DNA from: Rhodoluna limnophila
GTDB taxonomy: Bacteria; Actinomycetota; Actinomycetes; Actinomycetales; Microbacteriaceae
NCBI RefSeq assembly: GCF_005845365.1
Contig: NZ_CP040509.1
Span: forward strand, 1,116,001-1,180,000
Length of the DNA: 64,000 nucleotides
Direction of reading: 5' to 3'
How positions within the stretch are numbered: position 1 is the first letter of the stretch; every line of letters starts with the position of its first letter. Positions 1 through 64,000 of the stretch are shown here, one piece after another. The notes under the pieces are model-generated. The model searched no databases. It saw only the letters and a list, made by a program, of their open reading frames with translations, and was not told the DNA's origin. The position numbers and the translations under genes were made by a program.

Positions 1-282
1 GATGCGAGTCACGCGGTCAAGGTCGCCGATTGAGAGCTTAAGTGCGGCAAGCGCGTTGAGTGCGCACAAACGGGCAAGGTCCTTAGCAACAGCTGGATCA
101 ACCAGCCCTTCGGACTCTCCGACCTTGCCGGCAGCAGGCAATTTGCCATCGACAAAAGGCAATTGACCTGAGGTGAAGCACAGGTTTCCGGTCACAACTG
201 ACGGCACATAGGCTGCCACTGGCAACGCAACGGCAGGCAGCGGGTAGCCAAGTTCGATTAGTCGAGCCTCAATACGTGACAT
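1..282 (-). CDS. RidA (YjgF/YER057c/UK114) family protein, C-terminus beyond window
   Basis: The minus-strand frame is open from an ATG at 282 to the window edge, giving the first 94 residues. It begins MSRIEARLIELGYPLP and continues with VTGNLCFTSGQLPF, the N-terminal strand pattern of RidA-family proteins. RidA enzymes deaminate reactive enamine/imine intermediates, but many paralogues, including actinobacterial ones of this length, have no assigned substrate. The start overlaps the stop of the DUF4177 gene in a TAATG junction, so the two are translationally coupled. In many actinobacteria the same pair lies beside a class A penicillin-binding protein, as here. The catalytic arginine lies in the missing half, so activity cannot be judged. 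Confidence 0.85.
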   Translation of the reverse strand, partial: MSRIEARLIELGYPLPAVALPVAAYVPSVVTGNLCFTSGQLPFVDGKLPAAGKVGESEGLVDPAVAKDLARLCALNALAALKLSIGDLDRVTRI

Positions 283-446
283 TAGTTTGACTCCTCGGCA
301 ATTGGGCGCTTGAAAAACGCGATGTTGCCGCCCATGTTGTTGGCGACGATCTGAACTAGCTCCCAGCCTTCAGAACCCCAGGTGTTCAAAATCGCAGTTT
401 CTTTGTGTAGCAACAAAGGGGTGGTGATGTACTCCCACTTCAACAT
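282..446 (-). CDS. DUF4177 domain-containing small protein
   Basis: This 54-residue reading frame starts MLKWEYITTPLLLHKE and contains LNTWGSEGWELVQIV, the signature of the small DUF4177 family (a short alpha/beta protein of unknown function). ATG at 446 is the only sensible start. Its stop overlaps the RidA start by one base. It is divergent from ponA across only 17 bases to the first possible ponA start, so the promoters of the two units must overlap or sit inside coding sequence. The DUF4177-RidA order next to ponA is a recurring actinobacterial arrangement. Function unknown; family assignment is fairly secure from the WGSEGWELV segment. Confidence 0.8.
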   Translation of the reverse strand: MLKWEYITTPLLLHKETAILNTWGSEGWELVQIVANNMGGNIAFFKRPIAEESN

Positions 447-463
447 TTACAGAGTCCTCTCAG

Positions 464-3004
464 GTGATGTCCGGTAACCTAGAGTTTATGTCTGGTTCAC
501 AGAACAAGTCCGCGTCTAAAGCGAGCGGCATCCTAAAATTTACCGGTTTGTCAGCCCTCGTTGGCGTACTCGGAGTGCTTCTTTTGGCCCCAATTGGCCT
601 TGTTGGGGGCTCTGCTGCCACCACCGGCCTCAACCTCTTTGAGAACCTGCCAACCTACCTAAAGCCAGTTACTGGCTCGCAGGCGTCTACCCTTTATGCC
701 AATGACGGCGATGAAAAAGTCGTGGTGGCAAATTTCTACCACGAGAACCGAATTTCGATCTCGTACAACGATATGTCAACCAACATCCGCAATGCGGTTG
801 TGGCCACCGAAGATCCTCGATTCTTTGAGCACGGCGGCGTTGACTGGCTTTCACTCGCTCGCGCTACAGCAACCAACGCAATCTCAGCCGGAAACGGCCC
901 TGGTGGTTCAACCATCACGATGCAGTACGTCAAGAACTCGTTGGTAGAGGCAGCAAACCTCGCTGGCGACAAAGAGGCCATCGCAGCCGCAACCACAGCC
1001 AGCGGCCTTGAAGGTATCGCAAGAAAGTTCAAAGAGATCCGGATGGCGATTGCGCTGGAAGGCATTTCGAGCAAGCAGGACATCCTTGCTGGGTATTTGA
1101 ACCTGTCATTCTTTGGAAACCAGATCAACGGTATTGAAGCCGCTTCAAACTACTACTTTGGCATCAAGGCAAGTGAACTAAACATTCCGCAGGCAGCACT
1201 GCTGGCGGGTATGTTGAAGTCCCCGAACGACTACAAGCCGGATGAAGAAGGCAACCTCGAGCGCGCCAAGGGCCGCCGCGACTACGTTATCGACAACATG
1301 GCCGCTGAGGGCTACATCACTGGCGCCGAGGCTGACGCCGCCAAGGCCACCCCGATTGAGGTCAACCTGACCCACACCCCTAGCGGTTGTGAGGCCAACC
1401 AAACCACCGCGTTTTTCTGTGACTTCACCGTCTGGACTATCCGCAACAATGTTGAGTTTGGCGCCACCCCAGAAGACCGCGAGAACCTGCTTCGCCGCGG
1501 TGGCCTTCAGATTTACAGCACACTCGACCTAGACGCTCAAACTGCCGCACATGAGGCAACAATGACCTGGGCGCCTTACGATGACCCAAGCCAGATTGGT
1601 TCGGCGACTGTTTCGGTTCAGGCCGGCACCGGGCGCATCCTGGCCATGGCCGAAAACCGAGTTTTTGACCAGACCCAGAGCGAGGACCTTGGCCACACCT
1701 CGGTGAACTATGCAACTGACCGCGAATACGGCGGTTCGTCAGGCTTCCAAACCGGATCTACCTACAAGGTATTCACCTTGGCACAGTGGCTGACAGCTGG
1801 CTTCCACCTGAACGACCACGTTGACGGTCGCGTCAAAGAGTGGGGTCCTGGTGACTTCTCGGCACGCTGTGGCGGAGTTGGCGGCACCTGGAAGCCAAAC
1901 AACATTGTCAAGGAGCCAGAGGACCTAACTGTGGTTCAGGCAACCACAATGTCGGTGAACACTGCCTACGTTGACATGGCCAGCCAGCTTGACCTGTGTG
2001 ACATTCGCGACACCGCGGCACGGTTTGGTGTGCACCGAGCCGATGGCGCCGAGCTTAGCTACGTGCCTTCATCGGTGATTGGTGTAAACGAAATTGCGCC
2101 GCTAACCATGGCAGCCGCGATGGCCGGAATTGCCAACAAGGGCGTGTACTGCTCACCAGTTGCAATCGACCGCATCGTGGTGCGCGAAACCCAGGCCGAC
2201 CTAAAGGTGCCAACCAGCGATTGTTCAGCAGCGGTTACCCCTGAGGTGGCTGCTGGAATGACCTACGCGATGCAGCGCGTAATCTCTGGCGGTACCGGTG
2301 GTGCTTCAGCAACCGGAGACGGCACTCCCCTAGCCGGCAAGACCGGAACCACCGACTCTGGTGTTCACACCTGGATGACCGGTTTCTCATCTGCCGTTGG
2401 AACCGCAACCTGGGTGGGTAACGTAGTCGGAAATAAGTCTTTGGGCGCCTACCGGCTAAACAACAAAGCTGCCAACACAGTTCGTCACGACATTTGGCGA
2501 ACCACCATGAAGGCAATCAACAAGTTGTACCCAGGGTCTGCGTTTGACGCCCCACCAGCTGAGATGGTTGCAGCCACAATGATTACCGTTCCGGCAACCG
2601 GTGGGCAAGACCCAGCAGCAGCTGAAGAGCTAATCAACGCTTCTGACTTGAATGCCAAAATTCAGACCCGCACCATTGTCTCGAACCAGCCAGAGGGCAC
2701 CGTTGCCCGCACTGTGCCGGGTGCCGGACGAAGCGTGCCACGCGGTAGCCAGATCTTGATTTACATCAGCAAGGGTGGAACCCTCAAGGTTCCGGACGTT
2801 GCCGGAATGTCGGTGGTTGACGCCAAATCAACCCTGTTGGCCGCCGGATTTGCTGCGGTGAGCGAACCACAGCCTTCGCAAACTCAGTTCTTTGTTCAGT
2901 CAGACACAATTCCTGCAGGCTTTGTGGTTGGCACCACACCGGCCGCTGGAACCAGCGCCACCGCAACCGGCGCCATTCTGCTGATACTGAGTACGGGTCC
3001 GTAG
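464..3004 (+). CDS. ponA: Bifunctional class A penicillin-binding protein (transglycosylase/transpeptidase) with PASTA repeats
   Basis: Polymerises and cross-links peptidoglycan at the outer face of the membrane. Numbered from GTG 464, a single membrane helix lies near residues 25-50. The GT51 domain has the catalytic Glu116 in VVATEDPRFF and GGSTITMQYVKN. The transpeptidase carries the SxxK motif (Ser432, Lys435, GSTYK), SVN at 497-499 and KTGTT at 626-630. Two PASTA domains follow (about 705-770 and 773-846), which in this family sense muropeptides or lipid II. The start is uncertain: GTG 464, ATG 467 and ATG 488 are in frame. ATG 488 lies 7 bases after TAACCT and would fit a leaderless mRNA. 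The metallophosphoesterase follows immediately, the layout known for mycobacterial ponA2, so a PonA2-type protein is likely. Confidence 0.95.
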   Translation: MMSGNLEFMSGSQNKSASKASGILKFTGLSALVGVLGVLLLAPIGLVGGSAATTGLNLFENLPTYLKPVTGSQASTLYANDGDEKVVVANFYHENRISISYNDMSTNIRNAVVATEDPRFFEHGGVDWLSLARATATNAISAGNGPGGSTITMQYVKNSLVEAANLAGDKEAIAAATTASGLEGIARKFKEIRMAIALEGISSKQDILAGYLNLSFFGNQINGIEAASNYYFGIKASELNIPQAALLAGMLKSPNDYKPDEEGNLERAKGRRDYVIDNMAAEGYITGAEADAAKATPIEVNLTHTPSGCEANQTTAFFCDFTVWTIRNNVEFGATPEDRENLLRRGGLQIYSTLDLDAQTAAHEATMTWAPYDDPSQIGSATVSVQAGTGRILAMAENRVFDQTQSEDLGHTSVNYATDREYGGSSGFQTGSTYKVFTLAQWLTAGFHLNDHVDGRVKEWGPGDFSARCGGVGGTWKPNNIVKEPEDLTVVQATTMSVNTAYVDMASQLDLCDIRDTAARFGVHRADGAELSYVPSSVIGVNEIAPLTMAAAMAGIANKGVYCSPVAIDRIVVRETQADLKVPTSDCSAAVTPEVAAGMTYAMQRVISGGTGGASATGDGTPLAGKTGTTDSGVHTWMTGFSSAVGTATWVGNVVGNKSLGAYRLNNKAANTVRHDIWRTTMKAINKLYPGSAFDAPPAEMVAATMITVPATGGQDPAAAEELINASDLNAKIQTRTIVSNQPEGTVARTVPGAGRSVPRGSQILIYISKGGTLKVPDVAGMSVVDAKSTLLAAGFAAVSEPQPSQTQFFVQSDTIPAGFVVGTTPAAGTSATATGAILLILSTGP

Positions 3005-3895
3005 TTGGAGTATTTGGCAGCCCTGGTCGGCCTCGGCTTAGCCGCGGCTATCTGGGGTATTGCTATTGAGCGGCACCTATTTGTAATTCGCCGCGAAACT
3101 GTTGCGGTGTTGCCTACCGGATCACCTGAAATCACCGTGCTGCACATCGGCGACATTCACATGGCACCGTGGCAAAAGCGCAAGCAGCGATGGGTTCATG
3201 CGCTCGGCCAGCTAAAACCAGATTTGGTAATCAACACCGGCGATAACCTGGGTCACACGCAAGCTATTGGCCCGGTTTTGACGGCTCTTGCTCCGCTAAC
3301 CGAACGACCTGGCGTATTCGTGAACGGATCAAACGACTATTACGCACCGGTTTTGCGCAATCCGCTTGGGTACCTGGCCAAACCATCTGAGCGCAGCAAT
3401 GGGCAAAAACTAGACACTGCCCGGCTCCTCAGCGGATTCCAATCAGCTGGCTGGCTAAACCTAAATAATCGAGGTGGCCAACTTTCGATTCGCGGGGTGC
3501 AGCTGGGGTTTATCGGTGTTGATGATGCCCACGACGAACTTGACGACATCGGCAGCCTGCCCGGCCAAGCAACCGCCTTGAAAAACTGCGGTGTTATTTT
3601 GGGCGTAAGCCATGCGCCTTACATGCGAGTTCTAGAGGCCATGGCAAATGCCGGCGCCGAAGTTCTTTTTGCCGGGCACACCCACGGCGGTCAGGTTTGT
3701 TTACCGGGCTTCGGTGCACTGGTTACCAACTGCGATTTGCCAGCAAAAAACGCCAAGGGCTTGAGTGCTTGGAAATTTGGCGATCGAAAGCTGATTCTGA
3801 ATGTTGTTGCTGGTTTGGGGCATTCAATATTTGCGCCGGTGAGGTTTGCCTGCCGACCTGAGGTGCGACTTATTACTCTCGTGGCAAAGCCCTAG
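3005..3895 (+). CDS. Membrane-anchored metallophosphoesterase (YkuE/YaeI-like)
   Basis: A 296-residue protein with an N-terminal hydrophobic segment (about residues 3-20) and the calcineurin-like metallophosphoesterase motifs: GDIH (Asp50, His52), NTGDN, a GSND variant of the usual GNHD, GVSHAP, and AGHTHGG (His225, His227). These residues normally bind two metal ions. Members anchored like this hydrolyse phosphoester bonds near the membrane (lipid-linked or nucleotide substrates); the substrate here is unknown. The TTG start touches the ponA TAG stop directly, so it is almost certainly co-translated with ponA. The replacement of His by Ser-Asn in the GNHD block is seen in the YkuE-like group and does not by itself suggest inactivity. 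Confidence 0.88.
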   Translation: MEYLAALVGLGLAAAIWGIAIERHLFVIRRETVAVLPTGSPEITVLHIGDIHMAPWQKRKQRWVHALGQLKPDLVINTGDNLGHTQAIGPVLTALAPLTERPGVFVNGSNDYYAPVLRNPLGYLAKPSERSNGQKLDTARLLSGFQSAGWLNLNNRGGQLSIRGVQLGFIGVDDAHDELDDIGSLPGQATALKNCGVILGVSHAPYMRVLEAMANAGAEVLFAGHTHGGQVCLPGFGALVTNCDLPAKNAKGLSAWKFGDRKLILNVVAGLGHSIFAPVRFACRPEVRLITLVAKP

Positions 3896-3901
3896 GGGCT
3901 G

Positions 3902-4474
3902 CTAGTTGTTTAGCGACCAAACCTGAGGGCCAAGGGCAATCCACTGGCCAGAGGCGTTGTCACAGCGAGCCGTGACGTTCTCTACAAAACAAGTAAAGCC
4001 AGCGGCTGAAACACTCTGACCGGTTAGCAGGGTCTTGGCCTGGCTAGCGTCTGAGTAAAAACCACCCGAGCAAGCAAATTCTGCAGTTTCGCCAGACTCA
4101 GGTTTTGATGACCATAGGCGCACTTGGTAGCCGTAACTGTAAACACAAGATTCTGGGGCTGGGATTGGCTGGTAAACCGCGGCCGCTTCATTCTGCTCGC
4201 AGAGCGTGAACTGGCTGACCGGGCTAATTGTGCACCAGGTTGGTCCTTCGCCGACCTTGAAGACATACTCGTCAAAACCGTTGTTGAACTCTTCTGGGTC
4301 AATTGCCACCACTGCCGATGGCATTTCGGTAGGAACCAGCGCCTGGTCAGGCGTAGGTGTTGGGCGAGACTGAGTTGTGCCACCATTGGTTGGTTCATCA
4401 ACCGGAGCAGCAGCACATGCGCCGAGGGTGAGTGACAACCCCAGCAAGACAGAAACGGCCAAAACGCGCGACAT
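3902..4474 (-). CDS. Putative lipoprotein of unknown function
   Basis: A 190-residue protein with a type II signal peptide: MSRVLAVSVLLGLSLTLGAC ends in an LGAC lipobox, giving a lipid-anchored Cys20. A short Pro/Thr-rich linker follows, then a soluble domain with six further cysteines (for example PTWCTISP, LCEQNE, PESCVYS, FACSGG), presumably forming disulfides outside the cell. I do not recognise the domain. ATG 4474 is chosen over GTG 4480 because a TAGCCT box ends exactly six bases upstream of 4474, the leaderless arrangement repeated across this window. It is downstream of asd but with its own promoter, and convergent with the metallophosphoesterase gene, ending 6 bases from it. Confidence 0.7.
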   Translation of the reverse strand: MSRVLAVSVLLGLSLTLGACAAAPVDEPTNGGTTQSRPTPTPDQALVPTEMPSAVVAIDPEEFNNGFDEYVFKVGEGPTWCTISPVSQFTLCEQNEAAAVYQPIPAPESCVYSYGYQVRLWSSKPESGETAEFACSGGFYSDASQAKTLLTGQSVSAAGFTCFVENVTARCDNASGQWIALGPQVWSLNN

Positions 4475-4480
4475 AATCAC

Positions 4481-4486
4481 AGGCTA
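4481..4486 (-). promoter_or_regulatory. -10 box of a probable leaderless promoter (lipoprotein gene)
   Basis: TAGCCT on the minus strand ends six bases before ATG 4474, so transcription would begin at or next to the start codon. No convincing -35 hexamer is seen. This element is the reason for choosing ATG 4474 over GTG 4480. Confidence 0.5.
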
Positions 4487-4535
4487 CTCTTTGGCTTGCC
4501 AGAAACCGTGGAACTCAACGACGCAGTTTTAGTTA

Positions 4536-5600
4536 CTAGAACTCGCGAGCAACAAGCTCGGCGATTTCGTAGGTGTTAAGCGCGGCGCCCTTGCGAAGGT
4601 TGTCGCCAACGACGAACAACTCGATTGAGTTCGGGAAGTCTAGTGACTGACGAATGCGGCCAACAAAAGTTGGGTCCTGTCCAACGACCATGGCTGGGGT
4701 TGGGTAAAGGTGGTTTTCTGGTTCGTCAACAACACGGATGGTTGGCTGCTGGCCCAGAACTTCGCGAACCTCATCGGCAGTAAGCGGGTTAGCAAAAGTT
4801 GCGTGAACGGTTAGTGAGTGAGCAACCTGAACTGGAACGCGCACGCAGCTTGCGGCAACCTTCAGGTCTGAGATACCAAGAATCTTGCGAGACTCGTCGC
4901 GAACCTTCAGCTCTTCTGAGGTGTGGCCGCCGGCCTTTAGCGAACCTGCAAATGGAATTATGTTTAGGGCGATTGGGTGTGCCCAAGGCGAGTTGCTGAG
5001 GTCGTTGCCGGCGGCAGCAAGTGCAGCGCGAACGTCTTCAGTTGCGGTGCCCAGTGATGCATCCTTGCCAACAACAGCAAGCTCTGATGCAAGCTCATCG
5101 ATACCGGCAGCGCCGGCGCCAGATACAGCCTGGTAGCTAGAAACAACCAGCTCGGTCAGCTTCCACTTGTCGTGCAGTGCACCCATCGCAGCCATCATGG
5201 TGAGGGTGGTGCAGTTTGGGTTAGAGATGATTCCGCGAGGGCGGTTCTTGGCCTGCTCTGGGTTTACCTCAGGAACAACCAGTGGTACATCGGCGTCCAT
5301 GCGGAAGGCACCCGAGTTGTCAACGGCAACCGCACCGCGCTCGGCGGCAATCGGAGCCCAAACCTCAGAAACCTCATCAGGAACGTCGAACATTGCGATG
5401 TCGATGCCGTCGAAAGCCTCAGGAGAAAGTGCAACCACAGTTAGTTCTTCGCCGTGAACGGTGATCTTCTTGCCAGCGGAGCGAGGGCTCGCGATCAAGC
5501 GGATCTCGCCCCAGATGTTTGGACGACTGTTGATGATGCCGATCATTACGGTACCAACAGCACCGGTTGCACCGACAAGAGCTAGTGATGGCTTAGACAT
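4536..5600 (-). CDS. asd: Aspartate-semialdehyde dehydrogenase
   Basis: Catalyses NADPH-dependent reduction of aspartyl phosphate to aspartate semialdehyde, the second step toward lysine/diaminopimelate, threonine and methionine. The 354-residue protein has the N-terminal dinucleotide fold ([14 protein letters not shown]), the active-site cysteine Cys130 in [23 protein letters not shown], and the C-terminal [30 protein letters not shown] block. All are typical of the bacterial enzyme. ATG 5600 is preceded by AGGGGAAATC, a good ribosome binding site. It lies 40 bases downstream of lysC, the classical actinobacterial lysC-asd pair, so the first two enzymes of the aspartate pathway are made from one transcript. 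Confidence 0.96.
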
Positions 5601-5640
5601 GATTTCCCCTGATTTCTAGAGTCTGAAAAGTTTGTGAGTT

Positions 5641-6921
5641 TTAGCGACCGGTACCGGCGTAGACAACAGCTTCGATGTCGCTGTCTAGGCCGAATGCGGT
5701 GTGAACAGCGCGAGCGGCTGCATCTACCTGGTCATCGCTGGTGATAACTGAGATGCGGATCTCTGAGGTTGAGATCATCTCAATGTTGATGCCCGCCTCG
5801 GCAAGAGCGCGGAACATGGTTGCAGAAACACCTGAGTGGGTGCGCATACCGGCACCGACTACAGAAAGCTTGCCAATTTCATCGTCGATCTCGACGGTGC
5901 GGAAACCAAGAGTTGCCTTGGCTGCCTCTAGCGCTGCAGCGACCTTCTTTGACTCAGCCTTTGGGCAGGTGAAGCCGATGTCGCTAACCGCATCGGTTAC
6001 GTCAGAACCGGTTGGGGTGTTCTGAACAATCATGTCGATGTTGGCACCAGCGTCGGCAACCAATGTGAAAAGCTCAGCAGCCTTGCCTGGAACATCTGGA
6101 ATACCGATGACCATAATCTTGGTCTGGCCCTTGTCGATTGCTACACCCGATACGACTGACTCTTCCATGCCTGCTCCTGCTTTTCCTGAATAAACGATGG
6201 TTCCTGGGTCGGTGCTAAAAGTTGAACGAACGCGTAGGTCTACGTTGTGGCGGCGAGCAAACTCAACCGCGCGAATGTGCAGAATCTTTGCTCCGGCTGC
6301 TGCAAGCTCAAGCATTGATTCAACATCGATGGACTCAAGCTTCTTGGCACCCTTAATAACTCGTGGGTCTGAGGTGTAGACACCGTCAACGTCAGAGTAG
6401 ATCTCACAAAGGTCAGCTTTTAGGCCGGCCGCCAGTGCAACTGCAGTGGTGTCAGAACCACCGCGACCAAGGGTTGTGATGTCACGAGTCTCGCGGTTGA
6501 AGCCCTGGAAACCGGCCACGATTGCAATGTTGCCAGCGTCAACTGACTCACGGATGCGCTCTGGGGTGACCTCGGCAATACGGGCATTTCCGTGGACGCT
6601 GTCGGTGACGATACCGGCCTGTGAACCGGTGAAAGACTGTGACTTACCGCCCTGGGCATTGATGGCGATGGCCAGCAATGACATCGAGATGCGCTCACCC
6701 GAGGTAAGCAGCATGTCTAGCTCACGAGGGCTGTCATTTGGATCGTCGGCTACCGAATTGGCAAGGTCCAGAAGTTCGTCGGTGGTGTCACCCATGGCTG
6801 AGACAACGACGACAACCTGGTTGCCGGCTTTTTGGGTTTCGATTACGCGACGAGCAACGTGCTTAATCTTGTCGGCATCGCCAACGGATGAACCGCCAAA
6901 CTTCTGCACGATAAGGGCCAA
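5641..6921 (-). CDS. lysC: Aspartate kinase (alpha subunit; encloses a beta-subunit start)
   Basis: Phosphorylates aspartate, the first committed step of the aspartate pathway. The 426-residue protein starts at TTG 6921 ([13 protein letters not shown]), preceded seven bases upstream by GAGGAG; a longer frame back to 6975 lacks a binding site and the family's N-terminus begins at the KFGGSS strand. The amino-acid kinase domain covers about residues 1-230 ([34 protein letters not shown]). Two ACT domains follow (about 260-330 and 340-415) and bind the lysine/threonine effectors. A strong internal start at ATG 6168 would make a separate ACT-only subunit, as in alpha2beta2 aspartokinases of Corynebacterium and Bacillus. 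Confidence 0.95.
6166..6178 (-). promoter_or_regulatory. Internal ribosome binding site and start for the aspartokinase beta subunit
   Basis: Inside lysC, AGGAG (complement of 6174-6178) lies five bases before ATG at 6168, in frame. Translation from here gives a 175-residue protein beginning [17 protein letters not shown], which is exactly the ACT-domain part. This matches the position of the beta-subunit start known in class II actinobacterial aspartokinases. Confidence 0.7.
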
Positions 6922-6976
6922 GGTAGGTCTCCTCAGATTTCGGGGTGATTGCAGGCGGATAACGCCAGAACTCACA

Positions 6977-7003
6977 ATTCTAGCGGACTCCAGGACCGGT
7001 CAA
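6977..7003 (-). promoter_or_regulatory. Candidate promoter of lysC-asd
   Basis: On the minus strand TTGACC (complement of 6998-7003) is followed after 15 bases by TAGAAT (complement of 6977-6982). The spacing is short, so the true -35 may be shifted by a base or two. It would give a leader of about 50 bases holding the GAGGAG site of lysC. The -35 lies in an eight-base palindrome, GACCGGTC. Confidence 0.4.
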
Positions 7004-7032
7004 AAGGCCTAACCCTGGATTACTGTGATGAA

Positions 7033-7629
7033 TTAACTGACTGTTCGGCGACCTTCAAAAGCGCGACCAAGCGTAACTTCATCGGCGTACTCGAGGTCTC
7101 CACCCACCGGCAGACCCGATGCCAATCGAGAGACAGTGATACCCAGCGGGCTGAGCATACGGGTTAGGTAGGTTGCCGTCGCTTCACCCTCAAGGTTTGG
7201 GTCGGTTGCGATGATTACCTCTTGAATTTCTGGGTCACTCAGTCGACTCATGAGCTCTTTGATTCTGAGCTGGTCTGGGCCAACTCCTTCGATCGGGCTG
7301 ATGGCGCCGCCAAGCACGTGATACAGGCCGCGGAACTCGCGCGTGCGCTCGATTGCCTGAACATCTTTTGACTCTTCAACCACACAGATTGCGGTGCGGT
7401 TGCGTCGAGCATCGCGGCAGATGTTGCAACGAGTTTCTTCGGTTACGTTTCCGCAGATCTCGCAAAAGCGGACGCGCTCTTTTACCTCAGTAAGCACGCG
7501 GGCGAGGGTTTGAGCCTGCTCGTCCTCAGCCTGCAGCAGATAGAAGGCAATTCGCTGAGCCGACTTTGGACCAACACCCGGCAACCTGCCCAGCTCATCA
7601 ATTAGTTCTTGAACTACGCCCTCGTACAT
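7033..7629 (-). CDS. recR: Recombination mediator protein RecR
   Basis: RecR works with RecF/RecO to load RecA on SSB-coated gaps. The 198-residue protein has the usual length and architecture: a helix-hairpin-helix ([20 protein letters not shown]), a C4 zinc finger ([16 protein letters not shown]), a Toprim domain ([14 protein letters not shown] through [16 protein letters not shown]) and the C-terminal Walker B-like [17 protein letters not shown]. Its ATG overlaps the dnaX stop in a TAATG junction, so it is translationally coupled to dnaX. dnaX-recR linkage is common in Gram-positives; the small YbaB protein often found between them is absent here. Confidence 0.95.
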
Positions 7630-9515
7630 TACTTGCCACCGTTTTTATCGATGATCGGCTCTGCACCCAGCATTTCGCGAAGAAGTGATTCGCCGTATCG
7701 TGCCGACTCGTCGACCATGCTTGAGTTGCGCGATTTAATCGGTGCAGCTTCAAACTGCTCTTCAGGTTCAGGCTCATCTAGCGGAGGTGGAACTTCTTCG
7801 GCGATTGGCGCCGAGGCCGGAGCAACTGCAGGTGCCCGAACCGGCGCCGGAGCCTGAACTGGAGCGACCTGGGCCGGTGCTGCCTGGACCTGTGCCTCTT
7901 GAACTGCTGGCTTATTTGCGTCATCGATCTGGGCGCGGAATTTGACCTGGACACCAAGCACGTCAAGAATCGCGGTTCGCAGGATGTCGCTGGCACCGTT
8001 TGAGTTCTTGAACGATTCGAGGTCTTTTTGACTTAGGAACTTCAGGGTCAAAACATCTTCGCTGAAGTCAACAACGCTGAGTGAGAACGCGACCATCCAG
8101 GCTGCTTTAGAAGCCTTATTAACTTTGGTCAGGATGTTTGGCCAAGAGTCGCGGAACTGCTGAGTGCTGATAGCGCCAAGTACAGGCGCAGCCGGAGCAG
8201 CTGGTGCGGTGACCGGTGCAGCTGCCGGCATTGAATTTTGGACAGGTGCTTCTTGAGCCGGCGCAGATGTTGGGGCCGCAGTAACCGAAGTGGCAGCTAC
8301 CGGAGTGGCCGCAACCGGTGCCGGCGCAGCTGCCCCACCAACACCGATTCGGCGCTCAAGGCGTTCGATGCGGGCCAGTGAGCCAATCTCGGTTTGGTCA
8401 CTTGATGGAACCAAAACCTTGGCGCACATGAGCTCAAGATGCAGCTTCGGCGAGGTTGCACCGGACATCTCGGTTAGGGCATGGTTTACGGTTTCAGCCG
8501 CATGGGTTAGCTCAGCCAGGCCAAAGCGCGCTGCTTGGGTGCCCATTTTGTCTAGTTCGTCGTCTGCAATTCCGCGCAAAACTGCCTTTGCGCCGTCTCC
8601 GACTGACAACACCACAATTAGGTCACGAAGGTGCTCGAGCAGGTCTTCAACAAAGCGGCGAGGGTCCTGACCGGTCTGGATCACTTTGTCAACGCTGGCA
8701 AACACCGACGCTGAGTCGTGCGCCGCAAATGCGTCAACGACCTCATCAAGCAAGGCCGCGTGAGTGAAGCCAAGTAGCGCAGCTGCGCGTTCGTATTCAA
8801 CCTTCGGTGCCGCGCCGTCAACGCCTTCTGAACCGGCAATTAGTTGGTCTAGAAGAGAAAGTGAGTCACGGACAGATCCGCCACCAGAGCGAACTACCAA
8901 TGAGAGCACACCGGGGGCTACGTCGACACCCTCGCTGGCGCAAAGTTGCTCAAGGTACTCAAGCATTTGAGCTGGTGGCACCAACCGGAATGGGTAGTGA
9001 TGGGTGCGGGAGCGGATTGTGCCGATGACTTTGTCTGGCTCGGTAGTAGCAAAAATGAACTTGACGTGGGCAGGTGGTTCTTCAACGATTTTTAGCAGAG
9101 CATTGAAGCCCTGGGGCGTAACCATGTGAGCTTCGTCGAGGATGAAGATTTTGAAGCGATCACGGGCTGGGGCAAAAATTGCGCGTTCACGGAGGTCACG
9201 AGCATCGTCAACACCGTTGTGTGAGGCGGCGTCAATTTCTACGACGTCAAGCGAGCCGCCACCGTCACGAGACAACTCGATGCAGCTTGGGCAAACTCCA
9301 CATGGGGTGTCTGTTGGCCCTTCGGCACAGTTGAGGCAGCGGGCCAAAATGCGGGCAGATGTGGTCTTGCCACAACCGCGTGGGCCTGAGAAAAGGTATG
9401 CGTGGTTTACGCGGTCGGTGCGCAATGCCGTCATCAACGGCGCAGTCACCTGCGACTGGCCGATTAGTTCGGCAAAAGATTCAGGACGATAACGTCTGTA
9501 CAGAGCGGTAACCAC
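7629..9515 (-). CDS. dnaX: DNA polymerase III subunit gamma/tau
   Basis: Clamp-loader ATPase of the replicative polymerase. The 628-residue protein has Walker [10 protein letters not shown] (Lys50), a four-cysteine zinc finger (CLNCAEG... CGVCPSC), a DEAH-type Walker B (FILDEAHM), the sensor FATTEPDK and a clamp-loader collar domain to about residue 365. A low-complexity Ala/Pro/Val linker follows, then a C-terminal tau-like domain (about 455-540) and another Ala/Pro-rich stretch. I see no obvious slippery heptamer for a gamma frameshift product. GTG 9515 is the start: TAGGCT ends six bases upstream, which suggests a leaderless message. The SRP RNA gene lies just upstream, a common Gram-positive and actinobacterial neighbour of dnaX. 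Confidence 0.95.
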
Positions 9516-9521
9516 GTTTAG

Positions 9522-9527
9522 AGCCTA
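9522..9527 (-). promoter_or_regulatory. -10 box of a probable leaderless dnaX promoter
   Basis: TAGGCT (minus strand) ends six bases before GTG 9515. It lies just downstream of the SRP RNA and its U-run, so dnaX has a promoter separate from that of the RNA. A GAGGAGG stretch further upstream lies before the predicted start of transcription and is too far from GTG to serve as a ribosome binding site. Confidence 0.5.
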
Positions 9528-9560
9528 GCCTCCTCGACTGACAATTTGCCCAAATAAAAA

Positions 9561-9648
9561 GACTCCCCGCACACCCGTCAGAGCCCAGTTACCCTTGCTA
9601 TCTTTCGATCCTGGGGGAGTTGGCCGAGGTGACGCCGCACGGGGAGTC
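9561..9648 (-). ncRNA. ffs: Signal recognition particle RNA, small bacterial type (4.5S)
   Basis: On the minus strand the ends GGACTCCCCGTGCGG and GTGTGCGGGGAGTC pair to form the base of a single long hairpin. The distal part reads CCCAGGATCGAAAGATAGCAAGGGTAACTGG, matching the helix 8 layout in which an asymmetric loop (AGCAAGG) faces the CCAGG/GTAACTGG side. The GACGGGTGTGCGGGGAGTC tail resembles the 4.5S 3' half. A TTTTTATTT run directly after the hairpin (complement of 9552-9560) provides termination. It binds Ffh to target membrane proteins. The true 5' and 3' ends may differ by a few bases. Confidence 0.88.
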
Positions 9649-9728
9649 CACTCCTAGTTTACCGGCTATGCGCTCCCCCGTAAATTGTTGTGATTCTCGG
9701 TGTGCACCAATCGGTTGAATGGGTTTGT

Positions 9729-9734
9729 TAGCCT
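9729..9734 (+). promoter_or_regulatory. -10 box, possible leaderless promoter of the MFS gene
   Basis: TAGCCT, preceded by a TGT extension, ends six bases before ATG 9741. The six-base spacer AAAGGA is also a possible Shine-Dalgarno sequence, so this gene could instead use an upstream promoter and a normal leader. Confidence 0.4.
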
Positions 9735-9740
9735 AAAGGA

Positions 9741-10919
9741 ATGAGTAAACAAAAGCGCCTAGGACTTTGGTTCGCCGGAACATCTGCAATCTTTTTCACT
9801 CGTGCACTTTTGTTCTCTACTTTTGTGAGTCGCGGTCCTGAGGTACAGGAAGCTCTGAATCTAAACACTGCCGAGATGGGCTTGCTCAGCATGGTTTTTC
9901 CGGCTGGTGGACTGGCCGGAATCATGTTTGCTGGGCTTTTGGTCAACAGGTTTGGCACTCGCAGGGTAAACGCGGCTACTTACATACTGGCCGGCTTGAG
10001 TTTTGTTGCTCTGGGCCCGGCCGTGGTTTCGGGCAACGTTTTCTTGGCTTCGGTAGCACTATTTTTTGTCGGCCTCCCAATGGCCATTAGCGACTTCGTT
10101 GGCAATATTGAGGGCACCGCAGTAGACAAGGCATCCAAGCGCTCGCTATTCCCAGCAATTCACGGATTATTTGGCGTAGGCATGCTGACCGGCGCCACCT
10201 TGGCGAGCTGGTTGATTGCTACCGGAGTTGGACTAGACGTTTCGTTCATCGCAGTTGGTGTTTTCGCGGGTGTGATTTCTGTGCTGGCCGGCCTGACCTT
10301 CAACACCAACCCGCGGCAGCAAATTACCTCATCAGGTATTTCTGAGGAGAAAAAGAGCTCACTGAAGGTATGGACTGAGAAGCGCAGCTTGTTGATTGCT
10401 GTCATCGGTTTCTCATTCATCTTGGCTGAGGGTGCCGCCGGCGTTTGGGTGCCGATTGCCCTTACCCAGACCGGTTTTAGCGGATCTGAAGCTGCTTTTG
10501 CATTTGGTGTTTTCTGGATCGTAATCACAATTGGCCGCCTGATCGGCGGAAGCATTGTTGACCTGATGGGCCGCCGAATGGCTGTTCTGCTATCGGCGTT
10601 AATTACCTCATCAGGTATTTTGGTGTTCATGGCGGTCGAGATCGTGGCACTGCCGTATTTGGGTCTGGTTCTGTGGGGCTTGGGCATGGCGATCGGCTTC
10701 CCTATGGCTATCGCCTCAATGAGCGACGAGCCAACAATGGCACCAGCGCGAATCAACATGATTATCAGCGTGGTTTACATTTCTGGCATCACAGTGGGCC
10801 CAGCTCTCGGCGCAGTCGGTCAGGTTGCCGGGCTTTACGTTGCCTTCGGCATTCCGCTGGTGATGATGTTGCTATCTGCCGCTCTGAGCGGCGTCACTCG
10901 CCCACTAGCCAAGAACTAA
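9741..10919 (+). CDS. MFS transporter
   Basis: A 392-residue polytopic membrane protein with about twelve hydrophobic segments in two six-helix halves, separated by a cytoplasmic loop near residues 190-215 (NPRQQITSSG, EEKKSSLKVW). The loop between helices 2 and 3 reads GLLVNRFGTRRV, a version of MFS motif A, and the second half repeats it as GSIVDLMGRRMAV. The N-terminal KRLGLWFAGTSAIFFTRALLFSTFVSRGPE resembles the FucP/YbjJ-like group of sugar or drug carriers, but substrate and direction cannot be assigned. Two exact 20-bp repeats lie inside the gene (see repeats). DUF1905 follows after 16 bases and may be co-transcribed. Confidence 0.85.
   Translation: MSKQKRLGLWFAGTSAIFFTRALLFSTFVSRGPEVQEALNLNTAEMGLLSMVFPAGGLAGIMFAGLLVNRFGTRRVNAATYILAGLSFVALGPAVVSGNVFLASVALFFVGLPMAISDFVGNIEGTAVDKASKRSLFPAIHGLFGVGMLTGATLASWLIATGVGLDVSFIAVGVFAGVISVLAGLTFNTNPRQQITSSGISEEKKSSLKVWTEKRSLLIAVIGFSFILAEGAAGVWVPIALTQTGFSGSEAAFAFGVFWIVITIGRLIGGSIVDLMGRRMAVLLSALITSSGILVFMAVEIVALPYLGLVLWGLGMAIGFPMAIASMSDEPTMAPARINMIISVVYISGITVGPALGAVGQVAGLYVAFGIPLVMMLLSAALSGVTRPLAKN
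10322..10341 (+). repeat. 20-bp exact direct repeat, copy 1, inside the MFS gene
   Basis: Identical to 10601-10620 and in the same codon frame. It encodes ITSSGI at the end of the central loop and contains the small inverted repeat TACCT-CATC-AGGTA. Confidence 0.8.
10601..10620 (+). repeat. 20-bp exact direct repeat, copy 2, inside the MFS gene
   Basis: Second copy of the 10322-10341 sequence, 279 bp downstream and in the same frame. Here it encodes ITSSGI at the start of a transmembrane helix. Confidence 0.8.
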
Positions 10920-10924
10920 ATAAT

Positions 10925-10936
10925 TCGGTGCACCGA
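10925..10936 (+). promoter_or_regulatory. Perfect 12-bp palindrome over the DUF1905 ribosome-binding region
   Basis: TCGGTGCACCGA is self-complementary and its last base is the A of ATG 10936. It occupies the place where a ribosome binding site would lie. It could be a protein-binding site. A near relative, GGTGTGCACC, lies upstream of the MFS gene near 9699. Confidence 0.35.
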
Positions 10937-11232
10937 TGAATATTGAGTTTGAAGGCACGGTTCATCGGTGGCGAAATAACGAGGGTATTTTTCTGGTCAG
11001 TTTGCCCAAGGATTTGTCAGATGAGATCAAAGAAATTTCAGAGGGCATGACCAACGGTTGGGGGTCTCTGAAAGTGGAGGCCAGGCTGGGGTCAGTTGTT
11101 TGGCGCACGTCAATATTTCCTGATTCCAAGACCGGCTGCTTTGACCTGCCTCTCAAAGCTGAGGTGCGAAAAAAGAACAACATCGATGAGGGGTCAGCGG
11201 TCAAAGTTCAATTGGATGTTCTTGGTTTCTAA
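10936..11232 (+). CDS. DUF1905 domain-containing protein
   Basis: A 98-residue soluble protein beginning MNIEFEGTVHRWRNNEGIFLVSLP, with WGSLKVEARLGSVVWRTSIFP and FDLPLKAEVRKKNNI. This is the whole DUF1905 domain, a small beta-barrel-like fold of unknown biochemical role that often stands alone or is fused to a YdeI-type domain. Its family length is about 90-100 residues, so it is complete. It follows the MFS gene by 16 bases and is followed after 33 bases by tRNA-Ser. The ribosome binding site is weak or covered by a palindrome. Function unknown. Confidence 0.85.
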   Translation: MNIEFEGTVHRWRNNEGIFLVSLPKDLSDEIKEISEGMTNGWGSLKVEARLGSVVWRTSIFPDSKTGCFDLPLKAEVRKKNNIDEGSAVKVQLDVLGF

Positions 11233-11265
11233 GCAACCGGTAAACTGGCCTAAGTAACAATCCAA

Positions 11266-11353
11266 GGAGAATTCGCCTAGTGGCCTATGGCGCCAGCTTG
11301 GAAAGTTGGTTGGGTGCAAGCCCTCATGGGTTCGAATCCCATATTCTCCGCCA
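11266..11353 (+). tRNA. tRNA-Ser (anticodon GGA)
   Basis: The acceptor arms GGAGAAT and ATTCTCC pair perfectly and the 3' end is encoded as GCCA. The anticodon stem CCAGC/GTTGG encloses the loop TTGGAAA, giving anticodon GGA at 11300-11302, which reads UCC and UCU. A long variable arm and the T-arm GGGTTCGAATCCC are present, as expected for a class II serine tRNA of 88 bases. Confidence 0.97.
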
Positions 11354-11360
11354 ACAAAAC

Positions 11361-11384
11361 GACCGCCTATGTGGCGGTCTTTTT
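11361..11384 (+). terminator. Rho-independent terminator after tRNA-Ser
   Basis: GACCGCC and GGCGGTC pair around a five-base TATGT loop and are followed by TTTTTG. It lies seven bases after the tRNA CCA end. Confidence 0.9.
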
Positions 11385-11395
11385 GTTTATGCTCC

Positions 11396-11401
11396 TAATC
11401 T
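11396..11401 (+). promoter_or_regulatory. -10 box of a probable leaderless promoter (DUF4287 gene)
   Basis: TAATCT ends six bases before ATG 11408. It lies directly after the tRNA-Ser terminator, so this gene must have its own promoter in this short gap. Confidence 0.55.
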
Positions 11402-11407
11402 GTTCTC

Positions 11408-11617
11408 ATGACTGAAAAAGTTTCCGGCCCAGCAAGCTACTTTCCTTCGATTGAGAAGAAGTACGGACACCCCATCGAACACTGGATGACCCAACTAGCC
11501 AACGTTCCAGAAGCCAAGCACATGGAACAGGTTGCCTATCTAAAGGATGAGTTCGGCATCGGCCACGGGCACGCGAACGCGTTGGTTGCGGTTTATCGCC
11601 AGAAAAACGGCTTATAG
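11408..11617 (+). CDS. DUF4287 domain-containing protein
   Basis: A 69-residue protein starting MTEKVSGPASYFPSIEKKYG and including HPIEHWMTQLANVPEAKH and GIGHGHANALVAVYRQK. This is the small all-helical DUF4287 domain, sometimes fused to a DUF5655 domain but complete here on its own. Many members are annotated only by domain number and no activity is established. It stands alone between the tRNA-Ser terminator and a convergent DUF1801 gene, with a leaderless-type promoter. The 91 bases after it contain a T-rich tract near 11703 but no clean hairpin that I can support. Confidence 0.85.
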   Translation: MTEKVSGPASYFPSIEKKYGHPIEHWMTQLANVPEAKHMEQVAYLKDEFGIGHGHANALVAVYRQKNGL

Positions 11618-11708
11618 AAATTCCCCTGAAAAAACACGGGCATTCTGACTTGTAAATCCCTGTGCTCGACCCAACCGGTCAGCTCTTGGAATTTGCCGGC
11701 CCTCTTTT

Positions 11709-12107
11709 TTAGATTACAAAAAGTGGCTCGAGAGCCTTCTTCTTTGGCAGGTCTTTGTAATTCCACTGAATTGCAGCTGCCTCTAGCAACCAATCTTCAA
11801 AACCTACAGCCGCGAGAGCATCGGTATTTTTGACATCAAAACTGGCGGCCTTGAACTTGCCGAGCGCAGACAAACCGGCCTTACTAAACGACTGGCCGCT
11901 CCAGAACAACGCCTGCACGCCAGCCTTTTTGATGCTGTAGCCAACCACCGGATTTTGGTCAATAAACCAAACCGGGTGGCCATGCCAGACTTTACCCTCG
12001 GCCTGAGGCAAAACCTTGGCAATCAGATCAGCAACGGAATCACAAATTGCTAGGTACTCAGAACTCTGTGCATCGTTATAGGCACGGATATCTACAGGAA
12101 GAGTCAT
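11709..12107 (-). CDS. DUF1801 (YdhG-like) domain protein
   Basis: A 132-residue soluble protein beginning MTLPVDIRAYNDAQSSEYLAICD. GKVWHGHPVWFIDQNPVVGYSIKKAG and QALFWSGQSF fit the DUF1801 / YdhG-like fold, a SufE/SufU-unrelated family sometimes called iron chaperone from the frataxin-like fold of a Bacillus member. No catalytic residues are known. ATG 12107 lies six bases after TACTAT, consistent with a leaderless message. It is 20 bases downstream of the 12128-12982 lipoprotein gene and on the same strand, so read-through is possible. A second DUF1801 relative lies at 16492. Confidence 0.75.
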   Translation of the reverse strand: MTLPVDIRAYNDAQSSEYLAICDSVADLIAKVLPQAEGKVWHGHPVWFIDQNPVVGYSIKKAGVQALFWSGQSFSKAGLSALGKFKAASFDVKNTDALAAVGFEDWLLEAAAIQWNYKDLPKKKALEPLFVI

Positions 12108-12113
12108 GCCTAC

Positions 12114-12119
12114 ATAGTA
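12114..12119 (-). promoter_or_regulatory. -10 box of a probable leaderless promoter (DUF1801 gene)
   Basis: TACTAT on the minus strand ends six bases before ATG 12107, in the gap after the upstream lipoprotein gene. Confidence 0.5.
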
Positions 12120-12127
12120 ACGAGCGA

Positions 12128-12982
12128 CTACTCGACGCCCCAGATTTCTCCTGATGGCAACTCAACTTCTCCGGTGCGGCTCTCAATGGCAGCCAACCGA
12201 ACCTTGTTTGAATTCAGGTCCAGATCGGTGTGTGTGCCTGTCCAAGCATTTGCATCCGAAGCCTGGTCACTGCCTGAAAACGAGAAACGCCAAGTCTGTG
12301 CTGCCAAATCAATCTCGACATAACGGGTCTTTCCGGGCCAGTTCGAGTCGTAAACCAACACTAGAGCTAGGTCTTTGCTCGGGTACTCAATTGCAAATGG
12401 CAAAACCTCGTGGCCTCCATTTGGTGTGTAAAGGCCAAGGCCGTACTCCAACTTGCCGGTCTCGAGAGACTTTGCCAAGACAGCAATGGTGTCGGTCAAT
12501 GAGTTTGAAACCCAATCACGAGTCTGCTGTTGAACCTCAGGAAAAAACATCGTTGCAAAAGATCTAATGATGGCCGAGATAACCGCAGGGTCATCATCAA
12601 GTTCGGCCGTCTTTACTTTGGTGCCAAGGTCATACCTAGCTGCCGCAAGGACAACCATTCCCTCGCAGTGACCAAGTTGCCGCGAAGAATTCACAATGCC
12701 AATCACTTTGAGTGCACCCTCAGTTGGAACACACGGGTCTGCCACTCCATCAACGCATACGGTGTCGCGAGTCCCTACCATTGCAGTTAGGTCTTCGATG
12801 TCAAACTCTTGCGCGTACTGCCGCGAGTTGAAGTTTGCAAAAGAAAAACCATCCACTGCCGGATCAAAGTCGGTAGCAACTGCTTTGCCGATGTAACTGT
12901 GATCAGGGGCATTAGTCGCACACCCCGTTAGCGCAACCGTTACAGCCAGTAATAATGCTATTTTGATCGAAATCTTCTTCAT
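12128..12982 (-). CDS. Putative lipoprotein of unknown function
   Basis: A 284-residue protein with a clean type II signal peptide (MKKISIKIALLLAVTVALTGC, lipobox LTGC). The mature part starts ATNAPDHSYIGKAVATDFDPAVDGFSF and contains one likely disulfide region (DTVCVDGVADPCVP). No known domain is recognised; FSFANFNSRQYAQEFDIEDL and LALVLVYDSNWPGKTRYVEIDL suggest a mixed alpha/beta exported domain. It starts two bases after the stop of the glycine-rich lipoprotein gene, so both are one transcription and translation unit, probably controlled by the TetR operator at 15331. The two products may act together at the cell surface, an inference from coupling only. Confidence 0.75.
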   Translation of the reverse strand: MKKISIKIALLLAVTVALTGCATNAPDHSYIGKAVATDFDPAVDGFSFANFNSRQYAQEFDIEDLTAMVGTRDTVCVDGVADPCVPTEGALKVIGIVNSSRQLGHCEGMVVLAAARYDLGTKVKTAELDDDPAVISAIIRSFATMFFPEVQQQTRDWVSNSLTDTIAVLAKSLETGKLEYGLGLYTPNGGHEVLPFAIEYPSKDLALVLVYDSNWPGKTRYVEIDLAAQTWRFSFSGSDQASDANAWTGTHTDLDLNSNKVRLAAIESRTGEVELPSGEIWGVE

Positions 12983-12984
12983 GA

Positions 12985-15315
12985 TTAAAACTTTCCTGGG
13001 GTGAAGGTGCTGCCCGGAGCCGTGGTTGATAGCGTGCCTGAGTTGTTGATTTCGTAGCGAATAATTACGATTCCACTGCCACCGAGACCGCCCTGAGTCT
13101 TGGTGTTACTGCCAGATGCAGCACCGCCACCACCTGAACCGGTGCCGTTTTTACCGTTTTTACCAGAGCTGCGCGGATAACCACCGTCGCCGCTGATTCC
13201 GCGACGACCAACACCGATGCCGATTCCGCCACCGCCACCGCCGGCTGCGTACCAAACAGACTTACCGGTGATGTTGTTAATAATTCCATCGCCACCGATA
13301 CCGCCGTTACCCTGGCTAGCAGGAAGTCCAGCGCTACCGGCACCGCCACCGCCACCGCCGGCACTACATGCGTCCGACGAACATCCGCGCCAACCATAAC
13401 CGCCAGAGTTTCCTTGGCGCTCAAGTGACAAACCAGGGTTATCGAAGCCTTCGCGATAGCCCGCACCACCGCCCGAGCCACCAGAGTTTCCGTTGGCGTC
13501 AAGACGACCGCCACCGCCACCGCCCAGAGCAACTAGGCCGGCTCCGTTGATCGACGAGTTTCCGCCATTGAGTCCGTTGCCCTCACGGTAGCTGCTGGTT
13601 CCGCCGGCACCGACGACAACTCGGTAGGTGCCAGGGGCAAACTTGACAGGTCGACCAAGGTTTGTGACGACGCCGCCGGCGCCACCACCGCCAACACCGG
13701 TTTCTTTGTTGGTGTTATTCGATGCACCAGAACCGCCACCACCGATTAGCAAGTACTCGATTGGGGTTTCAGACATGGAGTCTGGAATGTAGAAATCCGA
13801 GTCGGACTCGTAGGTGAAGGTGTGCACCTTATAAGTCCTTGAACCAACTGTGATCACACTTACAGTTCCCCCAGATGCGCCGGTTGACTTGTCTGGTGTC
13901 GCCGCAACGCTCACTGTAGGTGTTGCAACCGGGATGTCGCCTGACGCACCAGATGCCGTACGGCTATCTACGCGGTAACTGCTCGAGGTGTACCCTCCGG
14001 CCGCAAAGTCAACATTCCAAGATTTGTCACAGCCGCCATCAAAACTAAATGATGGCGTTTCTTCCCACTTGGTGCCGAAGGTGACGCAGCCCATTTTTAC
14101 TCCGGCAACAACAACACCAAAGAGACCAAGTTCAACACCGATGTCCATTTGGCCATCTGAGTTCCAGTTGTCAAAGTAGGCAACTGGTGAGAGATCTGAT
14201 GAAAGCTGAAAAGTAAGGCCCGCTAACTCAGGAACGGTAAATGCAATCGCGGCACTACTGCCCATCTCTTGCATGGCATCCATCGCAGCTGAGTTTTCTT
14301 CAGCGTCGGCATCAGATGTGTTTTTGCTCGGGGTTTTGGATGACTCAGATGATGAGTAGCCCGGGCTCAGCATCCCAAGAATTTGATTCACCGGAATATC
14401 TAGAAGCATGGCAGGAATTAGTCGAGGGTTATCAGCATCACCAGCAACGCTCTTTAAGGTCTTGATAATTTGAGACTCAAGACCCTTAATCTCATTGCCG
14501 ACTTTTGAGGCGATACCCTTTACGGCATTAGCCATCACGTTAGCCTGCTGCATCAACTTCCAAGGGTTGTCGCAACCTCCGTTAAAACTAACCTTTGGAG
14601 CGTGCTCAAACCCTTCTGGGAAACCTAGGCAACCAAAACCGATTCGATACTTTTTGAGACCGAGGAAGTCCATGTCGATTTGGAGATTCACCGCGTTGGA
14701 CTCCTCCCATTGGCTCGGGCGGATCTTCACGTAAAGGTGAGAAGCCACTGGAACTGGCGGGTTAGAGATACCCGGAACCTCAATCTTCGGGTTTGGAGTC
14801 CCAACGTTGCCAAGCACTGTGTTGATGGCTTCCTCAGCCTCTTCGGCACTCATGTTCTTCACTTTTTTGGCAATGCCATTGACAGCTTTGATCCCCTGCT
14901 TGATAGCACCATCTAGGCTCTTGACGATGGTTTTATATGATCCTGAACCAAGCTCCGTTGGCCATGAGGTCGGCAGGTATGAAATAACAGTTCCAACAGC
15001 ATCAACAATCTCGCCGGCTGCATTTCGATACTCTTCGGTTACCGAGCTCATCGCGGTTCTACCGACTATGCCAGCCTCATTCTTGGCCTCTTTGAAGCCA
15101 GAGTTGATAGCGCCGCCCACATCGTCGGCCATGCCCTCAACAGCTCCCGATGCCTCACCCAATCCCTTGTTGATAGCGCCGACCAAGTTGAAGGTTCGGA
15201 TTCTAATGCTGCCCAAATTTTCTTCAGAAGGCTGCGGTGTGCAGCCTGACATCATCAGCGCACTGGCCGTTACTAGTGCAAGAGTTGTGACCAGGCGACG
15301 GATTGGGCGAGTCAT
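12985..15315 (-). CDS. Large lipoprotein with duplicated GGCDxxW domain and poly-glycine C-terminal domain
   Basis: A 776-residue exported lipoprotein (lipobox MSGC, Cys25). Residues about 40-170 are amphipathic helices with Gly/Ala-rich heptads (GLGEASGAVEGMADDVGGAI). Two related beta domains follow: the first has IGFGCLGF and VSFNGGCDNPW, the second KMGCVTFG and FSFDGGCDKSW, so the region is an internal duplication. The last 280 residues are a glycine-rich domain (LLIGGGGSGA, VGAGGTSS, repeated GGGGGG runs) ending LGGSGIVIIRYEIN, the ending typical of the glycine-rich domains of phage tail fibres and bacterial surface proteins, which probably pack as polyglycine-II helices. ATG 15315 is preceded by AGAGG. 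It is divergent from the TetR gene and translationally followed by a second lipoprotein. Function unknown; a surface or adhesive role is inferred. Confidence 0.8.
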   Translation of the reverse strand: MTRPIRRLVTTLALVTASALMMSGCTPQPSEENLGSIRIRTFNLVGAINKGLGEASGAVEGMADDVGGAINSGFKEAKNEAGIVGRTAMSSVTEEYRNAAGEIVDAVGTVISYLPTSWPTELGSGSYKTIVKSLDGAIKQGIKAVNGIAKKVKNMSAEEAEEAINTVLGNVGTPNPKIEVPGISNPPVPVASHLYVKIRPSQWEESNAVNLQIDMDFLGLKKYRIGFGCLGFPEGFEHAPKVSFNGGCDNPWKLMQQANVMANAVKGIASKVGNEIKGLESQIIKTLKSVAGDADNPRLIPAMLLDIPVNQILGMLSPGYSSSESSKTPSKNTSDADAEENSAAMDAMQEMGSSAAIAFTVPELAGLTFQLSSDLSPVAYFDNWNSDGQMDIGVELGLFGVVVAGVKMGCVTFGTKWEETPSFSFDGGCDKSWNVDFAAGGYTSSSYRVDSRTASGASGDIPVATPTVSVAATPDKSTGASGGTVSVITVGSRTYKVHTFTYESDSDFYIPDSMSETPIEYLLIGGGGSGASNNTNKETGVGGGGAGGVVTNLGRPVKFAPGTYRVVVGAGGTSSYREGNGLNGGNSSINGAGLVALGGGGGGRLDANGNSGGSGGGAGYREGFDNPGLSLERQGNSGGYGWRGCSSDACSAGGGGGGAGSAGLPASQGNGGIGGDGIINNITGKSVWYAAGGGGGGIGIGVGRRGISGDGGYPRSSGKNGKNGTGSGGGGAASGSNTKTQGGLGGSGIVIIRYEINNSGTLSTTAPGSTFTPGKF

Positions 15316-15330
15316 TGTGCCTCTATTCGT

Positions 15331-15353
15331 TAATTGGATAATTTATCCAGTTA
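15331..15353. promoter_or_regulatory. 23-bp palindromic operator between the lipoprotein operon and the TetR gene
   Basis: TAATTGGATAA and TTATCCAGTTA flank a single T and are complementary except at one position. TetR-family operators are typically palindromes of 15-25 bp in exactly this kind of divergent gap. The site overlaps the likely -10 region of the minus-strand lipoprotein operon and lies just upstream of the TetR gene's own -10. Confidence 0.7.
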
Positions 15354-15379
15354 GACAGACTATAACCCAACCGAGACCA

Positions 15380-15385
15380 TAGACT
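15380..15385 (+). promoter_or_regulatory. -10 box of a probable leaderless promoter (TetR gene)
   Basis: TAGACT ends six bases before GTG 15392, which supports GTG as the first codon and start of transcription. Confidence 0.55.
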
Positions 15386-15391
15386 CGACAC

Positions 15392-16000
15392 GTGGACGAG
15401 ATTGTTATCAAACCAGACACCAAGCAGTTGCTGCTCGATGCAGCGCAGCATGAACTTGGCTTGAGCGGAATCGAGGGATTCAGGATTGAGGCTATCCTCG
15501 GCGCCACCGGGGCCTCATTTAGCTCTCTCTACCACCACTACAAAAACCGTGACGGTTTGATTACCGCGGCACTAGTATCAAGCTTTCAGGCTCAGGTTGA
15601 CCTTGACGTAGATGCCTTTCTACAAGCGGCAAAGCATGCCAGCAGCAGCGATGATGTTGTCAAACTCATTAGGGCTGGCCTCGACAACGCGCTAACCGAG
15701 ATGGGCATGACTACCCGAAACCGACAACTAGGGGTGTTTGCCGCAAGCCTAAATAGACCCGAATTGCAAAACGCCATCGCAACTGCCCAACGCGATACAG
15801 CAATCCGCATTGCATCAGTATTTTCAGACCTTAAATCACAAGGCATACTGCCAGCCAGTGCCGACATCGAAGGTTTTGCTTGGTTCTCTCAACAAATTGT
15901 TCTAGGACTCAAGGTCACTGACCTAAACACCGATGACTTCTCGCCGGCCCGGGCCGCAGAAACTGCGCTCAAGGCAGCTCGCGGAATTTTAGCTATCTAG
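15392..16000 (+). CDS. TetR/AcrR family transcriptional regulator
   Basis: A 202-residue protein starting at GTG 15392. Residues about 8-55 form the DNA-binding domain: KQLLLDAAQHELGLSGIEGFRIEAILGATGASFSSLYHHYKNRDGLITAAL, in which SFSSLYHHYKNRDGLI is the canonical TetR recognition helix and following turn. The C-terminal helical domain is variable and would bind a ligand; no ligand can be inferred. It is divergent from the glycine-rich lipoprotein operon across a 76-base gap holding a 23-bp palindrome, so it probably represses that operon and perhaps itself. Its 3' end overlaps the convergent HNH-like gene by four bases. Confidence 0.9.
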   Translation: MDEIVIKPDTKQLLLDAAQHELGLSGIEGFRIEAILGATGASFSSLYHHYKNRDGLITAALVSSFQAQVDLDVDAFLQAAKHASSSDDVVKLIRAGLDNALTEMGMTTRNRQLGVFAASLNRPELQNAIATAQRDTAIRIASVFSDLKSQGILPASADIEGFAWFSQQIVLGLKVTDLNTDDFSPARAAETALKAARGILAI

Positions 16001-16440
16001 TCGACGCGAAGGGCCAACATGTATTGGCCACCGCCGGGCTTTAGCTCAGTACTGAAACGCACTCCAGGTGCCAATCGCGAAAGACGATCAAGCAACCACT
16101 CTGAAGCTTGGGTGGCATCGCGTTCATCTGGGCAACGTGCCACGATTTCTCGGCCGCCCTTTGCCTTCAGGCGCTCGACAGATTCAAAAATCGGTGATGG
16201 GTCGACCACAAAAAGATCAGCAGACCATGGGACGACTGGGGCAATCTTGCCCTTCATAGTGTTGCAAGCACGGTGAGCCAAACGCTCGACCACAGCAGCA
16301 CCCTTTTTAGCTTTGGCGGCTGAATAGCTATCTACGCTCGGGCCAAGATCAGAGTTAGTTGAGGCATCTGGGTCAACCGCAGCGTCACACAACCAACAGC
16401 GCCAACCATCGCGCTCGCCAACTTCATTCAAATCGCTCAT
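15997..16440 (-). CDS. HNH-like treble-clef protein of unknown function
   Basis: A 147-residue protein. The N-terminal 65 residues have a treble-clef zinc site: WRCWLC (Cys15, Cys18) and LAHRACN (His56, Cys59, Asn60), spaced as in HNH endonucleases. The HNH metal-binding/catalytic set is only partly convincing: His56 and Asn60 are present but the first His of a full HNH core is not clear, since VVERLAHRACN matches the second half best. The C-terminal half (PIFESVERLKAKGGREIVARC, LAPGVRFSTELKPGGGQYMLAL) is unassigned. Start ATG 16440 lies six bases after TAATCT. Could be a nuclease or a zinc-stabilised DNA-binding protein. Confidence 0.65.
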   Translation of the reverse strand: MSDLNEVGERDGWRCWLCDAAVDPDASTNSDLGPSVDSYSAAKAKKGAAVVERLAHRACNTMKGKIAPVVPWSADLFVVDPSPIFESVERLKAKGGREIVARCPDERDATQASEWLLDRLSRLAPGVRFSTELKPGGGQYMLALRVD

Positions 16441-16446
16441 TAGATG

Positions 16447-16452
16447 AGATTA
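16447..16452 (-). promoter_or_regulatory. -10 box of a probable leaderless promoter (HNH-like gene)
   Basis: TAATCT on the minus strand ends six bases before ATG 16440. On the other strand the overlapping TACGCT (16451-16456) could be the -10 of the divergent gene at 16492. Confidence 0.55.
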
Positions 16453-16491
16453 CGCTAGAGCCGTGCACGTCACGAGCAAGGGAGAGCACTA

Positions 16492-16908
16492 ATGGCAATG
16501 ACCGAAGAAGAAAAACAAGCGCTCAAAGAGACTATGGCTGAGCGCTCAAAGGCTCGCAAAAAGATGACTCCCGAGCAACTTGAAGCCGAAGTGCTTGAGA
16601 AAGTTGCAGCCATGGCGCCGGCTGACCGCGCGATTGCCGAAAAGGTACACGGGCTGGTCAAAACTCACGCTCCATCGCTCCAGGCCAAAACCTGGTACGG
16701 AATGCAGGCCTACTGCAACGCTGAGGGCAAAACCGTGGTGTTCTTTCAAGACAGCGGAAAATTCAAAACTCGCTACTGCACCCTTGGTTTTCAGGATGCG
16801 GCGCAGCTTGATGAAGGCTCAATGTGGCCAACCTCCTATGCGGTGAATGAGATTACCCCAGCCATCGAAAAGCAGATTACCGAGCTGATTAAGCGCTCAG
16901 TCTCCTAG
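16492..16908 (+). CDS. DUF1801-like protein
   Basis: A 138-residue protein with a charged, helical N-terminal extension (MTEEEKQALKETMAERSKARKKMTPEQLE) and a DUF1801-like domain from about residue 45 (APSLQAKTWYGMQAYCNAEGKTVVFFQ, FKTRYCTLGFQDAAQL). The KTWYGMQAY segment corresponds to KVWHGHPVW in the DUF1801 protein at 11709. The extension resembles a coiled-coil or tail. ATG 16492 (or ATG 16498) is preceded by AGGGAGA, so this gene has a normal leader. Its stop overlaps the convergent MFS gene by four bases. Function unknown. Confidence 0.7.
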   Translation: MAMTEEEKQALKETMAERSKARKKMTPEQLEAEVLEKVAAMAPADRAIAEKVHGLVKTHAPSLQAKTWYGMQAYCNAEGKTVVFFQDSGKFKTRYCTLGFQDAAQLDEGSMWPTSYAVNEITPAIEKQITELIKRSVS

Positions 16909-18113
16909 TGGCGAACCGGGACCTCGTTGCGAAGGCCAAAGAATCCGAGTAGCGCAGCAGCAATCAGCAAGATTGACATAAAGGTTCCGACACCCTGAAC
17001 ATCGGCACCAAATACGATGCTGGTTAGCGGGGCGGCCATTGCGCCAAACAGTGACGTCGCAAAACCATTGAGGCCGGCAGCAACGCCAGCTCGCTCGGCA
17101 TGCTCACGCATGGCCATCCCCATGATGTTTGCCATGGTGAAGCCCATCACTGAAACCGCAAGGGCGTAACCAACGATGGTGAGCACCAAGCTGTGAATCT
17201 CGAACACGTTGATGGTGATCATTACAGCCGCAGCTAGCAAAGCTTGCGCCAAGCCGTAGCGCATCAGGCTGATACTCGAGACGTACTTCAAGAGGTAGCG
17301 GTTTAGAGAGTTTGCACCAAACATGATGACCGTGACCATGGCAAAGGCATAAGTGTATTCAGTTGGTGTAAGCCCAAACCCCTGCTGAAGTGCAAAAGGT
17401 GCGCCAGCGATGAAACTGGCTACTGAACCGAACAGCAACCCACCGAGCAGAATCAAAACCACAAAGCGCGAGTCACGAAGCACGTGCCCCCACGCGGTGA
17501 AGGTTGCTTTGAAACTGAGCTCACTGCGTGACTCGATCGGCAAACTCTCAGGCAGGTAGGCCGCTACGAAGGCCATGACCGCCGCTCCCATGAAAGCCAA
17601 GAAAATAAAGACGATGTGCCAGTCGCCGAATAGCAAGAGTTGGCCGCCAACCAAAGGCGCTACCACCGGAGCAAGACTAGATATTGCCGCCTGCGTTGAG
17701 TAAAGCTTTGCCGCGTTATCACCGGTGGCCATATCGCGAATAAATGCGTTGACAATCACAAAGCCGGCAGCCGCCGAGAATCCAAGAATGAATCTGGCTA
17801 TGACCATCCAGGTGACGTCAGCTGCAGAAAGACAGGCCAATGAGGCCACGATGAAAACTGAAAGTGCAATTATTAGCGGGCGCCTGCGACCGAGTGCATC
17901 AGTGATTGGACCAACCAGGACCTGACCAAATGCCATGCCCAGAAGGCTGGCAGTAATGGTCAGTTGAACCATGGTTTCGGTGGTGCTGAAGTAAAGAATT
18001 AGGGCCGGAAGCGCCGGAAGATACATGTCAAATTGAAACGGACCTAGGGCTGAAATAAGACCCATGGTCGCGGCTTGACGCTTTTTTATCGCAGGCATTC
18101 GTGTTAAAACCAT
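16905..18113 (-). CDS. MFS drug efflux transporter, Bcr/CflA type
   Basis: A 402-residue membrane protein with about twelve transmembrane helices. MGLISALGPFQFDMYLPALPAL is the first helix signature of the DHA1 Bcr/CflA family, with Asp and Pro residues for proton coupling, followed by motif A (GQVLVGPITDALGRRRPL) and motif C-like GFSAAAGFVIVNAFIRDM. The second half contains GFTMANIMGMAMREHAERAGVAAGLNGF, typical of the family. Such carriers export drugs, dipeptides or siderophore-like compounds by proton antiport; no substrate can be named. ATG 18113 is 21 bases downstream of hrpA on the same strand, without a terminator between them, so it may be the last gene of the katG run. ATG 18098 is an alternative start. 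Confidence 0.9.
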   Translation of the reverse strand: MVLTRMPAIKKRQAATMGLISALGPFQFDMYLPALPALILYFSTTETMVQLTITASLLGMAFGQVLVGPITDALGRRRPLIIALSVFIVASLACLSAADVTWMVIARFILGFSAAAGFVIVNAFIRDMATGDNAAKLYSTQAAISSLAPVVAPLVGGQLLLFGDWHIVFIFLAFMGAAVMAFVAAYLPESLPIESRSELSFKATFTAWGHVLRDSRFVVLILLGGLLFGSVASFIAGAPFALQQGFGLTPTEYTYAFAMVTVIMFGANSLNRYLLKYVSSISLMRYGLAQALLAAAVMITINVFEIHSLVLTIVGYALAVSVMGFTMANIMGMAMREHAERAGVAAGLNGFATSLFGAMAAPLTSIVFGADVQGVGTFMSILLIAAALLGFFGLRNEVPVRH

Positions 18114-18134
18114 TCAATTGACAGTTTTATTCCG

Positions 18135-21100
18135 TTAAGACAAAACTTTTTTAATTCTTTGCACCGATGCAGATTCGGCTGTGCCCAGAGATTGAGCAAA
18201 GAGGCTAATTCTAAACTCTTCGATGAGCCAACGGGCTGCCACCAACTTTTCTGACGCACCTGCCTTTAGCGGAAAGGTTCCACCGGCAAAAACGTAAAGG
18301 CCAACAGCTTGGTCCAATTCGGCCGTGGCCTGTCGATCGCGAACCGAATTCTCGATCAATTTATCCATGCGCTGTTTGATTGCCTGCAGGTAGACCACCA
18401 GGCGCGGCAACCGATCAAGCCCAACTGAACTGACAAACTTTGGCTGAATGAGCTCGGCAACATGGGCCTTTTCAGCTGTGAGCACTGACAAGAAATCAAA
18501 CGACTTGACTTCACCGATGGCCTTATTTGCCTCGCGCGCTGCGACAGCAATCTTGGTAACCAGCGCAGAAACCTCGAATGCCTGCTCGACAATAATTGCC
18601 GAAACCGCATCTCTGATCTGCTCAAATTCTCGTTTGGTAAAGATTCGCCCAGTTGGCTCAAACCGCCGAATTTCTCGCTCAGCAACAGCAGCAATCACGT
18701 CATCGATGAATGCGTTGAAGTTTGGGTACGGCAATCCGGAAATCGCCAGCTTTTCATTTTGCGCCAGGTGAGATTCAACGTATTTTGCTGGGCTGGCAAT
18801 TGCGCCAACAACCAATGCAACAACTCCACGGATGTGGTGCAACGACTGCTCTGATTCGGTTGAAAAGAGCCTGATATTCACGCCATCGTGTGCGGCAACC
18901 AGCGCCGGAAAAGCTCGAACAACATTATTGCCGTGCTTCGACTCGATGCTTTTCTCGAGAGATTCAAAGTCCCAAGCCTTGAGACCATCTCGCTCAATTG
19001 GCGAGTGGACTTTCTCAACGACCTGGGCCACGGCTCCGCGACCACTTTCAGCGTGCTTGTCCTGGAGCGCCAAGAGATCTGTTCCGAGACCCAAGGTTCG
19101 CCCACCAGCATCAACCACGCGATATGTCATTTTGAGCGCAGTAGGCAGTTTGCTAAAGTCAAAATCGGTTGCGTCAATCTTGGTGCCACTCAGTTGCTGA
19201 AGCGTTTTGGCTAGCGTAGTCAGCAAACTTCCGGTGGGCTCAGCTGGCAAGACAGCCAGGGCTTTTGCCGCCCAGTCAGCTGCCGGCACAACGTTGCGGC
19301 GAATAGCCTTTGGCAGCGACCTCAGCAACTCTGTCACCAATTCGGCACGCATGCCCGGCACCAGCCAATCAAATTCGTCTGACCTTAGGCTAGCCAACAG
19401 CGGCAGCGGCACATCAACCGTGACTCCATCATCGGTGGCACCGGGCTCAAACCGGTAGCGCAACTTCAACTGCTGACCATTGTGCAGCCACTCACGAGGG
19501 TGCTCATTCTCATCAGGTTTGGCAGAATCTTCACCCAAAAGCAGTTCTCGGGTCATAGTCAAAAGCTCTGGGGTCTCGTGCTTGGCCTTGCGCCACCAAC
19601 CCTCAAAATTGCGAGTCGAGAAAACCTCTGCCGGGATCCGCTCGAGATAGAAACGGTAAATGTCGTCTTCGTCCGGTGCCAACTGCGGCTTGCGGGCCCG
19701 ATCTGCATTGGCTTCAAGCTGCTTAATAAGCGCGCGATTATTTCGGTCAAATGCCTGCTTTGAGTCCCACTCCCCCAAAACCAATGCGTGCCGAATAAAT
19801 AATTCGTGGCAGAGCGAAGCGTCGATTCGTGAATACTGCATGCGCCGAGACACCACGATTGGCACACCAAACAGCATCACACGCTCGTAGGCAACTACCG
19901 AGCCTTGAGATTTTTCCCAATGCGGTTCGCTGTAACTTCTCCGAACCAAATTTCCGGCCAACGGCTCAGCCCAAGCCGGATCAATCGCCGCGTTCATCCG
20001 GGCAAAAAGACGGCTGGTTTCAACCAACTCAGCGCTCATGATGGCAGCCGGTGCTTTTTTGGCAACGGTGGACCCCGGGAAGATCACGAATTTCTTGCCG
20101 TTAGACCCTAGGTATTCACTCGACCCCTTCGCGGGCTTTGACGCGCCACCCTTTGCAAGGTCGGCACCCTTTTTCTCGGTGAGCTGGCGCAAACCAATCT
20201 GGCTCAACAGGCCGGCAAGCAAACTCTTATGAATGCCATCTGGGTCAACTTTTGGACTACCGACAACTAGATCAAGAGGCTTGGCAATTGACTTGAGCTG
20301 ACGAATCAGGTCTTGCCACTCGCGCACTCGAAGGTAGTTGAGGTACTCATTTTTACAAAGCCGCCTAAACGCCGATGAAGACAGTTTCTGCTGCTGTTCC
20401 TCTAGGTAGTTCCAAAGGTTTAGCAGGCTCAAAAAATCGCTGGTTGGGTCGGCAAATCTGGCGTGCGCCAAATCTGCTTGCGGCCGCTTTGCCAGCGGGC
20501 GCTCACGCGGGTCTTGGATGGTTAACCCGGCCACGATAATCATGACCTCACGCACCAAGCCAAAGTTTTTAGACTCCAAAAGCATGCGGGCAAACCTTGG
20601 CTCCATTGGCAGGCGGGCAAGGCTGCGGCCAATCGGGGTAAGCCGGATATTCTTGCCCTTGGCATCATCAACCGCACCCAACTCTGCCAATAAACCAAGA
20701 CCATCTTTAATACCCCTTGGGTCAGGGGGTTGCAAAAACGGAAATTGAGTGATGTCGCCAAGACCCAGATTGGCCGCCTGCAAAATTACTGAGGCAAGAT
20801 TGGTGCGCAAAATCTCTGGGTCAGTAAACGCTGGTCGGGATTCAAAATCATCCTCGCCGTACAGACGGATAACCACACCCGGGCTGGTGCGGCCGGCACG
20901 ACCGGCACGCTGATTGGCGCTGGCTTGCGAGATTGCCTCAATTGGCAGTCGCTGCACCTTAGCTTTTGGGCTGTACCTGGAGATTCGGGCAGTACCGGCA
21001 TCAATCACGTACTTGATGTTCGGAATCGTGAGGCTGGTCTCGGCAACGTTCGTGGCCAAAATAATTCGGCGGCGCAAGCCAACCAACTTGCTTTTTTCAA

Positions 21101-21941
21101 ACACGCGATGCTGCTCGGCGGCGCTGAGTCGACCATAGAGCGGCAGAACTTCGGTTCCCTTGACCAAAGTTCCGTTGGTGATGCTGCCCTCGATTGCATC
21201 CTGCGCATCGCGAATCTCAGACTCTCCCGACAAGAAAACAAGCGTGTCTCCCTCGGGCTCAGCCTGAAGCTCTTTTAGCCCACGGATGATGCCATCGATG
21301 TAATCAGATGCCGTGGTTTCTTCATCCGGGTCAGTGTCATCGTGTGCCTCGCGAGCGGTCGGCCGATAGCGCACCTCGATGGGGTAGGTGCGGCCAGAAA
21401 CTTCGATAATCGGAGCTCCGCCAAAGTGATTACTAAAAGACTCAGGATCAATTGTGGCCGACGTAATGATGACTTTGAGGTCGGGCCGCTTTGGCAGCAA
21501 CTGCTTGATGTAGCCGAGCAGAAAGTCGATGTTCAGGCTGCGCTCGTGGGCCTCATCAATGATGATGGTGTCGTACTGCTCAAGCTTGCGGTGACGCTGC
21601 ATTGAGTTGAGCAAAATGCCATCGGTCATTACCTTGACTTTGGTCTCTGCGCTTACTTTGTCGGTAAACCTAACCTGATAGCCAACCACGCCACCCAAGT
21701 CAACTTTGAGCTCTTCGGCTATGCGCTCGGCTACCGCACGTGCTGCAATTCTTCGCGGCTGAGTGTGGGCAATGCTGGTGCGGCCAAGCTCGAGACACAT
21801 TTTTGGAATCTGGGTGGTCTTACCCGAACCGGTTGCGCCGGCAATAACCACAACCTGATGATTGCGAATGGCCTCAAGAATTTCATCTCTGCGCTGACTA
21901 ACCGGTAGGTCAGCCGGGTAGCTAATTTGCAGCTCAACCAT
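18135..21941 (-). CDS. hrpA: ATP-dependent RNA helicase HrpA
   Basis: A 1,268-residue DEAH-box helicase. Motif I is GATGSGKTTQIPK (Lys41), motif II DEAH, motif III SATID, then VFLSGESEIRD, NVAETSLTIPNIKYVID and motif VI QRAGRAGRTSPG, all in the first 400 residues. The HA2/ratchet and OB regions follow, and the C-terminal half (from about 650) is the HrpA-specific DUF3418 region (ERIPAEVFSTRNFEGWWRK, YRVVDAGGRTLGLGTDL). Length is typical of full HrpA. HrpA unwinds RNA and has been linked to mRNA processing and ribosome rescue in E. coli. Its ATG overlaps the DUF3817 stop in a TAATG junction. Confidence 0.95.
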   Translation of the reverse strand: MVELQISYPADLPVSQRRDEILEAIRNHQVVVIAGATGSGKTTQIPKMCLELGRTSIAHTQPRRIAARAVAERIAEELKVDLGGVVGYQVRFTDKVSAETKVKVMTDGILLNSMQRHRKLEQYDTIIIDEAHERSLNIDFLLGYIKQLLPKRPDLKVIITSATIDPESFSNHFGGAPIIEVSGRTYPIEVRYRPTAREAHDDTDPDEETTASDYIDGIIRGLKELQAEPEGDTLVFLSGESEIRDAQDAIEGSITNGTLVKGTEVLPLYGRLSAAEQHRVFEKSKLVGLRRRIILATNVAETSLTIPNIKYVIDAGTARISRYSPKAKVQRLPIEAISQASANQRAGRAGRTSPGVVIRLYGEDDFESRPAFTDPEILRTNLASVILQAANLGLGDITQFPFLQPPDPRGIKDGLGLLAELGAVDDAKGKNIRLTPIGRSLARLPMEPRFARMLLESKNFGLVREVMIIVAGLTIQDPRERPLAKRPQADLAHARFADPTSDFLSLLNLWNYLEEQQQKLSSSAFRRLCKNEYLNYLRVREWQDLIRQLKSIAKPLDLVVGSPKVDPDGIHKSLLAGLLSQIGLRQLTEKKGADLAKGGASKPAKGSSEYLGSNGKKFVIFPGSTVAKKAPAAIMSAELVETSRLFARMNAAIDPAWAEPLAGNLVRRSYSEPHWEKSQGSVVAYERVMLFGVPIVVSRRMQYSRIDASLCHELFIRHALVLGEWDSKQAFDRNNRALIKQLEANADRARKPQLAPDEDDIYRFYLERIPAEVFSTRNFEGWWRKAKHETPELLTMTRELLLGEDSAKPDENEHPREWLHNGQQLKLRYRFEPGATDDGVTVDVPLPLLASLRSDEFDWLVPGMRAELVTELLRSLPKAIRRNVVPAADWAAKALAVLPAEPTGSLLTTLAKTLQQLSGTKIDATDFDFSKLPTALKMTYRVVDAGGRTLGLGTDLLALQDKHAESGRGAVAQVVEKVHSPIERDGLKAWDFESLEKSIESKHGNNVVRAFPALVAAHDGVNIRLFSTESEQSLHHIRGVVALVVGAIASPAKYVESHLAQNEKLAISGLPYPNFNAFIDDVIAAVAEREIRRFEPTGRIFTKREFEQIRDAVSAIIVEQAFEVSALVTKIAVAAREANKAIGEVKSFDFLSVLTAEKAHVAELIQPKFVSSVGLDRLPRLVVYLQAIKQRMDKLIENSVRDRQATAELDQAVGLYVFAGGTFPLKAGASEKLVAARWLIEEFRISLFAQSLGTAESASVQRIKKVLS

Positions 21942-22414
21942 TAGTCATTAGCGGTCCAGCCACCGGGCGGGCCGATCAAAAGCAACATCGCAAAGATAAC
22001 GACCACTCCCAAAAGCAGAGTCGCGGTAAGCACAAACGGGCGCAAAATAAACCAGCGGTAGAGGCGGTCAAACCAGTGGTCATCACGGGCATCACCTGAA
22101 TGTTCGCGACGCCAGTCACCCTTCAACCTTCCGGTGCGTTCAACCTGCTTTTCAAACGGGATGGTCGCGTACGGCACAATCGCTAGTGCAACTGCCAAGA
22201 CAGTTCTCGCCAGACCCCATCGCTGGTTTACACCGACAAGTGCAGAAACAAATGCGTAGCCCAAGAACACAGCTCCGTGAATGCCACCGACCACTGTCAC
22301 CACCGGATCCGGGGCACCGAGCCAGGCCTTTGCTGCCAAACCAGATAGAAGTAGGGTCCAAGTAACACCTTCGCTCAGTGCAAAGGCGCGAAAAAGGCTG
22401 CGAGGTGAGATCAT
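21941..22414 (-). CDS. DUF3817 membrane protein
   Basis: A 157-residue protein with four hydrophobic segments: about residues 8-30, 38-60, 68-86 and 128-150. SLFRAFALSEGVTWTLLL, DPVVTVVGGIHGAVFLGYAF and LAIVPYATIPFEKQV are the characteristic DUF3817 blocks (HGxxF and PFExxV). The family is widespread in actinobacteria and has no established activity. A soluble basic loop (GRLKGDWRREHSGD) precedes the last helix. ATG 22414 is six bases after TAGACT, so a leaderless transcript can start here even though mmpL lies 35 bases upstream on the same strand. The stop overlaps the hrpA start by one base. Confidence 0.85.
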   Translation of the reverse strand: MISPRSLFRAFALSEGVTWTLLLSGLAAKAWLGAPDPVVTVVGGIHGAVFLGYAFVSALVGVNQRWGLARTVLAVALAIVPYATIPFEKQVERTGRLKGDWRREHSGDARDDHWFDRLYRWFILRPFVLTATLLLGVVVIFAMLLLIGPPGGWTAND

Positions 22415-22420
22415 GCTTTC

Positions 22421-22426
22421 AGTCTA
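22421..22426 (-). promoter_or_regulatory. -10 box of a probable leaderless promoter (DUF3817-hrpA)
   Basis: TAGACT on the minus strand ends six bases before ATG 22414, within the 35-base gap after mmpL. It would provide an internal promoter for DUF3817 and hrpA. Confidence 0.5.
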
Positions 22427-22449
22427 ATTACCGCACCGGCGGAGGCCGG

Positions 22450-24917
22450 TTAGTGAATGTGACTGCGCTCGAGCTTTGCGCCCTCTACGTCAACATCGGG
22501 CATGATGCGGTCAAGCCACTTTGGTAGCCACCAGGCTTTGTCTCCCAGCAAGGACATTACTGCCGGAACCAGGATTAGGCGCACTAGGAATGCATCAATC
22601 AAGACACCGACTGCCAAGCCAAACCCGATTGGTCGGACCGAGGTTACGTGCGAGAACGCGAAGCCTCCGAATACGGTGATCATGATGATTGCAGCGGCAA
22701 CGACCACGGCACGACCCAGGTGAATTCCCTGATCGATCGCCTCGCGCGCAGACTTGCCGTGCACGTAGGCCTCACGCATTCCTGAAACTAGGAACAACTG
22801 GTAATCCATGGCTAGGCCAAACAAAATACCGATCAGCATGGTTGGCAAGAAGCTCAGGATTGGACCTGGGTTGTGAATGTCGAACAGGAACCCGAGCCAA
22901 CCCCATTGGTGAACAGCGACTACAGCACCGAGTGTTGCAAACACAGTTAGCAAGAAGCCGAGGCTAGCAATGATTGGCACTGCGATTGACCTGAAAACCA
23001 AAGTCATTAGCAGAATCGAGAGCAACAAAACCGTACCGAGGTAAATCGGCAAAGCGTCATTGAGCTTCTGGGAAATATCGATGTTGGTGGCGGTAATTCC
23101 GGTAACACCGAGTTCAGCATCGTACTTCGCAGCAAAATCTGCCTCAAGCCCACGGATGTCGCGAACCAGGTTTTCAGTCTCGATAGTGGACGGGCCTTCA
23201 CTCGGCACCACCGAGAAAATCAGAGTCTTTGCATCATCTGAAACCCCACCCGGAACCACAGCCGATACGTTTTCGAGAGCGATTAGGTCGCCAGCAATTG
23301 CGGCCTGCAGCTCAAGCTGCGCGTCGTCATCAAGGGCAAAATCTACGGTTGCCACGCTGATGATTTGACCGTTGGCACCTTCACCGAAAGCCTCAGTGGT
23401 GAGGGTGTAAGCGCGGTAGGCAGTGCTGTCAGTCGGCTCAGAACCTCCGTCAGGCAAACCCAGTCGCATACTCGATGAAGGCAAGGCAACCACGGCCAAA
23501 ATCACGCCGGCAAACAGCAGAGCCAGCCAAGGGTGTTTAGCCGCCCATACCGACTTCTTCGAAGCACCGCTCTCCATCGCAGCGTGAAGATCCTCGGCAC
23601 TGTGCGCCGGCTTTACGCTCTCAAGCGTCAGACGCTCTTTTTTGCTCAAGATTCGCATGCCAACCAAGCGCAGCATCGCCGGGGTAAAGGTGAGTGCAGC
23701 GGCAACTGAAATCAGAATCGCGATGGCACCCATCGAGCCCATCATTCCGAGGAACCCAATACCTGTGAGATTCAGCGCAACTAGAGCAATAACCACGGTT
23801 AGCCCGGCAAACAAAACCGCGTTACCCGATGTTCCGTTAGCGAGCGCGATTGAGTCGACTAGCGGCATACCCGTCTTCAGCTGACGGCGGTGGCGGTTCA
23901 AAACAAAGAGCGAGTAATCGATGCCCACAGCAAGACCCAACATCACACCCAGAATCGGTGTGGTTGAAGTCATTTCAATTTGCGAGGCAAGCGCAAGAGT
24001 CAGCGCAGCAGAAATGCCAACACCCAAGATGGCCGACAACACCGGCAAACCCGCACCGATAAATGTGCCGAGCATTACGAACAACACGATTGCTGCAATC
24101 AGCAAGCCAACAACTTCGCCGACACCCAGAATTCCGGACAGCGACTGGCTGAGGTCTTGCGAAACTTCTACCTGAACAGAACCCAGATCGGCATTAGCCA
24201 GCAAGTCTGTCGCGGCTGTAATCTGCGGCTTTTCAATTTGTGAGAGTGGGGCGTCAAAATAGATTGAAGCCAAAGCAACCTGGCCGTCTGCCGAAACGGT
24301 GCCAAAGTTCTCGGCGGCATCAAGCAGTTGCTCACCAAACTCAAGTTTTGGCAGATTCTTTTCAATTTCGGCCAAGCCATTGTCAATCTGCTGTTGCCCG
24401 GCAGCCAATTTGGCGGCCATCATTTCAACTTGAGCCGGCGGCAACATAGCCTTAGCCGCTTCAAGGCCGGCTAGTCCTTCATCGATTGCGGTTTGCGCCT
24501 TTTCTAGCTCAACGCGTGCAGCATCAATTTCGGCGTAGCCATCGATGATTTCTTGACGGCTGGCATCAAGTGAAGCCTGGGTCTCAAAGGGGTTCAAAGT
24601 GTCGGCCACGCTAGGCAGCTTGGCTACCTCGGCCAGCACGTCCGTGATTGCGTCTTTTTCAGCCTGCGTGAAAGCCACCCCATCAGCTGCGTGAAAGACC
24701 ACCTGACCAGAGCCACGACTTGCCTCAGGGAACGACTTTTTGAGCTCGTCGATAACCAGCTGAGATTCAATGCCTGCGATAGAAAGGCTGGTTGAGAGCT
24801 TGGCGTTGGCGGCAACCGCTAAGCCACCCACCGATGCCAAAATTAGCAACCATGAAACCACAATGAGCCAGGCGCGCTTGGCTGAGAACCGACCGAGTCG
24901 GTATAACAGTTCAGCCA

Positions 24918-24918
<1 letters not shown>
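22450..24918 (-). CDS. MMPL family RND transporter
   Basis: An 822-residue RND-type membrane protein: a first helix at about 14-34 (AWLIVVSWLLILASVGGLAVA), a large extracytoplasmic loop, five clustered helices (about 255-425), then the same plan repeated in the second half. The first loop has a coiled-coil hairpin (about 110-195) with repeated AxxxLxxG patterns (DEGLAGLEAAKAML, GQQQIDNGLAEIEKNL), a feature of YdfJ-type MMPL proteins. Conserved VGIDYSLFVLNRHRRQ and GLAMDYQLFLVSGMREAYVHG carry the Asp-Tyr pairs used for proton relay. Members export lipids, antibiotics or surfactants; the substrate is unknown. The start overlaps the katG stop in a TAATG junction, so it is coupled to katG. Confidence 0.9.
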
Positions 24919-27116
<2,198 letters not shown>

Positions 27117-27213
27117 TTACAACCTCAACTATTTGATTCTCGGGCTTACAAGGGTTAGCCAACCGCTCTGATTAAGCCGGTATTCCCAACGGCATCCCAG
27201 ATTCACACTGACT

Positions 27214-27219
27214 TAGACT
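27214..27219 (+). promoter_or_regulatory. -10 box, probable leaderless promoter of the Imm-5-like gene
   Basis: TAGACT ends seven bases before ATG 27227, within one base of the spacing seen at the other leaderless starts in the window. Confidence 0.45.
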
Positions 27220-27226
27220 GCAGTTC

Positions 27227-27565
27227 ATGAAACTTCCAGACACCGATCACCTCATCGCGGCCGAGGAGTCTTTGGCCGAGGCTGAATCGGTGTTGAAAAT
27301 TTTTGAACGAGCCGAACCACATGACTTGCGACCGCGAGAAGCCCTAGCTGCGCTGCGGCTTTGGATGCGTGGCGAATTGGCAGTTGGACCAGTGCGAGAT
27401 GCGGCTTTTGCTGCTCACGCCGCGGCACGAGAAACCACGAACGAGGCGGCCCGATTTGCCGCCCGAACCTGCGGTCAAGCGGCATCAGTCGCCCACGTTG
27501 TTACCCACAGCTGGCACGTCAAGCGATACGCCGATAAAGCACGCGAATCTGCTGCCATTCTTTGA
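27227..27565 (+). CDS. Imm-5-like putative immunity protein
   Basis: A 112-residue, Ala-rich, all-helical protein. PREALAALRLWMRGELAVGPVRDAAFAAHAAARE and FAARTCGQAASVAHVVTHSWHVKRYADKA fit the Imm-5-like family, whose members are short helical proteins with a conserved AAHAAAR and AxxHVxTH pattern, named after putative immunity proteins of polymorphic toxin systems. No toxin gene is adjacent: katG is divergent on one side and gnd follows after 34 bases on the other. It is therefore either an orphan immunity-like protein or a member with a different, housekeeping role. ATG 27227 is supported by the -10 box just upstream. Confidence 0.65.
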   Translation: MKLPDTDHLIAAEESLAEAESVLKIFERAEPHDLRPREALAALRLWMRGELAVGPVRDAAFAAHAAARETTNEAARFAARTCGQAASVAHVVTHSWHVKRYADKARESAAIL

Positions 27566-27599
27566 TATTGTTGAAGCAAACAACCATCTAAAGGAAAAC

Positions 27600-29048
27600 A
27601 TGACCGCACAGGCAAACATCGGAGTCGTTGGACTCGCAGTAATGGGTTCAAACTTGGCTCGCAACCTTGCAAGCCGCGAGGGCAACACCGTTGCCGTTTA
27701 CAACCGCTCATTCGAGCGCACTGAGCTGCTTATCAACGAGCACCCAGAAGCAGGCTTCATTGCATCAGAGACCATCGATGAGTTTGTTGCCTCATTGGCC
27801 AAGCCACGCACTGCCATCATCATGGTTCAGGCAGGCAAGGGCACCGATGCAGTTATTTCACAGCTAACCGAGCGTTTTGAGCCAGGCGACATCATCGTTG
27901 ACGGTGGTAACGCACTATTCACCGACACCATCCGTCGTGAAAAAGAAGTTTCAGACAAGGGCATCAACTTTGTTGGCGCAGGTATCTCAGGCGGTGAAGA
28001 AGGCGCTCTAAAGGGTCCATCAATCATGCCTGGTGGTTCAGCCGAGGCGTACAAGACTCTTGGCCCAATCCTGGCTTCAATCGCAGCAATTGCTGAGGGT
28101 GAGCCATGTGTTACCCACGTTGGCACCGATGGTGCTGGCCACTTTGTAAAGATGATCCACAACGGCATCGAGTACGCCGACATGCAGCTAATTGCTGAGG
28201 CCTACGACATCCTTCGTCAGGCCGGCGCCTACAGCCCAGCCGAGATCGCAGAGATTTTCACCGAGTGGAACAAGGGTGACCTGGAGTCATTCCTAATCGA
28301 GATCACCGCTGAGGTTCTAAAGCAGGTTGATGCCAAGACCGGCAAGCCATTGGTTGATGTAATTCTTGACCAGGCTGGCTCAAAGGGAACCGGTGTTTGG
28401 ACAGTTCAGACCGCATTGAACCTTGGAACCCCGGTTTCAGGTATTGCCGAGGCAGTATTCGCGCGCTCACTTTCATCTCAGGCATCACAGCGTGCCGCAG
28501 TTGACGGCCTGCCAGCCGACGCAACCGAGTGGTCAGTAGAAGACAAGGCTGCGTTTGTTGAAGACGTTCGTCGTGCGCTTTACGCTTCAAAGTTGGTTGC
28601 CTACGCTCAGGGCTTCGACGCAATTCGCGCCGGCGCCAAGGAGTACAACTGGGACATCAACCTAGGTGCAGTTTCAAAGATCTGGCGCGGCGGCTGCATC
28701 ATCCGTGCCCAGTTCTTGAACCGCATTGCTGACGCCTACGGTAAGAACGCTGAACTTCAGTCACTGATCTTCGACCCTTACTTCAAGCAGGCAGTTGCTG
28801 AGTCAGTTTCATCATGGCGCACCGTGGTTTCAAAGGCTTCACTGGCTGGTATTCCGGTTCCGGCTTTTGCATCGTCACTTTCTTACTACGATGGCCTGCG
28901 TTCACCACGCTTGTCAGCCGCTTTGGTTCAGGGTCAGCGCGACTTCTTTGGTGCTCACACCTACAAGCGCGTTGACATGGATGGAACCTTCCACACCCTT
29001 TGGTCAGGCGACCGCTCAGAGGTTGAACAGGCTCCAAGCACCCACTAA
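27600..29048 (+). CDS. gnd: 6-phosphogluconate dehydrogenase, decarboxylating
   Basis: Oxidative pentose-phosphate enzyme converting 6-phosphogluconate to ribulose 5-phosphate with release of CO2 and NADPH. The 482-residue length is that of the long bacterial/eukaryotic form. It has the nucleotide fold IGVVGLAVMGSNLARNLA, VDGGNALFTDTIRRE, the substrate-binding GAGISGGEEGALKGPSIMPGG, the catalytic Lys in HFVKMIHNGIEYADMQ and the C-terminal FHTLWSGDRSE tail. ATG 27600 with AAAGGA upstream is chosen; the frame stays open further upstream to 27369 but that part overlaps the Imm-5-like gene and encodes no family sequence. A strong terminator follows. Codons are strongly biased, as expected for a highly expressed enzyme. 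Confidence 0.97.
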   Translation: MTAQANIGVVGLAVMGSNLARNLASREGNTVAVYNRSFERTELLINEHPEAGFIASETIDEFVASLAKPRTAIIMVQAGKGTDAVISQLTERFEPGDIIVDGGNALFTDTIRREKEVSDKGINFVGAGISGGEEGALKGPSIMPGGSAEAYKTLGPILASIAAIAEGEPCVTHVGTDGAGHFVKMIHNGIEYADMQLIAEAYDILRQAGAYSPAEIAEIFTEWNKGDLESFLIEITAEVLKQVDAKTGKPLVDVILDQAGSKGTGVWTVQTALNLGTPVSGIAEAVFARSLSSQASQRAAVDGLPADATEWSVEDKAAFVEDVRRALYASKLVAYAQGFDAIRAGAKEYNWDINLGAVSKIWRGGCIIRAQFLNRIADAYGKNAELQSLIFDPYFKQAVAESVSSWRTVVSKASLAGIPVPAFASSLSYYDGLRSPRLSAALVQGQRDFFGAHTYKRVDMDGTFHTLWSGDRSEVEQAPSTH

Positions 29049-29070
29049 TTCGAGGCTTCATGCCACAGCA

Positions 29071-29107
29071 AGAAAACCCGGTCGAGCAATCGACCGGGTT
29101 TTCTTTT
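29071..29107. terminator. Bidirectional rho-independent terminator between gnd and the convergent dehydrogenase gene
   Basis: AGAAAACCCGGTCGA and its exact complement form a 15-bp stem around a GCAA tetraloop, with T-runs on both strands. It serves gnd on the plus strand and the gene ending at 29117 on the minus strand. Confidence 0.93.
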
Positions 29108-29116
29108 ACTAAGGAA

Positions 29117-30403
29117 TTAAGGGTGGCGCAGAGGGCTGGCTGGTAGGCGCTCTTGAGCAACCCACTTTTGGCTGAATCCAAAGTTAGAAGCCATTAGGTC
29201 AAGGAACGGCACTGCGTCGAAGGCTTCTGGGCCAACCACGCCTGCTCCTCGCCACGCACCGGTAGCCATGAGCTCAAGTGCAATAACCGGTGCATAAGCA
29301 GTTTGAGCAACCACACACTGGGCATCCAACTCAGCCATCGTCTCAGAATTATCGGCAACGTGATACAAGAAAGTTGCGCGGTCCTTGCCATCAAGGTCTT
29401 TACCGGTGACCAAAATACCCACACAGCTCTTGCCGGTCATCTGTGGCCCAATTTTGGCTGGGTCTGGCAGTACGGCAGCCACAATATCGCGTGGCGAAAC
29501 ATCAACCGGACCCTGCGCCGAGCGCACACGATGCGGCTTGGTTTGGTCAAGCCCAAGTTTTTGCAGGGTTTTCAAAACTTCGATGAACTCGCGGCCCAAG
29601 CCGTATTTGAAACTGACCCGGTTGGCACGGATGAAACGCGGCAACATGGTTACTTCTTCGTGCTCAACATTCACGCACTCGAGTGACCCGATGCCCTCTG
29701 GGAACTCAAAAATCTCTGGCTCACTGAACGGCTCAGTGGTGTACCAACCGCGGCTGCGCTCATAAACCACAGGAGGGTTTAGGCACTCTTCGATGGTCGT
29801 CCAGATTGATGAATGCGGAGCGAAAATCTCGTTACCATCGGCATCGCGCACGGTTAGGTTTCCGCCGTCTTTGACACTGATCTCATCGATCTCGCTGAAC
29901 ATATTCTCAGCGGCATAGCGCGCAAAAACATTCGATAGACCAGGCTGGGCGCCGCATCCGATGAGTGCCAACTTGCCAGAGCGCTCCCACTGGTCGTGCA
30001 AAGCAAACTGGCCATCGCCAAGCTTGATTCCGGTCTTGTGGAATGGATCGGTCTCGTGAGGCTCTGAAATACTCAGGGCCATATCGATGTAGTTGACACC
30101 CGCGGTGTAGGCGGCCGAAAAGATGGTTGGTACAAACTTAGGTTCAACCGCATTGATCAGGTGAGTGACCTTGTGATTTAGGCAAAGCTCGGCAACTACA
30201 GCCGCCTGGCTGGCGTCAATCTTGGCTGCTAAAAACTTCGATGCCACGCGGTCGCCGTGGCGAGACCGAATCCAAGCGATAGTGGCTTCAGCGCGGGCAA
30301 AATCGTAGTCAGAAACGATAAAAATGTCGTAAAAATTGCGGGTTGCGGCAATCTTTGCAATTGCATCGCCAACACCGCCGGCGCCAACCAAAAGGATTCT
30401 CAT
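29117..30403 (-). CDS. Saccharopine dehydrogenase-like NAD(P) oxidoreductase
   Basis: A 428-residue protein with an N-terminal Rossmann fold (MRILLVGAGGVGDAIAKIAATR), YDIFIVSDYDFARAE and a catalytic-domain core with VNYIDMAL, LIGCGAQPGLSNVFARYA and the C-terminal GIKL-like block. This places it in the saccharopine dehydrogenase / carboxynorspermidine synthase superfamily, which joins or splits amino acids through a secondary amine. Organisms of this group make lysine by the diaminopimelate route, so a polyamine-type or other reductive condensation is more likely than saccharopine metabolism, but the substrate is unknown. ATG 30403 lies six bases after TAGGCT. It is 13 bases downstream of the hydrolase gene. 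Confidence 0.82.
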   Translation of the reverse strand: MRILLVGAGGVGDAIAKIAATRNFYDIFIVSDYDFARAEATIAWIRSRHGDRVASKFLAAKIDASQAAVVAELCLNHKVTHLINAVEPKFVPTIFSAAYTAGVNYIDMALSISEPHETDPFHKTGIKLGDGQFALHDQWERSGKLALIGCGAQPGLSNVFARYAAENMFSEIDEISVKDGGNLTVRDADGNEIFAPHSSIWTTIEECLNPPVVYERSRGWYTTEPFSEPEIFEFPEGIGSLECVNVEHEEVTMLPRFIRANRVSFKYGLGREFIEVLKTLQKLGLDQTKPHRVRSAQGPVDVSPRDIVAAVLPDPAKIGPQMTGKSCVGILVTGKDLDGKDRATFLYHVADNSETMAELDAQCVVAQTAYAPVIALELMATGAWRGAGVVGPEAFDAVPFLDLMASNFGFSQKWVAQERLPASPLRHP

Positions 30404-30409
30404 AGAACC

Positions 30410-30415
30410 AGCCTA
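30410..30415 (-). promoter_or_regulatory. -10 box of a probable leaderless promoter (saccharopine dehydrogenase-like gene)
   Basis: TAGGCT on the minus strand ends six bases before ATG 30403 and fills most of the 13-base gap after the upstream hydrolase gene. Confidence 0.45.
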
Positions 30416-30416
30416 C

Positions 30417-31007
30417 CTAGCGAATACGTAGGTCTGCGGCTGGGTCATTAACCCAGTTGAGAACGCCCTGCCAATCGCTAAAACCATCGGTAAGAGAGAA
30501 ATGCTTTACTCCCTCGAGAATCACTGCGTGCACTCCAAGCGGGTCTCCGTAGGTTGCCTGAACACCATCTGGAAGCCAAGGATCTAGGTCACTGCCGACC
30601 AATGTCAGAGATGCGGAGGAGGCCAAAGCGGCGTCAACCACCTGGCGCTTTTTGAGATTTACCTTGAGGCCTTTGACTTCACCCAGAAGGCCAGGGTCGG
30701 CAGGCGCCACCAGCAGCAAGCGGTCTACCGGTGTCTTGATTTTGCCCTCGGCGGCGGCCTGAATCCAGTTGACACAGCCAAGCGAGTGTCCAATAACGAT
30801 GGTCTCGCCAGCACCAGCCTCAGCTAGCAAATCCAACTCGGCCAGTAGCAGCTCCTGCCACTCCTCTAGCACCGGGGCATCGGTGTTAGGAAACTGCGGG
30901 TAGAGCACCTGGTGACCCTGCTGGCGCAGAGCACTAGCCAACTTGCGCTGCCAAACGCCCTCTTGACGGCGGTTGGTCCAGCCATGCATGATCAAAATTC
31001 TTGCCAT
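30417..31007 (-). CDS. RBBP9/YdeN-type serine hydrolase
   Basis: A 196-residue small alpha/beta hydrolase. ARILIMHGWTNRRQEGVWQRKLASALRQQGHQVLYPQFPN is the N-terminal signature of the RBBP9/YdeN family, the nucleophile elbow is IGHSLGC (Ser in GHSLG), the acid lies in LVGSDLDPW and the catalytic His in VKHFSLTDGF. The family comprises small soluble serine hydrolases with undefined natural substrates. ATG 31007 is six bases after TAGATT. No partner gene suggests a substrate. Confidence 0.85.
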   Translation of the reverse strand: MARILIMHGWTNRRQEGVWQRKLASALRQQGHQVLYPQFPNTDAPVLEEWQELLLAELDLLAEAGAGETIVIGHSLGCVNWIQAAAEGKIKTPVDRLLLVAPADPGLLGEVKGLKVNLKKRQVVDAALASSASLTLVGSDLDPWLPDGVQATYGDPLGVHAVILEGVKHFSLTDGFSDWQGVLNWVNDPAADLRIR

Positions 31008-31013
31008 AAAAAT

Positions 31014-31019
31014 AATCTA
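31014..31019 (-). promoter_or_regulatory. -10 box of a probable leaderless promoter (serine hydrolase gene)
   Basis: TAGATT on the minus strand ends six bases before ATG 31007. Confidence 0.5.
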
Positions 31020-31065
31020 AACGCTTGCCCGTTTTGCGGCCACTAAGGCCATAACAAACGGTAAC

Positions 31066-32277
31066 TTAGGCGAATAGTTCGGCGGCCAAAACCTGCCCTG
31101 GCTGAACACCTTTGGCGATGGCAAACACAGCAGAACCGATCGGGGTGGTCCACTTATTCAGTAGATCAAATTGCTCTAGGCGGCGCTGAACCGGAATGAA
31201 TTGGGTATCCAGATTGCGTTGGTAGGCAGTCCAAAGCAGACCAACATCAGGGTTGCCGTCGGCCGAAACCCCAACCTCATAGTTGAACGGGCGCCTAAAG
31301 AAACGCTCGCCCGGAGCGTGCGCGTGAGCGCGACGAATGTGAGCAAAATCAGGAATTACCTTTAGGCCATTCTTATCGCGTGCATCAAAATCAATCGGGT
31401 CAGTTTCGTTGACCTTACCAAGCGGAGCACCGGTGTCAAGCGTGCGGCCAATAACCTGCTCTTTTTCAGTGCGGCCAAGTTGATCCCAGGTATTCAGCTG
31501 CATCGCAATGCGCCTAAAGACCATGATGGTGCCGCCTTGAATCCAACTTGGACCGTCTTGTATCCAAACCAAATTGTTGAAGTCATCGGTGTTGAAGGCC
31601 GGGTTATCGGTGCCGTCAACCTGACCCATCAAATTACGCTGGCGAACACCGTGAGGAACAACGCCCTGAGCATTAGAAAAACCCTGCTGAGACCAACGCA
31701 CCGAGGCAAAAGTGAGGCTGTCAGTGATTAGCCGGCGAACCGCGTGCGAAAGCACAATCGGGTCATCAGCAGATATGTGCAGCAAGACATCTCCGCCGCT
31801 AAATTCTGGCTTGAGCGCATCAATCTTGAACGCCGGCAGGTCTTTGAATGACTCTGGCATCTGACTTTCAAGGCCAAGTTTGGAGAAAAGTGAAGGGCCA
31901 AAACCAACCGTAACGGTTAGTCGAGCCGGGCCTAGAACCAGCTGCGGTTGGGCGTCTGCCAAGGTTGGGTCACCCTGGGTAAGCCGCGCAATATCATCGG
32001 TGAGCAGGGTCATCCAGCGCAGGGCCGCAGCTTTATCGGTGCCGGGCGCCAGATCAAAAGCCACAAAGTTGGTAAAAGTTTGTAATTCAACTTCGATGCC
32101 GTTTTGGTGCGGGCCGGTGAATTTTTCTTTGCGCTTTAGAACAGCGGTTTGGGCCTTGAGCTCGGCAGCCGTTGCCGCCTGATCGGAACCAAACCAGGCG
32201 CCGGCAGACGCGCCAACGATTGCCCCTGCCGAAGCAGAAGCCCCGGCCAGAAAACCTCTTCTAGATAATTTGCTCAA
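31066..32277 (-). CDS. Dyp-type haem peroxidase, Tat-exported (EfeB-like)
   Basis: A 403-residue DyP peroxidase. The twin-arginine signal is MSKLSRRGFLAGASASAGA, so it is exported folded, with haem, across the membrane. The signature GQVDGTDNP (GxxDG) provides the distal aspartate; ADDPIVLSHAVRRLI and FAHIRRAHAHAPGERFFRRPFNYEV are further DyP family blocks, and the proximal His lies in the HIRRAH region. Sequence type is closest to the EfeB/TAT-dependent class. It starts 22 bases after the PCu(A)C gene and shares its promoter. No EfeU or EfeO partner is nearby, so a role in haem or peroxide chemistry tied to copper handling is more likely than EfeUOB iron uptake; this is an inference. Confidence 0.93.
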   Translation of the reverse strand: MSKLSRRGFLAGASASAGAIVGASAGAWFGSDQAATAAELKAQTAVLKRKEKFTGPHQNGIEVELQTFTNFVAFDLAPGTDKAAALRWMTLLTDDIARLTQGDPTLADAQPQLVLGPARLTVTVGFGPSLFSKLGLESQMPESFKDLPAFKIDALKPEFSGGDVLLHISADDPIVLSHAVRRLITDSLTFASVRWSQQGFSNAQGVVPHGVRQRNLMGQVDGTDNPAFNTDDFNNLVWIQDGPSWIQGGTIMVFRRIAMQLNTWDQLGRTEKEQVIGRTLDTGAPLGKVNETDPIDFDARDKNGLKVIPDFAHIRRAHAHAPGERFFRRPFNYEVGVSADGNPDVGLLWTAYQRNLDTQFIPVQRRLEQFDLLNKWTTPIGSAVFAIAKGVQPGQVLAAELFA

Positions 32278-32299
32278 ACGCGCGCCTGTTCGAAATCAG

Positions 32300-32794
32300 C
32301 TATTCGCCAGAAACGTATTCTTCATCGCCGGCCAGCGATGTTTTGCCTGGCCAAACCACATCAACGTCTTCAACGCCATCAAAATCGAGGGTGATCGGAA
32401 TCTCTTGACCGTCAACAAGTGGCTCCTTGAGACCCATCAACATCACGTGCAGGCCACCCGGCTCAAGGGTCACTGTCTCACCCGGAGCAATTGTGATTCC
32501 GCCGTCTTTTGCCTGCATCTGCATCTTGCCATCAACCATGGCAACCTCGTGCACCTCAGCCATCATGGCCACAGCAGAGCTGGCGCCAACCAACGTGATT
32601 TCGGTGTCTAGGTTGTTGGTGATGGTTGCAAAACCACCGGTCATACCGCCGGCTGCCTCAGTGCCCTCATAGATTCGCACCCAGCCATCTGCAACGATTA
32701 CATCCGCTTGATCGGTGTTGGTCTCGGCCGCAGCGCAACCGGTCAGGGTGGTCAGAAATAGGGCAGCAGCAAGAGCCGCGGTAATCTTCTTCAT
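32300..32794 (-). CDS. PCu(A)C family copper chaperone lipoprotein
   Basis: A 164-residue lipoprotein (lipobox LTGC, Cys20) with a PCu(A)C cupredoxin-like domain. The Cu(I)-binding pattern is complete: His82-x10-Met93-x22-His116-x-Met118 (EVHEVAM, MQMQ, GLHVMLMGL). Such proteins carry copper outside the membrane, for example to the CuA or CuB site of cytochrome oxidase. The DyP peroxidase follows after 22 bases, an arrangement recurrent in actinobacteria with PCu(A)C, YcnI and CopCD genes; YcnI and CopCD are not present here. ATG 32794 lies six bases after a TAGAAT box, so the message is probably leaderless, with the promoter overlapping an inverted repeat. Confidence 0.92.
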   Translation of the reverse strand: MKKITAALAAALFLTTLTGCAAAETNTDQADVIVADGWVRIYEGTEAAGGMTGGFATITNNLDTEITLVGASSAVAMMAEVHEVAMVDGKMQMQAKDGGITIAPGETVTLEPGGLHVMLMGLKEPLVDGQEIPITLDFDGVEDVDVVWPGKTSLAGDEEYVSGE

Positions 32795-32800
32795 ACTTCA

Positions 32801-32829
32801 ATTCTACAATTCGTAGAACATGGATGCAA
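32801..32829 (-). promoter_or_regulatory. Promoter and overlapping inverted repeat of the PCu(A)C-DyP operon
   Basis: On the minus strand TTGCAT (complement of 32824-32829) and TAGAAT (complement of 32801-32806) are 17 bases apart, and TAGAAT ends six bases before ATG 32794. The inverted repeat TTCTAC-AATTC-GTAGAA at 32802-32818 covers the -10 and part of the spacer, where a repressor would block RNA polymerase. It resembles TAC...GTA operators of the BlaI/CopY kind, but the regulator is not in this window. Confidence 0.6.
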
Positions 32830-32830
32830 A

Positions 32831-35800
32831 CTAGCCGCGGTCTAGAAACTGGCGGCGTTTGATCCAGCCAATCAGCGCCAACAAAATCAGCACGCAGGCT
32901 AGCAACCAAGGCCAAGTTGACTCAACAAATTTTGCGAAATTAGACATGACCTCAGGCACTACCCCACCGTTGCCCTCAGCTGAGTTTTCACCCTCGTTGG
33001 TCTCTGGGTCGGTGGCTCCGGTGGTGCCGGTTGGGTCTGGGTCTTCGTCGTTCGGAATACCATCGCCATCCATGTCAGAGTCTTCTCCGTTAGGAATGCC
33101 GTCGCCGTCGATGTCTGAGTCTTCGTTGTTCTCGATGCCATCGTTATCAGTGTCAACCGGCTTTTGACCGCCGGCGCCGGTCTCGCCGCCATCAACCGGA
33201 GCGGTTGGCTTTGGAGTCGGCTTAGGGGTCGGCTCTGTGGTCTCTTCTGGGCCCGGAGTCGGGCTCGGGGTTGGGGTTGGGGTTGGGTCAACCGGTGGTG
33301 CAGGTGGCGCCGGGATAATCTCGGTGACGGTTGCCTCGGCACCAACACCGTTTACGTTCAACGCCGCGATCTTCATTACGTAGGTGCGGCCCAGCTGAAC
33401 GTTGTCAACGGTGTAGTTCAACTCGGCCTCATCAAGCTCTAGCTCGACAGCCTCGGCACCACCCTCAATACGCACGCGGTAACCAGTGACCTCGGCACCG
33501 CCATCGGACTCTGGGGTAACCCAAGCCAACTTGATCTTCTTACCGTTGGCGTCGTCAACCTCTGAATCCAAGGCACGTGGCTCTGATGGGGTTGCCAAAC
33601 CGAGGTGAACACCCTCGGTGATGTAGTCGGTTGCGGTAGGGGCAAACTCTGGCGCTGAAGTTACGGTAACAACCTTCACGCTGTATCCGGTCAGAGGCTC
33701 GGCGGTAGCGCTCGGGCTAGGAGTCGGGCTTGGTGTGACATTGGCAGTTCTAAAGCTGGCAGTGCGGAAGGCCACAGAGGCAGATCGGAATGAGGCAGTG
33801 TCGGTGCCGCCACCGCTACCGCTCGAAACAGAGCCATCAATCGAGCTGACCAAGACACTCGTGTTTAGGTTGGCGCTTGGCGAGACCATGATTGGGTCAC
33901 CATAGTTAGTGGTTCCGGCCGGCGCGATGTAAACCTGGTAGCCAATCACCGAGCTGTCGGTTGCCATCGGCTCGTTGAAGTTGATGACCAACTCATCGAG
34001 CGAGCGGTCAGATGCATCAACAATGTCAACGTAAGAAATCAAGTTGGTAACACCCTGAGTTTGGGCCGCTGGAGTTAGCGGACCAGCCACATCAGAGAAC
34101 AAACCTAGGCCGGCGCGGGTAATGGCTGCGACCTTGGCGGTGTAGGCCACACCGTTAGGAACACCGGTGATGGTACAGCTTAGGTCAGCACCATTTGCTG
34201 GTGCGTCTGCCGAACACGCAGCGTTGGTGTAGACATCTCCGTTTGGAGCGGTGATCTCAAAAAGGTAACCAAGAACTGAGCTGCCACCTAGGTAGCTAGG
34301 TGCACGGAAGGACACGGTGTACCACTGGTTACCGGTTGAGATTGAGGTGACCTTTGGCTTACCGGCAAGGTCTGGAGCAATCTCAAACAGGCGGGTAACC
34401 GGAGGAGCAGGCAGGTACGTGGCATTGCCAGCCTGGGTTGCAGTGATCTCACACAAACCAGCGCTTAGGTAGCGCACAAAGGTACCAACACCCGGGTAAG
34501 CAACCAACTGACAGGCAGTTACATTGGTGCCCAACTGGTAACTAATTGGCAAACCAGAGTTTGAGGTTGCAGTTAGGTAGAAACCCGGGTCATTGAAGCG
34601 CTTGTTGGCAATCTCGGCAAACGTAATGGTCTGGTTTAGTGCACCAACGGTGATGCGCTGCTCGGCAGACGCTGAGTTGAACTGAGAGTCGCCGGCCTGA
34701 GTGGCGCGAACCTCACAAATACCAACTGCCAAGAAGTTGATCTTGCCCGGGGTGGTGGCATCAAAGTCACAGATGGTGCCCTGGCCCAAAGTGATTGAGT
34801 AAGTAACCTCTAGCCCGCTAGTTGCGGTGGCAGCCGGGCTGTAGCTACCCAAAACAACAGGGTTCATCGGAATGGTCGAGGTGAAGGTCACAACCTGATC
34901 TTGCTTGGTGAAAGTAAAGGTGCGGGTGGCGCTCAGCGCAGAGGTGTAGTTGAGCGACGCAGCCTTGGTGGCCTGAACCTGACAGGTGTTGCTTGCTGTT
35001 GCGCGCAAAATGTTTGAGCCGTTAGGGCCTGCAATTATCGAACAGCCGGCATTGTTGGTGACGCTGATTACGTTGTAGGCAACCGCACCATCACCTGAAC
35101 CACCGGCGGTAAAAAGCTCAACATCGCCAACGTTCACGGTGTTCAAGTTACCAATGCTCAATGGGTTCTGAGCAATCTTGTTTACCCTGATGGTCATCTC
35201 GGTAACATCGCTGGTTAGATAGTTTGCATCGCCGCGCTTGAAGGCAAACAGCACACAGTCAGAGCCAGCATTGCCAGGCAAAACCTTTCCACCGATGAGC
35301 TCACAGGTGCCATCAACACTGAAGACAAAACCGTTGACCGATGAACTTCCGCCGCTGGCAGTTGGGGTCAGGGTCGACCAGAAGTCAACGTTGTCTGCGC
35401 TGGTAATAACCACTTCGGCCTGACGAGCCTTGGTAATCACAAAGGTGTCAACCACAGAATTTGTTCGGTAGAAAGTAGCCGAAGGCACGGTCATGGTTAC
35501 CGGGCAACTGCCCACACCGCGGATGCTGATTTCACCGGTGCCGGCATCAACCACACAGATTGTCGCTGCGGCAGTCGTGCTGAATACCGGGGTTGCGGTT
35601 GAATCGGTGCTGAATGTGGCAGCCACCAAGTTGCCGGTCTGACCAACCGGCACGTAGGCCTGATCAACATAGCTCAGGGTTGCGGTCGCAACCTTATCCA
35701 TGGTGAATGTGGTTGAGTCAAGCAAAGTGAAGCTGCGTGAGTCACTGGTCGACGCCACGAATTCAAGCGTGTAGACCTCACCCGGGGTACCGGTGATAAC

Positions 35801-38800
35801 CAGACCACTAAAGTCAACCAAACCATTTACCGCGGTGGCAGTTGTGCTGCCGCTGACCGAGCCACCAATACCGGCACCGATGCGCGCGGTAACCACAGTT
35901 GAGTTATCACTGGTTGCAAGGTTTCCGAAGCTGTCGCGAACATGAAGCTTTGGCTGGTTGGTCGGTGCAGTCCCAATCAAGAAGCCGCTCTCAATGCCAG
36001 GCGTGCGCATGGTTAGTGCGGCTGGGCGGGCATGTGCCGGGGTCAGTACATCAGACACCGGAGCCGAGAACGAGGTGCTGCCGACCACCGCTGTAAAGGT
36101 AAGCGTGTAGTCAACTCCTGGGGTTCCGACCAACTGAAGGTTGGTAAAAGTGACCACACCTTCGTCACTAACCGCAGTCGCGTTGCGCACCGAACCACCG
36201 ATTCCCGAGGCAACGGTTGCCGTCACCACGGTTGTGTTGTCCGAGGTAATTACGTTGCCGTCAAAGTCCTTCATGATCAGCACAGGCTGAGTGGTTAGGT
36301 CTTCACCGGTCTGCCCCACCTCTGACTGAACACTCCAGACCAACTGGCTCATGGCAGCGTGAGTCACGCTGAAATCGGCTGAGGCGGCGCTGGTTAGCGA
36401 GCCAGATTCGAAGGTCAAGTTGTAGTCTTCACCCGGGGTTCCCCGGAACTTGAGCCCGCTAAATGTGACCACGCCATTCACGGCAGTTGCAGTTAGTGGC
36501 GCTGATGCCGCCTTGACCAGTGCGCCGCCCGAGGCCGAGACGGTTACCACGGTTGTTGAATCGGCAGTCACGGTGTTGCCAAAGATGTCGGCTAGGCGCA
36601 CCACCGGCTGGGTGTTCAAAAGTTCTCCGGTTTCAGCACCGATAGGCTCGCGAACCATGATCAACTGGGTTGCAGCCGAGTGAGTCACTTGGATGTTCTG
36701 TGACGACACCGATGTGAGCCCTGCGGTAACAAAGTTCAGCACGTAATCAGTGCCCGGGGTGCCGGTCAGCTCAAGGCCACTGAAAGTTGCCAAACCGTCT
36801 GCCACAGTTGCGGTTAGTGAACCCTCACCCGGGTTGGCCGAGTTGGTTAGCGTGCCGCCAGCACCGGTGACCGAGGCAGTAACAGTGCCAACAAAATCTG
36901 GAACCGGGTTCGAGAATCGGTCCTGAACCTGAGCAATTGGCTGAACGCCAAGCACGCCGGCTGTTGGGCCGAGTGAGCAAACACCGTTGGTCACAGTGCC
37001 AGAGCATGGCTGCTGGTAGACAGCCAGCTTGGCCGCAGCAGCGTGAGTCAGCTGGAACGCACTTGATTCGGCGCTGGTGAATGTCAAACCGGTAAAGGTC
37101 AGCTTTTGATCGGTGTTTGGAATAGCCACAATCTTGATGCCGTCAAAGTCAGCAACACCGTCGATGATCTCAGCCTGGTCACTGTTGGTAACTTGACCAT
37201 CAACCGCGTTGGCCGAGCCGCCGCCGGTAGTCACAGCAGCAGTCAAGAACTGGCCAGAGGTCAAACCGGTCACCACGTTGTCATCAAAGTCACGAATTTC
37301 AACCACTGGCGCCACCGCAAGGGCATCACCGGTGCGAGTCTTCGGGCCGGTTGGGCTGGTCTGGCTTGCCGGCTGAGTCACGATGGTTAGGTGGTGTGCG
37401 TCAGCGTGCGTGACCATCAAGTTGTCAGCGGTGCGCGCGTGAACCGTGTTGTCGACAGTCCAGCTGAAGTCCAAGGTGTAGTTCTCGCCAGGGCGGCCAA
37501 TTAGCTTGAGGGCATCGTAGGTAACCACACCGTTTACAGCTGTAATGGTTTCACCCTCAAGGCGGTCGCGATCATCGATGCTGTCGTGAATGGTAGCAAC
37601 CACCTGGTAGCTAGAGCCATTTGCGGCCTCAACCAGGTTGTTCCACTGGTCACGGAACTCTAGGACCGGCTGAACCTTTAGGGCCTCACCGGTCTTGTTG
37701 CGCACGTTGGCACCATCGACCGTTGCCGGCGCGGTGGTTGCCACCAACTGGTAGACATCGCCGTCGGTAATTGTGATGCCAGTCTGTGATGTACCGGCAA
37801 CGCTGGCGCTTGGCAAGTATGCGTACGTGAATGCATAGGTGTTGGAAGTCAGTCCACCGATACCAATTCCGAAGGTTGCCAAACCACTTGAAGCCGGGAC
37901 TGTTGTGCTACCAAATACCGCTGGCGTTCCGGTACCTGAAGCTACAGATACGCTCACCCGAATTGAACCGGTGTCGTCAAGAACGCGGTTGTTATAGCGG
38001 TCTCGGATTTCTACCTGCGGGCGGTCATCACCCGAAAGCTGAACACCGGCAGGGCCTACTCCAGGTGCGCGAGTTGCGGTTAGGTGGTGCGCCACGTTGT
38101 TACGAACAGTCAGGGCGTTGGAGTCGACAGAGTCAATTGAGTTGAAGCTGAACTTGAGTTTGTACTGAGTTGCCGAGCTGGTTGCGGTGGCAACGGTTCC
38201 AACCAACTTCACGCCGCTGAATTCGGCCACACCGGCAACAACGCTGGCGGTGGTTGACCCCTCAGACAAGCTGCCGCCGGCTCCCGAAGAAATCGAGACA
38301 GTGACCGAACCAGAGTTTTGTGCAACCACTGGATAGCCGCCGTCATCGACCAGCTCAACCTTTGGCTGTGCAGCCAGTAGTTCACCGGTGCGGGTGGTGT
38401 TGCCCTGAGTATCAACCGATGATGGCTGGTTCAAAATCACAACGTCAGCAACATCGCCGGCCATCAAAGTGAATGCATTTGAAGTGGTTGCGGTGAGTGT
38501 GTCGATCATGCGAGCACGCAGGTAGTAACCCTCAGTTGCCGGCGCGCCTTCAAGGATGACGTTCGAGAAGGTCACCAAACCGCTGGTGGCTGCAACACCG
38601 GTGGCCTCAGAAACTGAGACGGTGTCATTTGTGGCATCAGAATCGCCGCCGTTTGCCATAACCGTGATTGCAACCTGAGTGCTCGAGTCAACGGTCACAC
38701 GGTTGCCAGATGCATCAAGAAGCTCAACCGTCGGTGCCGGGGCAATTGCCTCACCGCGCTTGACCGTGCTTGGCTGCTCAACGAATCTAACTGCAGTTGC

Positions 38801-41800
38801 CAAACCTGGGGTTAGGTCAAACAGCTGAGTTGCGCTCAATGTGGTGGTGCCATTTGTGGCACTAAACAGTAGGTTTAGGTCGTCAACAATCGAGCCACCT
38901 GCACCAAGCTTGTTGGCGTTGAGCCCAAAGTTGGCAACACCGGCGGTTGCAGTCATTGATGTGTCACCGGTCAGAGACTGGTCGGTCTTTGGTGCGCCAG
39001 CAGGCAGCGTTGCAGTGACAGTAAAGGTGTCATCAGCAACAACGTTGTTGGCCGAGTCCAAGATCTTGATAATCGGCTGGTCGGCGAATTCAAACCCAGC
39101 ACGCACAGTTGAACTAGCTGCGGTGAGTCCAAGGCGATCCGGGACACCGTAGGTAACAGCAACCGTCGATGCGGTCTCAACAAAGGTGGTGTCGATGGTC
39201 TTGCCGCTGTTTGTGGCGGTGAATCGAAGCTTGTAGTTTGCAGCCTTTGCGGTCAGCGCCAAGGAATCAAATGTCACCAGCTCAGACCCGGTCGGTGTAA
39301 CTTCAGTGGCGCCATCGATGGTCAAAACGTCACCCGAGTTTGCCGAAGAAACGGTAGCCGTGACCGTGGTTGCCGCACCCGAATTGACCGGGTTGTTCCA
39401 TTCATCTCGCACTGCAAAAATCGGTGTCGGCTGAATCACAAAACCGCTGCGTACAGTGCTTGGCTCGATGGTTGTCCAAGCTAGGTGATGTGCTTCACCG
39501 TGGGTGATGGTGAACTGCGATGAATATATGCTGGCCAAACCAGTGGCATCAAAACGCAACTTGGCGGTGGCTGCTTTGGTAAAACTAAGGCCGGTGAAAG
39601 TTACTAGACCCTCGGTTGCCGCAACTGCTGACTTGGTGGCATCATACTCGGTAGCCACGGTAACTGCATCTACCAGCACCGGCTTGATTGAGGCGGCATC
39701 CTGCGTCACCCGGTTGCTCCAAGCATCGCGCAACTCAACCTTGACTGCTGGGCTGAAGGCAACGTTTGCCACTGCATCGGTAGGCTGCTCAACCACGTTT
39801 AGGTTGGTGGCGGTGCCCGGGGTCAAGTCAAGTGTCTGAGCGGTAGTCAGGGCGCTGAAGGCTGAAGGCTCGGCGACGCTGAAGGTCAATGTGTGCGCAC
39901 CCTTTGTGCCCTCAAGCTTGAGCCCAGCAAAGCTGACCACACCGGCAACTGCTCGGCGGTTACCTGCACTCAGTGGTGCGCTAAAACCAGAGTCAACCAA
40001 AGTTGCCGAGGCTCCACCGGCGTCACGGGTGGCAGCCACTGAAACTCGTGCGGTTGCAGCATCGCCGGTGTCAACCAGGTTGCCATCTTGGTCTTGAATC
40101 TCAAGGGCTGTTGCACCGATGGCAAAGCCGGCACGCACGGTTGAGTCGCCGCTGATCAAAACCATCTGGGTGGCAACACCGTGGGTGAGCTCAAACTCAA
40201 AGGTGTCGTCAGTCAAGCTGCCCGACTCAAAGGTCAGGGTCTTGGTGCCCACCGATCCGTACTTGCCTAGCCCAGTGAATGTCGCCAAGCCATTGTTGAT
40301 TGCCACACTGGTGGTACCGGTCAACGTTGAGCTGCTGCCCTGGGCTGCATCGCTGATTGAAACATCGATGTTGCCGGTTGCATCAGTAACCCGGTTACCG
40401 GCCGAGTCTTCAACCGTAACCTGGGGCACGGTAGTGAAATTAGTGCGGTTAGTGAACCCGGTTGGGTTGGTCACCTCATCAAGCGCAACAGCATCGCCAA
40501 AGGTCAACTGAACGGTTGCTGCCTTGGTGATGGCATCAGGGCTAGCAATCGAGTAGCTGAGGTTGGCTAGGCCCTCGGTTCCAGAGATTGTGAAGCCGGA
40601 GAAGGTTGCGGTTCCGGCTGATGCGGTGGCGGTCTTTGAACCCGAGATGTTGGTTCCCGAGGCAGTTACCGTCACGGTTTGGCCTGCATCAGATCCGGTA
40701 GAAACCCTGTTGCCGTCCTGGTCCTGAATCTCGACAACCGGCTGAGTGGTCAGCGCCTTGGCGTGGCGAGCCCCAGCGGCAGGTGTGGTTACCGATAGCT
40801 GCTTGGCAACACCATGAGTAAGGGTAAAGGTCTGTGAGTCGCTGGCCAGGCCGTCAGCCGAGACGCTGAAAACCTTGTCCAAGGCCACGGTTCCGTACTT
40901 TCCGAGACCGGCAAAAGTTGCGGTTCCGCTCGCCGAGCGCACCGTGGTTGTACCGGTCAGGGTTGCGTTGGTGATCGCTGCAGTTACATCGATGTTGGCA
41001 TTATCAACCTTGTTGCCCGAGATATCTTGAACCTCAACAACCGGCTGGGTCGTAAAGTCAGTGCGGTTTACAAAACCAGCGGCCTCGGTCACCAGGGTCA
41101 ATTTGGTTGCGGCACCGTAGGTGATTGTGATTCCGTGAGTGCCACTTAGGCCAAGGGTGCTGGTTTCAACCTTGATGGTTCGGGCACCAACCAAACCGGT
41201 TAGCTTGACGCCCTTGCCGGCAAAGTTTGCAACGCCATCGGTCAATGTCATTGAGGTGGTGCCAGACAGTGCGTAGTCAGAATCGTTGTTGTTGCTCAGT
41301 GTGATTGTGTCGGTGTCACCCGCGCCGCTGGTCACAACGTTGCCCGATGCATCTTTGACGGTAACTACCGGCTGTGTAGTCAAAACAGTGTTGTTCACAG
41401 TTGTGGTTTGTGCGCTAATTATCAACTGGGTTGCGGTGCCGTGGCTGAGGGTTAGGGTCTCGGTAGCCGAGGTAACCGAGTTTGAACCAAGTGTTCCGGA
41501 ATAGGTCAAAACAACATCACCGATGGTTCCGGTCAGCTTCAACTTATTAGTCGCGTAGCTGAATTCTTGGTTGACAGTTCCGGTCAAAGTAGTTGAACCA
41601 GTAACAACACCCAACGTGGTGCGATCAGCAGTAACAGTGATGCTGGCCGAGGTGGTGGCCGTGATGTGGTTTTCACCAAGGTCAACAAAACGCAACTTAG
41701 GTTGAGTGCCAAACTCAGCACCAGAGGCAACATTGGTGCTTGAGTTTTGAGTCAAAACCAGGTGGTGGGCGGCACCCTCTTCAACAGTGATTGAACCGGT

Positions 41801-44800
41801 GCCGGTAACAGTCAACGGACTTGTCGTGTCAGCCTTCAAACTTCTGGTGCCAACGGTTGCCGCAACATAGAAATCACTGCCCAAAGTTGCAACACCAGCG
41901 TTAGCCACCGCAGTAAGCGTTCCATAAAGAGTTACATCGGTTGAACTAAAAGTAACGGTCATTCCCGAGCCAGAACCAGTCAAAACCGTGTTGCCATCTT
42001 GGTCCTGAATGGTTGCAAAAGGCTTGCTGGCCGGAACAACACCATTGACCAAAGCAGAAGGCGCAGTAACAGTGATGTGGTGAGCATCACCATGAGTGAA
42101 AGTCACATTGTGAGAGGTCGTGGCAAGAGAACCACTTGCAAAGGTTAGGGCCCGGGTGCCAGCCTCACCATAAATACCTAGATCGGTGAATGTGGCACGG
42201 CCTGAAACTGCGTCAACCGCGGTATCACCAGAGACAGTGGCACCGGCGGCAGTTGAAACCGTGACCTCAATTGTCGAGTTATCAACCTTGTTACCAGAGC
42301 TGTCTTGAACCTCGATAACCGGCTGAACCGAGAAGGTTGCGCGGTTTTTTGTTGCCAATGCCTGGGTGTAAACCGCCAGTTTGGTTGCTGCACCGTAGGT
42401 TAGCTCGATGGTTTGAGAACCAGTTTTTCCACCTGAAGTTGTAGCGGTGATTGTCTTGGTACCAACTAGGCCAGCAAGCTTTATGCCTGCGGTCGTGAAA
42501 TCAACTTCGCCTAACGTGCTCGAACCGGTTAGGGTGCCTGAAAGCGTGACGTCATCTGAGCTCAATGTGACCTGTGTGTCGTTGAAGGTCACATAGTTCA
42601 CCAAGTTGTTGTCGGCATCGCGGAAGGTTACCTTGGGTGCCGAAGAAAGTGCAGCATCATTGGCTGCTGTTGCCGGAAGCTCAAGCTGCAAATGATCAAT
42701 TGCCTGAGTTGCGCGGAACTGAATGCTCTGTGAAGAGACCGATAGGAGACCCGGTGCCGAGAATGCGATTGTGACCGCTCCGGCAGTTCCTCTAAGTTGC
42801 ATGCCCGAGTAGGTCGCACGGTCTCCATTTGAAACTTCAACGGCCATGGTTGACGATCCATCACCAAAAGCAGCACCAGTTGCTGTTGCCGTGACAGTAG
42901 TGGTGGTTGGGGTCGGGTTGCCCGAGATGTCTTGAACGACAACAATCGGCTGCGTTGGGAAAACTGTGCGGTTGTACTGTGGCGTGGCAACGCCAGCTGC
43001 AAAAGCCAGCTTGTATGGAGCACCTGCGCTAATTGCAACAGAGAGATTGTTAGTTATCGAACTTGGCGAAGCTATGGAGGCGGTCAGGGTTTTGGTTCCA
43101 ACCGTGCCCTTAAGAGCAACTGCCTTTCCGCTGAAATTAGCCACACCCTCCTGAGCAGACATCGAGGTCGTGCCAGAAATTTCAGCTCCAGTGGCAGTCA
43201 GCGTGACAGTCTGGCCGCTATCAGTGCCACTGGTTACGGTGTTTCCTGAACTGTCCTTGATGGTCACAATCGGCTGGGTTGCCAACGCTGTGTTGTTCAC
43301 AACCGTTGAAGAACCAGAAATCGAAAGCTGGGTTGCTGCACCGTGTGCCAAAGTCAACGACTGGGTGTCCGCAGTCAGCGATCCAGAAGTGTAAGTAAGG
43401 GTGTAGTCGCCGACCAAACCGCTCAGCTTCAAGCCGCTGAACTCTGCTACACCAGCAACTGCCGCCTTGGTCGTTGCGGTGCCAAGGGTTCCGCCAGCGC
43501 TGCTAGCAACGGTGATGGTCGAGGTGTTGTCAGCAACAACGTTGCCAGCGGAGTCAACAACCTTAACCACTGGCTGGGTGTCAAATGTGGCATCATTCGC
43601 GGCACCAGCAGCAGCCGTGGTTACATCCAGAGCAGCGGCATTTCCATAGGTAATTGAAATTGCCGACTGGGCCACCGAAATATCAGCCGAGTTATAGGTA
43701 ACCGTGTAGGTGATTGTGAAAGATTCAGTGGTGCGGCCCTTGATACCGAGGTCGGTAAAGGTTGCCACTGCATTCACAGCCTCAACAGTGGTGTCACCAA
43801 TCAGAGTGCCGGTCCCGCTGGTGAGCGATGCGGTAACGACCAAAGACTTGGCAGCATCGAGCACGACCAGGTTATTGGCGGCATCGCGAATGTGAATGAT
43901 TGGCTGGGTTGTGAAGGCGATGTCAGATTTACCACCGGCGGCAGCTCGGAAAACGTGAAGGTTATCTGGGTCACCGGCTTTGACATCGTAGGTGCCCGAA
44001 GTCTCGGTGATCGAGGCAGTGCCCACGGTGGCACTAAAAGTAAGAGTGTTGGTGCCGGTGGTGGTGAACTTTAGGTCATCAAAAGTGACCACACCGTCGA
44101 CCGAGGTCTCAGTTAGAGTACCGGCAAGGGTTGAGGTTCCGGTGGCCAAACTCACGGTGAATTCGGTTGAGTCAGCCAGGGTGTTTGTGGTTTGAAGGGT
44201 TGATCCGTACTTGTCTTTTAGAGTCAAAGTCGGTGGCGGGTTGAACGTCACGTTCATGTATGCATCGAGGGTGTTGCCTGCGGTTGGCAAGTTTGCCTTG
44301 TCTACCTGGAACGGGGTTCCAAAATTTGGGTCAATTTCATCGACCGAGCTCGGGGTGTAATCAACCGAGTTGGTGAAAGTCGGTGCGGTGGTGCCGGTGG
44401 CATCAATCGCTAGGTTGCCGGTCACACCAAATGGTGAATTGCCAAACGTGATTGAGGTTGCCAAGAGACCCAGGTTTTTTACCGCGATGGTTCCAGAACC
44501 GGTAATTGTGCCGGTAGTTCGAAGCGCAAGGTTGCTTGCCTTTGTATCGGCAACAGTCATGGTTCCACTAACGGTGATGTTTCCGGTTGTCGTGCCTGCG
44601 TAATCACCGATTCGAATGGTCCCGGCGGTCACATAGTCAAGCTCGGTGTCGGTCAGGTCAAGCTGGTTGGCTGCCGCAGCGCCACCAAGGACAATCGGTG
44701 TGGTGGCGGTGGTTGGCGCAAACTGAACGATGCCGGTGCCGGTTGCGGTGCCCGAGGTAATTGCAGCTGAAACTTCTGCCTCGTTGGCAGTCAGGTTGAT

Positions 44801-47800
44801 GTTTCCATCAGTGCCGGTAGACGTCAGAGCAGCACTGACCGTCAGTGTGCCAGCGTAAACACTGATGTCACCGGCAATTGACTGCGCCTTTGAGATCGTG
44901 ACATTTGCGGTGTTAGTGGCTGTACCAATTTGCAGACCGGCCAGGGCGCTGAGAGACAGTCCGCTGGCCAAGGTTTGGGTTGCCCCAAACGCAGCGGCTG
45001 TATTGAGGAACTCAGCTTTAGTGGCATTTTGAATACTCGCAACATCGGTATCAAAACTGAATTTGTCAGCCGATAGCCTCACAACATCAGCAAGTGAGTT
45101 GGTTGCCGATCCACCAATCCTGACATCACCTGAGTTTCCACCGAAATCCAAAGTTTTTTGCCCTGCATCGATAAAGATGTCGCCACCGGCATCAAAGATG
45201 TTGATGTTGTTGAGTGAAATACCTTGGCTCGTTCCAGATGAACTCGAGCCAGTGATCTCGACAGCGCCACCACCGCTTGCGGTAATTGAAGTGGAGCCGG
45301 TGTTGGACCAAACAACGACGCCCCGGCCGTTAGTAGAAGAACCACTGGATGAACCGGTAAGTGAGATTGCGGTGCCGCTCGCCCGCCCAGATGAAATGGT
45401 TGTTGCGTATCCACCAATCCAGTTAAGCTCTAGCCCATGCCTAGTTTTGTCTCCAGTTGTTGAACTTGCAACGCCGTCCAAAACTACGGCACCCGATTGC
45501 GTGTCGATTGATGCGCCGGACCAATATTTGACTCCCAGACAAGTCGTGGTGTCGGTTACGCTTTGCCCCTTGACTGTGATGTCACCAGAGACGGTGGAAA
45601 TTGCCACAACACCGGCAGCAGCGCTCGTGCCGATTTCGACACCGTTGCAATAAGCAGTGTTTGACACTGCATACCCAGTCGGGGTTACCTCAGCCACATC
45701 GGCCGAACCCGCGAGAGTAATGGGGCCATTTTTGGATGATAGGTCTGTGTAGTTGCCAATCCGAATTGCGCCAGAGCCGGAGGCGTCGGCATTTGACCAA
45801 AGGGTAATTGGCGCCGAACCATTAGCCCCCGTCGCGGAAATCGACTTCCTAGCCGAAGACGTTCCAGCGCTTGTCGCAATGTCACCGTTGGCTTTCAGAA
45901 GAATGCCTGTGCCTGCAGCGCTGGTTGCGGTCAGTGAACCACCAACCGAGATGTCGCCACCGTAAACACTTATTTGGCCGGAGGATAATGCGGAAGCTAA
46001 GGAAACATTCTTTGTGTTTCCGGCCTTGCCTATGCGAATAGAGCTCGAACCAGACGCGATAGTTAGGCCCGCGGTGCTCAAATCACCCGTCGAGTTAATG
46101 ACTGATGCCTCGAAGGATTCTCCCTTTGACTCGAAAACAACAGACCCTGTAGCCGTCACCGACGTGGAGCTAAAAGCAGCAAAGCCAGAGCCAGATGCCA
46201 AGAAATTCTTTGAGGTACTTGAAACTAAAGCCAGGTCCACCGCCGCTGTGCCACTGCCGATGTATGAGATGTCTCCATTTGTCGTTGAGATTGAGCTGAC
46301 TGAGCCAGCGAGGATGTCGTATGAACCCGTCTTGTCGTTTGCGCGGCCCTCAAAAATGATGTTTCCATCGGTCGATGACACGTTTACACCGTAAATAATG
46401 ATTCCACGGCGCCGATCCGAAGTGCCCGCAGTTGCATCGCCAAAGAACTTTATTTCTCCCGAAGTTGATGTGATGGTTGGCTTTGTGGTGTTATTGCCCA
46501 GCCAGATTCCATACTTGTTACTGGTGCTGGTGTCTGTCGCCGCCAGCCTGCCAGACCAGCTCTGAGAACCGTCTCCGGTGGAAACAGTAAAAGCGACCGG
46601 CTCAAAGTAAATGCCTGCCTGGGTCGTGCCGGTAACAGCATCAGCATTTTCACCTCTCACGAGCAAGTCTCCACCACTTGTTGTTACGGAGGACGCCATT
46701 ATTACACCGAAACTGTAAGGGTCGCTAGAAACATTAGTGCCCTTGCAATATCCGGTTGGATACCCGGTGGTGTCATCCGTCGTCAAACCTCCAGCTGCAA
46801 CAAAATCTCCGCCTTGGGTGAAGAATGTGTTACCGGTGTCCAGGTAACAACCGCCGGCGCTAGCACCAGAACCACCATCTGAATTTCCCCAAATCACAAT
46901 CGGGCCATCCTTGGTTTGAATGGTTTTGGTTGTGGTGTTGAAAATCACATCTTGTTTTGACTTGAGCTGCAGTTTTTTGCCGGTAGTCGAAAGAGTGATT
47001 CCGTTGGCGATTGTGATGTCATCGCCAGCGGTAACGGAAATAGATCCGGTGGCAGAAATTGCACCAGTGTTGGTATAGGTGCCAGTCGCTGAAACAGAGA
47101 TGTCTGCCGTAGCGCTTGTTGTGGTTGTCAGCGCTGCGTGTGAAACTGCACCACCGTAAATTGTGATTGGCCCTGCAGCCTTGGCACTACCTGCATACGT
47201 TATGTCACTGGTTGTGCCTAAACGACCAAGTGAAAAGGATGCGTGGTCAGCAAAAGATGCAAATTGACCGAATCTCCAGTTTGTGGCTGTCTGGGCTCGC
47301 TTGAAGTTGTCGGCAGCAGTGACTAGGCCGCCGGAGAGCGATGCAGGTTGAATTTCAACATTGCCAGTTGTGTTTAGGGCCGTGCCGTAGCCGCCCTCCC
47401 ACGAATAAAAGGCATTGACGTTAAGAGTCACATCAGAGCTTGAAGCCGTAAAGTCTGCAGTAACACCGCTTGGGGTGGTGATAACCCCGCCCCCTGCAGC
47501 GCCAGACCCGTTAGCCTGCCAACCACCAAGGCGAAGCAAGCTTGAGCCGTTTCCACGCCAACCAGTTCCTAGGCCTGCGCTGCTAGTGTCGCCATTCGAA
47601 ATAGCATTCACGGTAATTGGCCCGCTAATGGCGAGAATGTCAGTGAATTCCGCTTCGATTCCCCAACCGTCGCTGTTAGTGCAACCACTCTTGCTGCTAG
47701 CGATTCCGGTCAAGGTAATACCTCCACCGGCACGAGTTGCCAGAATCTGAACGCCTTGCCAACCTTTGACCGAGTCGTAGGCGCCATGCCACCAGGACGT

Positions 47801-50800
47801 AATACCGCGAGAGCAGGTCGCTCCCTCGCTTGAATCTGAATAGATAGTAATTGCGTCAGCGGTGCTTGCATTTGAGGTGATGGTCACCTTTGAAGTTCCG
47901 TCACCGTTATTTAAGGCAATTCCCTGGCTGTAGTTTGTAGATCCTGTAAGAGCACGCCCCCACATAGCGATTCGTCCCGAACCAGAATCGACCACGGTAT
48001 CGGGATTGAGGAGTATGTGACCGTCCCAGTTTGAGCTAGCAGGCCCTTGTGCTCCAGCCATAAAAATATCGCCGCCAGCAGATTTGAGTGACGAACTTGT
48101 GTGCATGAATACACCAATACGCCATGCATCGGTTGCGTTATATCCGACCGCGTAGCCATCCGGAAGCCCATCGCCGGCAGCTACCGACGACCACTTGCCC
48201 CGGCTCGCTGTTATTGCGGCATCTGCGCCACCATCATCCAAGCCACCGGCAAGCCATATCTTTCCCCCATTTGAGGCCAGGGCAACACTTGACTCCAGGT
48301 AGATCATGCCACCGACTTTGTTTACTCCACTGACTTTGCTGCTGTTGGCCCAGAAGACAATGTCTCCGCCGTTAGTGGTGACGGTTTTTGATGCCTGCAC
48401 GTAGATACGGTCAACAGTTTTGATTCGAATTTCGCTACCGGCACCTGTTGATTGGAGATTGCCTCGAACATCGATTGAACCCGCGTAAACACGAATAGGA
48501 CCGGCGATTTTAATGTTTGGGTACAAATCATTTAAGTAGAACGAGTCGGTAGTTTGATCCTTACCGATTGTCACGCCCGTGCAACTTTCAGAAAAACTCA
48601 GACCCTGCCCGGCAGTCTTGAACTCGCTGAAACCTGTTGAGGCAATAGGTTCAAATTTAAAGGTTCCGGCTGTGTTCACTCTTAGGTTCACATCGGAATT
48701 GAACGAAGTAAATCGGTTTGCTGAGATTGCGATGTTTGAACTAGTTGTTGTTACCTTCGACAATGGGCAGTCAGCAACTAAGCATGAGCCGAGGACTGAT
48801 TTGGCAGAGCTCCAAGTACTATAGAGAGCTCCGGTGAACAATCCTCCACCCCAAGTTGTTGCCTGATTCGCACCTGTGAGAGTTATGGGTCCGACCGACA
48901 ACAGGTTGCTGGCGTTCAAGCCAATATCCCAAAGGTCCGTACCCCCTCCATCTCCGGTGATTGCAATACCACCAGCGCCAGTCGCCTGAACGTAAACAAG
49001 ATTGGCCGTTCCCTGATTCGCAGCCATCCCCACACCGTAGGCTGTTCCGCTAATACCGGTGATTGAGATGGCTGGCACCGTTGCGGATGAGCTAAATATT
49101 TCAGTGGGCACAGTCGATCCACCCATGCGGTGAATCTGTATGGCCCAACCGGCGGCAGTGTTCTGACCGTCCAGCACAATTTGACCGCCATTTGCGTAAA
49201 TTTTGTGGCCGAAATTTAGAGAAAGAGCATCCATTCCGCCACCAGATTTTCCACGAGCAACGAACTTGCCGCCGCCTGTGTAGTAGCTGGTCAACGTCGC
49301 CGATGATCCACCTTGGCCAGAGTGAAAACCTGATGATGTTCCATCTGAATATCCATAGCCCGTTGGAAAACCATCCCCGTCGACTGTACTGCCGCCACCG
49401 AGGATTATCGATCCTCCCCCGGTCGCGGTCGTCGAAGTGCTGCCATTTGCGCTGTTGAATGTTGACCCAGAGTAGACCCGGTTGAAACCGGAATTGTTTC
49501 CATCAGAGTCCGCCCAGAAAACAATTGGGCCGCCGTTTGATGTGAAGTTGGTTGCGGCGCTATTCAATACGTTTGTGGCTGCCTTGTATTGAAGTTTTGC
49601 CCCTGAGCCAGTCACCGTCATACTTCCACCGATGGAAATCTGCCCCGCAGTTGATTCAAAGCTCGCGGCACCAGTCGTGCTCCAGGAGTTTGGCAGCGTC
49701 AAGGACTTCGGCGAAGTGATGGAGATTGCGCCGCCAGCTGACAGCGTAGTCAGGTTCGTGTAAAAATCACCATTTGTTGAACTATTGGCAGTCAAAGCGA
49801 TTCCGCCGGTACCGGTGGTTGTGACACTGCTATTGGAAGTGGCAAAGTAAAGGCCTGCGCTGGCACCCGTGTGGTTATTTCCGGTGATAGCGATATTTCC
49901 ATTGCCGGAAGTGATTGTGGCACCTTCAAACAAGGCGGCATCCTGAGCTGTTGACGCTGCGCTAGTAGTTGCAGTGATTGAAATTGCGCCAGAGGTTGAA
50001 GTTATTGAAGGACTTGCACTTGCACCCGACTTGGTCATGCGCACAGCGCGGTGCGAACGGCCAGTGTCAACCTGATCAGTGTCTATAAGTCCCTTGATCG
50101 TGATGCTGCCGCCAGCACTTGAAATTGAGCCGCCAGAAATCATGTAGAAGGCTGCTGAGTCGGCGGTTCCAGAACCAATTTGACCATTCATGGTGATGGC
50201 GCCACCACCAGAATTTACCGACCCAGATATGTAGATTCCAGCGTTGTCGATTGTTGGGTCAGACGCAAGAATCGCGGTGCCGTTGTAGGCAGTCGCAAAT
50301 CCTCGAGCGTACCCTGTTGTTTCTGTGTAGCTGCCACCGGCAAAAGTGATTGCGCCGCCATTTGAGTTGACTGAAGTGGCGGCACCCAACACAAAAACAT
50401 TTCCTGCATTGGAGGCAGAACCACCATCGGCATTAGAAAGCAGAGTGATTGGGCCATTGTTGACGGTCAGCGATGCGCCGAAACCTAGATACCCAGCGGC
50501 GGCAATCTTGATTCCTTTACCAGCAGTTGTTCCGGTGACTGCAGCACTTGAGTAAAACGACCCCGATGTTCGAATCGACACATTTTGTGTGTTGATTGCG
50601 TTGCTCAAGTCCGTTGCGTTGATCTGTGAAACACCTGTGGTGGTCGTCAGCCATTCACCGTTTGAAAAGAATCCTCCTGGGTCGGATGAAGTAGATACAA
50701 CATCGATGGCCGTCGCATAGTTAACTGTTTTTATGGCGTTAGACGTTGTCGATGTGTAACCAGATGCGGTGAACGTAAGGGTCACATTTGTTCCGGTAGC

Positions 50801-52075
50801 GCCGGTAGCAAGCCCAAGATTTGAGAACGTAGCGACACCATTTGAATCGGTTACGGCTGTGGTTGTGCCCGTGATGAGGGTGCCACTGCTGGAGGTTGCG
50901 GTAACTGTGACCCCGGCGGTGGTGTCATTTTCCGTTCCACCTTTTAGTTGCACAGTCGGGGCGCTCGAAAACTTCTCTCCGACCTTTCCGTAAGAAACGG
51001 TTGTGGTTGAGGCAAGACTTGCAGCCGGAGTAGTAACCGGCAAGTTCGCGAAAGACTCAAAACTGAACCCGGATAGGTCTGCACCATTCCGCATAAAAGT
51101 CCAGTCCGGATTTCGAGTACCGTTTGGCGCTGTGCCGGTGTTGTTACCGAACCCAAAGTCCGGATCACCAACAGCATGGTTGTTCCACGCAAAAATAGTG
51201 CTTGCGGTTCCTAGATTGTGAACCTGAAAAGACCCGTACTGCCCATTACCAACGCCGTTTGGTCGGTCACCATAGTCGTAGCTTGAGTCGCTACCGGTCA
51301 TACCAACCTGGGAGCCCTCCCATGAATAATCCCAAGGCCATATCTCTACACGACCACTGATACCTGTAGCAGTTGCAACACTTGAAGAAGTGCTCAGGAT
51401 ATTCATGTCAGAGACATCTGCCTGAAGGATGAACTGGGCGTTTGTGCCTCCGGTCGGCGACGGAACCTGAAGTTTGTAAAGGTTGTCGTAAGTGTCCGAC
51501 AATGTGCTTCGGGTACCCATAGCCTTTGAAAAGTCGACGCTTACTTGGCTACCGTTGCCGGCAAGCACGTATCGAATTCGACTGAAATCAGTGCGCGACA
51601 AACTCCCCGCATAGATTGACGTGTAACTGTGGGCACCGTTTGTAGAGCCACGCCACTTATTGAGAGTTTTGTAAATACTCTCCCAGTCGTAACCATAGGC
51701 ACCCTGGTTGCCAGAAATCATCGCAGCTACACGTGTGTAATAACTGGTTGATGCATTTAGTCCAGTGATCTTGTGGGTAAAAGTGCTGGCCCCAATCGAT
51801 GACGATGAGGTTGACCAGCTTGAACCATCAGTCGAATACTCAACTCGATAGCCAGTGACGGTGTATCCGTTGGTTTGAGCCGGCGCAGTCCAGGTAACGG
51901 TTACCGACCTTGGCCCCGCCACTGCGTTTACGCTTTGCGGGGCTGAAACATTGACGGTGTCGGCTGAAGCCGTGACCAAGTTGAAGCCTAGAAAGGCCAC
52001 CACCAGAAACAAACCGATGAGCAGTTTTGAGCTGCGATTTATGGTGCGTTCACGGTAGTCAAGACGACCAAACAT
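32831..52075 (-). CDS. Giant multidomain surface protein, 6,414 residues, membrane-anchored
   Basis: One unbroken reading frame. ATG 52075 (MFGRLDYRER) is chosen because GGAGG lies six bases upstream; 26 upstream codons lack a binding site. Sec signal peptide to about Ala38 (TASA/D). Approximate domains: FN3 43-130; an unassigned globular domain 135-365 (YDWESIYKTLNKW, WPWDYSWEG); one Ig-like unit 370-455; Ser/Thr/Gly-rich haemagglutinin-like beta-helix 460-2590; 26 Ig-like units 2605-5460; MBG-like repeats with cysteine pairs to about 5900; FN3-like domains; a Thr-Pro linker; thrombospondin-3 Ca-binding run (DTDNDG, DIDGDG, DMDGDG); C-terminal helix WPWLLACVLILLALIGW with KRRQ tail. No LPXTG is seen, so the helix itself is the anchor. 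Probably a long fibre for adhesion, aggregation or shielding, an inference from architecture. It has no adjacent dedicated secretion genes. Confidence 0.93.
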   Translation of the reverse strand: MFGRLDYRERTINRSSKLLIGLFLVVAFLGFNLVTASADTVNVSAPQSVNAVAGPRSVTVTWTAPAQTNGYTVTGYRVEYSTDGSSWSTSSSSIGASTFTHKITGLNASTSYYTRVAAMISGNQGAYGYDWESIYKTLNKWRGSTNGAHSYTSIYAGSLSRTDFSRIRYVLAGNGSQVSVDFSKAMGTRSTLSDTYDNLYKLQVPSPTGGTNAQFILQADVSDMNILSTSSSVATATGISGRVEIWPWDYSWEGSQVGMTGSDSSYDYGDRPNGVGNGQYGSFQVHNLGTASTIFAWNNHAVGDPDFGFGNNTGTAPNGTRNPDWTFMRNGADLSGFSFESFANLPVTTPAASLASTTTVSYGKVGEKFSSAPTVQLKGGTENDTTAGVTVTATSSSGTLITGTTTAVTDSNGVATFSNLGLATGATGTNVTLTFTASGYTSTTSNAIKTVNYATAIDVVSTSSDPGGFFSNGEWLTTTTGVSQINATDLSNAINTQNVSIRTSGSFYSSAAVTGTTAGKGIKIAAAGYLGFGASLTVNNGPITLLSNADGGSASNAGNVFVLGAATSVNSNGGAITFAGGSYTETTGYARGFATAYNGTAILASDPTIDNAGIYISGSVNSGGGAITMNGQIGSGTADSAAFYMISGGSISSAGGSITIKGLIDTDQVDTGRSHRAVRMTKSGASASPSITSTSGAISITATTSAASTAQDAALFEGATITSGNGNIAITGNNHTGASAGLYFATSNSSVTTTGTGGIALTANSSTNGDFYTNLTTLSAGGAISITSPKSLTLPNSWSTTGAASFESTAGQISIGGSMTVTGSGAKLQYKAATNVLNSAATNFTSNGGPIVFWADSDGNNSGFNRVYSGSTFNSANGSTSTTATGGGSIILGGGSTVDGDGFPTGYGYSDGTSSGFHSGQGGSSATLTSYYTGGGKFVARGKSGGGMDALSLNFGHKIYANGGQIVLDGQNTAAGWAIQIHRMGGSTVPTEIFSSSATVPAISITGISGTAYGVGMAANQGTANLVYVQATGAGGIAITGDGGGTDLWDIGLNASNLLSVGPITLTGANQATTWGGGLFTGALYSTWSSAKSVLGSCLVADCPLSKVTTTSSNIAISANRFTSFNSDVNLRVNTAGTFKFEPIASTGFSEFKTAGQGLSFSESCTGVTIGKDQTTDSFYLNDLYPNIKIAGPIRVYAGSIDVRGNLQSTGAGSEIRIKTVDRIYVQASKTVTTNGGDIVFWANSSKVSGVNKVGGMIYLESSVALASNGGKIWLAGGLDDGGADAAITASRGKWSSVAAGDGLPDGYAVGYNATDAWRIGVFMHTSSSLKSAGGDIFMAGAQGPASSNWDGHILLNPDTVVDSGSGRIAMWGRALTGSTNYSQGIALNNGDGTSKVTITSNASTADAITIYSDSSEGATCSRGITSWWHGAYDSVKGWQGVQILATRAGGGITLTGIASSKSGCTNSDGWGIEAEFTDILAISGPITVNAISNGDTSSAGLGTGWRGNGSSLLRLGGWQANGSGAAGGGVITTPSGVTADFTASSSDVTLNVNAFYSWEGGYGTALNTTGNVEIQPASLSGGLVTAADNFKRAQTATNWRFGQFASFADHASFSLGRLGTTSDITYAGSAKAAGPITIYGGAVSHAALTTTTSATADISVSATGTYTNTGAISATGSISVTAGDDITIANGITLSTTGKKLQLKSKQDVIFNTTTKTIQTKDGPIVIWGNSDGGSGASAGGCYLDTGNTFFTQGGDFVAAGGLTTDDTTGYPTGYCKGTNVSSDPYSFGVIMASSVTTSGGDLLVRGENADAVTGTTQAGIYFEPVAFTVSTGDGSQSWSGRLAATDTSTSNKYGIWLGNNTTKPTITSTSGEIKFFGDATAGTSDRRRGIIIYGVNVSSTDGNIIFEGRANDKTGSYDILAGSVSSISTTNGDISYIGSGTAAVDLALVSSTSKNFLASGSGFAAFSSTSVTATGSVVFESKGESFEASVINSTGDLSTAGLTIASGSSSIRIGKAGNTKNVSLASALSSGQISVYGGDISVGGSLTATSAAGTGILLKANGDIATSAGTSSARKSISATGANGSAPITLWSNADASGSGAIRIGNYTDLSSKNGPITLAGSADVAEVTPTGYAVSNTAYCNGVEIGTSAAAGVVAISTVSGDITVKGQSVTDTTTCLGVKYWSGASIDTQSGAVVLDGVASSTTGDKTRHGLELNWIGGYATTISSGRASGTAISLTGSSSGSSTNGRGVVVWSNTGSTSITASGGGAVEITGSSSSGTSQGISLNNINIFDAGGDIFIDAGQKTLDFGGNSGDVRIGGSATNSLADVVRLSADKFSFDTDVASIQNATKAEFLNTAAAFGATQTLASGLSLSALAGLQIGTATNTANVTISKAQSIAGDISVYAGTLTVSAALTSTGTDGNINLTANEAEVSAAITSGTATGTGIVQFAPTTATTPIVLGGAAAANQLDLTDTELDYVTAGTIRIGDYAGTTTGNITVSGTMTVADTKASNLALRTTGTITGSGTIAVKNLGLLATSITFGNSPFGVTGNLAIDATGTTAPTFTNSVDYTPSSVDEIDPNFGTPFQVDKANLPTAGNTLDAYMNVTFNPPPTLTLKDKYGSTLQTTNTLADSTEFTVSLATGTSTLAGTLTETSVDGVVTFDDLKFTTTGTNTLTFSATVGTASITETSGTYDVKAGDPDNLHVFRAAAGGKSDIAFTTQPIIHIRDAANNLVVLDAAKSLVVTASLTSGTGTLIGDTTVEAVNAVATFTDLGIKGRTTESFTITYTVTYNSADISVAQSAISITYGNAAALDVTTAAAGAANDATFDTQPVVKVVDSAGNVVADNTSTITVASSAGGTLGTATTKAAVAGVAEFSGLKLSGLVGDYTLTYTSGSLTADTQSLTLAHGAATQLSISGSSTVVNNTALATQPIVTIKDSSGNTVTSGTDSGQTVTLTATGAEISGTTSMSAQEGVANFSGKAVALKGTVGTKTLTASIASPSSITNNLSVAISAGAPYKLAFAAGVATPQYNRTVFPTQPIVVVQDISGNPTPTTTTVTATATGAAFGDGSSTMAVEVSNGDRATYSGMQLRGTAGAVTIAFSAPGLLSVSSQSIQFRATQAIDHLQLELPATAANDAALSSAPKVTFRDADNNLVNYVTFNDTQVTLSSDDVTLSGTLTGSSTLGEVDFTTAGIKLAGLVGTKTITATTSGGKTGSQTIELTYGAATKLAVYTQALATKNRATFSVQPVIEVQDSSGNKVDNSTIEVTVSTAAGATVSGDTAVDAVSGRATFTDLGIYGEAGTRALTFASGSLATTSHNVTFTHGDAHHITVTAPSALVNGVVPASKPFATIQDQDGNTVLTGSGSGMTVTFSSTDVTLYGTLTAVANAGVATLGSDFYVAATVGTRSLKADTTSPLTVTGTGSITVEEGAAHHLVLTQNSSTNVASGAEFGTQPKLRFVDLGENHITATTSASITVTADRTTLGVVTGSTTLTGTVNQEFSYATNKLKLTGTIGDVVLTYSGTLGSNSVTSATETLTLSHGTATQLIISAQTTTVNNTVLTTQPVVTVKDASGNVVTSGAGDTDTITLSNNNDSDYALSGTTSMTLTDGVANFAGKGVKLTGLVGARTIKVETSTLGLSGTHGITITYGAATKLTLVTEAAGFVNRTDFTTQPVVEVQDISGNKVDNANIDVTAAITNATLTGTTTVRSASGTATFAGLGKYGTVALDKVFSVSADGLASDSQTFTLTHGVAKQLSVTTPAAGARHAKALTTQPVVEIQDQDGNRVSTGSDAGQTVTVTASGTNISGSKTATASAGTATFSGFTISGTEGLANLSYSIASPDAITKAATVQLTFGDAVALDEVTNPTGFTNRTNFTTVPQVTVEDSAGNRVTDATGNIDVSISDAAQGSSSTLTGTTSVAINNGLATFTGLGKYGSVGTKTLTFESGSLTDDTFEFELTHGVATQMVLISGDSTVRAGFAIGATALEIQDQDGNLVDTGDAATARVSVAATRDAGGASATLVDSGFSAPLSAGNRRAVAGVVSFAGLKLEGTKGAHTLTFSVAEPSAFSALTTAQTLDLTPGTATNLNVVEQPTDAVANVAFSPAVKVELRDAWSNRVTQDAASIKPVLVDAVTVATEYDATKSAVAATEGLVTFTGLSFTKAATAKLRFDATGLASIYSSQFTITHGEAHHLAWTTIEPSTVRSGFVIQPTPIFAVRDEWNNPVNSGAATTVTATVSSANSGDVLTIDGATEVTPTGSELVTFDSLALTAKAANYKLRFTATNSGKTIDTTFVETASTVAVTYGVPDRLGLTAASSTVRAGFEFADQPIIKILDSANNVVADDTFTVTATLPAGAPKTDQSLTGDTSMTATAGVANFGLNANKLGAGGSIVDDLNLLFSATNGTTTLSATQLFDLTPGLATAVRFVEQPSTVKRGEAIAPAPTVELLDASGNRVTVDSSTQVAITVMANGGDSDATNDTVSVSEATGVAATSGLVTFSNVILEGAPATEGYYLRARMIDTLTATTSNAFTLMAGDVADVVILNQPSSVDTQGNTTRTGELLAAQPKVELVDDGGYPVVAQNSGSVTVSISSGAGGSLSEGSTTASVVAGVAEFSGVKLVGTVATATSSATQYKLKFSFNSIDSVDSNALTVRNNVAHHLTATRAPGVGPAGVQLSGDDRPQVEIRDRYNNRVLDDTGSIRVSVSVASGTGTPAVFGSTTVPASSGLATFGIGIGGLTSNTYAFTYAYLPSASVAGTSQTGITITDGDVYQLVATTAPATVDGANVRNKTGEALKVQPVLEFRDQWNNLVEAANGSSYQVVATIHDSIDDRDRLEGETITAVNGVVTYDALKLIGRPGENYTLDFSWTVDNTVHARTADNLMVTHADAHHLTIVTQPASQTSPTGPKTRTGDALAVAPVVEIRDFDDNVVTGLTSGQFLTAAVTTGGGSANAVDGQVTNSDQAEIIDGVADFDGIKIVAIPNTDQKLTFTGLTFTSAESSAFQLTHAAAAKLAVYQQPCSGTVTNGVCSLGPTAGVLGVQPIAQVQDRFSNPVPDFVGTVTASVTGAGGTLTNSANPGEGSLTATVADGLATFSGLELTGTPGTDYVLNFVTAGLTSVSSQNIQVTHSAATQLIMVREPIGAETGELLNTQPVVRLADIFGNTVTADSTTVVTVSASGGALVKAASAPLTATAVNGVVTFSGLKFRGTPGEDYNLTFESGSLTSAASADFSVTHAAMSQLVWSVQSEVGQTGEDLTTQPVLIMKDFDGNVITSDNTTVVTATVASGIGGSVRNATAVSDEGVVTFTNLQLVGTPGVDYTLTFTAVVGSTSFSAPVSDVLTPAHARPAALTMRTPGIESGFLIGTAPTNQPKLHVRDSFGNLATSDNSTVVTARIGAGIGGSVSGSTTATAVNGLVDFSGLVITGTPGEVYTLEFVASTSDSRSFTLLDSTTFTMDKVATATLSYVDQAYVPVGQTGNLVAATFSTDSTATPVFSTTAAATICVVDAGTGEISIRGVGSCPVTMTVPSATFYRTNSVVDTFVITKARQAEVVITSADNVDFWSTLTPTASGGSSSVNGFVFSVDGTCELIGGKVLPGNAGSDCVLFAFKRGDANYLTSDVTEMTIRVNKIAQNPLSIGNLNTVNVGDVELFTAGGSGDGAVAYNVISVTNNAGCSIIAGPNGSNILRATASNTCQVQATKAASLNYTSALSATRTFTFTKQDQVVTFTSTIPMNPVVLGSYSPAATATSGLEVTYSITLGQGTICDFDATTPGKINFLAVGICEVRATQAGDSQFNSASAEQRITVGALNQTITFAEIANKRFNDPGFYLTATSNSGLPISYQLGTNVTACQLVAYPGVGTFVRYLSAGLCEITATQAGNATYLPAPPVTRLFEIAPDLAGKPKVTSISTGNQWYTVSFRAPSYLGGSSVLGYLFEITAPNGDVYTNAACSADAPANGADLSCTITGVPNGVAYTAKVAAITRAGLGLFSDVAGPLTPAAQTQGVTNLISYVDIVDASDRSLDELVINFNEPMATDSSVIGYQVYIAPAGTTNYGDPIMVSPSANLNTSVLVSSIDGSVSSGSGGGTDTASFRSASVAFRTASFRTANVTPSPTPSPSATAEPLTGYSVKVVTVTSAPEFAPTATDYITEGVHLGLATPSEPRALDSEVDDANGKKIKLAWVTPESDGGAEVTGYRVRIEGGAEAVELELDEAELNYTVDNVQLGRTYVMKIAALNVNGVGAEATVTEIIPAPPAPPVDPTPTPTPSPTPGPEETTEPTPKPTPKPTAPVDGGETGAGGQKPVDTDNDGIENNEDSDIDGDGIPNGEDSDMDGDGIPNDEDPDPTGTTGATDPETNEGENSAEGNGGVVPEVMSNFAKFVESTWPWLLACVLILLALIGWIKRRQFLDRG
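33025..33165 (-). repeat. Thrombospondin type 3 calcium-binding repeats in the giant protein
   Basis: Three to four short units of the form DxDxDGxxNxxD (DTDNDGIENNED, DIDGDGIPNGED, DMDGDGIPNDED). They sit between the Thr-Pro linker and the membrane helix. Such repeats bind calcium tightly and stiffen the stalk. Confidence 0.85.
34370..35695 (-). repeat. MBG-like repeats of the giant protein
   Basis: About five units with the pattern TF-x-I-T-K-A/Q...C-x-V-x-ATQAGNxxY (for example GICEVRATQAGDSQF and GLCEITATQAGNATY). They carry most of the protein's cysteines, in pairs that can form disulfides outside the cell. Confidence 0.7.
35695..44263 (-). repeat. 26 tandem Ig-like (invasin/BIg-like) units of the giant protein
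   Basis: Each unit of roughly 95-125 residues starts with H/KL-x-V/I, then T-QPVVxVxDxxGNxV, a GxATFSGLxLxGxxG core and ends TxxSxxLTHGxA leading to the next. Examples: KLAVYTQALATKNRATFSVQ, QLIISAQTTTVNNTVLTTQP, HLTIVTQPASQTSPTGPKTR. The units are clearly homologous but diverged, so the array is old rather than recently expanded. It accounts for about 2,850 residues and would form a long rod. Confidence 0.85.
44305..50698 (-). repeat. Haemagglutinin-like beta-helix of the giant protein with a five-copy super-repeat
   Basis: About 2,100 residues of short alternating strands rich in Gly, Ser, Thr and Ala (SITSTSGAISITATTS, GNIAITGNNHTG). A larger unit recurs: a GPI-[VT]-x-W/L-x-N/D-S/A-D-G strand near residues 540, 847, 1235, 1723 and 2088 (GPIVFWADSDG, GDIVFWANSS, GPIVIWGNSDG), and a GxISVYGGxIxVxGxLT strand that closes four of these units. 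Confidence 0.8.
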
Positions 52076-52171
52076 GCGCACCTCCAGGCTTAAAATCGAC
52101 GGTTCGGGAACGCCAAATAGCGCTCTCGCAACTGACAAGTCTAAAAAGGGCAAAAAATCGGTCCGGTCAAA

Positions 52172-52190
52172 TGTTCGGTCGGACCGAACA
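52172..52190. promoter_or_regulatory. Perfect 9+1+9 palindrome upstream of the giant gene
   Basis: TGTTCGGTC-G-GACCGAACA is an exact inverted repeat with a one-base centre. A further CGGTC/GGTC motif lies beside it (52159-52168). It is 97 bases upstream of ATG 52075, between the rplL terminator and the gene. On the minus strand TTGACC (52165-52170) and a TTTAGA/TAGACT region (52138-52145) could be the promoter, though the spacing is 19-21. It looks like an operator or activator site. Confidence 0.6.
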
Positions 52191-52243
52191 AAATTTGTCC
52201 CCTAAAAGCCAAACCCGGCAAAACTCACAGGAATGCAGCAGTT

Positions 52244-52280
52244 AAGAGAAAACTCCCCCAGGCCGAAGCCCGAGGGAGTT
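52244..52280 (-). terminator. Rho-independent terminator of rplJL
   Basis: On the minus strand AACTCCCTCGGGC-TTCG-GCCTGGGGGAGTT forms a 13-bp stem with two G-U pairs and a UUCG loop, followed by TTCTCTTA. It lies 19 bases after the rplL stop. Confidence 0.92.
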
Positions 52281-52298
52281 AGTCGCTAAAATGCTAGA

Positions 52299-52676
52299 TT
52301 ACTTAAGGGTAACCTTTGCGCCAGCGCCCTCTAGGGCAGCCTTTGCCTTCTCAGCAGCGTCCTTGTTTGCGCCCTCTAGAACGGTTGCAGGTGCACCGTC
52401 AACAAGAGCCTTAGCCTCGCCTAGACCTAGGTTGGTCAGTGCGCGAACTTCCTTGATAACTGCAATCTTCTGGTCGCCAGCAGACTCTAGAACTACGTCG
52501 AATGAGTCCTTCTCTTCTGCAGCAGCAGCTGCAGGAGCAGCAGCGGCAGCAACAGCAACTGGAGCAGCTGCGGTTACTTCGAAGACCTCTTCGAATGACT
52601 TAACGAACTCTGAAAGCTCGATTAGTGATAGTTCCTTGAATGCATCGATAAGCTGCTCAGTGGTCAACTTTGCCAT
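52299..52676 (-). CDS. rplL: 50S ribosomal protein L7/L12
   Basis: The 125-residue acidic stalk protein that recruits translational GTPases. The N-terminal dimerisation domain ([34 protein letters not shown]), an Ala-rich hinge ([26 protein letters not shown]) and the C-terminal domain ([32 protein letters not shown]) are all present at normal length. ATG 52676 is preceded by AAGGAG. It lies 48 bases downstream of rplJ, the usual order, and ends with a strong terminator before the giant gene. Confidence 0.98.
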
Positions 52677-52724
52677 GATGTATCTCCTTGTTTTTATAAA
52701 AGTTTGGTTTGTAAAGCTTGGGTT

Positions 52725-53234
52725 TTAGGCGGCTAGCTTGGCACGTAGTGCGTCGATGACGCGTACAGCCTGAGATAGCGGAGCCTGAGTAACAGCAGCA
52801 GCACGAGACATTGGAGCCTTGAATAGTCCAGCTGCCTTTGACAGTAGAACTTCACGAGACTCAAGATCTGCAAGCTTCTGCACCTCTGCAGCAGTAAGAG
52901 CAACGCCGTCTAGGACACCGGTCTTTACTACTAGTAGAGGATTTGCCTTTGCAAAGTCACGCAGAGCCTTAGCAACTGAGACTGCGTCTCCGGTTGCAAA
53001 AGCGAGAGCGGTTGGTCCGAACAACTGGCCGTCAAATGCGGTTACTCCAGCGTTCTTTGCAGCGATCTCAATAAGAGTGTTCTTTGCTACGGCGTAGGTT
53101 GCGTCTGCACTGATGTTGCGACGAAGCTCCTTGAGCTGTGCAACGGTGAGACCGCGGTACTCGGTTAGAAAGACGGCGTTTGAGTTCTGGAATAGACCAG
53201 TTAGCTCAGCTACCTTCTCGACCTTGTTCGCCAT
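52725..53234 (-). CDS. rplJ: 50S ribosomal protein L10
   Basis: The 169-residue stalk base protein that anchors L7/L12 dimers to 23S rRNA. It begins MANKVEKVAELTGLFQNSNAVFLTEYRGLTVAQLKELRR, the conserved N-terminus, and ends with an Ala-rich helix for L7/L12 binding. ATG 53234 is chosen because AAGGAG is well placed upstream and the family begins there; a longer frame back to 53399 runs through the leader and attenuator. In E. coli the L10-L7/L12 complex represses its own operon by binding the leader; here the leader holds a terminator-like hairpin instead, a common form of L10 leader control. Confidence 0.98.
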   Translation of the reverse strand: MANKVEKVAELTGLFQNSNAVFLTEYRGLTVAQLKELRRNISADATYAVAKNTLIEIAAKNAGVTAFDGQLFGPTALAFATGDAVSVAKALRDFAKANPLLVVKTGVLDGVALTAAEVQKLADLESREVLLSKAAGLFKAPMSRAAAVTQAPLSQAVRVIDALRAKLAA

Positions 53235-53274
53235 GGCGCTCCTTGAATTGTTTATGTCGGTAGCCCCGGGAAAT

Positions 53275-53304
53275 AAAAAATGCTCCATGCAGACGCATGA
53301 AGCA
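53275..53304 (-). promoter_or_regulatory. L10 leader attenuator upstream of rplJ
   Basis: On the minus strand TGCTTCATGC-GTCT-GCATGGAGCA is a ten-bp stem with one G-U pair, followed directly by TTTTTTATTT. It is a full intrinsic terminator lying in the leader, about 40 bases before the rplJ start. With the upstream leader sequence it fits an L10-type leader, where L10-L7/L12 binding decides between antitermination and termination. Confidence 0.8.
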
Positions 53305-53423
53305 GTAAAAAACTCAGGTTTAAAACCAACGAATTGAACTTCTAAATACACCTGCGTGGGTTGACACTTTCGTATCCTTCGTTGCCTCGCGAGAAGCAAA
53401 ACCGACGGTCTGTGGCTTCCCCC

Positions 53424-53452
53424 AGTCTACAAGACCGCCAACCCCGGCGCAA
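53424..53452 (-). promoter_or_regulatory. Candidate promoter of the rplJ leader
   Basis: On the minus strand TTGCGC (complement of 53447-53452) and TAGACT (complement of 53424-53429) are 17 bases apart. Transcription from here would give a leader of about 180 bases including the attenuator. The promoter directly follows the terminator of the upstream helicase gene. Confidence 0.55.
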
Positions 53453-53456
53453 GTAG

Positions 53457-53490
53457 CAGAAAACCCCACCGGAGCTAACCGATGGGGATT
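53457..53490 (-). terminator. Rho-independent terminator of the DEAD-box helicase gene
   Basis: On the minus strand CCCCATCGG-TTAGCT-CCGGTGGGG forms a nine-bp stem with one G-U pair, followed by TTTTCT. It lies about 12 bases after the helicase stop. Confidence 0.88.
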
Positions 53491-53501
53491 TCTAAGACTA
53501 A

Positions 53502-55802
53502 CTAGTCGTTGTACTTCTTGGCACGAGGACGACCCTCACCCTTAGGCTTGTCAGCCCAACGGCCCTTGCCAGAACCACCGTAGTTGCCACGGCCACCTGA
53601 ACGGCCACCGCCTGAACCACCGCGACCATCACGGTCACCGCGGCCTCGGCCACCGCCACCGTTGCCACCGCGTGAGTCACCAAAGTCAAGTGCCTCTGGA
53701 GCCGGAGGTGGAGCAATTGGGCCAGCTAGCTGCTCAAGCAACTCGCTTGATGGGCGTACGTCTGAGAAGATTCCATCGCGCTCTGCACGACGAAGTAGGT
53801 CTTCCATGCGGCGGCGACGGCTGCGTGGAATCAGGGTGATTACAGTACCCTCCTTGTTCGCACGACCGGTACGGCCAGAGCGGTGAAGGTAGGTCTTGTA
53901 TTCCTCTGGTGGATCAACCTGAACCACAAAAGCAACGTCGTCAACGTGAATACCACGCGCAGCGACATCGGTGGCAACTAGAACACGAACAGCACCCTTG
54001 GTAAAACGCTCAAGGTTGCGGTTTCTCTGGTTCTGGTTTAGGTCACCGTGCAGACGAGCAGCTGGAACACCAGCCTGGGTAAGGCTCTCGCTCAAACGCT
54101 CGGCGGTCATCTTGGTGCGGGTAAAGATGATTGACTTGCCCTCACCCTGAACGATGCGCAAAAGAACCTGTGAACGGTCCTCTGGGTCAACGGTCATTAC
54201 ACGGTGAGTGATGTTGGCGGTGTCGTTCTCTTCGTTCGGAACCTCGTAAACGTATGGGTCCGGAAGGAATTCCTTAACCAAAGCGTCAACCTCGCGGTCA
54301 AGAGTCGCTGAGAAAAGCAGCTTCTGGCTGTCTCCGGCAGCGCGCATGATGCGGCGCACACCCTCGATGAAGCCAAGGTCACACATGTGGTCAGCTTCGT
54401 CGACAATCAGGGTTTCTACCTCTGATAGGTCGATGATGCGCTGAGCCATAAGGTCTTCAAGACGGCCTGGGGTTGCTACAACGATGTCTACACCGCGGCT
54501 CATGGCGTTCTCTTGCTTGCGCTGAGGAACACCACCGTAGATGCAGGTTGTGTAGAAACCAACTGCGCGGGCAATGCCGTTTACAGTGCGGTCGATCTGG
54601 TCTGCAAGCTCACGGGTTGGCGCCAAAATTAGCGCACGTGGCTTGCCAGCCTTGCGAGGTACTGAACCAGCAGCAATCAACTTGGTAACTAGCGGCACGG
54701 TGAACGCAATGGTCTTACCAGAGCCGGTCTTACCGCGGCCAAGAACATCGCGGCCTGAAATTGCAGCCGGGATGGTGCTTGCCTGGATAGGGAACGGGGT
54801 TGAAGCACCCATGCCCTCAAGAGCAATAAGAACCTTTGGGTGAAGACCCATTGCCTCGAAGCTGTCAGCGGTGATTGCCTCTGACTGCTCAACTGCCTCT
54901 AGACGCTCAAGAACCTTGTCCTCGAAGAAAGCCTTCTTGTTTGGGTTTGAGTCGCGTGCACCGCGGAAGGTTGACTCGCGTGAGTCATCGCGTGCGGCAC
55001 GGTCTGGGCGGTTTGGGTTGCGGTCTTCTGAGAACCCGCGGCGTGGGCCACGGTCGTCAGAGAAGTTGCGGCGTGGGCCACGGTCATCGCGTGATGCAAA
55101 GTCGCGGCGTGACTCGTTGCGGTCTTCCCAAGGGCGGTTTGACATGCCACCGGCTGGGCGCTGCGCGCGGTCGCCAAAGTCACGACGTGGAGCACGGTCA
55201 TCGCGGTTGCCGTAGGCAGGGCGGTCGCCACCGCGGCGGTCATCTGAACCACCAAAGCGCGGGCGGTCATTGCCGTATGAAGGGCGTGAGTCGCGGTCAC
55301 CAAAGTCACGGCGTGGTGCACGGTCGTCACGGTTGCCGTAGGCAGGGCGCTCTGAGCGTGCTCCGCGGTCGTCGCGGTTTCCGTATGAAGGGCGTGAGTC
55401 GCGGTCGCCGTATGAAGGGCGGCCATCGCGGGCTGCGCGGTCATCTGCGTTGTAGCGAGGCTTGCGTGCTGGTGCACCGGTGCCTTCGCCATTGCGCGGA
55501 GTCCAGTCGCGGCCACGGTCTTCGCGGCCACCGTTCATTTCGCGTGGTGAGGTGCGGCCTGCAGCTGGGCGCGAGTTACGGTCGTTGCCGTAAGCAGGGC
55601 GCTCGCCACGAGGTGAATCACCGTAGGTCTTTTTTGGGCCGTTCTCAAAGAACGCACCCTTTGCACGTGGTGCACGTGATGGTCCGGTGCCGTCGGCTGC
55701 GCGGTGAGGCGCACGCCCTCCGCGACCGTCTTCACGAGTCTTGAAATTGTTGCCAGCGGCACCCTTAGGCGCGCGCGACGATGACTTGCCAAATCCAGGC
55801 AT
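53502..55802 (-). CDS. DEAD-box RNA helicase with long Arg/Gly/Asp-rich tails
   Basis: A 766-residue RhlE/DeaD-type helicase. Residues about 1-300 are disordered and dominated by Arg, Asp, Gly, Pro and Tyr, with repeats of RPAYGNRDDRAPRRDFGDR type. The core follows: Q-motif (FEAMGLHPKVLIALEGMGASTPFPIQ), motif I GRGKTGSGKT, PTRELADQI, DEAD in VDEADHMCDLG, SAT (FSATLDRE), and HRSGRTGRANKEG. The C-terminal tail (about 695-766) is again Gly/Arg-rich. Tails of this sort bind RNA and help form condensates. The product probably remodels rRNA or mRNA, particularly in the cold, by analogy. The upstream non-coding stretch is about 265 bases, long for this window, as is common for cold-regulated helicase genes. 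Confidence 0.93.
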   Translation of the reverse strand: MPGFGKSSSRAPKGAAGNNFKTREDGRGGRAPHRAADGTGPSRAPRAKGAFFENGPKKTYGDSPRGERPAYGNDRNSRPAAGRTSPREMNGGREDRGRDWTPRNGEGTGAPARKPRYNADDRAARDGRPSYGDRDSRPSYGNRDDRGARSERPAYGNRDDRAPRRDFGDRDSRPSYGNDRPRFGGSDDRRGGDRPAYGNRDDRAPRRDFGDRAQRPAGGMSNRPWEDRNESRRDFASRDDRGPRRNFSDDRGPRRGFSEDRNPNRPDRAARDDSRESTFRGARDSNPNKKAFFEDKVLERLEAVEQSEAITADSFEAMGLHPKVLIALEGMGASTPFPIQASTIPAAISGRDVLGRGKTGSGKTIAFTVPLVTKLIAAGSVPRKAGKPRALILAPTRELADQIDRTVNGIARAVGFYTTCIYGGVPQRKQENAMSRGVDIVVATPGRLEDLMAQRIIDLSEVETLIVDEADHMCDLGFIEGVRRIMRAAGDSQKLLFSATLDREVDALVKEFLPDPYVYEVPNEENDTANITHRVMTVDPEDRSQVLLRIVQGEGKSIIFTRTKMTAERLSESLTQAGVPAARLHGDLNQNQRNRNLERFTKGAVRVLVATDVAARGIHVDDVAFVVQVDPPEEYKTYLHRSGRTGRANKEGTVITLIPRSRRRRMEDLLRRAERDGIFSDVRPSSELLEQLAGPIAPPPAPEALDFGDSRGGNGGGGRGRGDRDGRGGSGGGRSGGRGNYGGSGKGRWADKPKGEGRPRAKKYND
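55150..55470 (-). repeat. Tandem RGD-rich repeats in the N-terminal tail of the helicase
   Basis: Near-identical blocks encoding RPAYGNRDDRAPRRDFGDR occur twice (near 55166-55226 and 55293-55353), with shorter SYGNRDDR and SYGDRDSR copies between and beside them. DNA identity is high, so copy number could vary by recombination or slippage. Confidence 0.75.
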
Positions 55803-56067
55803 AGTTGTAGATTCCTCTTCAGTTGTGTTGGCCCTCGCAGGGAGTAGCTGCTTGTGGGCCGGTGGGCTAGTCGAACAGCGCTAAACCCACACACGAGAAG
55901 AACATCCGCAATACGGCGGATTCTCATTTAGAGGAAAAGACTGGTACATCTCAGAGGTGGCACTTAGGTGGCCACATGATTCAAATGATGTACTGCAAAC
56001 GACTACTGTCACGAATTCGTAACGTTCTTAGACTACTTGAAGGTTTGCGTTTTGGCTAGAGCAAAAC
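55803..56067 (-). other. 265-base non-coding stretch, probable long leader of the DEAD-box gene
   Basis: No gene is visible. A small stem ATCCGC/GCGGAT lies at 55904-55921 and the helicase start is preceded by AAGAGGAA. The left part may hold the helicase promoter and a structured leader, but no promoter stands out. The right edge is the downstream side of the histidine kinase gene; a weak, bulged hairpin near 56040-56070 might terminate it. Confidence 0.4.
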
Positions 56068-57810
56068 CTAGATTGGCACTTTGATCTCTAAAGTCGCGCC
56101 GTTATCGGTGTTGTAGAGGCGCCAACCCAGCGAAACCTCATCAAGAATTGATGAACCAAAGCCCGGCACCAAGGTGTTTTCAAGGGCAACACCGTTGTTC
56201 ACAATCTTCAATTGCAGAATGTGCTCTTCAGTTTGCTCAACCTCAACCCAAACCTTGGTGGCCTTACCATGTTTGGCTGCGTTGCTCACCGACTCGCGAA
56301 TCACGCTGGTAAAACAAGCCGTAGCAACTGGGTTTTCACGCACCCGATCAGCCCAATCGGTGTTTAGCGGCGGCAGGTTCAGCTCAATCACGCCGTCCCA
56401 CATCGTCTTAATCTGGTTCAAAACCTCGTCAAAAGACTCTTGCTCTTCAATGGTCTCAAGTTTCTTTAGAGCCCCCACGATGTCTGCCTCGATTGCCTCG
56501 ATGTAGGCAGCTGACTTGACTTGCTCTTGGCTCAATCTGATGGCAGATGCATACAGCGCTGATTGAATTGGCCCGTGAATCACAGAGGCAACTCGGCGGC
56601 GGTTGAGCCAAAGCTCTTGCCTAAACTGCGCCGTCAACACCGATAACTCGCCCAGCACCTTGGCCATCTGAACCTCTGCGTCATGGCGCTGGGTTCGGGC
56701 AATTTGCATAGCAAAGCCCAGCAGAGCCAGCAACAACAGCATGGTTAGGTACTGCATCAGGGTGACGCTGGTAACTGCGAGCCCGACCAGGTTTAGTGTC
56801 AGGCCAGTAATGATCGTGGTCAAGGCCATCACAGCGGCTACAGCAAATGAGGCTGCAATCGGCGAGACCCACCAGTTGCGCAGCAGCTTTTGCGCGGCCC
56901 GCGTAACCAGCCAGCAGAGCAGCACCGCGATAACTGCCGTGTACATAGGCCAACCGTTGGTGATGGTGGCCGGAACGGTAAGGGTAACCGAAGCCGAACC
57001 AAACGTGGTTAGCGAAGGCACGACCATTTGACCGACTGAGACCTTGGTCGGGAATCGCCCTCGAGACCTAACCGCAAAGCCCTTGGAAGCATTCTCGAGC
57101 GCCGCCTCTGTGGCAGAAGTTGCGCGACCAATCTCGTGACTCAGCGGGCGGACTACGTCCTCAATGGTGTCTCGGAGTTTTGGCGCAAGCTTTGAGAGAT
57201 CTTGGCTTCTTAAGCCTCGACGAAGTTGGTCAACCACTGGAATCAAAATCTCCTGGGCTTTAGCCAAAAGCTCTGCCTGTTGTTGAGCCACCTGCCCGTG
57301 CATGTTTTTGCGCATTGAATCCAGGGCAGCCTTTTGCTGCTCTAGGTCGGCAATAACAACATCGTGGCGGTCTTTTGACGCGTTATAAATTGCCAGTGTG
57401 GCTACCGCACCAAAAACAAAGAACGGCCCTGCATAGAGCCGGTAAAGCAGCTCAGTCGGTGAAATTAGCTCAAATGCCGAACCAACGCCCCAAACCGCAA
57501 AACCACGGGCAAAGCCGGCAAGCAACAACGCCAGAGTGGTTAGCAGTGGCCTAGAGCCACGATCTGGCCCAGCCAAAACCGTTTCACGGGCCAAAATCAG
57601 CACAGCCACAGTGGCAAAGTAGGCTCCGGTGGCAATAAAGAACCACTCTAGAAATGAGCCACCTAAGCGGCCAGGGTTACTAATCAAGATCAGCGCGTAT
57701 GACGGAATTGCAAACTGAAGTAGGTTTCGATTACTCAGCGCAACCGGACCGGCCGCGTTATAAAACGCCTCACGGACACTAATCCGCGGAGTCTGAAATT
57801 TGCTCGGCAT
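56068..57810 (-). CDS. Membrane sensor histidine kinase (HisKA_3-like/NarX class)
   Basis: A 580-residue protein. Two groups of membrane helices are visible: about residues 28-160 (four or five helices) and about 280-385 (four helices), separated by a cytoplasmic or exported coiled-coil segment (LEQQKAALDSMRKNMHGQVAQQQAELL). The phosphoacceptor is probably His412 in VIHGPIQSAL, followed by a dimerisation helix, and the ATPase domain has SVIRESVSNAAKHGK (N box) and GFGSSILDEVSL (G box). The ligand is unknown. It starts two bases after the response regulator stop, so it is its partner. A stretch of hydrophobic helices between sensor and kinase is unusual for the NarX type. Confidence 0.85.
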   Translation of the reverse strand: MPSKFQTPRISVREAFYNAAGPVALSNRNLLQFAIPSYALILISNPGRLGGSFLEWFFIATGAYFATVAVLILARETVLAGPDRGSRPLLTTLALLLAGFARGFAVWGVGSAFELISPTELLYRLYAGPFFVFGAVATLAIYNASKDRHDVVIADLEQQKAALDSMRKNMHGQVAQQQAELLAKAQEILIPVVDQLRRGLRSQDLSKLAPKLRDTIEDVVRPLSHEIGRATSATEAALENASKGFAVRSRGRFPTKVSVGQMVVPSLTTFGSASVTLTVPATITNGWPMYTAVIAVLLCWLVTRAAQKLLRNWWVSPIAASFAVAAVMALTTIITGLTLNLVGLAVTSVTLMQYLTMLLLLALLGFAMQIARTQRHDAEVQMAKVLGELSVLTAQFRQELWLNRRRVASVIHGPIQSALYASAIRLSQEQVKSAAYIEAIEADIVGALKKLETIEEQESFDEVLNQIKTMWDGVIELNLPPLNTDWADRVRENPVATACFTSVIRESVSNAAKHGKATKVWVEVEQTEEHILQLKIVNNGVALENTLVPGFGSSILDEVSLGWRLYNTDNGATLEIKVPI

Positions 57811-57812
57811 GG

Positions 57813-58460
57813 CTACTCGCCGATCGAAGTCCCTGATGCTTTGAGGTACTTGGCAGCAGCTTCAACGCGGGCGTTGCCACCGGCATCGATGTCTACACCC
57901 AAGGCAATAAACACTCGCGACACAATGCCTTCAACGGCACGGATAGAGGTTGCGCGCTTCTCGGCAATCTGAGCATTCGAGTAACCGGCAGCAATCAACT
58001 GCAGCACTTCAATCTGTTTTTTAGAAAGGGTTCCCAGTGGACGCGAAGGGTTTAGGTCGTGGCGCATCAGTGGCGTGACCGAGTCATGCAGCACAGCCTC
58101 TAGTGCGTTGACCAACTCGTTTGAGTCGATTAGCTGAGACTTGCGAAGGTAAGAAACACCCTTAGGTAGCTCGCTTGGGTCCTGTCCAGCAAAACGAGCG
58201 TCAGGCAGGTTGGTCAAAAATACGATGCCGACATCGGGGGCGGTGGCCTGAATCCACTGCGCAAAGTCAAAGCCGTTAGGCCCTGCACCAAGCTCAATGT
58301 CGAGCACCACTGCATCAGGGTCAAACTCTTGAAAAACCTTTTTGGCCTCGGCGGCATTTGCGGCAACAGCAACATTAAAACCGGCGGTCTCTAGTGACTT
58401 TGCAACTAGGTCGCGCAGCAGTGCCTCGTCTTCGACGATGACTACGTTCCGATTAAACAC
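57813..58460 (-). CDS. NarL/LuxR-type response regulator
   Basis: A 215-residue two-domain regulator. The receiver domain (about 1-120) has the acidic pair Glu10-Asp11, the phosphorylation site Asp54 in VVLDIELG and the Lys of YLRKSQ. The LuxR-type helix-turn-helix spans about 145-205 (LGTLSKKQIEVLQLIAAGYSNAQIAEKRATSIRAVEGIVSRV). GTG 58460 is the start, with a GGGG sequence just upstream. It directly precedes the histidine kinase gene. The pair might control the surface or redox genes nearby, but no target site can be named. Confidence 0.9.
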   Translation of the reverse strand: MFNRNVVIVEDEALLRDLVAKSLETAGFNVAVAANAAEAKKVFQEFDPDAVVLDIELGAGPNGFDFAQWIQATAPDVGIVFLTNLPDARFAGQDPSELPKGVSYLRKSQLIDSNELVNALEAVLHDSVTPLMRHDLNPSRPLGTLSKKQIEVLQLIAAGYSNAQIAEKRATSIRAVEGIVSRVFIALGVDIDAGGNARVEAAAKYLKASGTSIGE

Positions 58461-58527
58461 ATTGCCCCAAATCTGATGATCTAAACCCTCGAGCCAAAGT
58501 AACTTTGACCCGAATTAGAACTTAAGA

Positions 58528-58776
58528 CTAAATCAGATTTCTTTCGGCGAGCGCTGATTGCAAATCTGCGTCACTCGGCTCGACCATGAAGTGGCCATCT
58601 TCAAACAGAATTACCGGGATGTTTTTGCGGCCTGAAATACGCTCTGCCTCGGCAGCGACTTCGGCGCTCTCAGAGACATCCTTGACGTCATAGGCAACCT
58701 CAAGTTTGTTTAGCAAGGCCTTTGAACGGCGGCAATCAACGCACCAGTCAGCGCCGTAATAAGTAACTTGAGCCAT
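58528..58776 (-). CDS. Glutaredoxin-family protein (mycoredoxin/NrdH-like)
   Basis: An 82-residue thioredoxin-fold protein with the active site ADWCVDCRRSK (Cys12, Cys15). The cis-Pro segment is NIPVILFEDGHFMVEPSDADL. The CVDC pair matches actinobacterial mycoredoxin- and glutaredoxin-like proteins that reduce mixed disulfides, probably with mycothiol rather than glutathione as partner in this phylum. It is eight bases downstream of the HAD gene and 67 bases upstream of the response regulator on the same strand. ATG 58776 is the only start; length is normal. Confidence 0.88.
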   Translation of the reverse strand: MAQVTYYGADWCVDCRRSKALLNKLEVAYDVKDVSESAEVAAEAERISGRKNIPVILFEDGHFMVEPSDADLQSALAERNLI

Positions 58777-58784
58777 GTTGTCCT

Positions 58785-59429
58785 CTATCTCAATCGATTG
58801 TTGTCTGGAATAACAAGAGTTTCGCCGTCAAAGGTTATTCCCGATAGGTCGCGCACCACTATGTCAGCATCGCTCAGCAAAGCGCGCTCAGAGACCCCGA
58901 TAATCAAACCGGCCTCGGCCTCAATCGCAGCCTGAACACCGGCAATCGCGTCTTCAAAAACCACGCAGTCATGGATGTTAAAACCAAGTCGCTCGGCGCC
59001 AAGCAAGTACGGATCTGGAAAAGGCTTGCCGCGCTTTACATCGCTCGCGCTCACCAATTCAGCTGGCACCGGCAGGCCGGCGGCCTCAAGCCTGGCCCGA
59101 CCTAGATTTCCGTTCGCCGAGGTGCACACGGTCCAGATTCCCGGGCGCAATGAGTGCAGCAGTTCAAAGGCCCCGCCAAGAGCAACGGTTTGCCCGGCAG
59201 TGTCTTGCTCTAGCTGGTTAATGCGGTTATTGGCCTCTTCAAACAACTCCGGGGCTACGCGCTCGCGAACCTGGTCCTCCGCCCGCACTCCCGCGTTCTC
59301 AGAGGTATTCCAGTCCCAATCCGGCGCGTACTCGCTAGACCAAGTTGCCCAAGCGGCTATTGCTGCATCGTGTGAGTCAACCAAAACGCCATCGTTGTCA
59401 AAAAGCAGCCCCGATGCCGAAAACTTCAA
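58785..59429 (-). CDS. HAD-superfamily hydrolase (sugar phosphatase / beta-phosphoglucomutase-like)
   Basis: A 214-residue HAD protein with a helical cap. Motif I is LLFDNDGVLVDS (nucleophile Asp11, acid/base Asp13), motif II VCTSANG, motif III Lys in VKRGKPFPDPYLLGAERLG, and motif IV VVFEDAIAGVQAA. The KPxPDxxL and EDAxAGVxAA blocks are typical of sugar-phosphate phosphatases and beta-phosphoglucomutases. Substrate unknown; the adjacent PfkB kinase makes a sugar phosphate plausible. TTG 59429 touches the TAG stop of the membrane protein gene, so it is coupled to it. Confidence 0.88.
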   Translation of the reverse strand: MKFSASGLLFDNDGVLVDSHDAAIAAWATWSSEYAPDWDWNTSENAGVRAEDQVRERVAPELFEEANNRINQLEQDTAGQTVALGGAFELLHSLRPGIWTVCTSANGNLGRARLEAAGLPVPAELVSASDVKRGKPFPDPYLLGAERLGFNIHDCVVFEDAIAGVQAAIEAEAGLIIGVSERALLSDADIVVRDLSGITFDGETLVIPDNNRLR

Positions 59430-60476
59430 CTAAGCCTGCTTCTTCTCGCGGTTGCGCTCAGTGATGGTTAGGTAGATACCCACCACAGCGAGCACCAAAA
59501 GCACCTTGGCTGGCAATAGGTCTTCAAACAACCACTCAATGGAAGGCGCAGAAATAGACGGCTGAACGTAGCACTCTGTGTCTTTGCAGTCCACCGGAAC
59601 TTCAGGCCACTCCTGCAGCTTTTGAATTGCCATCTGACCAAAGGTGAAGGCCATTACTGAAACTACGGCACCAAAAACAATTGAAAGCACAAAGTTTAGG
59701 TTTGCTGCACCTGCCGCAGCCAGTGCCTTGCGCGGCTTCGGGGCCTCGGCGGTCTTAGCCAAGCGGGCTTTAGATGAGAAGCGGGTACCGGCAATAATGC
59801 CCAGTGCAATGATCAACTGAATGATTACCCAAACCCAAACCTGAAGGTCGGTGCGGGTTACCTGATAAACCACGAGGCCAAAGATCATTGCAAAAGCAGC
59901 AGCCAAGATTGGCACTGCGTAGCCAAGACCAAGTGCCTTTTGCGCCTCAGACATTTTTGGCTTGCCCTCTTCATTAGTTTCGATGGTGTCAACGCGGAAC
60001 ACGAAGGCACGCAGCAACACGGTAATCACCAAGGCGGTTGCCAAGAAGATTGGAAGGTACACATTCAAGAAGTGAATGAATACATCAGAACCTTGACCGT
60101 AGTAACTGTTGAACGAGCTCAGGAATGTGCTGATGGCAAAAATTGCACCGATAGCTAGCGAAATGATTACCGCAAGGTTGGTGAATCGGTGAGCAGCCCG
60201 GGCCATCTTGTGGTCTTCACCAAGAGTGTGGCGAGCCTTGATTGCCCAGGTCTGACCAAACAGTGAGGCCAGTGAGCCAATGGTGATGCCCAAGAAGTTT
60301 AGGTAAACCGAAACCTTGAATGTCTCCGGCTCCGGGGTTTCTCCGTAGTAGTAAGAAGTTGAGTTGTACAGGTCGGCGTAACCGGCCCCCATGAATAGCG
60401 CCCAGGCAATTACTAGGCCCAGTAACGGTAGTGCAACAGCGCGGTTCTCAAGAGGTATTTTTCTCATATCCATCAC
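59430..60476 (-). CDS. Polytopic membrane protein of unknown function (about eight helices)
   Basis: A 348-residue protein with about eight hydrophobic helices (starting near residues 13, 55, 95, 135, 185, 215, 260 and 320) and an exported loop before the last helix carrying a cysteine pair, VDCKDTECYV. There is a charged cytoplasmic segment KARLAKTAEAPKPRKALAA. I do not recognise the family. Starts GTG 60476, ATG 60473 and ATG 60467 are possible; GTG 60476 lies six bases after TAGAGG, while GAGGG could serve ATG 60473. It is divergent from the PfkB gene across 22 bases and leads the HAD-glutaredoxin-regulator run on the minus strand. Confidence 0.7.
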   Translation of the reverse strand: MMDMRKIPLENRAVALPLLGLVIAWALFMGAGYADLYNSTSYYYGETPEPETFKVSVYLNFLGITIGSLASLFGQTWAIKARHTLGEDHKMARAAHRFTNLAVIISLAIGAIFAISTFLSSFNSYYGQGSDVFIHFLNVYLPIFLATALVITVLLRAFVFRVDTIETNEEGKPKMSEAQKALGLGYAVPILAAAFAMIFGLVVYQVTRTDLQVWVWVIIQLIIALGIIAGTRFSSKARLAKTAEAPKPRKALAAAGAANLNFVLSIVFGAVVSVMAFTFGQMAIQKLQEWPEVPVDCKDTECYVQPSISAPSIEWLFEDLLPAKVLLVLAVVGIYLTITERNREKKQA

Positions 60477-60486
60477 TCTAGCCCTC

Positions 60487-60492
60487 TAAACT
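60487..60492 (+). promoter_or_regulatory. -10 box of a probable leaderless promoter (PfkB kinase gene)
   Basis: TAAACT ends six bases (all T) before ATG 60499. With no room for a binding site in this 22-base gap, a leaderless message is the simplest reading. Confidence 0.55.
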
Positions 60493-60498
60493 TTTTTT

Positions 60499-61491
60499 AT
60501 GATCCTTGTTATCGGCGAAGCCCTCATTGACCTAATTGAAAACCGTTACCAGCCAGGCGCATTCAACGCCATTGTTGGTGGCGCAAACGCCAATGTGTCT
60601 ATCGCCTTGGCCCGCCGTGGCACCCCGCAGCAGTTTCTTGCCCGCCTCTCTAAAGATGGTTTCGGCAAGCTAATCCGGGCAAAGCTAGAGGCCAACCACG
60701 TGGGTCTTGATCATGCCATCAGCGCTGACGAACAGACCACTCTGGTCACAGTATCGATCGACTCACATGGTGTGCCTTCTTACTCTTTTTACGTAAACGG
60801 CACCGCTGACTGGGGTTGGACCCCTCAGGAGTTGCCAACTGATGCCGACCTGGACAACCTGCACGCCACCGCAATTCAGTTTGGCTGCCTCGGAATGGCT
60901 ATGGGGCCGGGCAACTTGGTCATCGAAGACTGGGCCCGCGAGCACTTCAAGCAGAAGTCAGTCACCATCAGCCACGACATCAACATGCGTCCGGCCCTCG
61001 GATTTGAGCGCAACCACGAGCGTCTTCGCGTTGAGCGCATCAACGACATTTCACACGTGATCAAGGCCTCAGATGAAGACATCGAATGGCTTTACGACCT
61101 AGAACCTGGCACAGACATCGACAAAATTGTCTGGAAGTGGATCGGCGATTCCGGCCGCCACGTATTCATCACCCGCGGCGGCGACGGAGTCTCAACCTAT
61201 CGCCTTGGCGCCGATGGCAGCAAGATTCGCTTTGATGTGCCATCTCGCAAAATCAATGTGGTTGACACTGTAGGTGCCGGAGATACCTTCTGCGCAAACC
61301 TCCTAGGCCAGCTCTCAGACGTTGATGCTTTGGGTACCGACCCGTTTGACCGCCTGCAGAACCTAAGCGATGAAGTCTTGCGCGAGTTTGTTTACAACGC
61401 AGGCATTGCGGCCTCGATCACCTGCGAGCGCGCGGGAGCCGAGCCACCAACCCTGGCCGACCTCAACGAAGTTTTGGCGTCAATCAACTAA
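60499..61491 (+). CDS. PfkB family sugar kinase (fructokinase-like)
   Basis: A 330-residue ribokinase-fold kinase. ILVIGEALIDLIENRYQPGAFNAIVGGANANVSIALARRGTPQ is the PfkB N-terminus, with the GGAxxNVAxxLARLG sugar-binding block. The signature 2 motif is VVDTVGAGDTFCANLLGQL, where Asp of GAGDTF is the catalytic base. ITRGGDGVSTYRLG lies in the nucleotide site. The overall type is closest to fructokinases; ribose or other furanoses are possible. It starts 22 bases from the divergent membrane protein and its stop directly abuts the start of the nuclease-helicase gene. Confidence 0.9.
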   Translation: MILVIGEALIDLIENRYQPGAFNAIVGGANANVSIALARRGTPQQFLARLSKDGFGKLIRAKLEANHVGLDHAISADEQTTLVTVSIDSHGVPSYSFYVNGTADWGWTPQELPTDADLDNLHATAIQFGCLGMAMGPGNLVIEDWAREHFKQKSVTISHDINMRPALGFERNHERLRVERINDISHVIKASDEDIEWLYDLEPGTDIDKIVWKWIGDSGRHVFITRGGDGVSTYRLGADGSKIRFDVPSRKINVVDTVGAGDTFCANLLGQLSDVDALGTDPFDRLQNLSDEVLREFVYNAGIAASITCERAGAEPPTLADLNEVLASIN

Positions 61492-64000
61492 ATGTATGTA
61501 ATTTCAAAGCTTCAAACCGGTGAACCAGTTTGGGCTTTTAACACTCGCGACCTCATGCGAGCCGCCACCTGTGATCACTGCGTGCGGCTGGCCGTTGCCC
61601 GTGAGCTGAAGCTTGCCGGTGTTGCCGAGCTGGTTGAGCCATACGTGCAGACTGAGAAGAACTTGGCCATGCGCTACGGCGATAAATTTGAGGCCGAGAT
61701 CGAGAGTGAGCTTCGCGAGCACCTTGGCGAAGATGACTTTCAAAGGCCAGAGGGCAGCGACAAATTTGCCGAAACCGTGGCCCTCATGCAGGCGGGTGTT
61801 CCGGTCATCTATCAGGGTGAACTTCAGCACCGATCAGGGCTTTCAGAATTTCGGGGCCGGCCAGACTTTCTGGTCCGGGCTGACTATGAGCTCGAATTTG
61901 TGGACGGTCGCCTCACTGCCAAACAGAATCCGGACCTAGCCGGCATCGGTGGGTATTTGGCGTGGGATGCAAAACTGGCCCGCTCTGCAAAACCGCACTA
62001 TCTGCTGCAGGTGGCAATTTATGTTGACGCCCTAGAGGCGCTTGGCCTGAAGGCCGAGGGTGGCCTACACGGATTGATTTTGGGCAGCCGCACCACCGAG
62101 GTTTTTGAGGAGTCAGAAATTGTCCCGGCAATGCGGCGAGCTCGGGCTGTTCTCGAGGCCGCCTTTACCAAGGTTGCGGCTGGTCAGCTGACGGAATTTG
62201 AACTTGAGAACCTCAGTCTGCACTGTGAGTCAGAGAGTACCTGCAAGATCTGCGAGTATCCGGGCCTATGTGCCCAAAACCGCAAAGACCTAGACCACTT
62301 GGTTCAAGTTGCCGGAATCAACAAGAGCCAAATTGAAAAGCTGCGCACTGCTGGCATCAGCACAATGACGCAGCTGGCAGGTGCCACCGATGCCCAGCGC
62401 CCAAGTGATTTTATTGGATTGACCTTTGACAAGCTTCGCCAGCAGGCCAACCTTCAGGTTGGCTACAACCAAACCGGTGAGCACCGACACATTGTGGTTG
62501 AGGACCCTGAAATTGCCGTGTTGCCCCCTGCCTCGGCAAACGATATTTTCTTTGACATGGAGGGTTTTCCATACTTTGAAGAAAAGGGTGGGCTCGAGTA
62601 TCTATTTGGTGCAGTCACCCGTGACAAAAAGTTTCACTCGTGGTTTGCCCATGATCGCAACCAAGAGGCAGTTGCTTTTGCGGGCTTTGTAAAGTTTGCC
62701 TACGACCGCCTGCAAGCAGACCCAACCGCTCACATTTATCACTATGCCCCCTATGAGGTTTCTGCCCTTAACCGTTTGGCAACCCGGCACGGATTGATGG
62801 AGGCCGAGGTTGATTGGCTAATTACCGAAGGCAAACTCATCGACCTTTATAAAGTGGTCAAGGGTTCAATCATGGTCAGCCAACCAAGCTACTCGATCAA
62901 GAAACTTGAACCGCTTTACGGTTTTGGCCGCGACGGAGAGGTTGCCGATGCCGCCTCGAGCATCGAGGAATATGACAACTATCGACGCGCGATTGTTGAG
63001 GCCGCACCTGAGGCCGACCAGCTCCTGCAGAACATCGCAGACTACAACGAGGATGACTGCATCTCTACGCTGGAGCTATATGAGTGGCTGGCCGGAATGC
63101 CTGAAGCAGGTACTCGATACCAGCAGCACCGAATGGCCGTCGATAGAAAAAAATCTGAGCGCGCAGCTGAGGCCAACGCAGATGAAGGCTCTGTAAATAA
63201 AGCCGAGCTTGCGCTTCTTGAGTTGCAGCGCGCTACCAAGCACATGGCCGCGGCTCTCGAAACCTTCAACTACGGTGAGTCTGAAGAAGCCGATTATCGG
63301 GCAACGGTTTGGCAAGCGCTGGTTCACTCAGTGCTTTACTACAAGCGTGAAGAAGTGGTCTTTTGGAGAGAAAATCACCTGCGCCTAGAGGCTCCCTACG
63401 AGACGCTTGCTAAAGATCGCAAAGCGCTTGTGGTCTTGGGGTGCCAGCAATTTGAGACTGACGCCATCTTTGAAACCCGTGACCCACAGGCCACTATCAA
63501 GGTTGAGTACACCTATCAGCTCGAACCCGGTCAAGTAGTTCACCTAAAGCCCGGCGATAAAATCTTTGTTCGCTACGACTTTGGCTCAAACCAACAAGAG
63601 CGCGATTTCGGAACTTTGCTGGAGGTCGACGAGGACCGAATTAGATTTGCGCGGTCAGGCAAAGTTCAAAACATGAAGTTCGTACCAAATGCCATATGGG
63701 CCAATGACTTCATCGCGGCCGGTGTAAAAAATGACTCAGTTCGCGACCACGCTCTTGCCCTAGCAGCCGAGTGGATTTCGCCACTGAATGAGGCTCCACT
63801 CGGATTTGCCGCAATAGATTTGCTAATGCGCCGGCCACCGCAAACCACCGATGGCCGCGGAGTAGCGCCGGTTGTCAATGGCGATTACCTTCCGGCTGTA
63901 ATAGACACCGTCAGCCGCCTCAAGAAATCGGTGCTGGCAATTCAGGGACCTCCGGGCTCAGGCAAAACCTACTTGGGCTCACGCACAATTGCCCACCTAG
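61492..64000 (+). CDS. TM0106-family RecB-like nuclease / Dna2-like helicase, truncated by the window end
   Basis: The plus frame is open from ATG 61492 to the edge: 836 residues, with the C-terminal helicase missing. Residues about 1-270 form a Cas4/AddB-type PD-(D/E)xK nuclease: N-terminal Cys27/Cys30 and Cys251, Cys254, Cys260 (CKICEYPGLC) for an iron-sulfur cluster, GRPDFLVR and AWDAKLAR for metal binding. About 345-530 is a DEDD/RNase H-like exonuclease domain (IFFDMEGFP, YNEDDC). A Walker A GPPGSGKT near the window end opens a Superfamily 1 helicase. The domain order is that of TM0106-type proteins. It immediately follows the PfkB gene stop. Probable role in DNA end processing or repair; inferred from domains. 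Confidence 0.88.
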   Translation, partial: MYVISKLQTGEPVWAFNTRDLMRAATCDHCVRLAVARELKLAGVAELVEPYVQTEKNLAMRYGDKFEAEIESELREHLGEDDFQRPEGSDKFAETVALMQAGVPVIYQGELQHRSGLSEFRGRPDFLVRADYELEFVDGRLTAKQNPDLAGIGGYLAWDAKLARSAKPHYLLQVAIYVDALEALGLKAEGGLHGLILGSRTTEVFEESEIVPAMRRARAVLEAAFTKVAAGQLTEFELENLSLHCESESTCKICEYPGLCAQNRKDLDHLVQVAGINKSQIEKLRTAGISTMTQLAGATDAQRPSDFIGLTFDKLRQQANLQVGYNQTGEHRHIVVEDPEIAVLPPASANDIFFDMEGFPYFEEKGGLEYLFGAVTRDKKFHSWFAHDRNQEAVAFAGFVKFAYDRLQADPTAHIYHYAPYEVSALNRLATRHGLMEAEVDWLITEGKLIDLYKVVKGSIMVSQPSYSIKKLEPLYGFGRDGEVADAASSIEEYDNYRRAIVEAAPEADQLLQNIADYNEDDCISTLELYEWLAGMPEAGTRYQQHRMAVDRKKSERAAEANADEGSVNKAELALLELQRATKHMAAALETFNYGESEEADYRATVWQALVHSVLYYKREEVVFWRENHLRLEAPYETLAKDRKALVVLGCQQFETDAIFETRDPQATIKVEYTYQLEPGQVVHLKPGDKIFVRYDFGSNQQERDFGTLLEVDEDRIRFARSGKVQNMKFVPNAIWANDFIAAGVKNDSVRDHALALAAEWISPLNEAPLGFAAIDLLMRRPPQTTDGRGVAPVVNGDYLPAVIDTVSRLKKSVLAIQGPPGSGKTYLGSRTIAHL

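Follow-up and report, generated by a model that had tools for sequence, protein, structure and literature searches.

The giant gene and its surroundings

The window analysed here is a 64,000-nucleotide stretch (contig NZ_CP040509.1, positions 1,116,001 to 1,180,000) of the genome of Rhodoluna limnophila, a very small bacterium of lake plankton; the genome is a single contig of 1,398,704 bp (G000 in our survey). Almost a third of it is taken up by one minus-strand gene flanked by rplL and a PCu(A)C gene, which we refer to as the giant. Its features, in window positions, are as follows.

32831..52075 (-): whole giant gene, ATG at 52075 and stop at 32831, 6,414 aa plus stop
51962..52075 (-): signal peptide, residues 1-38, ending in TASA (hydropathy; cleavage site by eye)
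51704..51946 (-): FN3 domain, residues 44-124 (Pfam, E 2.6e-10)
51029..51712 (-): tip domain, residues 122-349, containing R-[VL]-E-I-W-P-W-x-Y (no match in Pfam or PHROGs)
50726..51037 (-): extra (27th) Ig-like unit, residues 347-450 (HMM of 26 units)
44318..50725 (-): Gly/Ser/Thr/Ala-rich block, residues 451-2586 (2,136 residues), suspected beta-solenoid, with homologous stretches in relatives
35714..44317 (-): 26 tandem Ig-like units, residues 2587-5454 (recurring motif and HMM)
34340..35713 (-): five Cys-containing repeats, residues 5455-5912 (initially annotated as MBG-like; visible in the sequence, no such Pfam match)
34091..34339 (-): FN3-like domain, residues 5913-5995 (below the Pfam cut-off)
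33320..33568 (-): FN3 domain, residues 6170-6252 (Pfam)
33152..33319 (-): Pro/Thr-rich linker (sequence)
33032..33154 (-): TSP3-type acidic repeats, residues 6308-6348 (sequence; Pfam TSP_3 below cut-off)
32861..32917 (-): C-terminal membrane helix, residues 6387-6405, followed by a KRRQ tail (hydropathy)
52172..52190 (unstranded): perfect 19-nt palindrome upstream of the giant, containing the spacer-5 inverted repeat GTTCGG-N5-CCGAA common to other occupied sites
52251..52280 (-): terminator-like hairpin of rplL, between rplL and the giant (1 found; mean of shuffles 0.9)

The initial annotation had claimed a single giant frame without stop or frameshift, and both the extent and the length that it gave are exact. 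The frame has no internal stop, while the other five frames of 32831..52075 hold 201-412 stops. A GGAGG lies a short way ahead of the ATG, and with an alternative TTG start the protein would be 26 residues longer. The search for a sigma-70-type promoter was negative. Elsewhere in the window, the ORF at 53502-55802 has short internal DNA repeats at 55166-55352, seen as extra matches to the related genome G017, and the G+C content peaks at 54-56 kb.

Domain anatomy

Profile searches of the domain blocks, proposed with the initial annotation as a check, were run against Pfam. They support FN3 at residues 44-124 and near the C-terminus and leave the N-terminal domain 122-349 as unassigned as it had been described; hydropathy places one transmembrane helix at 6387-6405. 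Other parts of the description stood less completely. The MBG-like repeats exist as five Cys-containing repeats at 5455-5912 but have no Pfam support as MBG, and the TSP3 run is visible at 6308-6348 while its Pfam match falls below the cut-off; calcium binding would be expected of it, as it is of TSP3 repeats in general. The claimed beta-helix has no counterpart among Pfam or PDB-sequence matches to block 451-2586, although such a fold is plausible from composition and conservation. An FN3 match to the giant is also found in a 618-codon frame elsewhere in the same genome (G000:C1:929147-929467).

The 26 Ig-like units of the initial annotation were recovered, together with a 27th at 347-450 that it had missed. 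The 26 units were delimited by a recurring motif that we picked, and the HMM was built from them, so that their recovery by this HMM is by construction; it also adds the 27th unit and many in relatives, and finds none in reversed proteins. Identity between units averages 27%, with a maximum of 52%. At iE < 0.01 the relatives G037, G049, G007, G008 and G005 hold 36, 30, 28, 27 and 61 units, of which 35, 29, 28 and 26 lie within the main array in the first four. A structural model of one unit, computed from the 26 rows, has a pLDDT of 88. Among solved chains it comes closest to GH2 enzymes and Runt, with a best E of 4.6e-3, no match at 1e-3 and a TMq of 0.53-0.71 in the best 50 structure matches; we take the aligned parts of these chains to be Ig-like. 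The sequence search with the unit gave weak matches to Runt and a Lap adhesin and also to designed Pizza proteins, the last of which we take for chance matches. The modelled repeat unit thus has the character of an Ig-like beta-sandwich, with modest fold matches.

The tip domain is rare. The R-[VL]-E-I-W-P-W-x-Y stretch is present in all eight aligned members, and a similar motif presumably occurs in planctomycete proteins. Searches of Pfam, PHROGs, PDB sequences, phages and viral contigs returned nothing for the domain, and plasmids yielded one partial match (E 3e-3). An AlphaFold model from the eight rows reaches a pLDDT of 38. Within the genus the domain is matched across in two of 60 genomes (G000 and G022), and in the phylum sample in one of 396, the present one. 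The G022 protein also stands in a Rhodoluna sp. record (JAGOAI010000017.1). The combination of FN3 and tip occurs in seven named loci, all of them actinobacterial MAG records, and four of these encode proteins in closed frames of 459-668 codons (L035, L037, L039 and L040, from other actinobacterial MAGs), which by eye share a C-terminal part that contains Cys and has a basic end. In another Rhodoluna MAG (L038, 4793-9481) the same tip has a different stalk and anchor, by eye InlB-type repeats and a C-terminus that resembles OmpA.

The site behind rplL within the genus

The presence or absence of the gene at the same site in related genomes, another of the suggested checks, was determined in 60 Rhodoluna genomes drawn evenly. 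Profile PF00542 finds rplL in 46 of these; four (G020, G021, G026, G040) were dropped because their sequence runs out within 70 nt of that match, as was the additional rplL copy that G029 has on a different contig, leaving 42 readable sites. Some empty sites were read for 0.5-1.2 kb, enough to show the next gene. Immediately downstream of rplL, eleven sites carry a large protein with a signal-like N-terminus (by hydropathy; by eye in G005), one carries a tail remnant (G035), and 30 are empty. The frames at the site have 6,414 codons in G000, 12,006 in G005, 10,724 in G037, 9,066 in G049 and 8,783 in G007 and, counted from stop to stop, 8,162 in G008, 2,584 in G006 and 595 in G017; the proteins of G030, G002 and G044 are cut by contig ends. 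The G035 site retains only a tail and its partner gene (see below), a remnant that could be an artefact of the MAG.

Within Rhodoluna the site behind rplL is therefore size-variable, a new observation. Giants also occur elsewhere, namely a second one in G006, with a frame of 7,968 codons, and one in G211 (10,947 codons), for which rplL is absent among the upstream neighbours in the stretch read, so that the rplL site is favoured rather than exclusive. The N-terminus of the second giant of G006 (about G006:C1 1280055-1304000) looks, by eye, like the Gly-rich tip of G017. A tree built from rplJ (34 sequences) and rplL (42) in the genomes that have both genes is too weak for counting gains and losses. 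The initial annotation had taken the retention of 19 kb in a compact genome as a sign of strong selection. This needs qualification, since with 30 of 42 sites empty and a version of 595 codons in G017 the giant is variable, and dispensable in many species.

The inverted repeat GTTCGG-N5-CCGAA is found within 500 nt after rplL in seven of 12 occupied sites (G000, G017, G037, G049, G006, G044 and G035; it is absent from G002, G005, G007, G008 and G030) and in none of the 30 empty ones, a difference with a Fisher p of 2.9e-5 when relatedness is ignored. With the pairs G000/G017 and G037/G049 collapsed, before G005 was added, the counts are 5/9 vs 0/30 (p 2e-4). A regulon was considered and rejected: the palindrome with up to two mismatches has three matches in the genome, two of which are this site on both strands, and the reversed control has seven. 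A looser spaced inverted-repeat pattern gives five matches vs one in the control, and a second spacer-5 copy in the genome falls in a coding gene. In G054, where the rplL site has no giant, two tandem spacer-5 copies lie near gene ends (L156, 1228-1265).

Conserved stalk, diverse tips and two kinds of tail

BLAST without composition correction is misleading for such proteins, as shuffled and reversed controls reach up to 419 bits; we used corrected results exclusively, for which these controls, covering all relatives but G005, gave nothing at 1e-3. The stalk is 35-38% identical to those of G007, G049, G008 and G037 over 3,271-3,940 columns and 30% identical to that of G005 over 3,984 columns, while G030, G044 and G002 match in the Gly/Ser/Thr block. 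The Ig stalk is thus conserved at 30-38% in five relatives at the same site, in agreement with the original reading of the giant as a surface protein anchored in the membrane of a bacterium with a small genome. The 2,584-codon protein of G006 has no match to the giant under composition correction and is not a stalk homologue.

The homology to G037 does not extend into the tip: corrected identity begins past it, at residue 432 (46%). Head-to-head BLAST of ten proteins sorts the tips into the groups G037/G049, G007/G002/G044 and G008/G030/G006, with the present tip in none of them. Above the Pfam cut-off, GLEYA is matched by the tips of G037 and G049, LamG together with Gly_rich_2 in G008, G030 and G006, and Gly_rich_2 by the tip of G017; below it, VOMI is matched by the tips of G007 and G002 and dermatopontin by that of G044. 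GLEYA domains bind sugars, and Pfam describes LamG_3 as concanavalin A-like.

At the other end of the protein, G037, G049, G007 and G008 have a conserved multi-helix tail (55-83% identical by BLAST; helices by hydropathy), and G005 has one by eye. The tail query matches ten of 199 genomes of the family, seven strongly (E 7e-51 or better) and three partially, and has no match in the present genome. Here the giant ends instead, as in G017, in a TSP3-type run and one transmembrane helix. A small TSP3-membrane gene adjoins all seven complete multi-helix Rhodoluna giants for which flanks were read, downstream in G037, G049, G007, G008 and G005 and upstream in G211 and the second giant of G006, and it also lies beside the G035 remnant. 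The sole match of this partner gene in the present genome is within the giant itself (54% over 69 residues, in the TSP3 region); the separate partner of the relatives is therefore the fused anchor here. The initial annotation had noted that no dedicated secretion gene is adjacent. None was noticed next door, but the TSP3-membrane gene that neighbours the giant in relatives is part of it in this genome. In other genera no such link between tail and partner was observed: G071, read on both sides, lacks a TSP3 gene, and none appears in the short flanks fetched for G185, G174, G219 and G171.

The 595-codon frame of G017 is a Gly_rich_2 tip joined to the tail type of the present giant, with 69% identity over the last 365 residues. 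A short tip-plus-anchor version thus exists, which may have arisen by deletion. At 52.5-55 kb of the window the DNA is 0.94-0.97 identical to that of G017, and in the tail of the giant 0.73-0.75. A recombination island was considered, as the identity falls from 0.97 at about 27 kb to 0.73 at about 33 kb, but it was rejected because the region is mosaic (0.72-0.97).

Proposed function

We consider it likely that the giant is a long, membrane-tethered modular adhesin consisting of an anchor, a stalk and an exchangeable tip, a role predicted from its architecture. The signal peptide would direct export by Sec, and the C-terminal helix with its basic tail would hold the protein in the membrane; a sortase model that gives a match in three of 14 control genomes gave none in this one, and the C-terminus lacks an LPXTG motif. 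The TSP3 run and the Pro/Thr linker would cross the wall, and the Ig and Gly/Ser/Thr blocks would form a stalk of perhaps 140-170 nm if extended, assuming rises of 0.48 nm per turn of 20-25 residues and 3.8-4.5 nm per Ig unit. For comparison, cells of R. lacicola measure about 0.3 x 0.9 µm (PMC4156110). The N-terminal domain would be the distal, ligand-binding tip that differs between species, a reading suggested by its position and by the tips of relatives, some of which match their families below the cut-off. Across the genus the locus behaves like a cassette with a homologous stalk, in which tip, length and anchor vary or the gene is absent. The lectin-type families at the tip in some relatives make attachment the best reading.

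These same lectin-type matches weigh against a passive coat, a surface layer keeping off grazers or phages in which the tips would be escape surfaces rather than ligand binders; moreover, a distinct N-terminal domain exceeds the needs of a coat. We regard a coat as possible but rather unlikely, even though patchy presence and variable tips and lengths would suit it and a giant frame in Omnitrophota has been proposed to form one (PMC10066038). Somewhat less probable still is that the giant serves as a phage receptor or decoy on which diversifying selection acts, with phages driving loss and tip change. This reading could account for the short version in G017, the tail remnant in G035 and the differing tips at one site, if the changes ran in the directions that it supposes, and it sits poorly with the searches of phages and viral contigs, which returned nothing related to the tip; plasmids gave the one partial match. 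The conserved Trp/Asp/Glu/Arg-rich positions of the tip could form the site of a polysaccharide-degrading enzyme presented on the stalk, but no catalytic family was matched in Pfam and NCBIfam scans of the giant, and we consider such an enzyme carrier improbable. An assembly artefact or chance frame, which the repetitive protein might bring to mind, is already contradicted, since the longest exact direct repeat inside the gene is 16 nt, codon use correlates at 0.975 with that of eight long ORFs of the window, and homologous giants of 8,162-12,006 codons occupy the same site in five other assemblies.

The adhesin reading can be taken further, as a speculation to which we give about one chance in a few: the rplL site may be a dedicated recognition locus of free-living ultramicrobacteria, where the inverted repeat drives the resident giant, tips are swapped from a lectin-like pool, and the tail and its TSP3-membrane partner form an undescribed two-gene anchoring device that is fused in this lineage. 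If so, the kinds of particle, alga, grazer or phage that each species encounters would depend on this locus.

Genome streamlining in planktonic bacteria is expected to remove dispensable genes. Several planktonic Rhodoluna nevertheless keep a gene of 19-36 kb at one site, where other species of the genus have none. The genus thereby offers a natural series for testing giants in free-living cells, with none, 595, 6,414 or 8,162-12,006 codons and several tips. Such a test of function is practical, given that R. lacicola is naturally transformable and that gene inactivation works there (PMC11577799). A literature search, conducted largely outside subscription journals, and word searches in PMC4156110 and PMC12422013 returned no account of these genes.

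Comparison with known systems

Nearest in kind to the Rhodoluna giant are the giants of Apilactobacillus kunkeei and the RTX adhesins, and the defining features of both that we looked for are absent from it. An N-terminal ligand domain, an Ig stalk and a C-terminal anchor also characterise the LPXTG-anchored Ig-type surface proteins of Gram-positive bacteria. The Rhodoluna giant has the same layout without the LPXTG motif or a detectable sortase gene. The TPS domain of two-partner secreted haemagglutinins has no match in the giant in Pfam or NCBIfam. The giant frames of Omnitrophota are likewise from tiny cells, and some have transmembrane helices and laminin_G_3, but they reach 39,678 aa and are mostly poorly conserved with few annotated domains; the accessible parts of that report describe no fixed site (PMC10066038).

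The five giants of A. kunkeei (Giant1-5) resemble the present one in being extracellular proteins of 3,000-8,000 aa from a 1.5-Mb genome, in the absence of transport genes near their cluster and in having been discussed as adhesins (PMC12863079). They belong to another phylum and differ in the N-terminal beta-solenoid of Giant1-4, the helical repeats of Giant1-3 and the SH3b-like C-termini, without a transmembrane helix, of all five (PMC12863079). The Rhodoluna giant has no SH3 match in Pfam and has a transmembrane helix at 6387-6405, so that the features of the A. kunkeei family are lacking; it combines an Ig stalk and a different tip with a membrane anchor and a TSP3 module.

The RTX adhesins MpIBP and MhLap share with it the succession of an anchor, an Ig-like extender and a distal sugar-binding domain (PMC6650083). 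They are Gram-negative proteins exported by type I secretion, however, with the anchor at the N-terminus and the adhesion region, including the RTX repeats, at the C-terminus (PMC6650083). Pfam found no RTX repeats in the Rhodoluna giant, searched in three overlapping pieces, and its polarity is the reverse: it begins with a signal peptide, carries its tip at the N-terminus and is anchored at the C-terminus.
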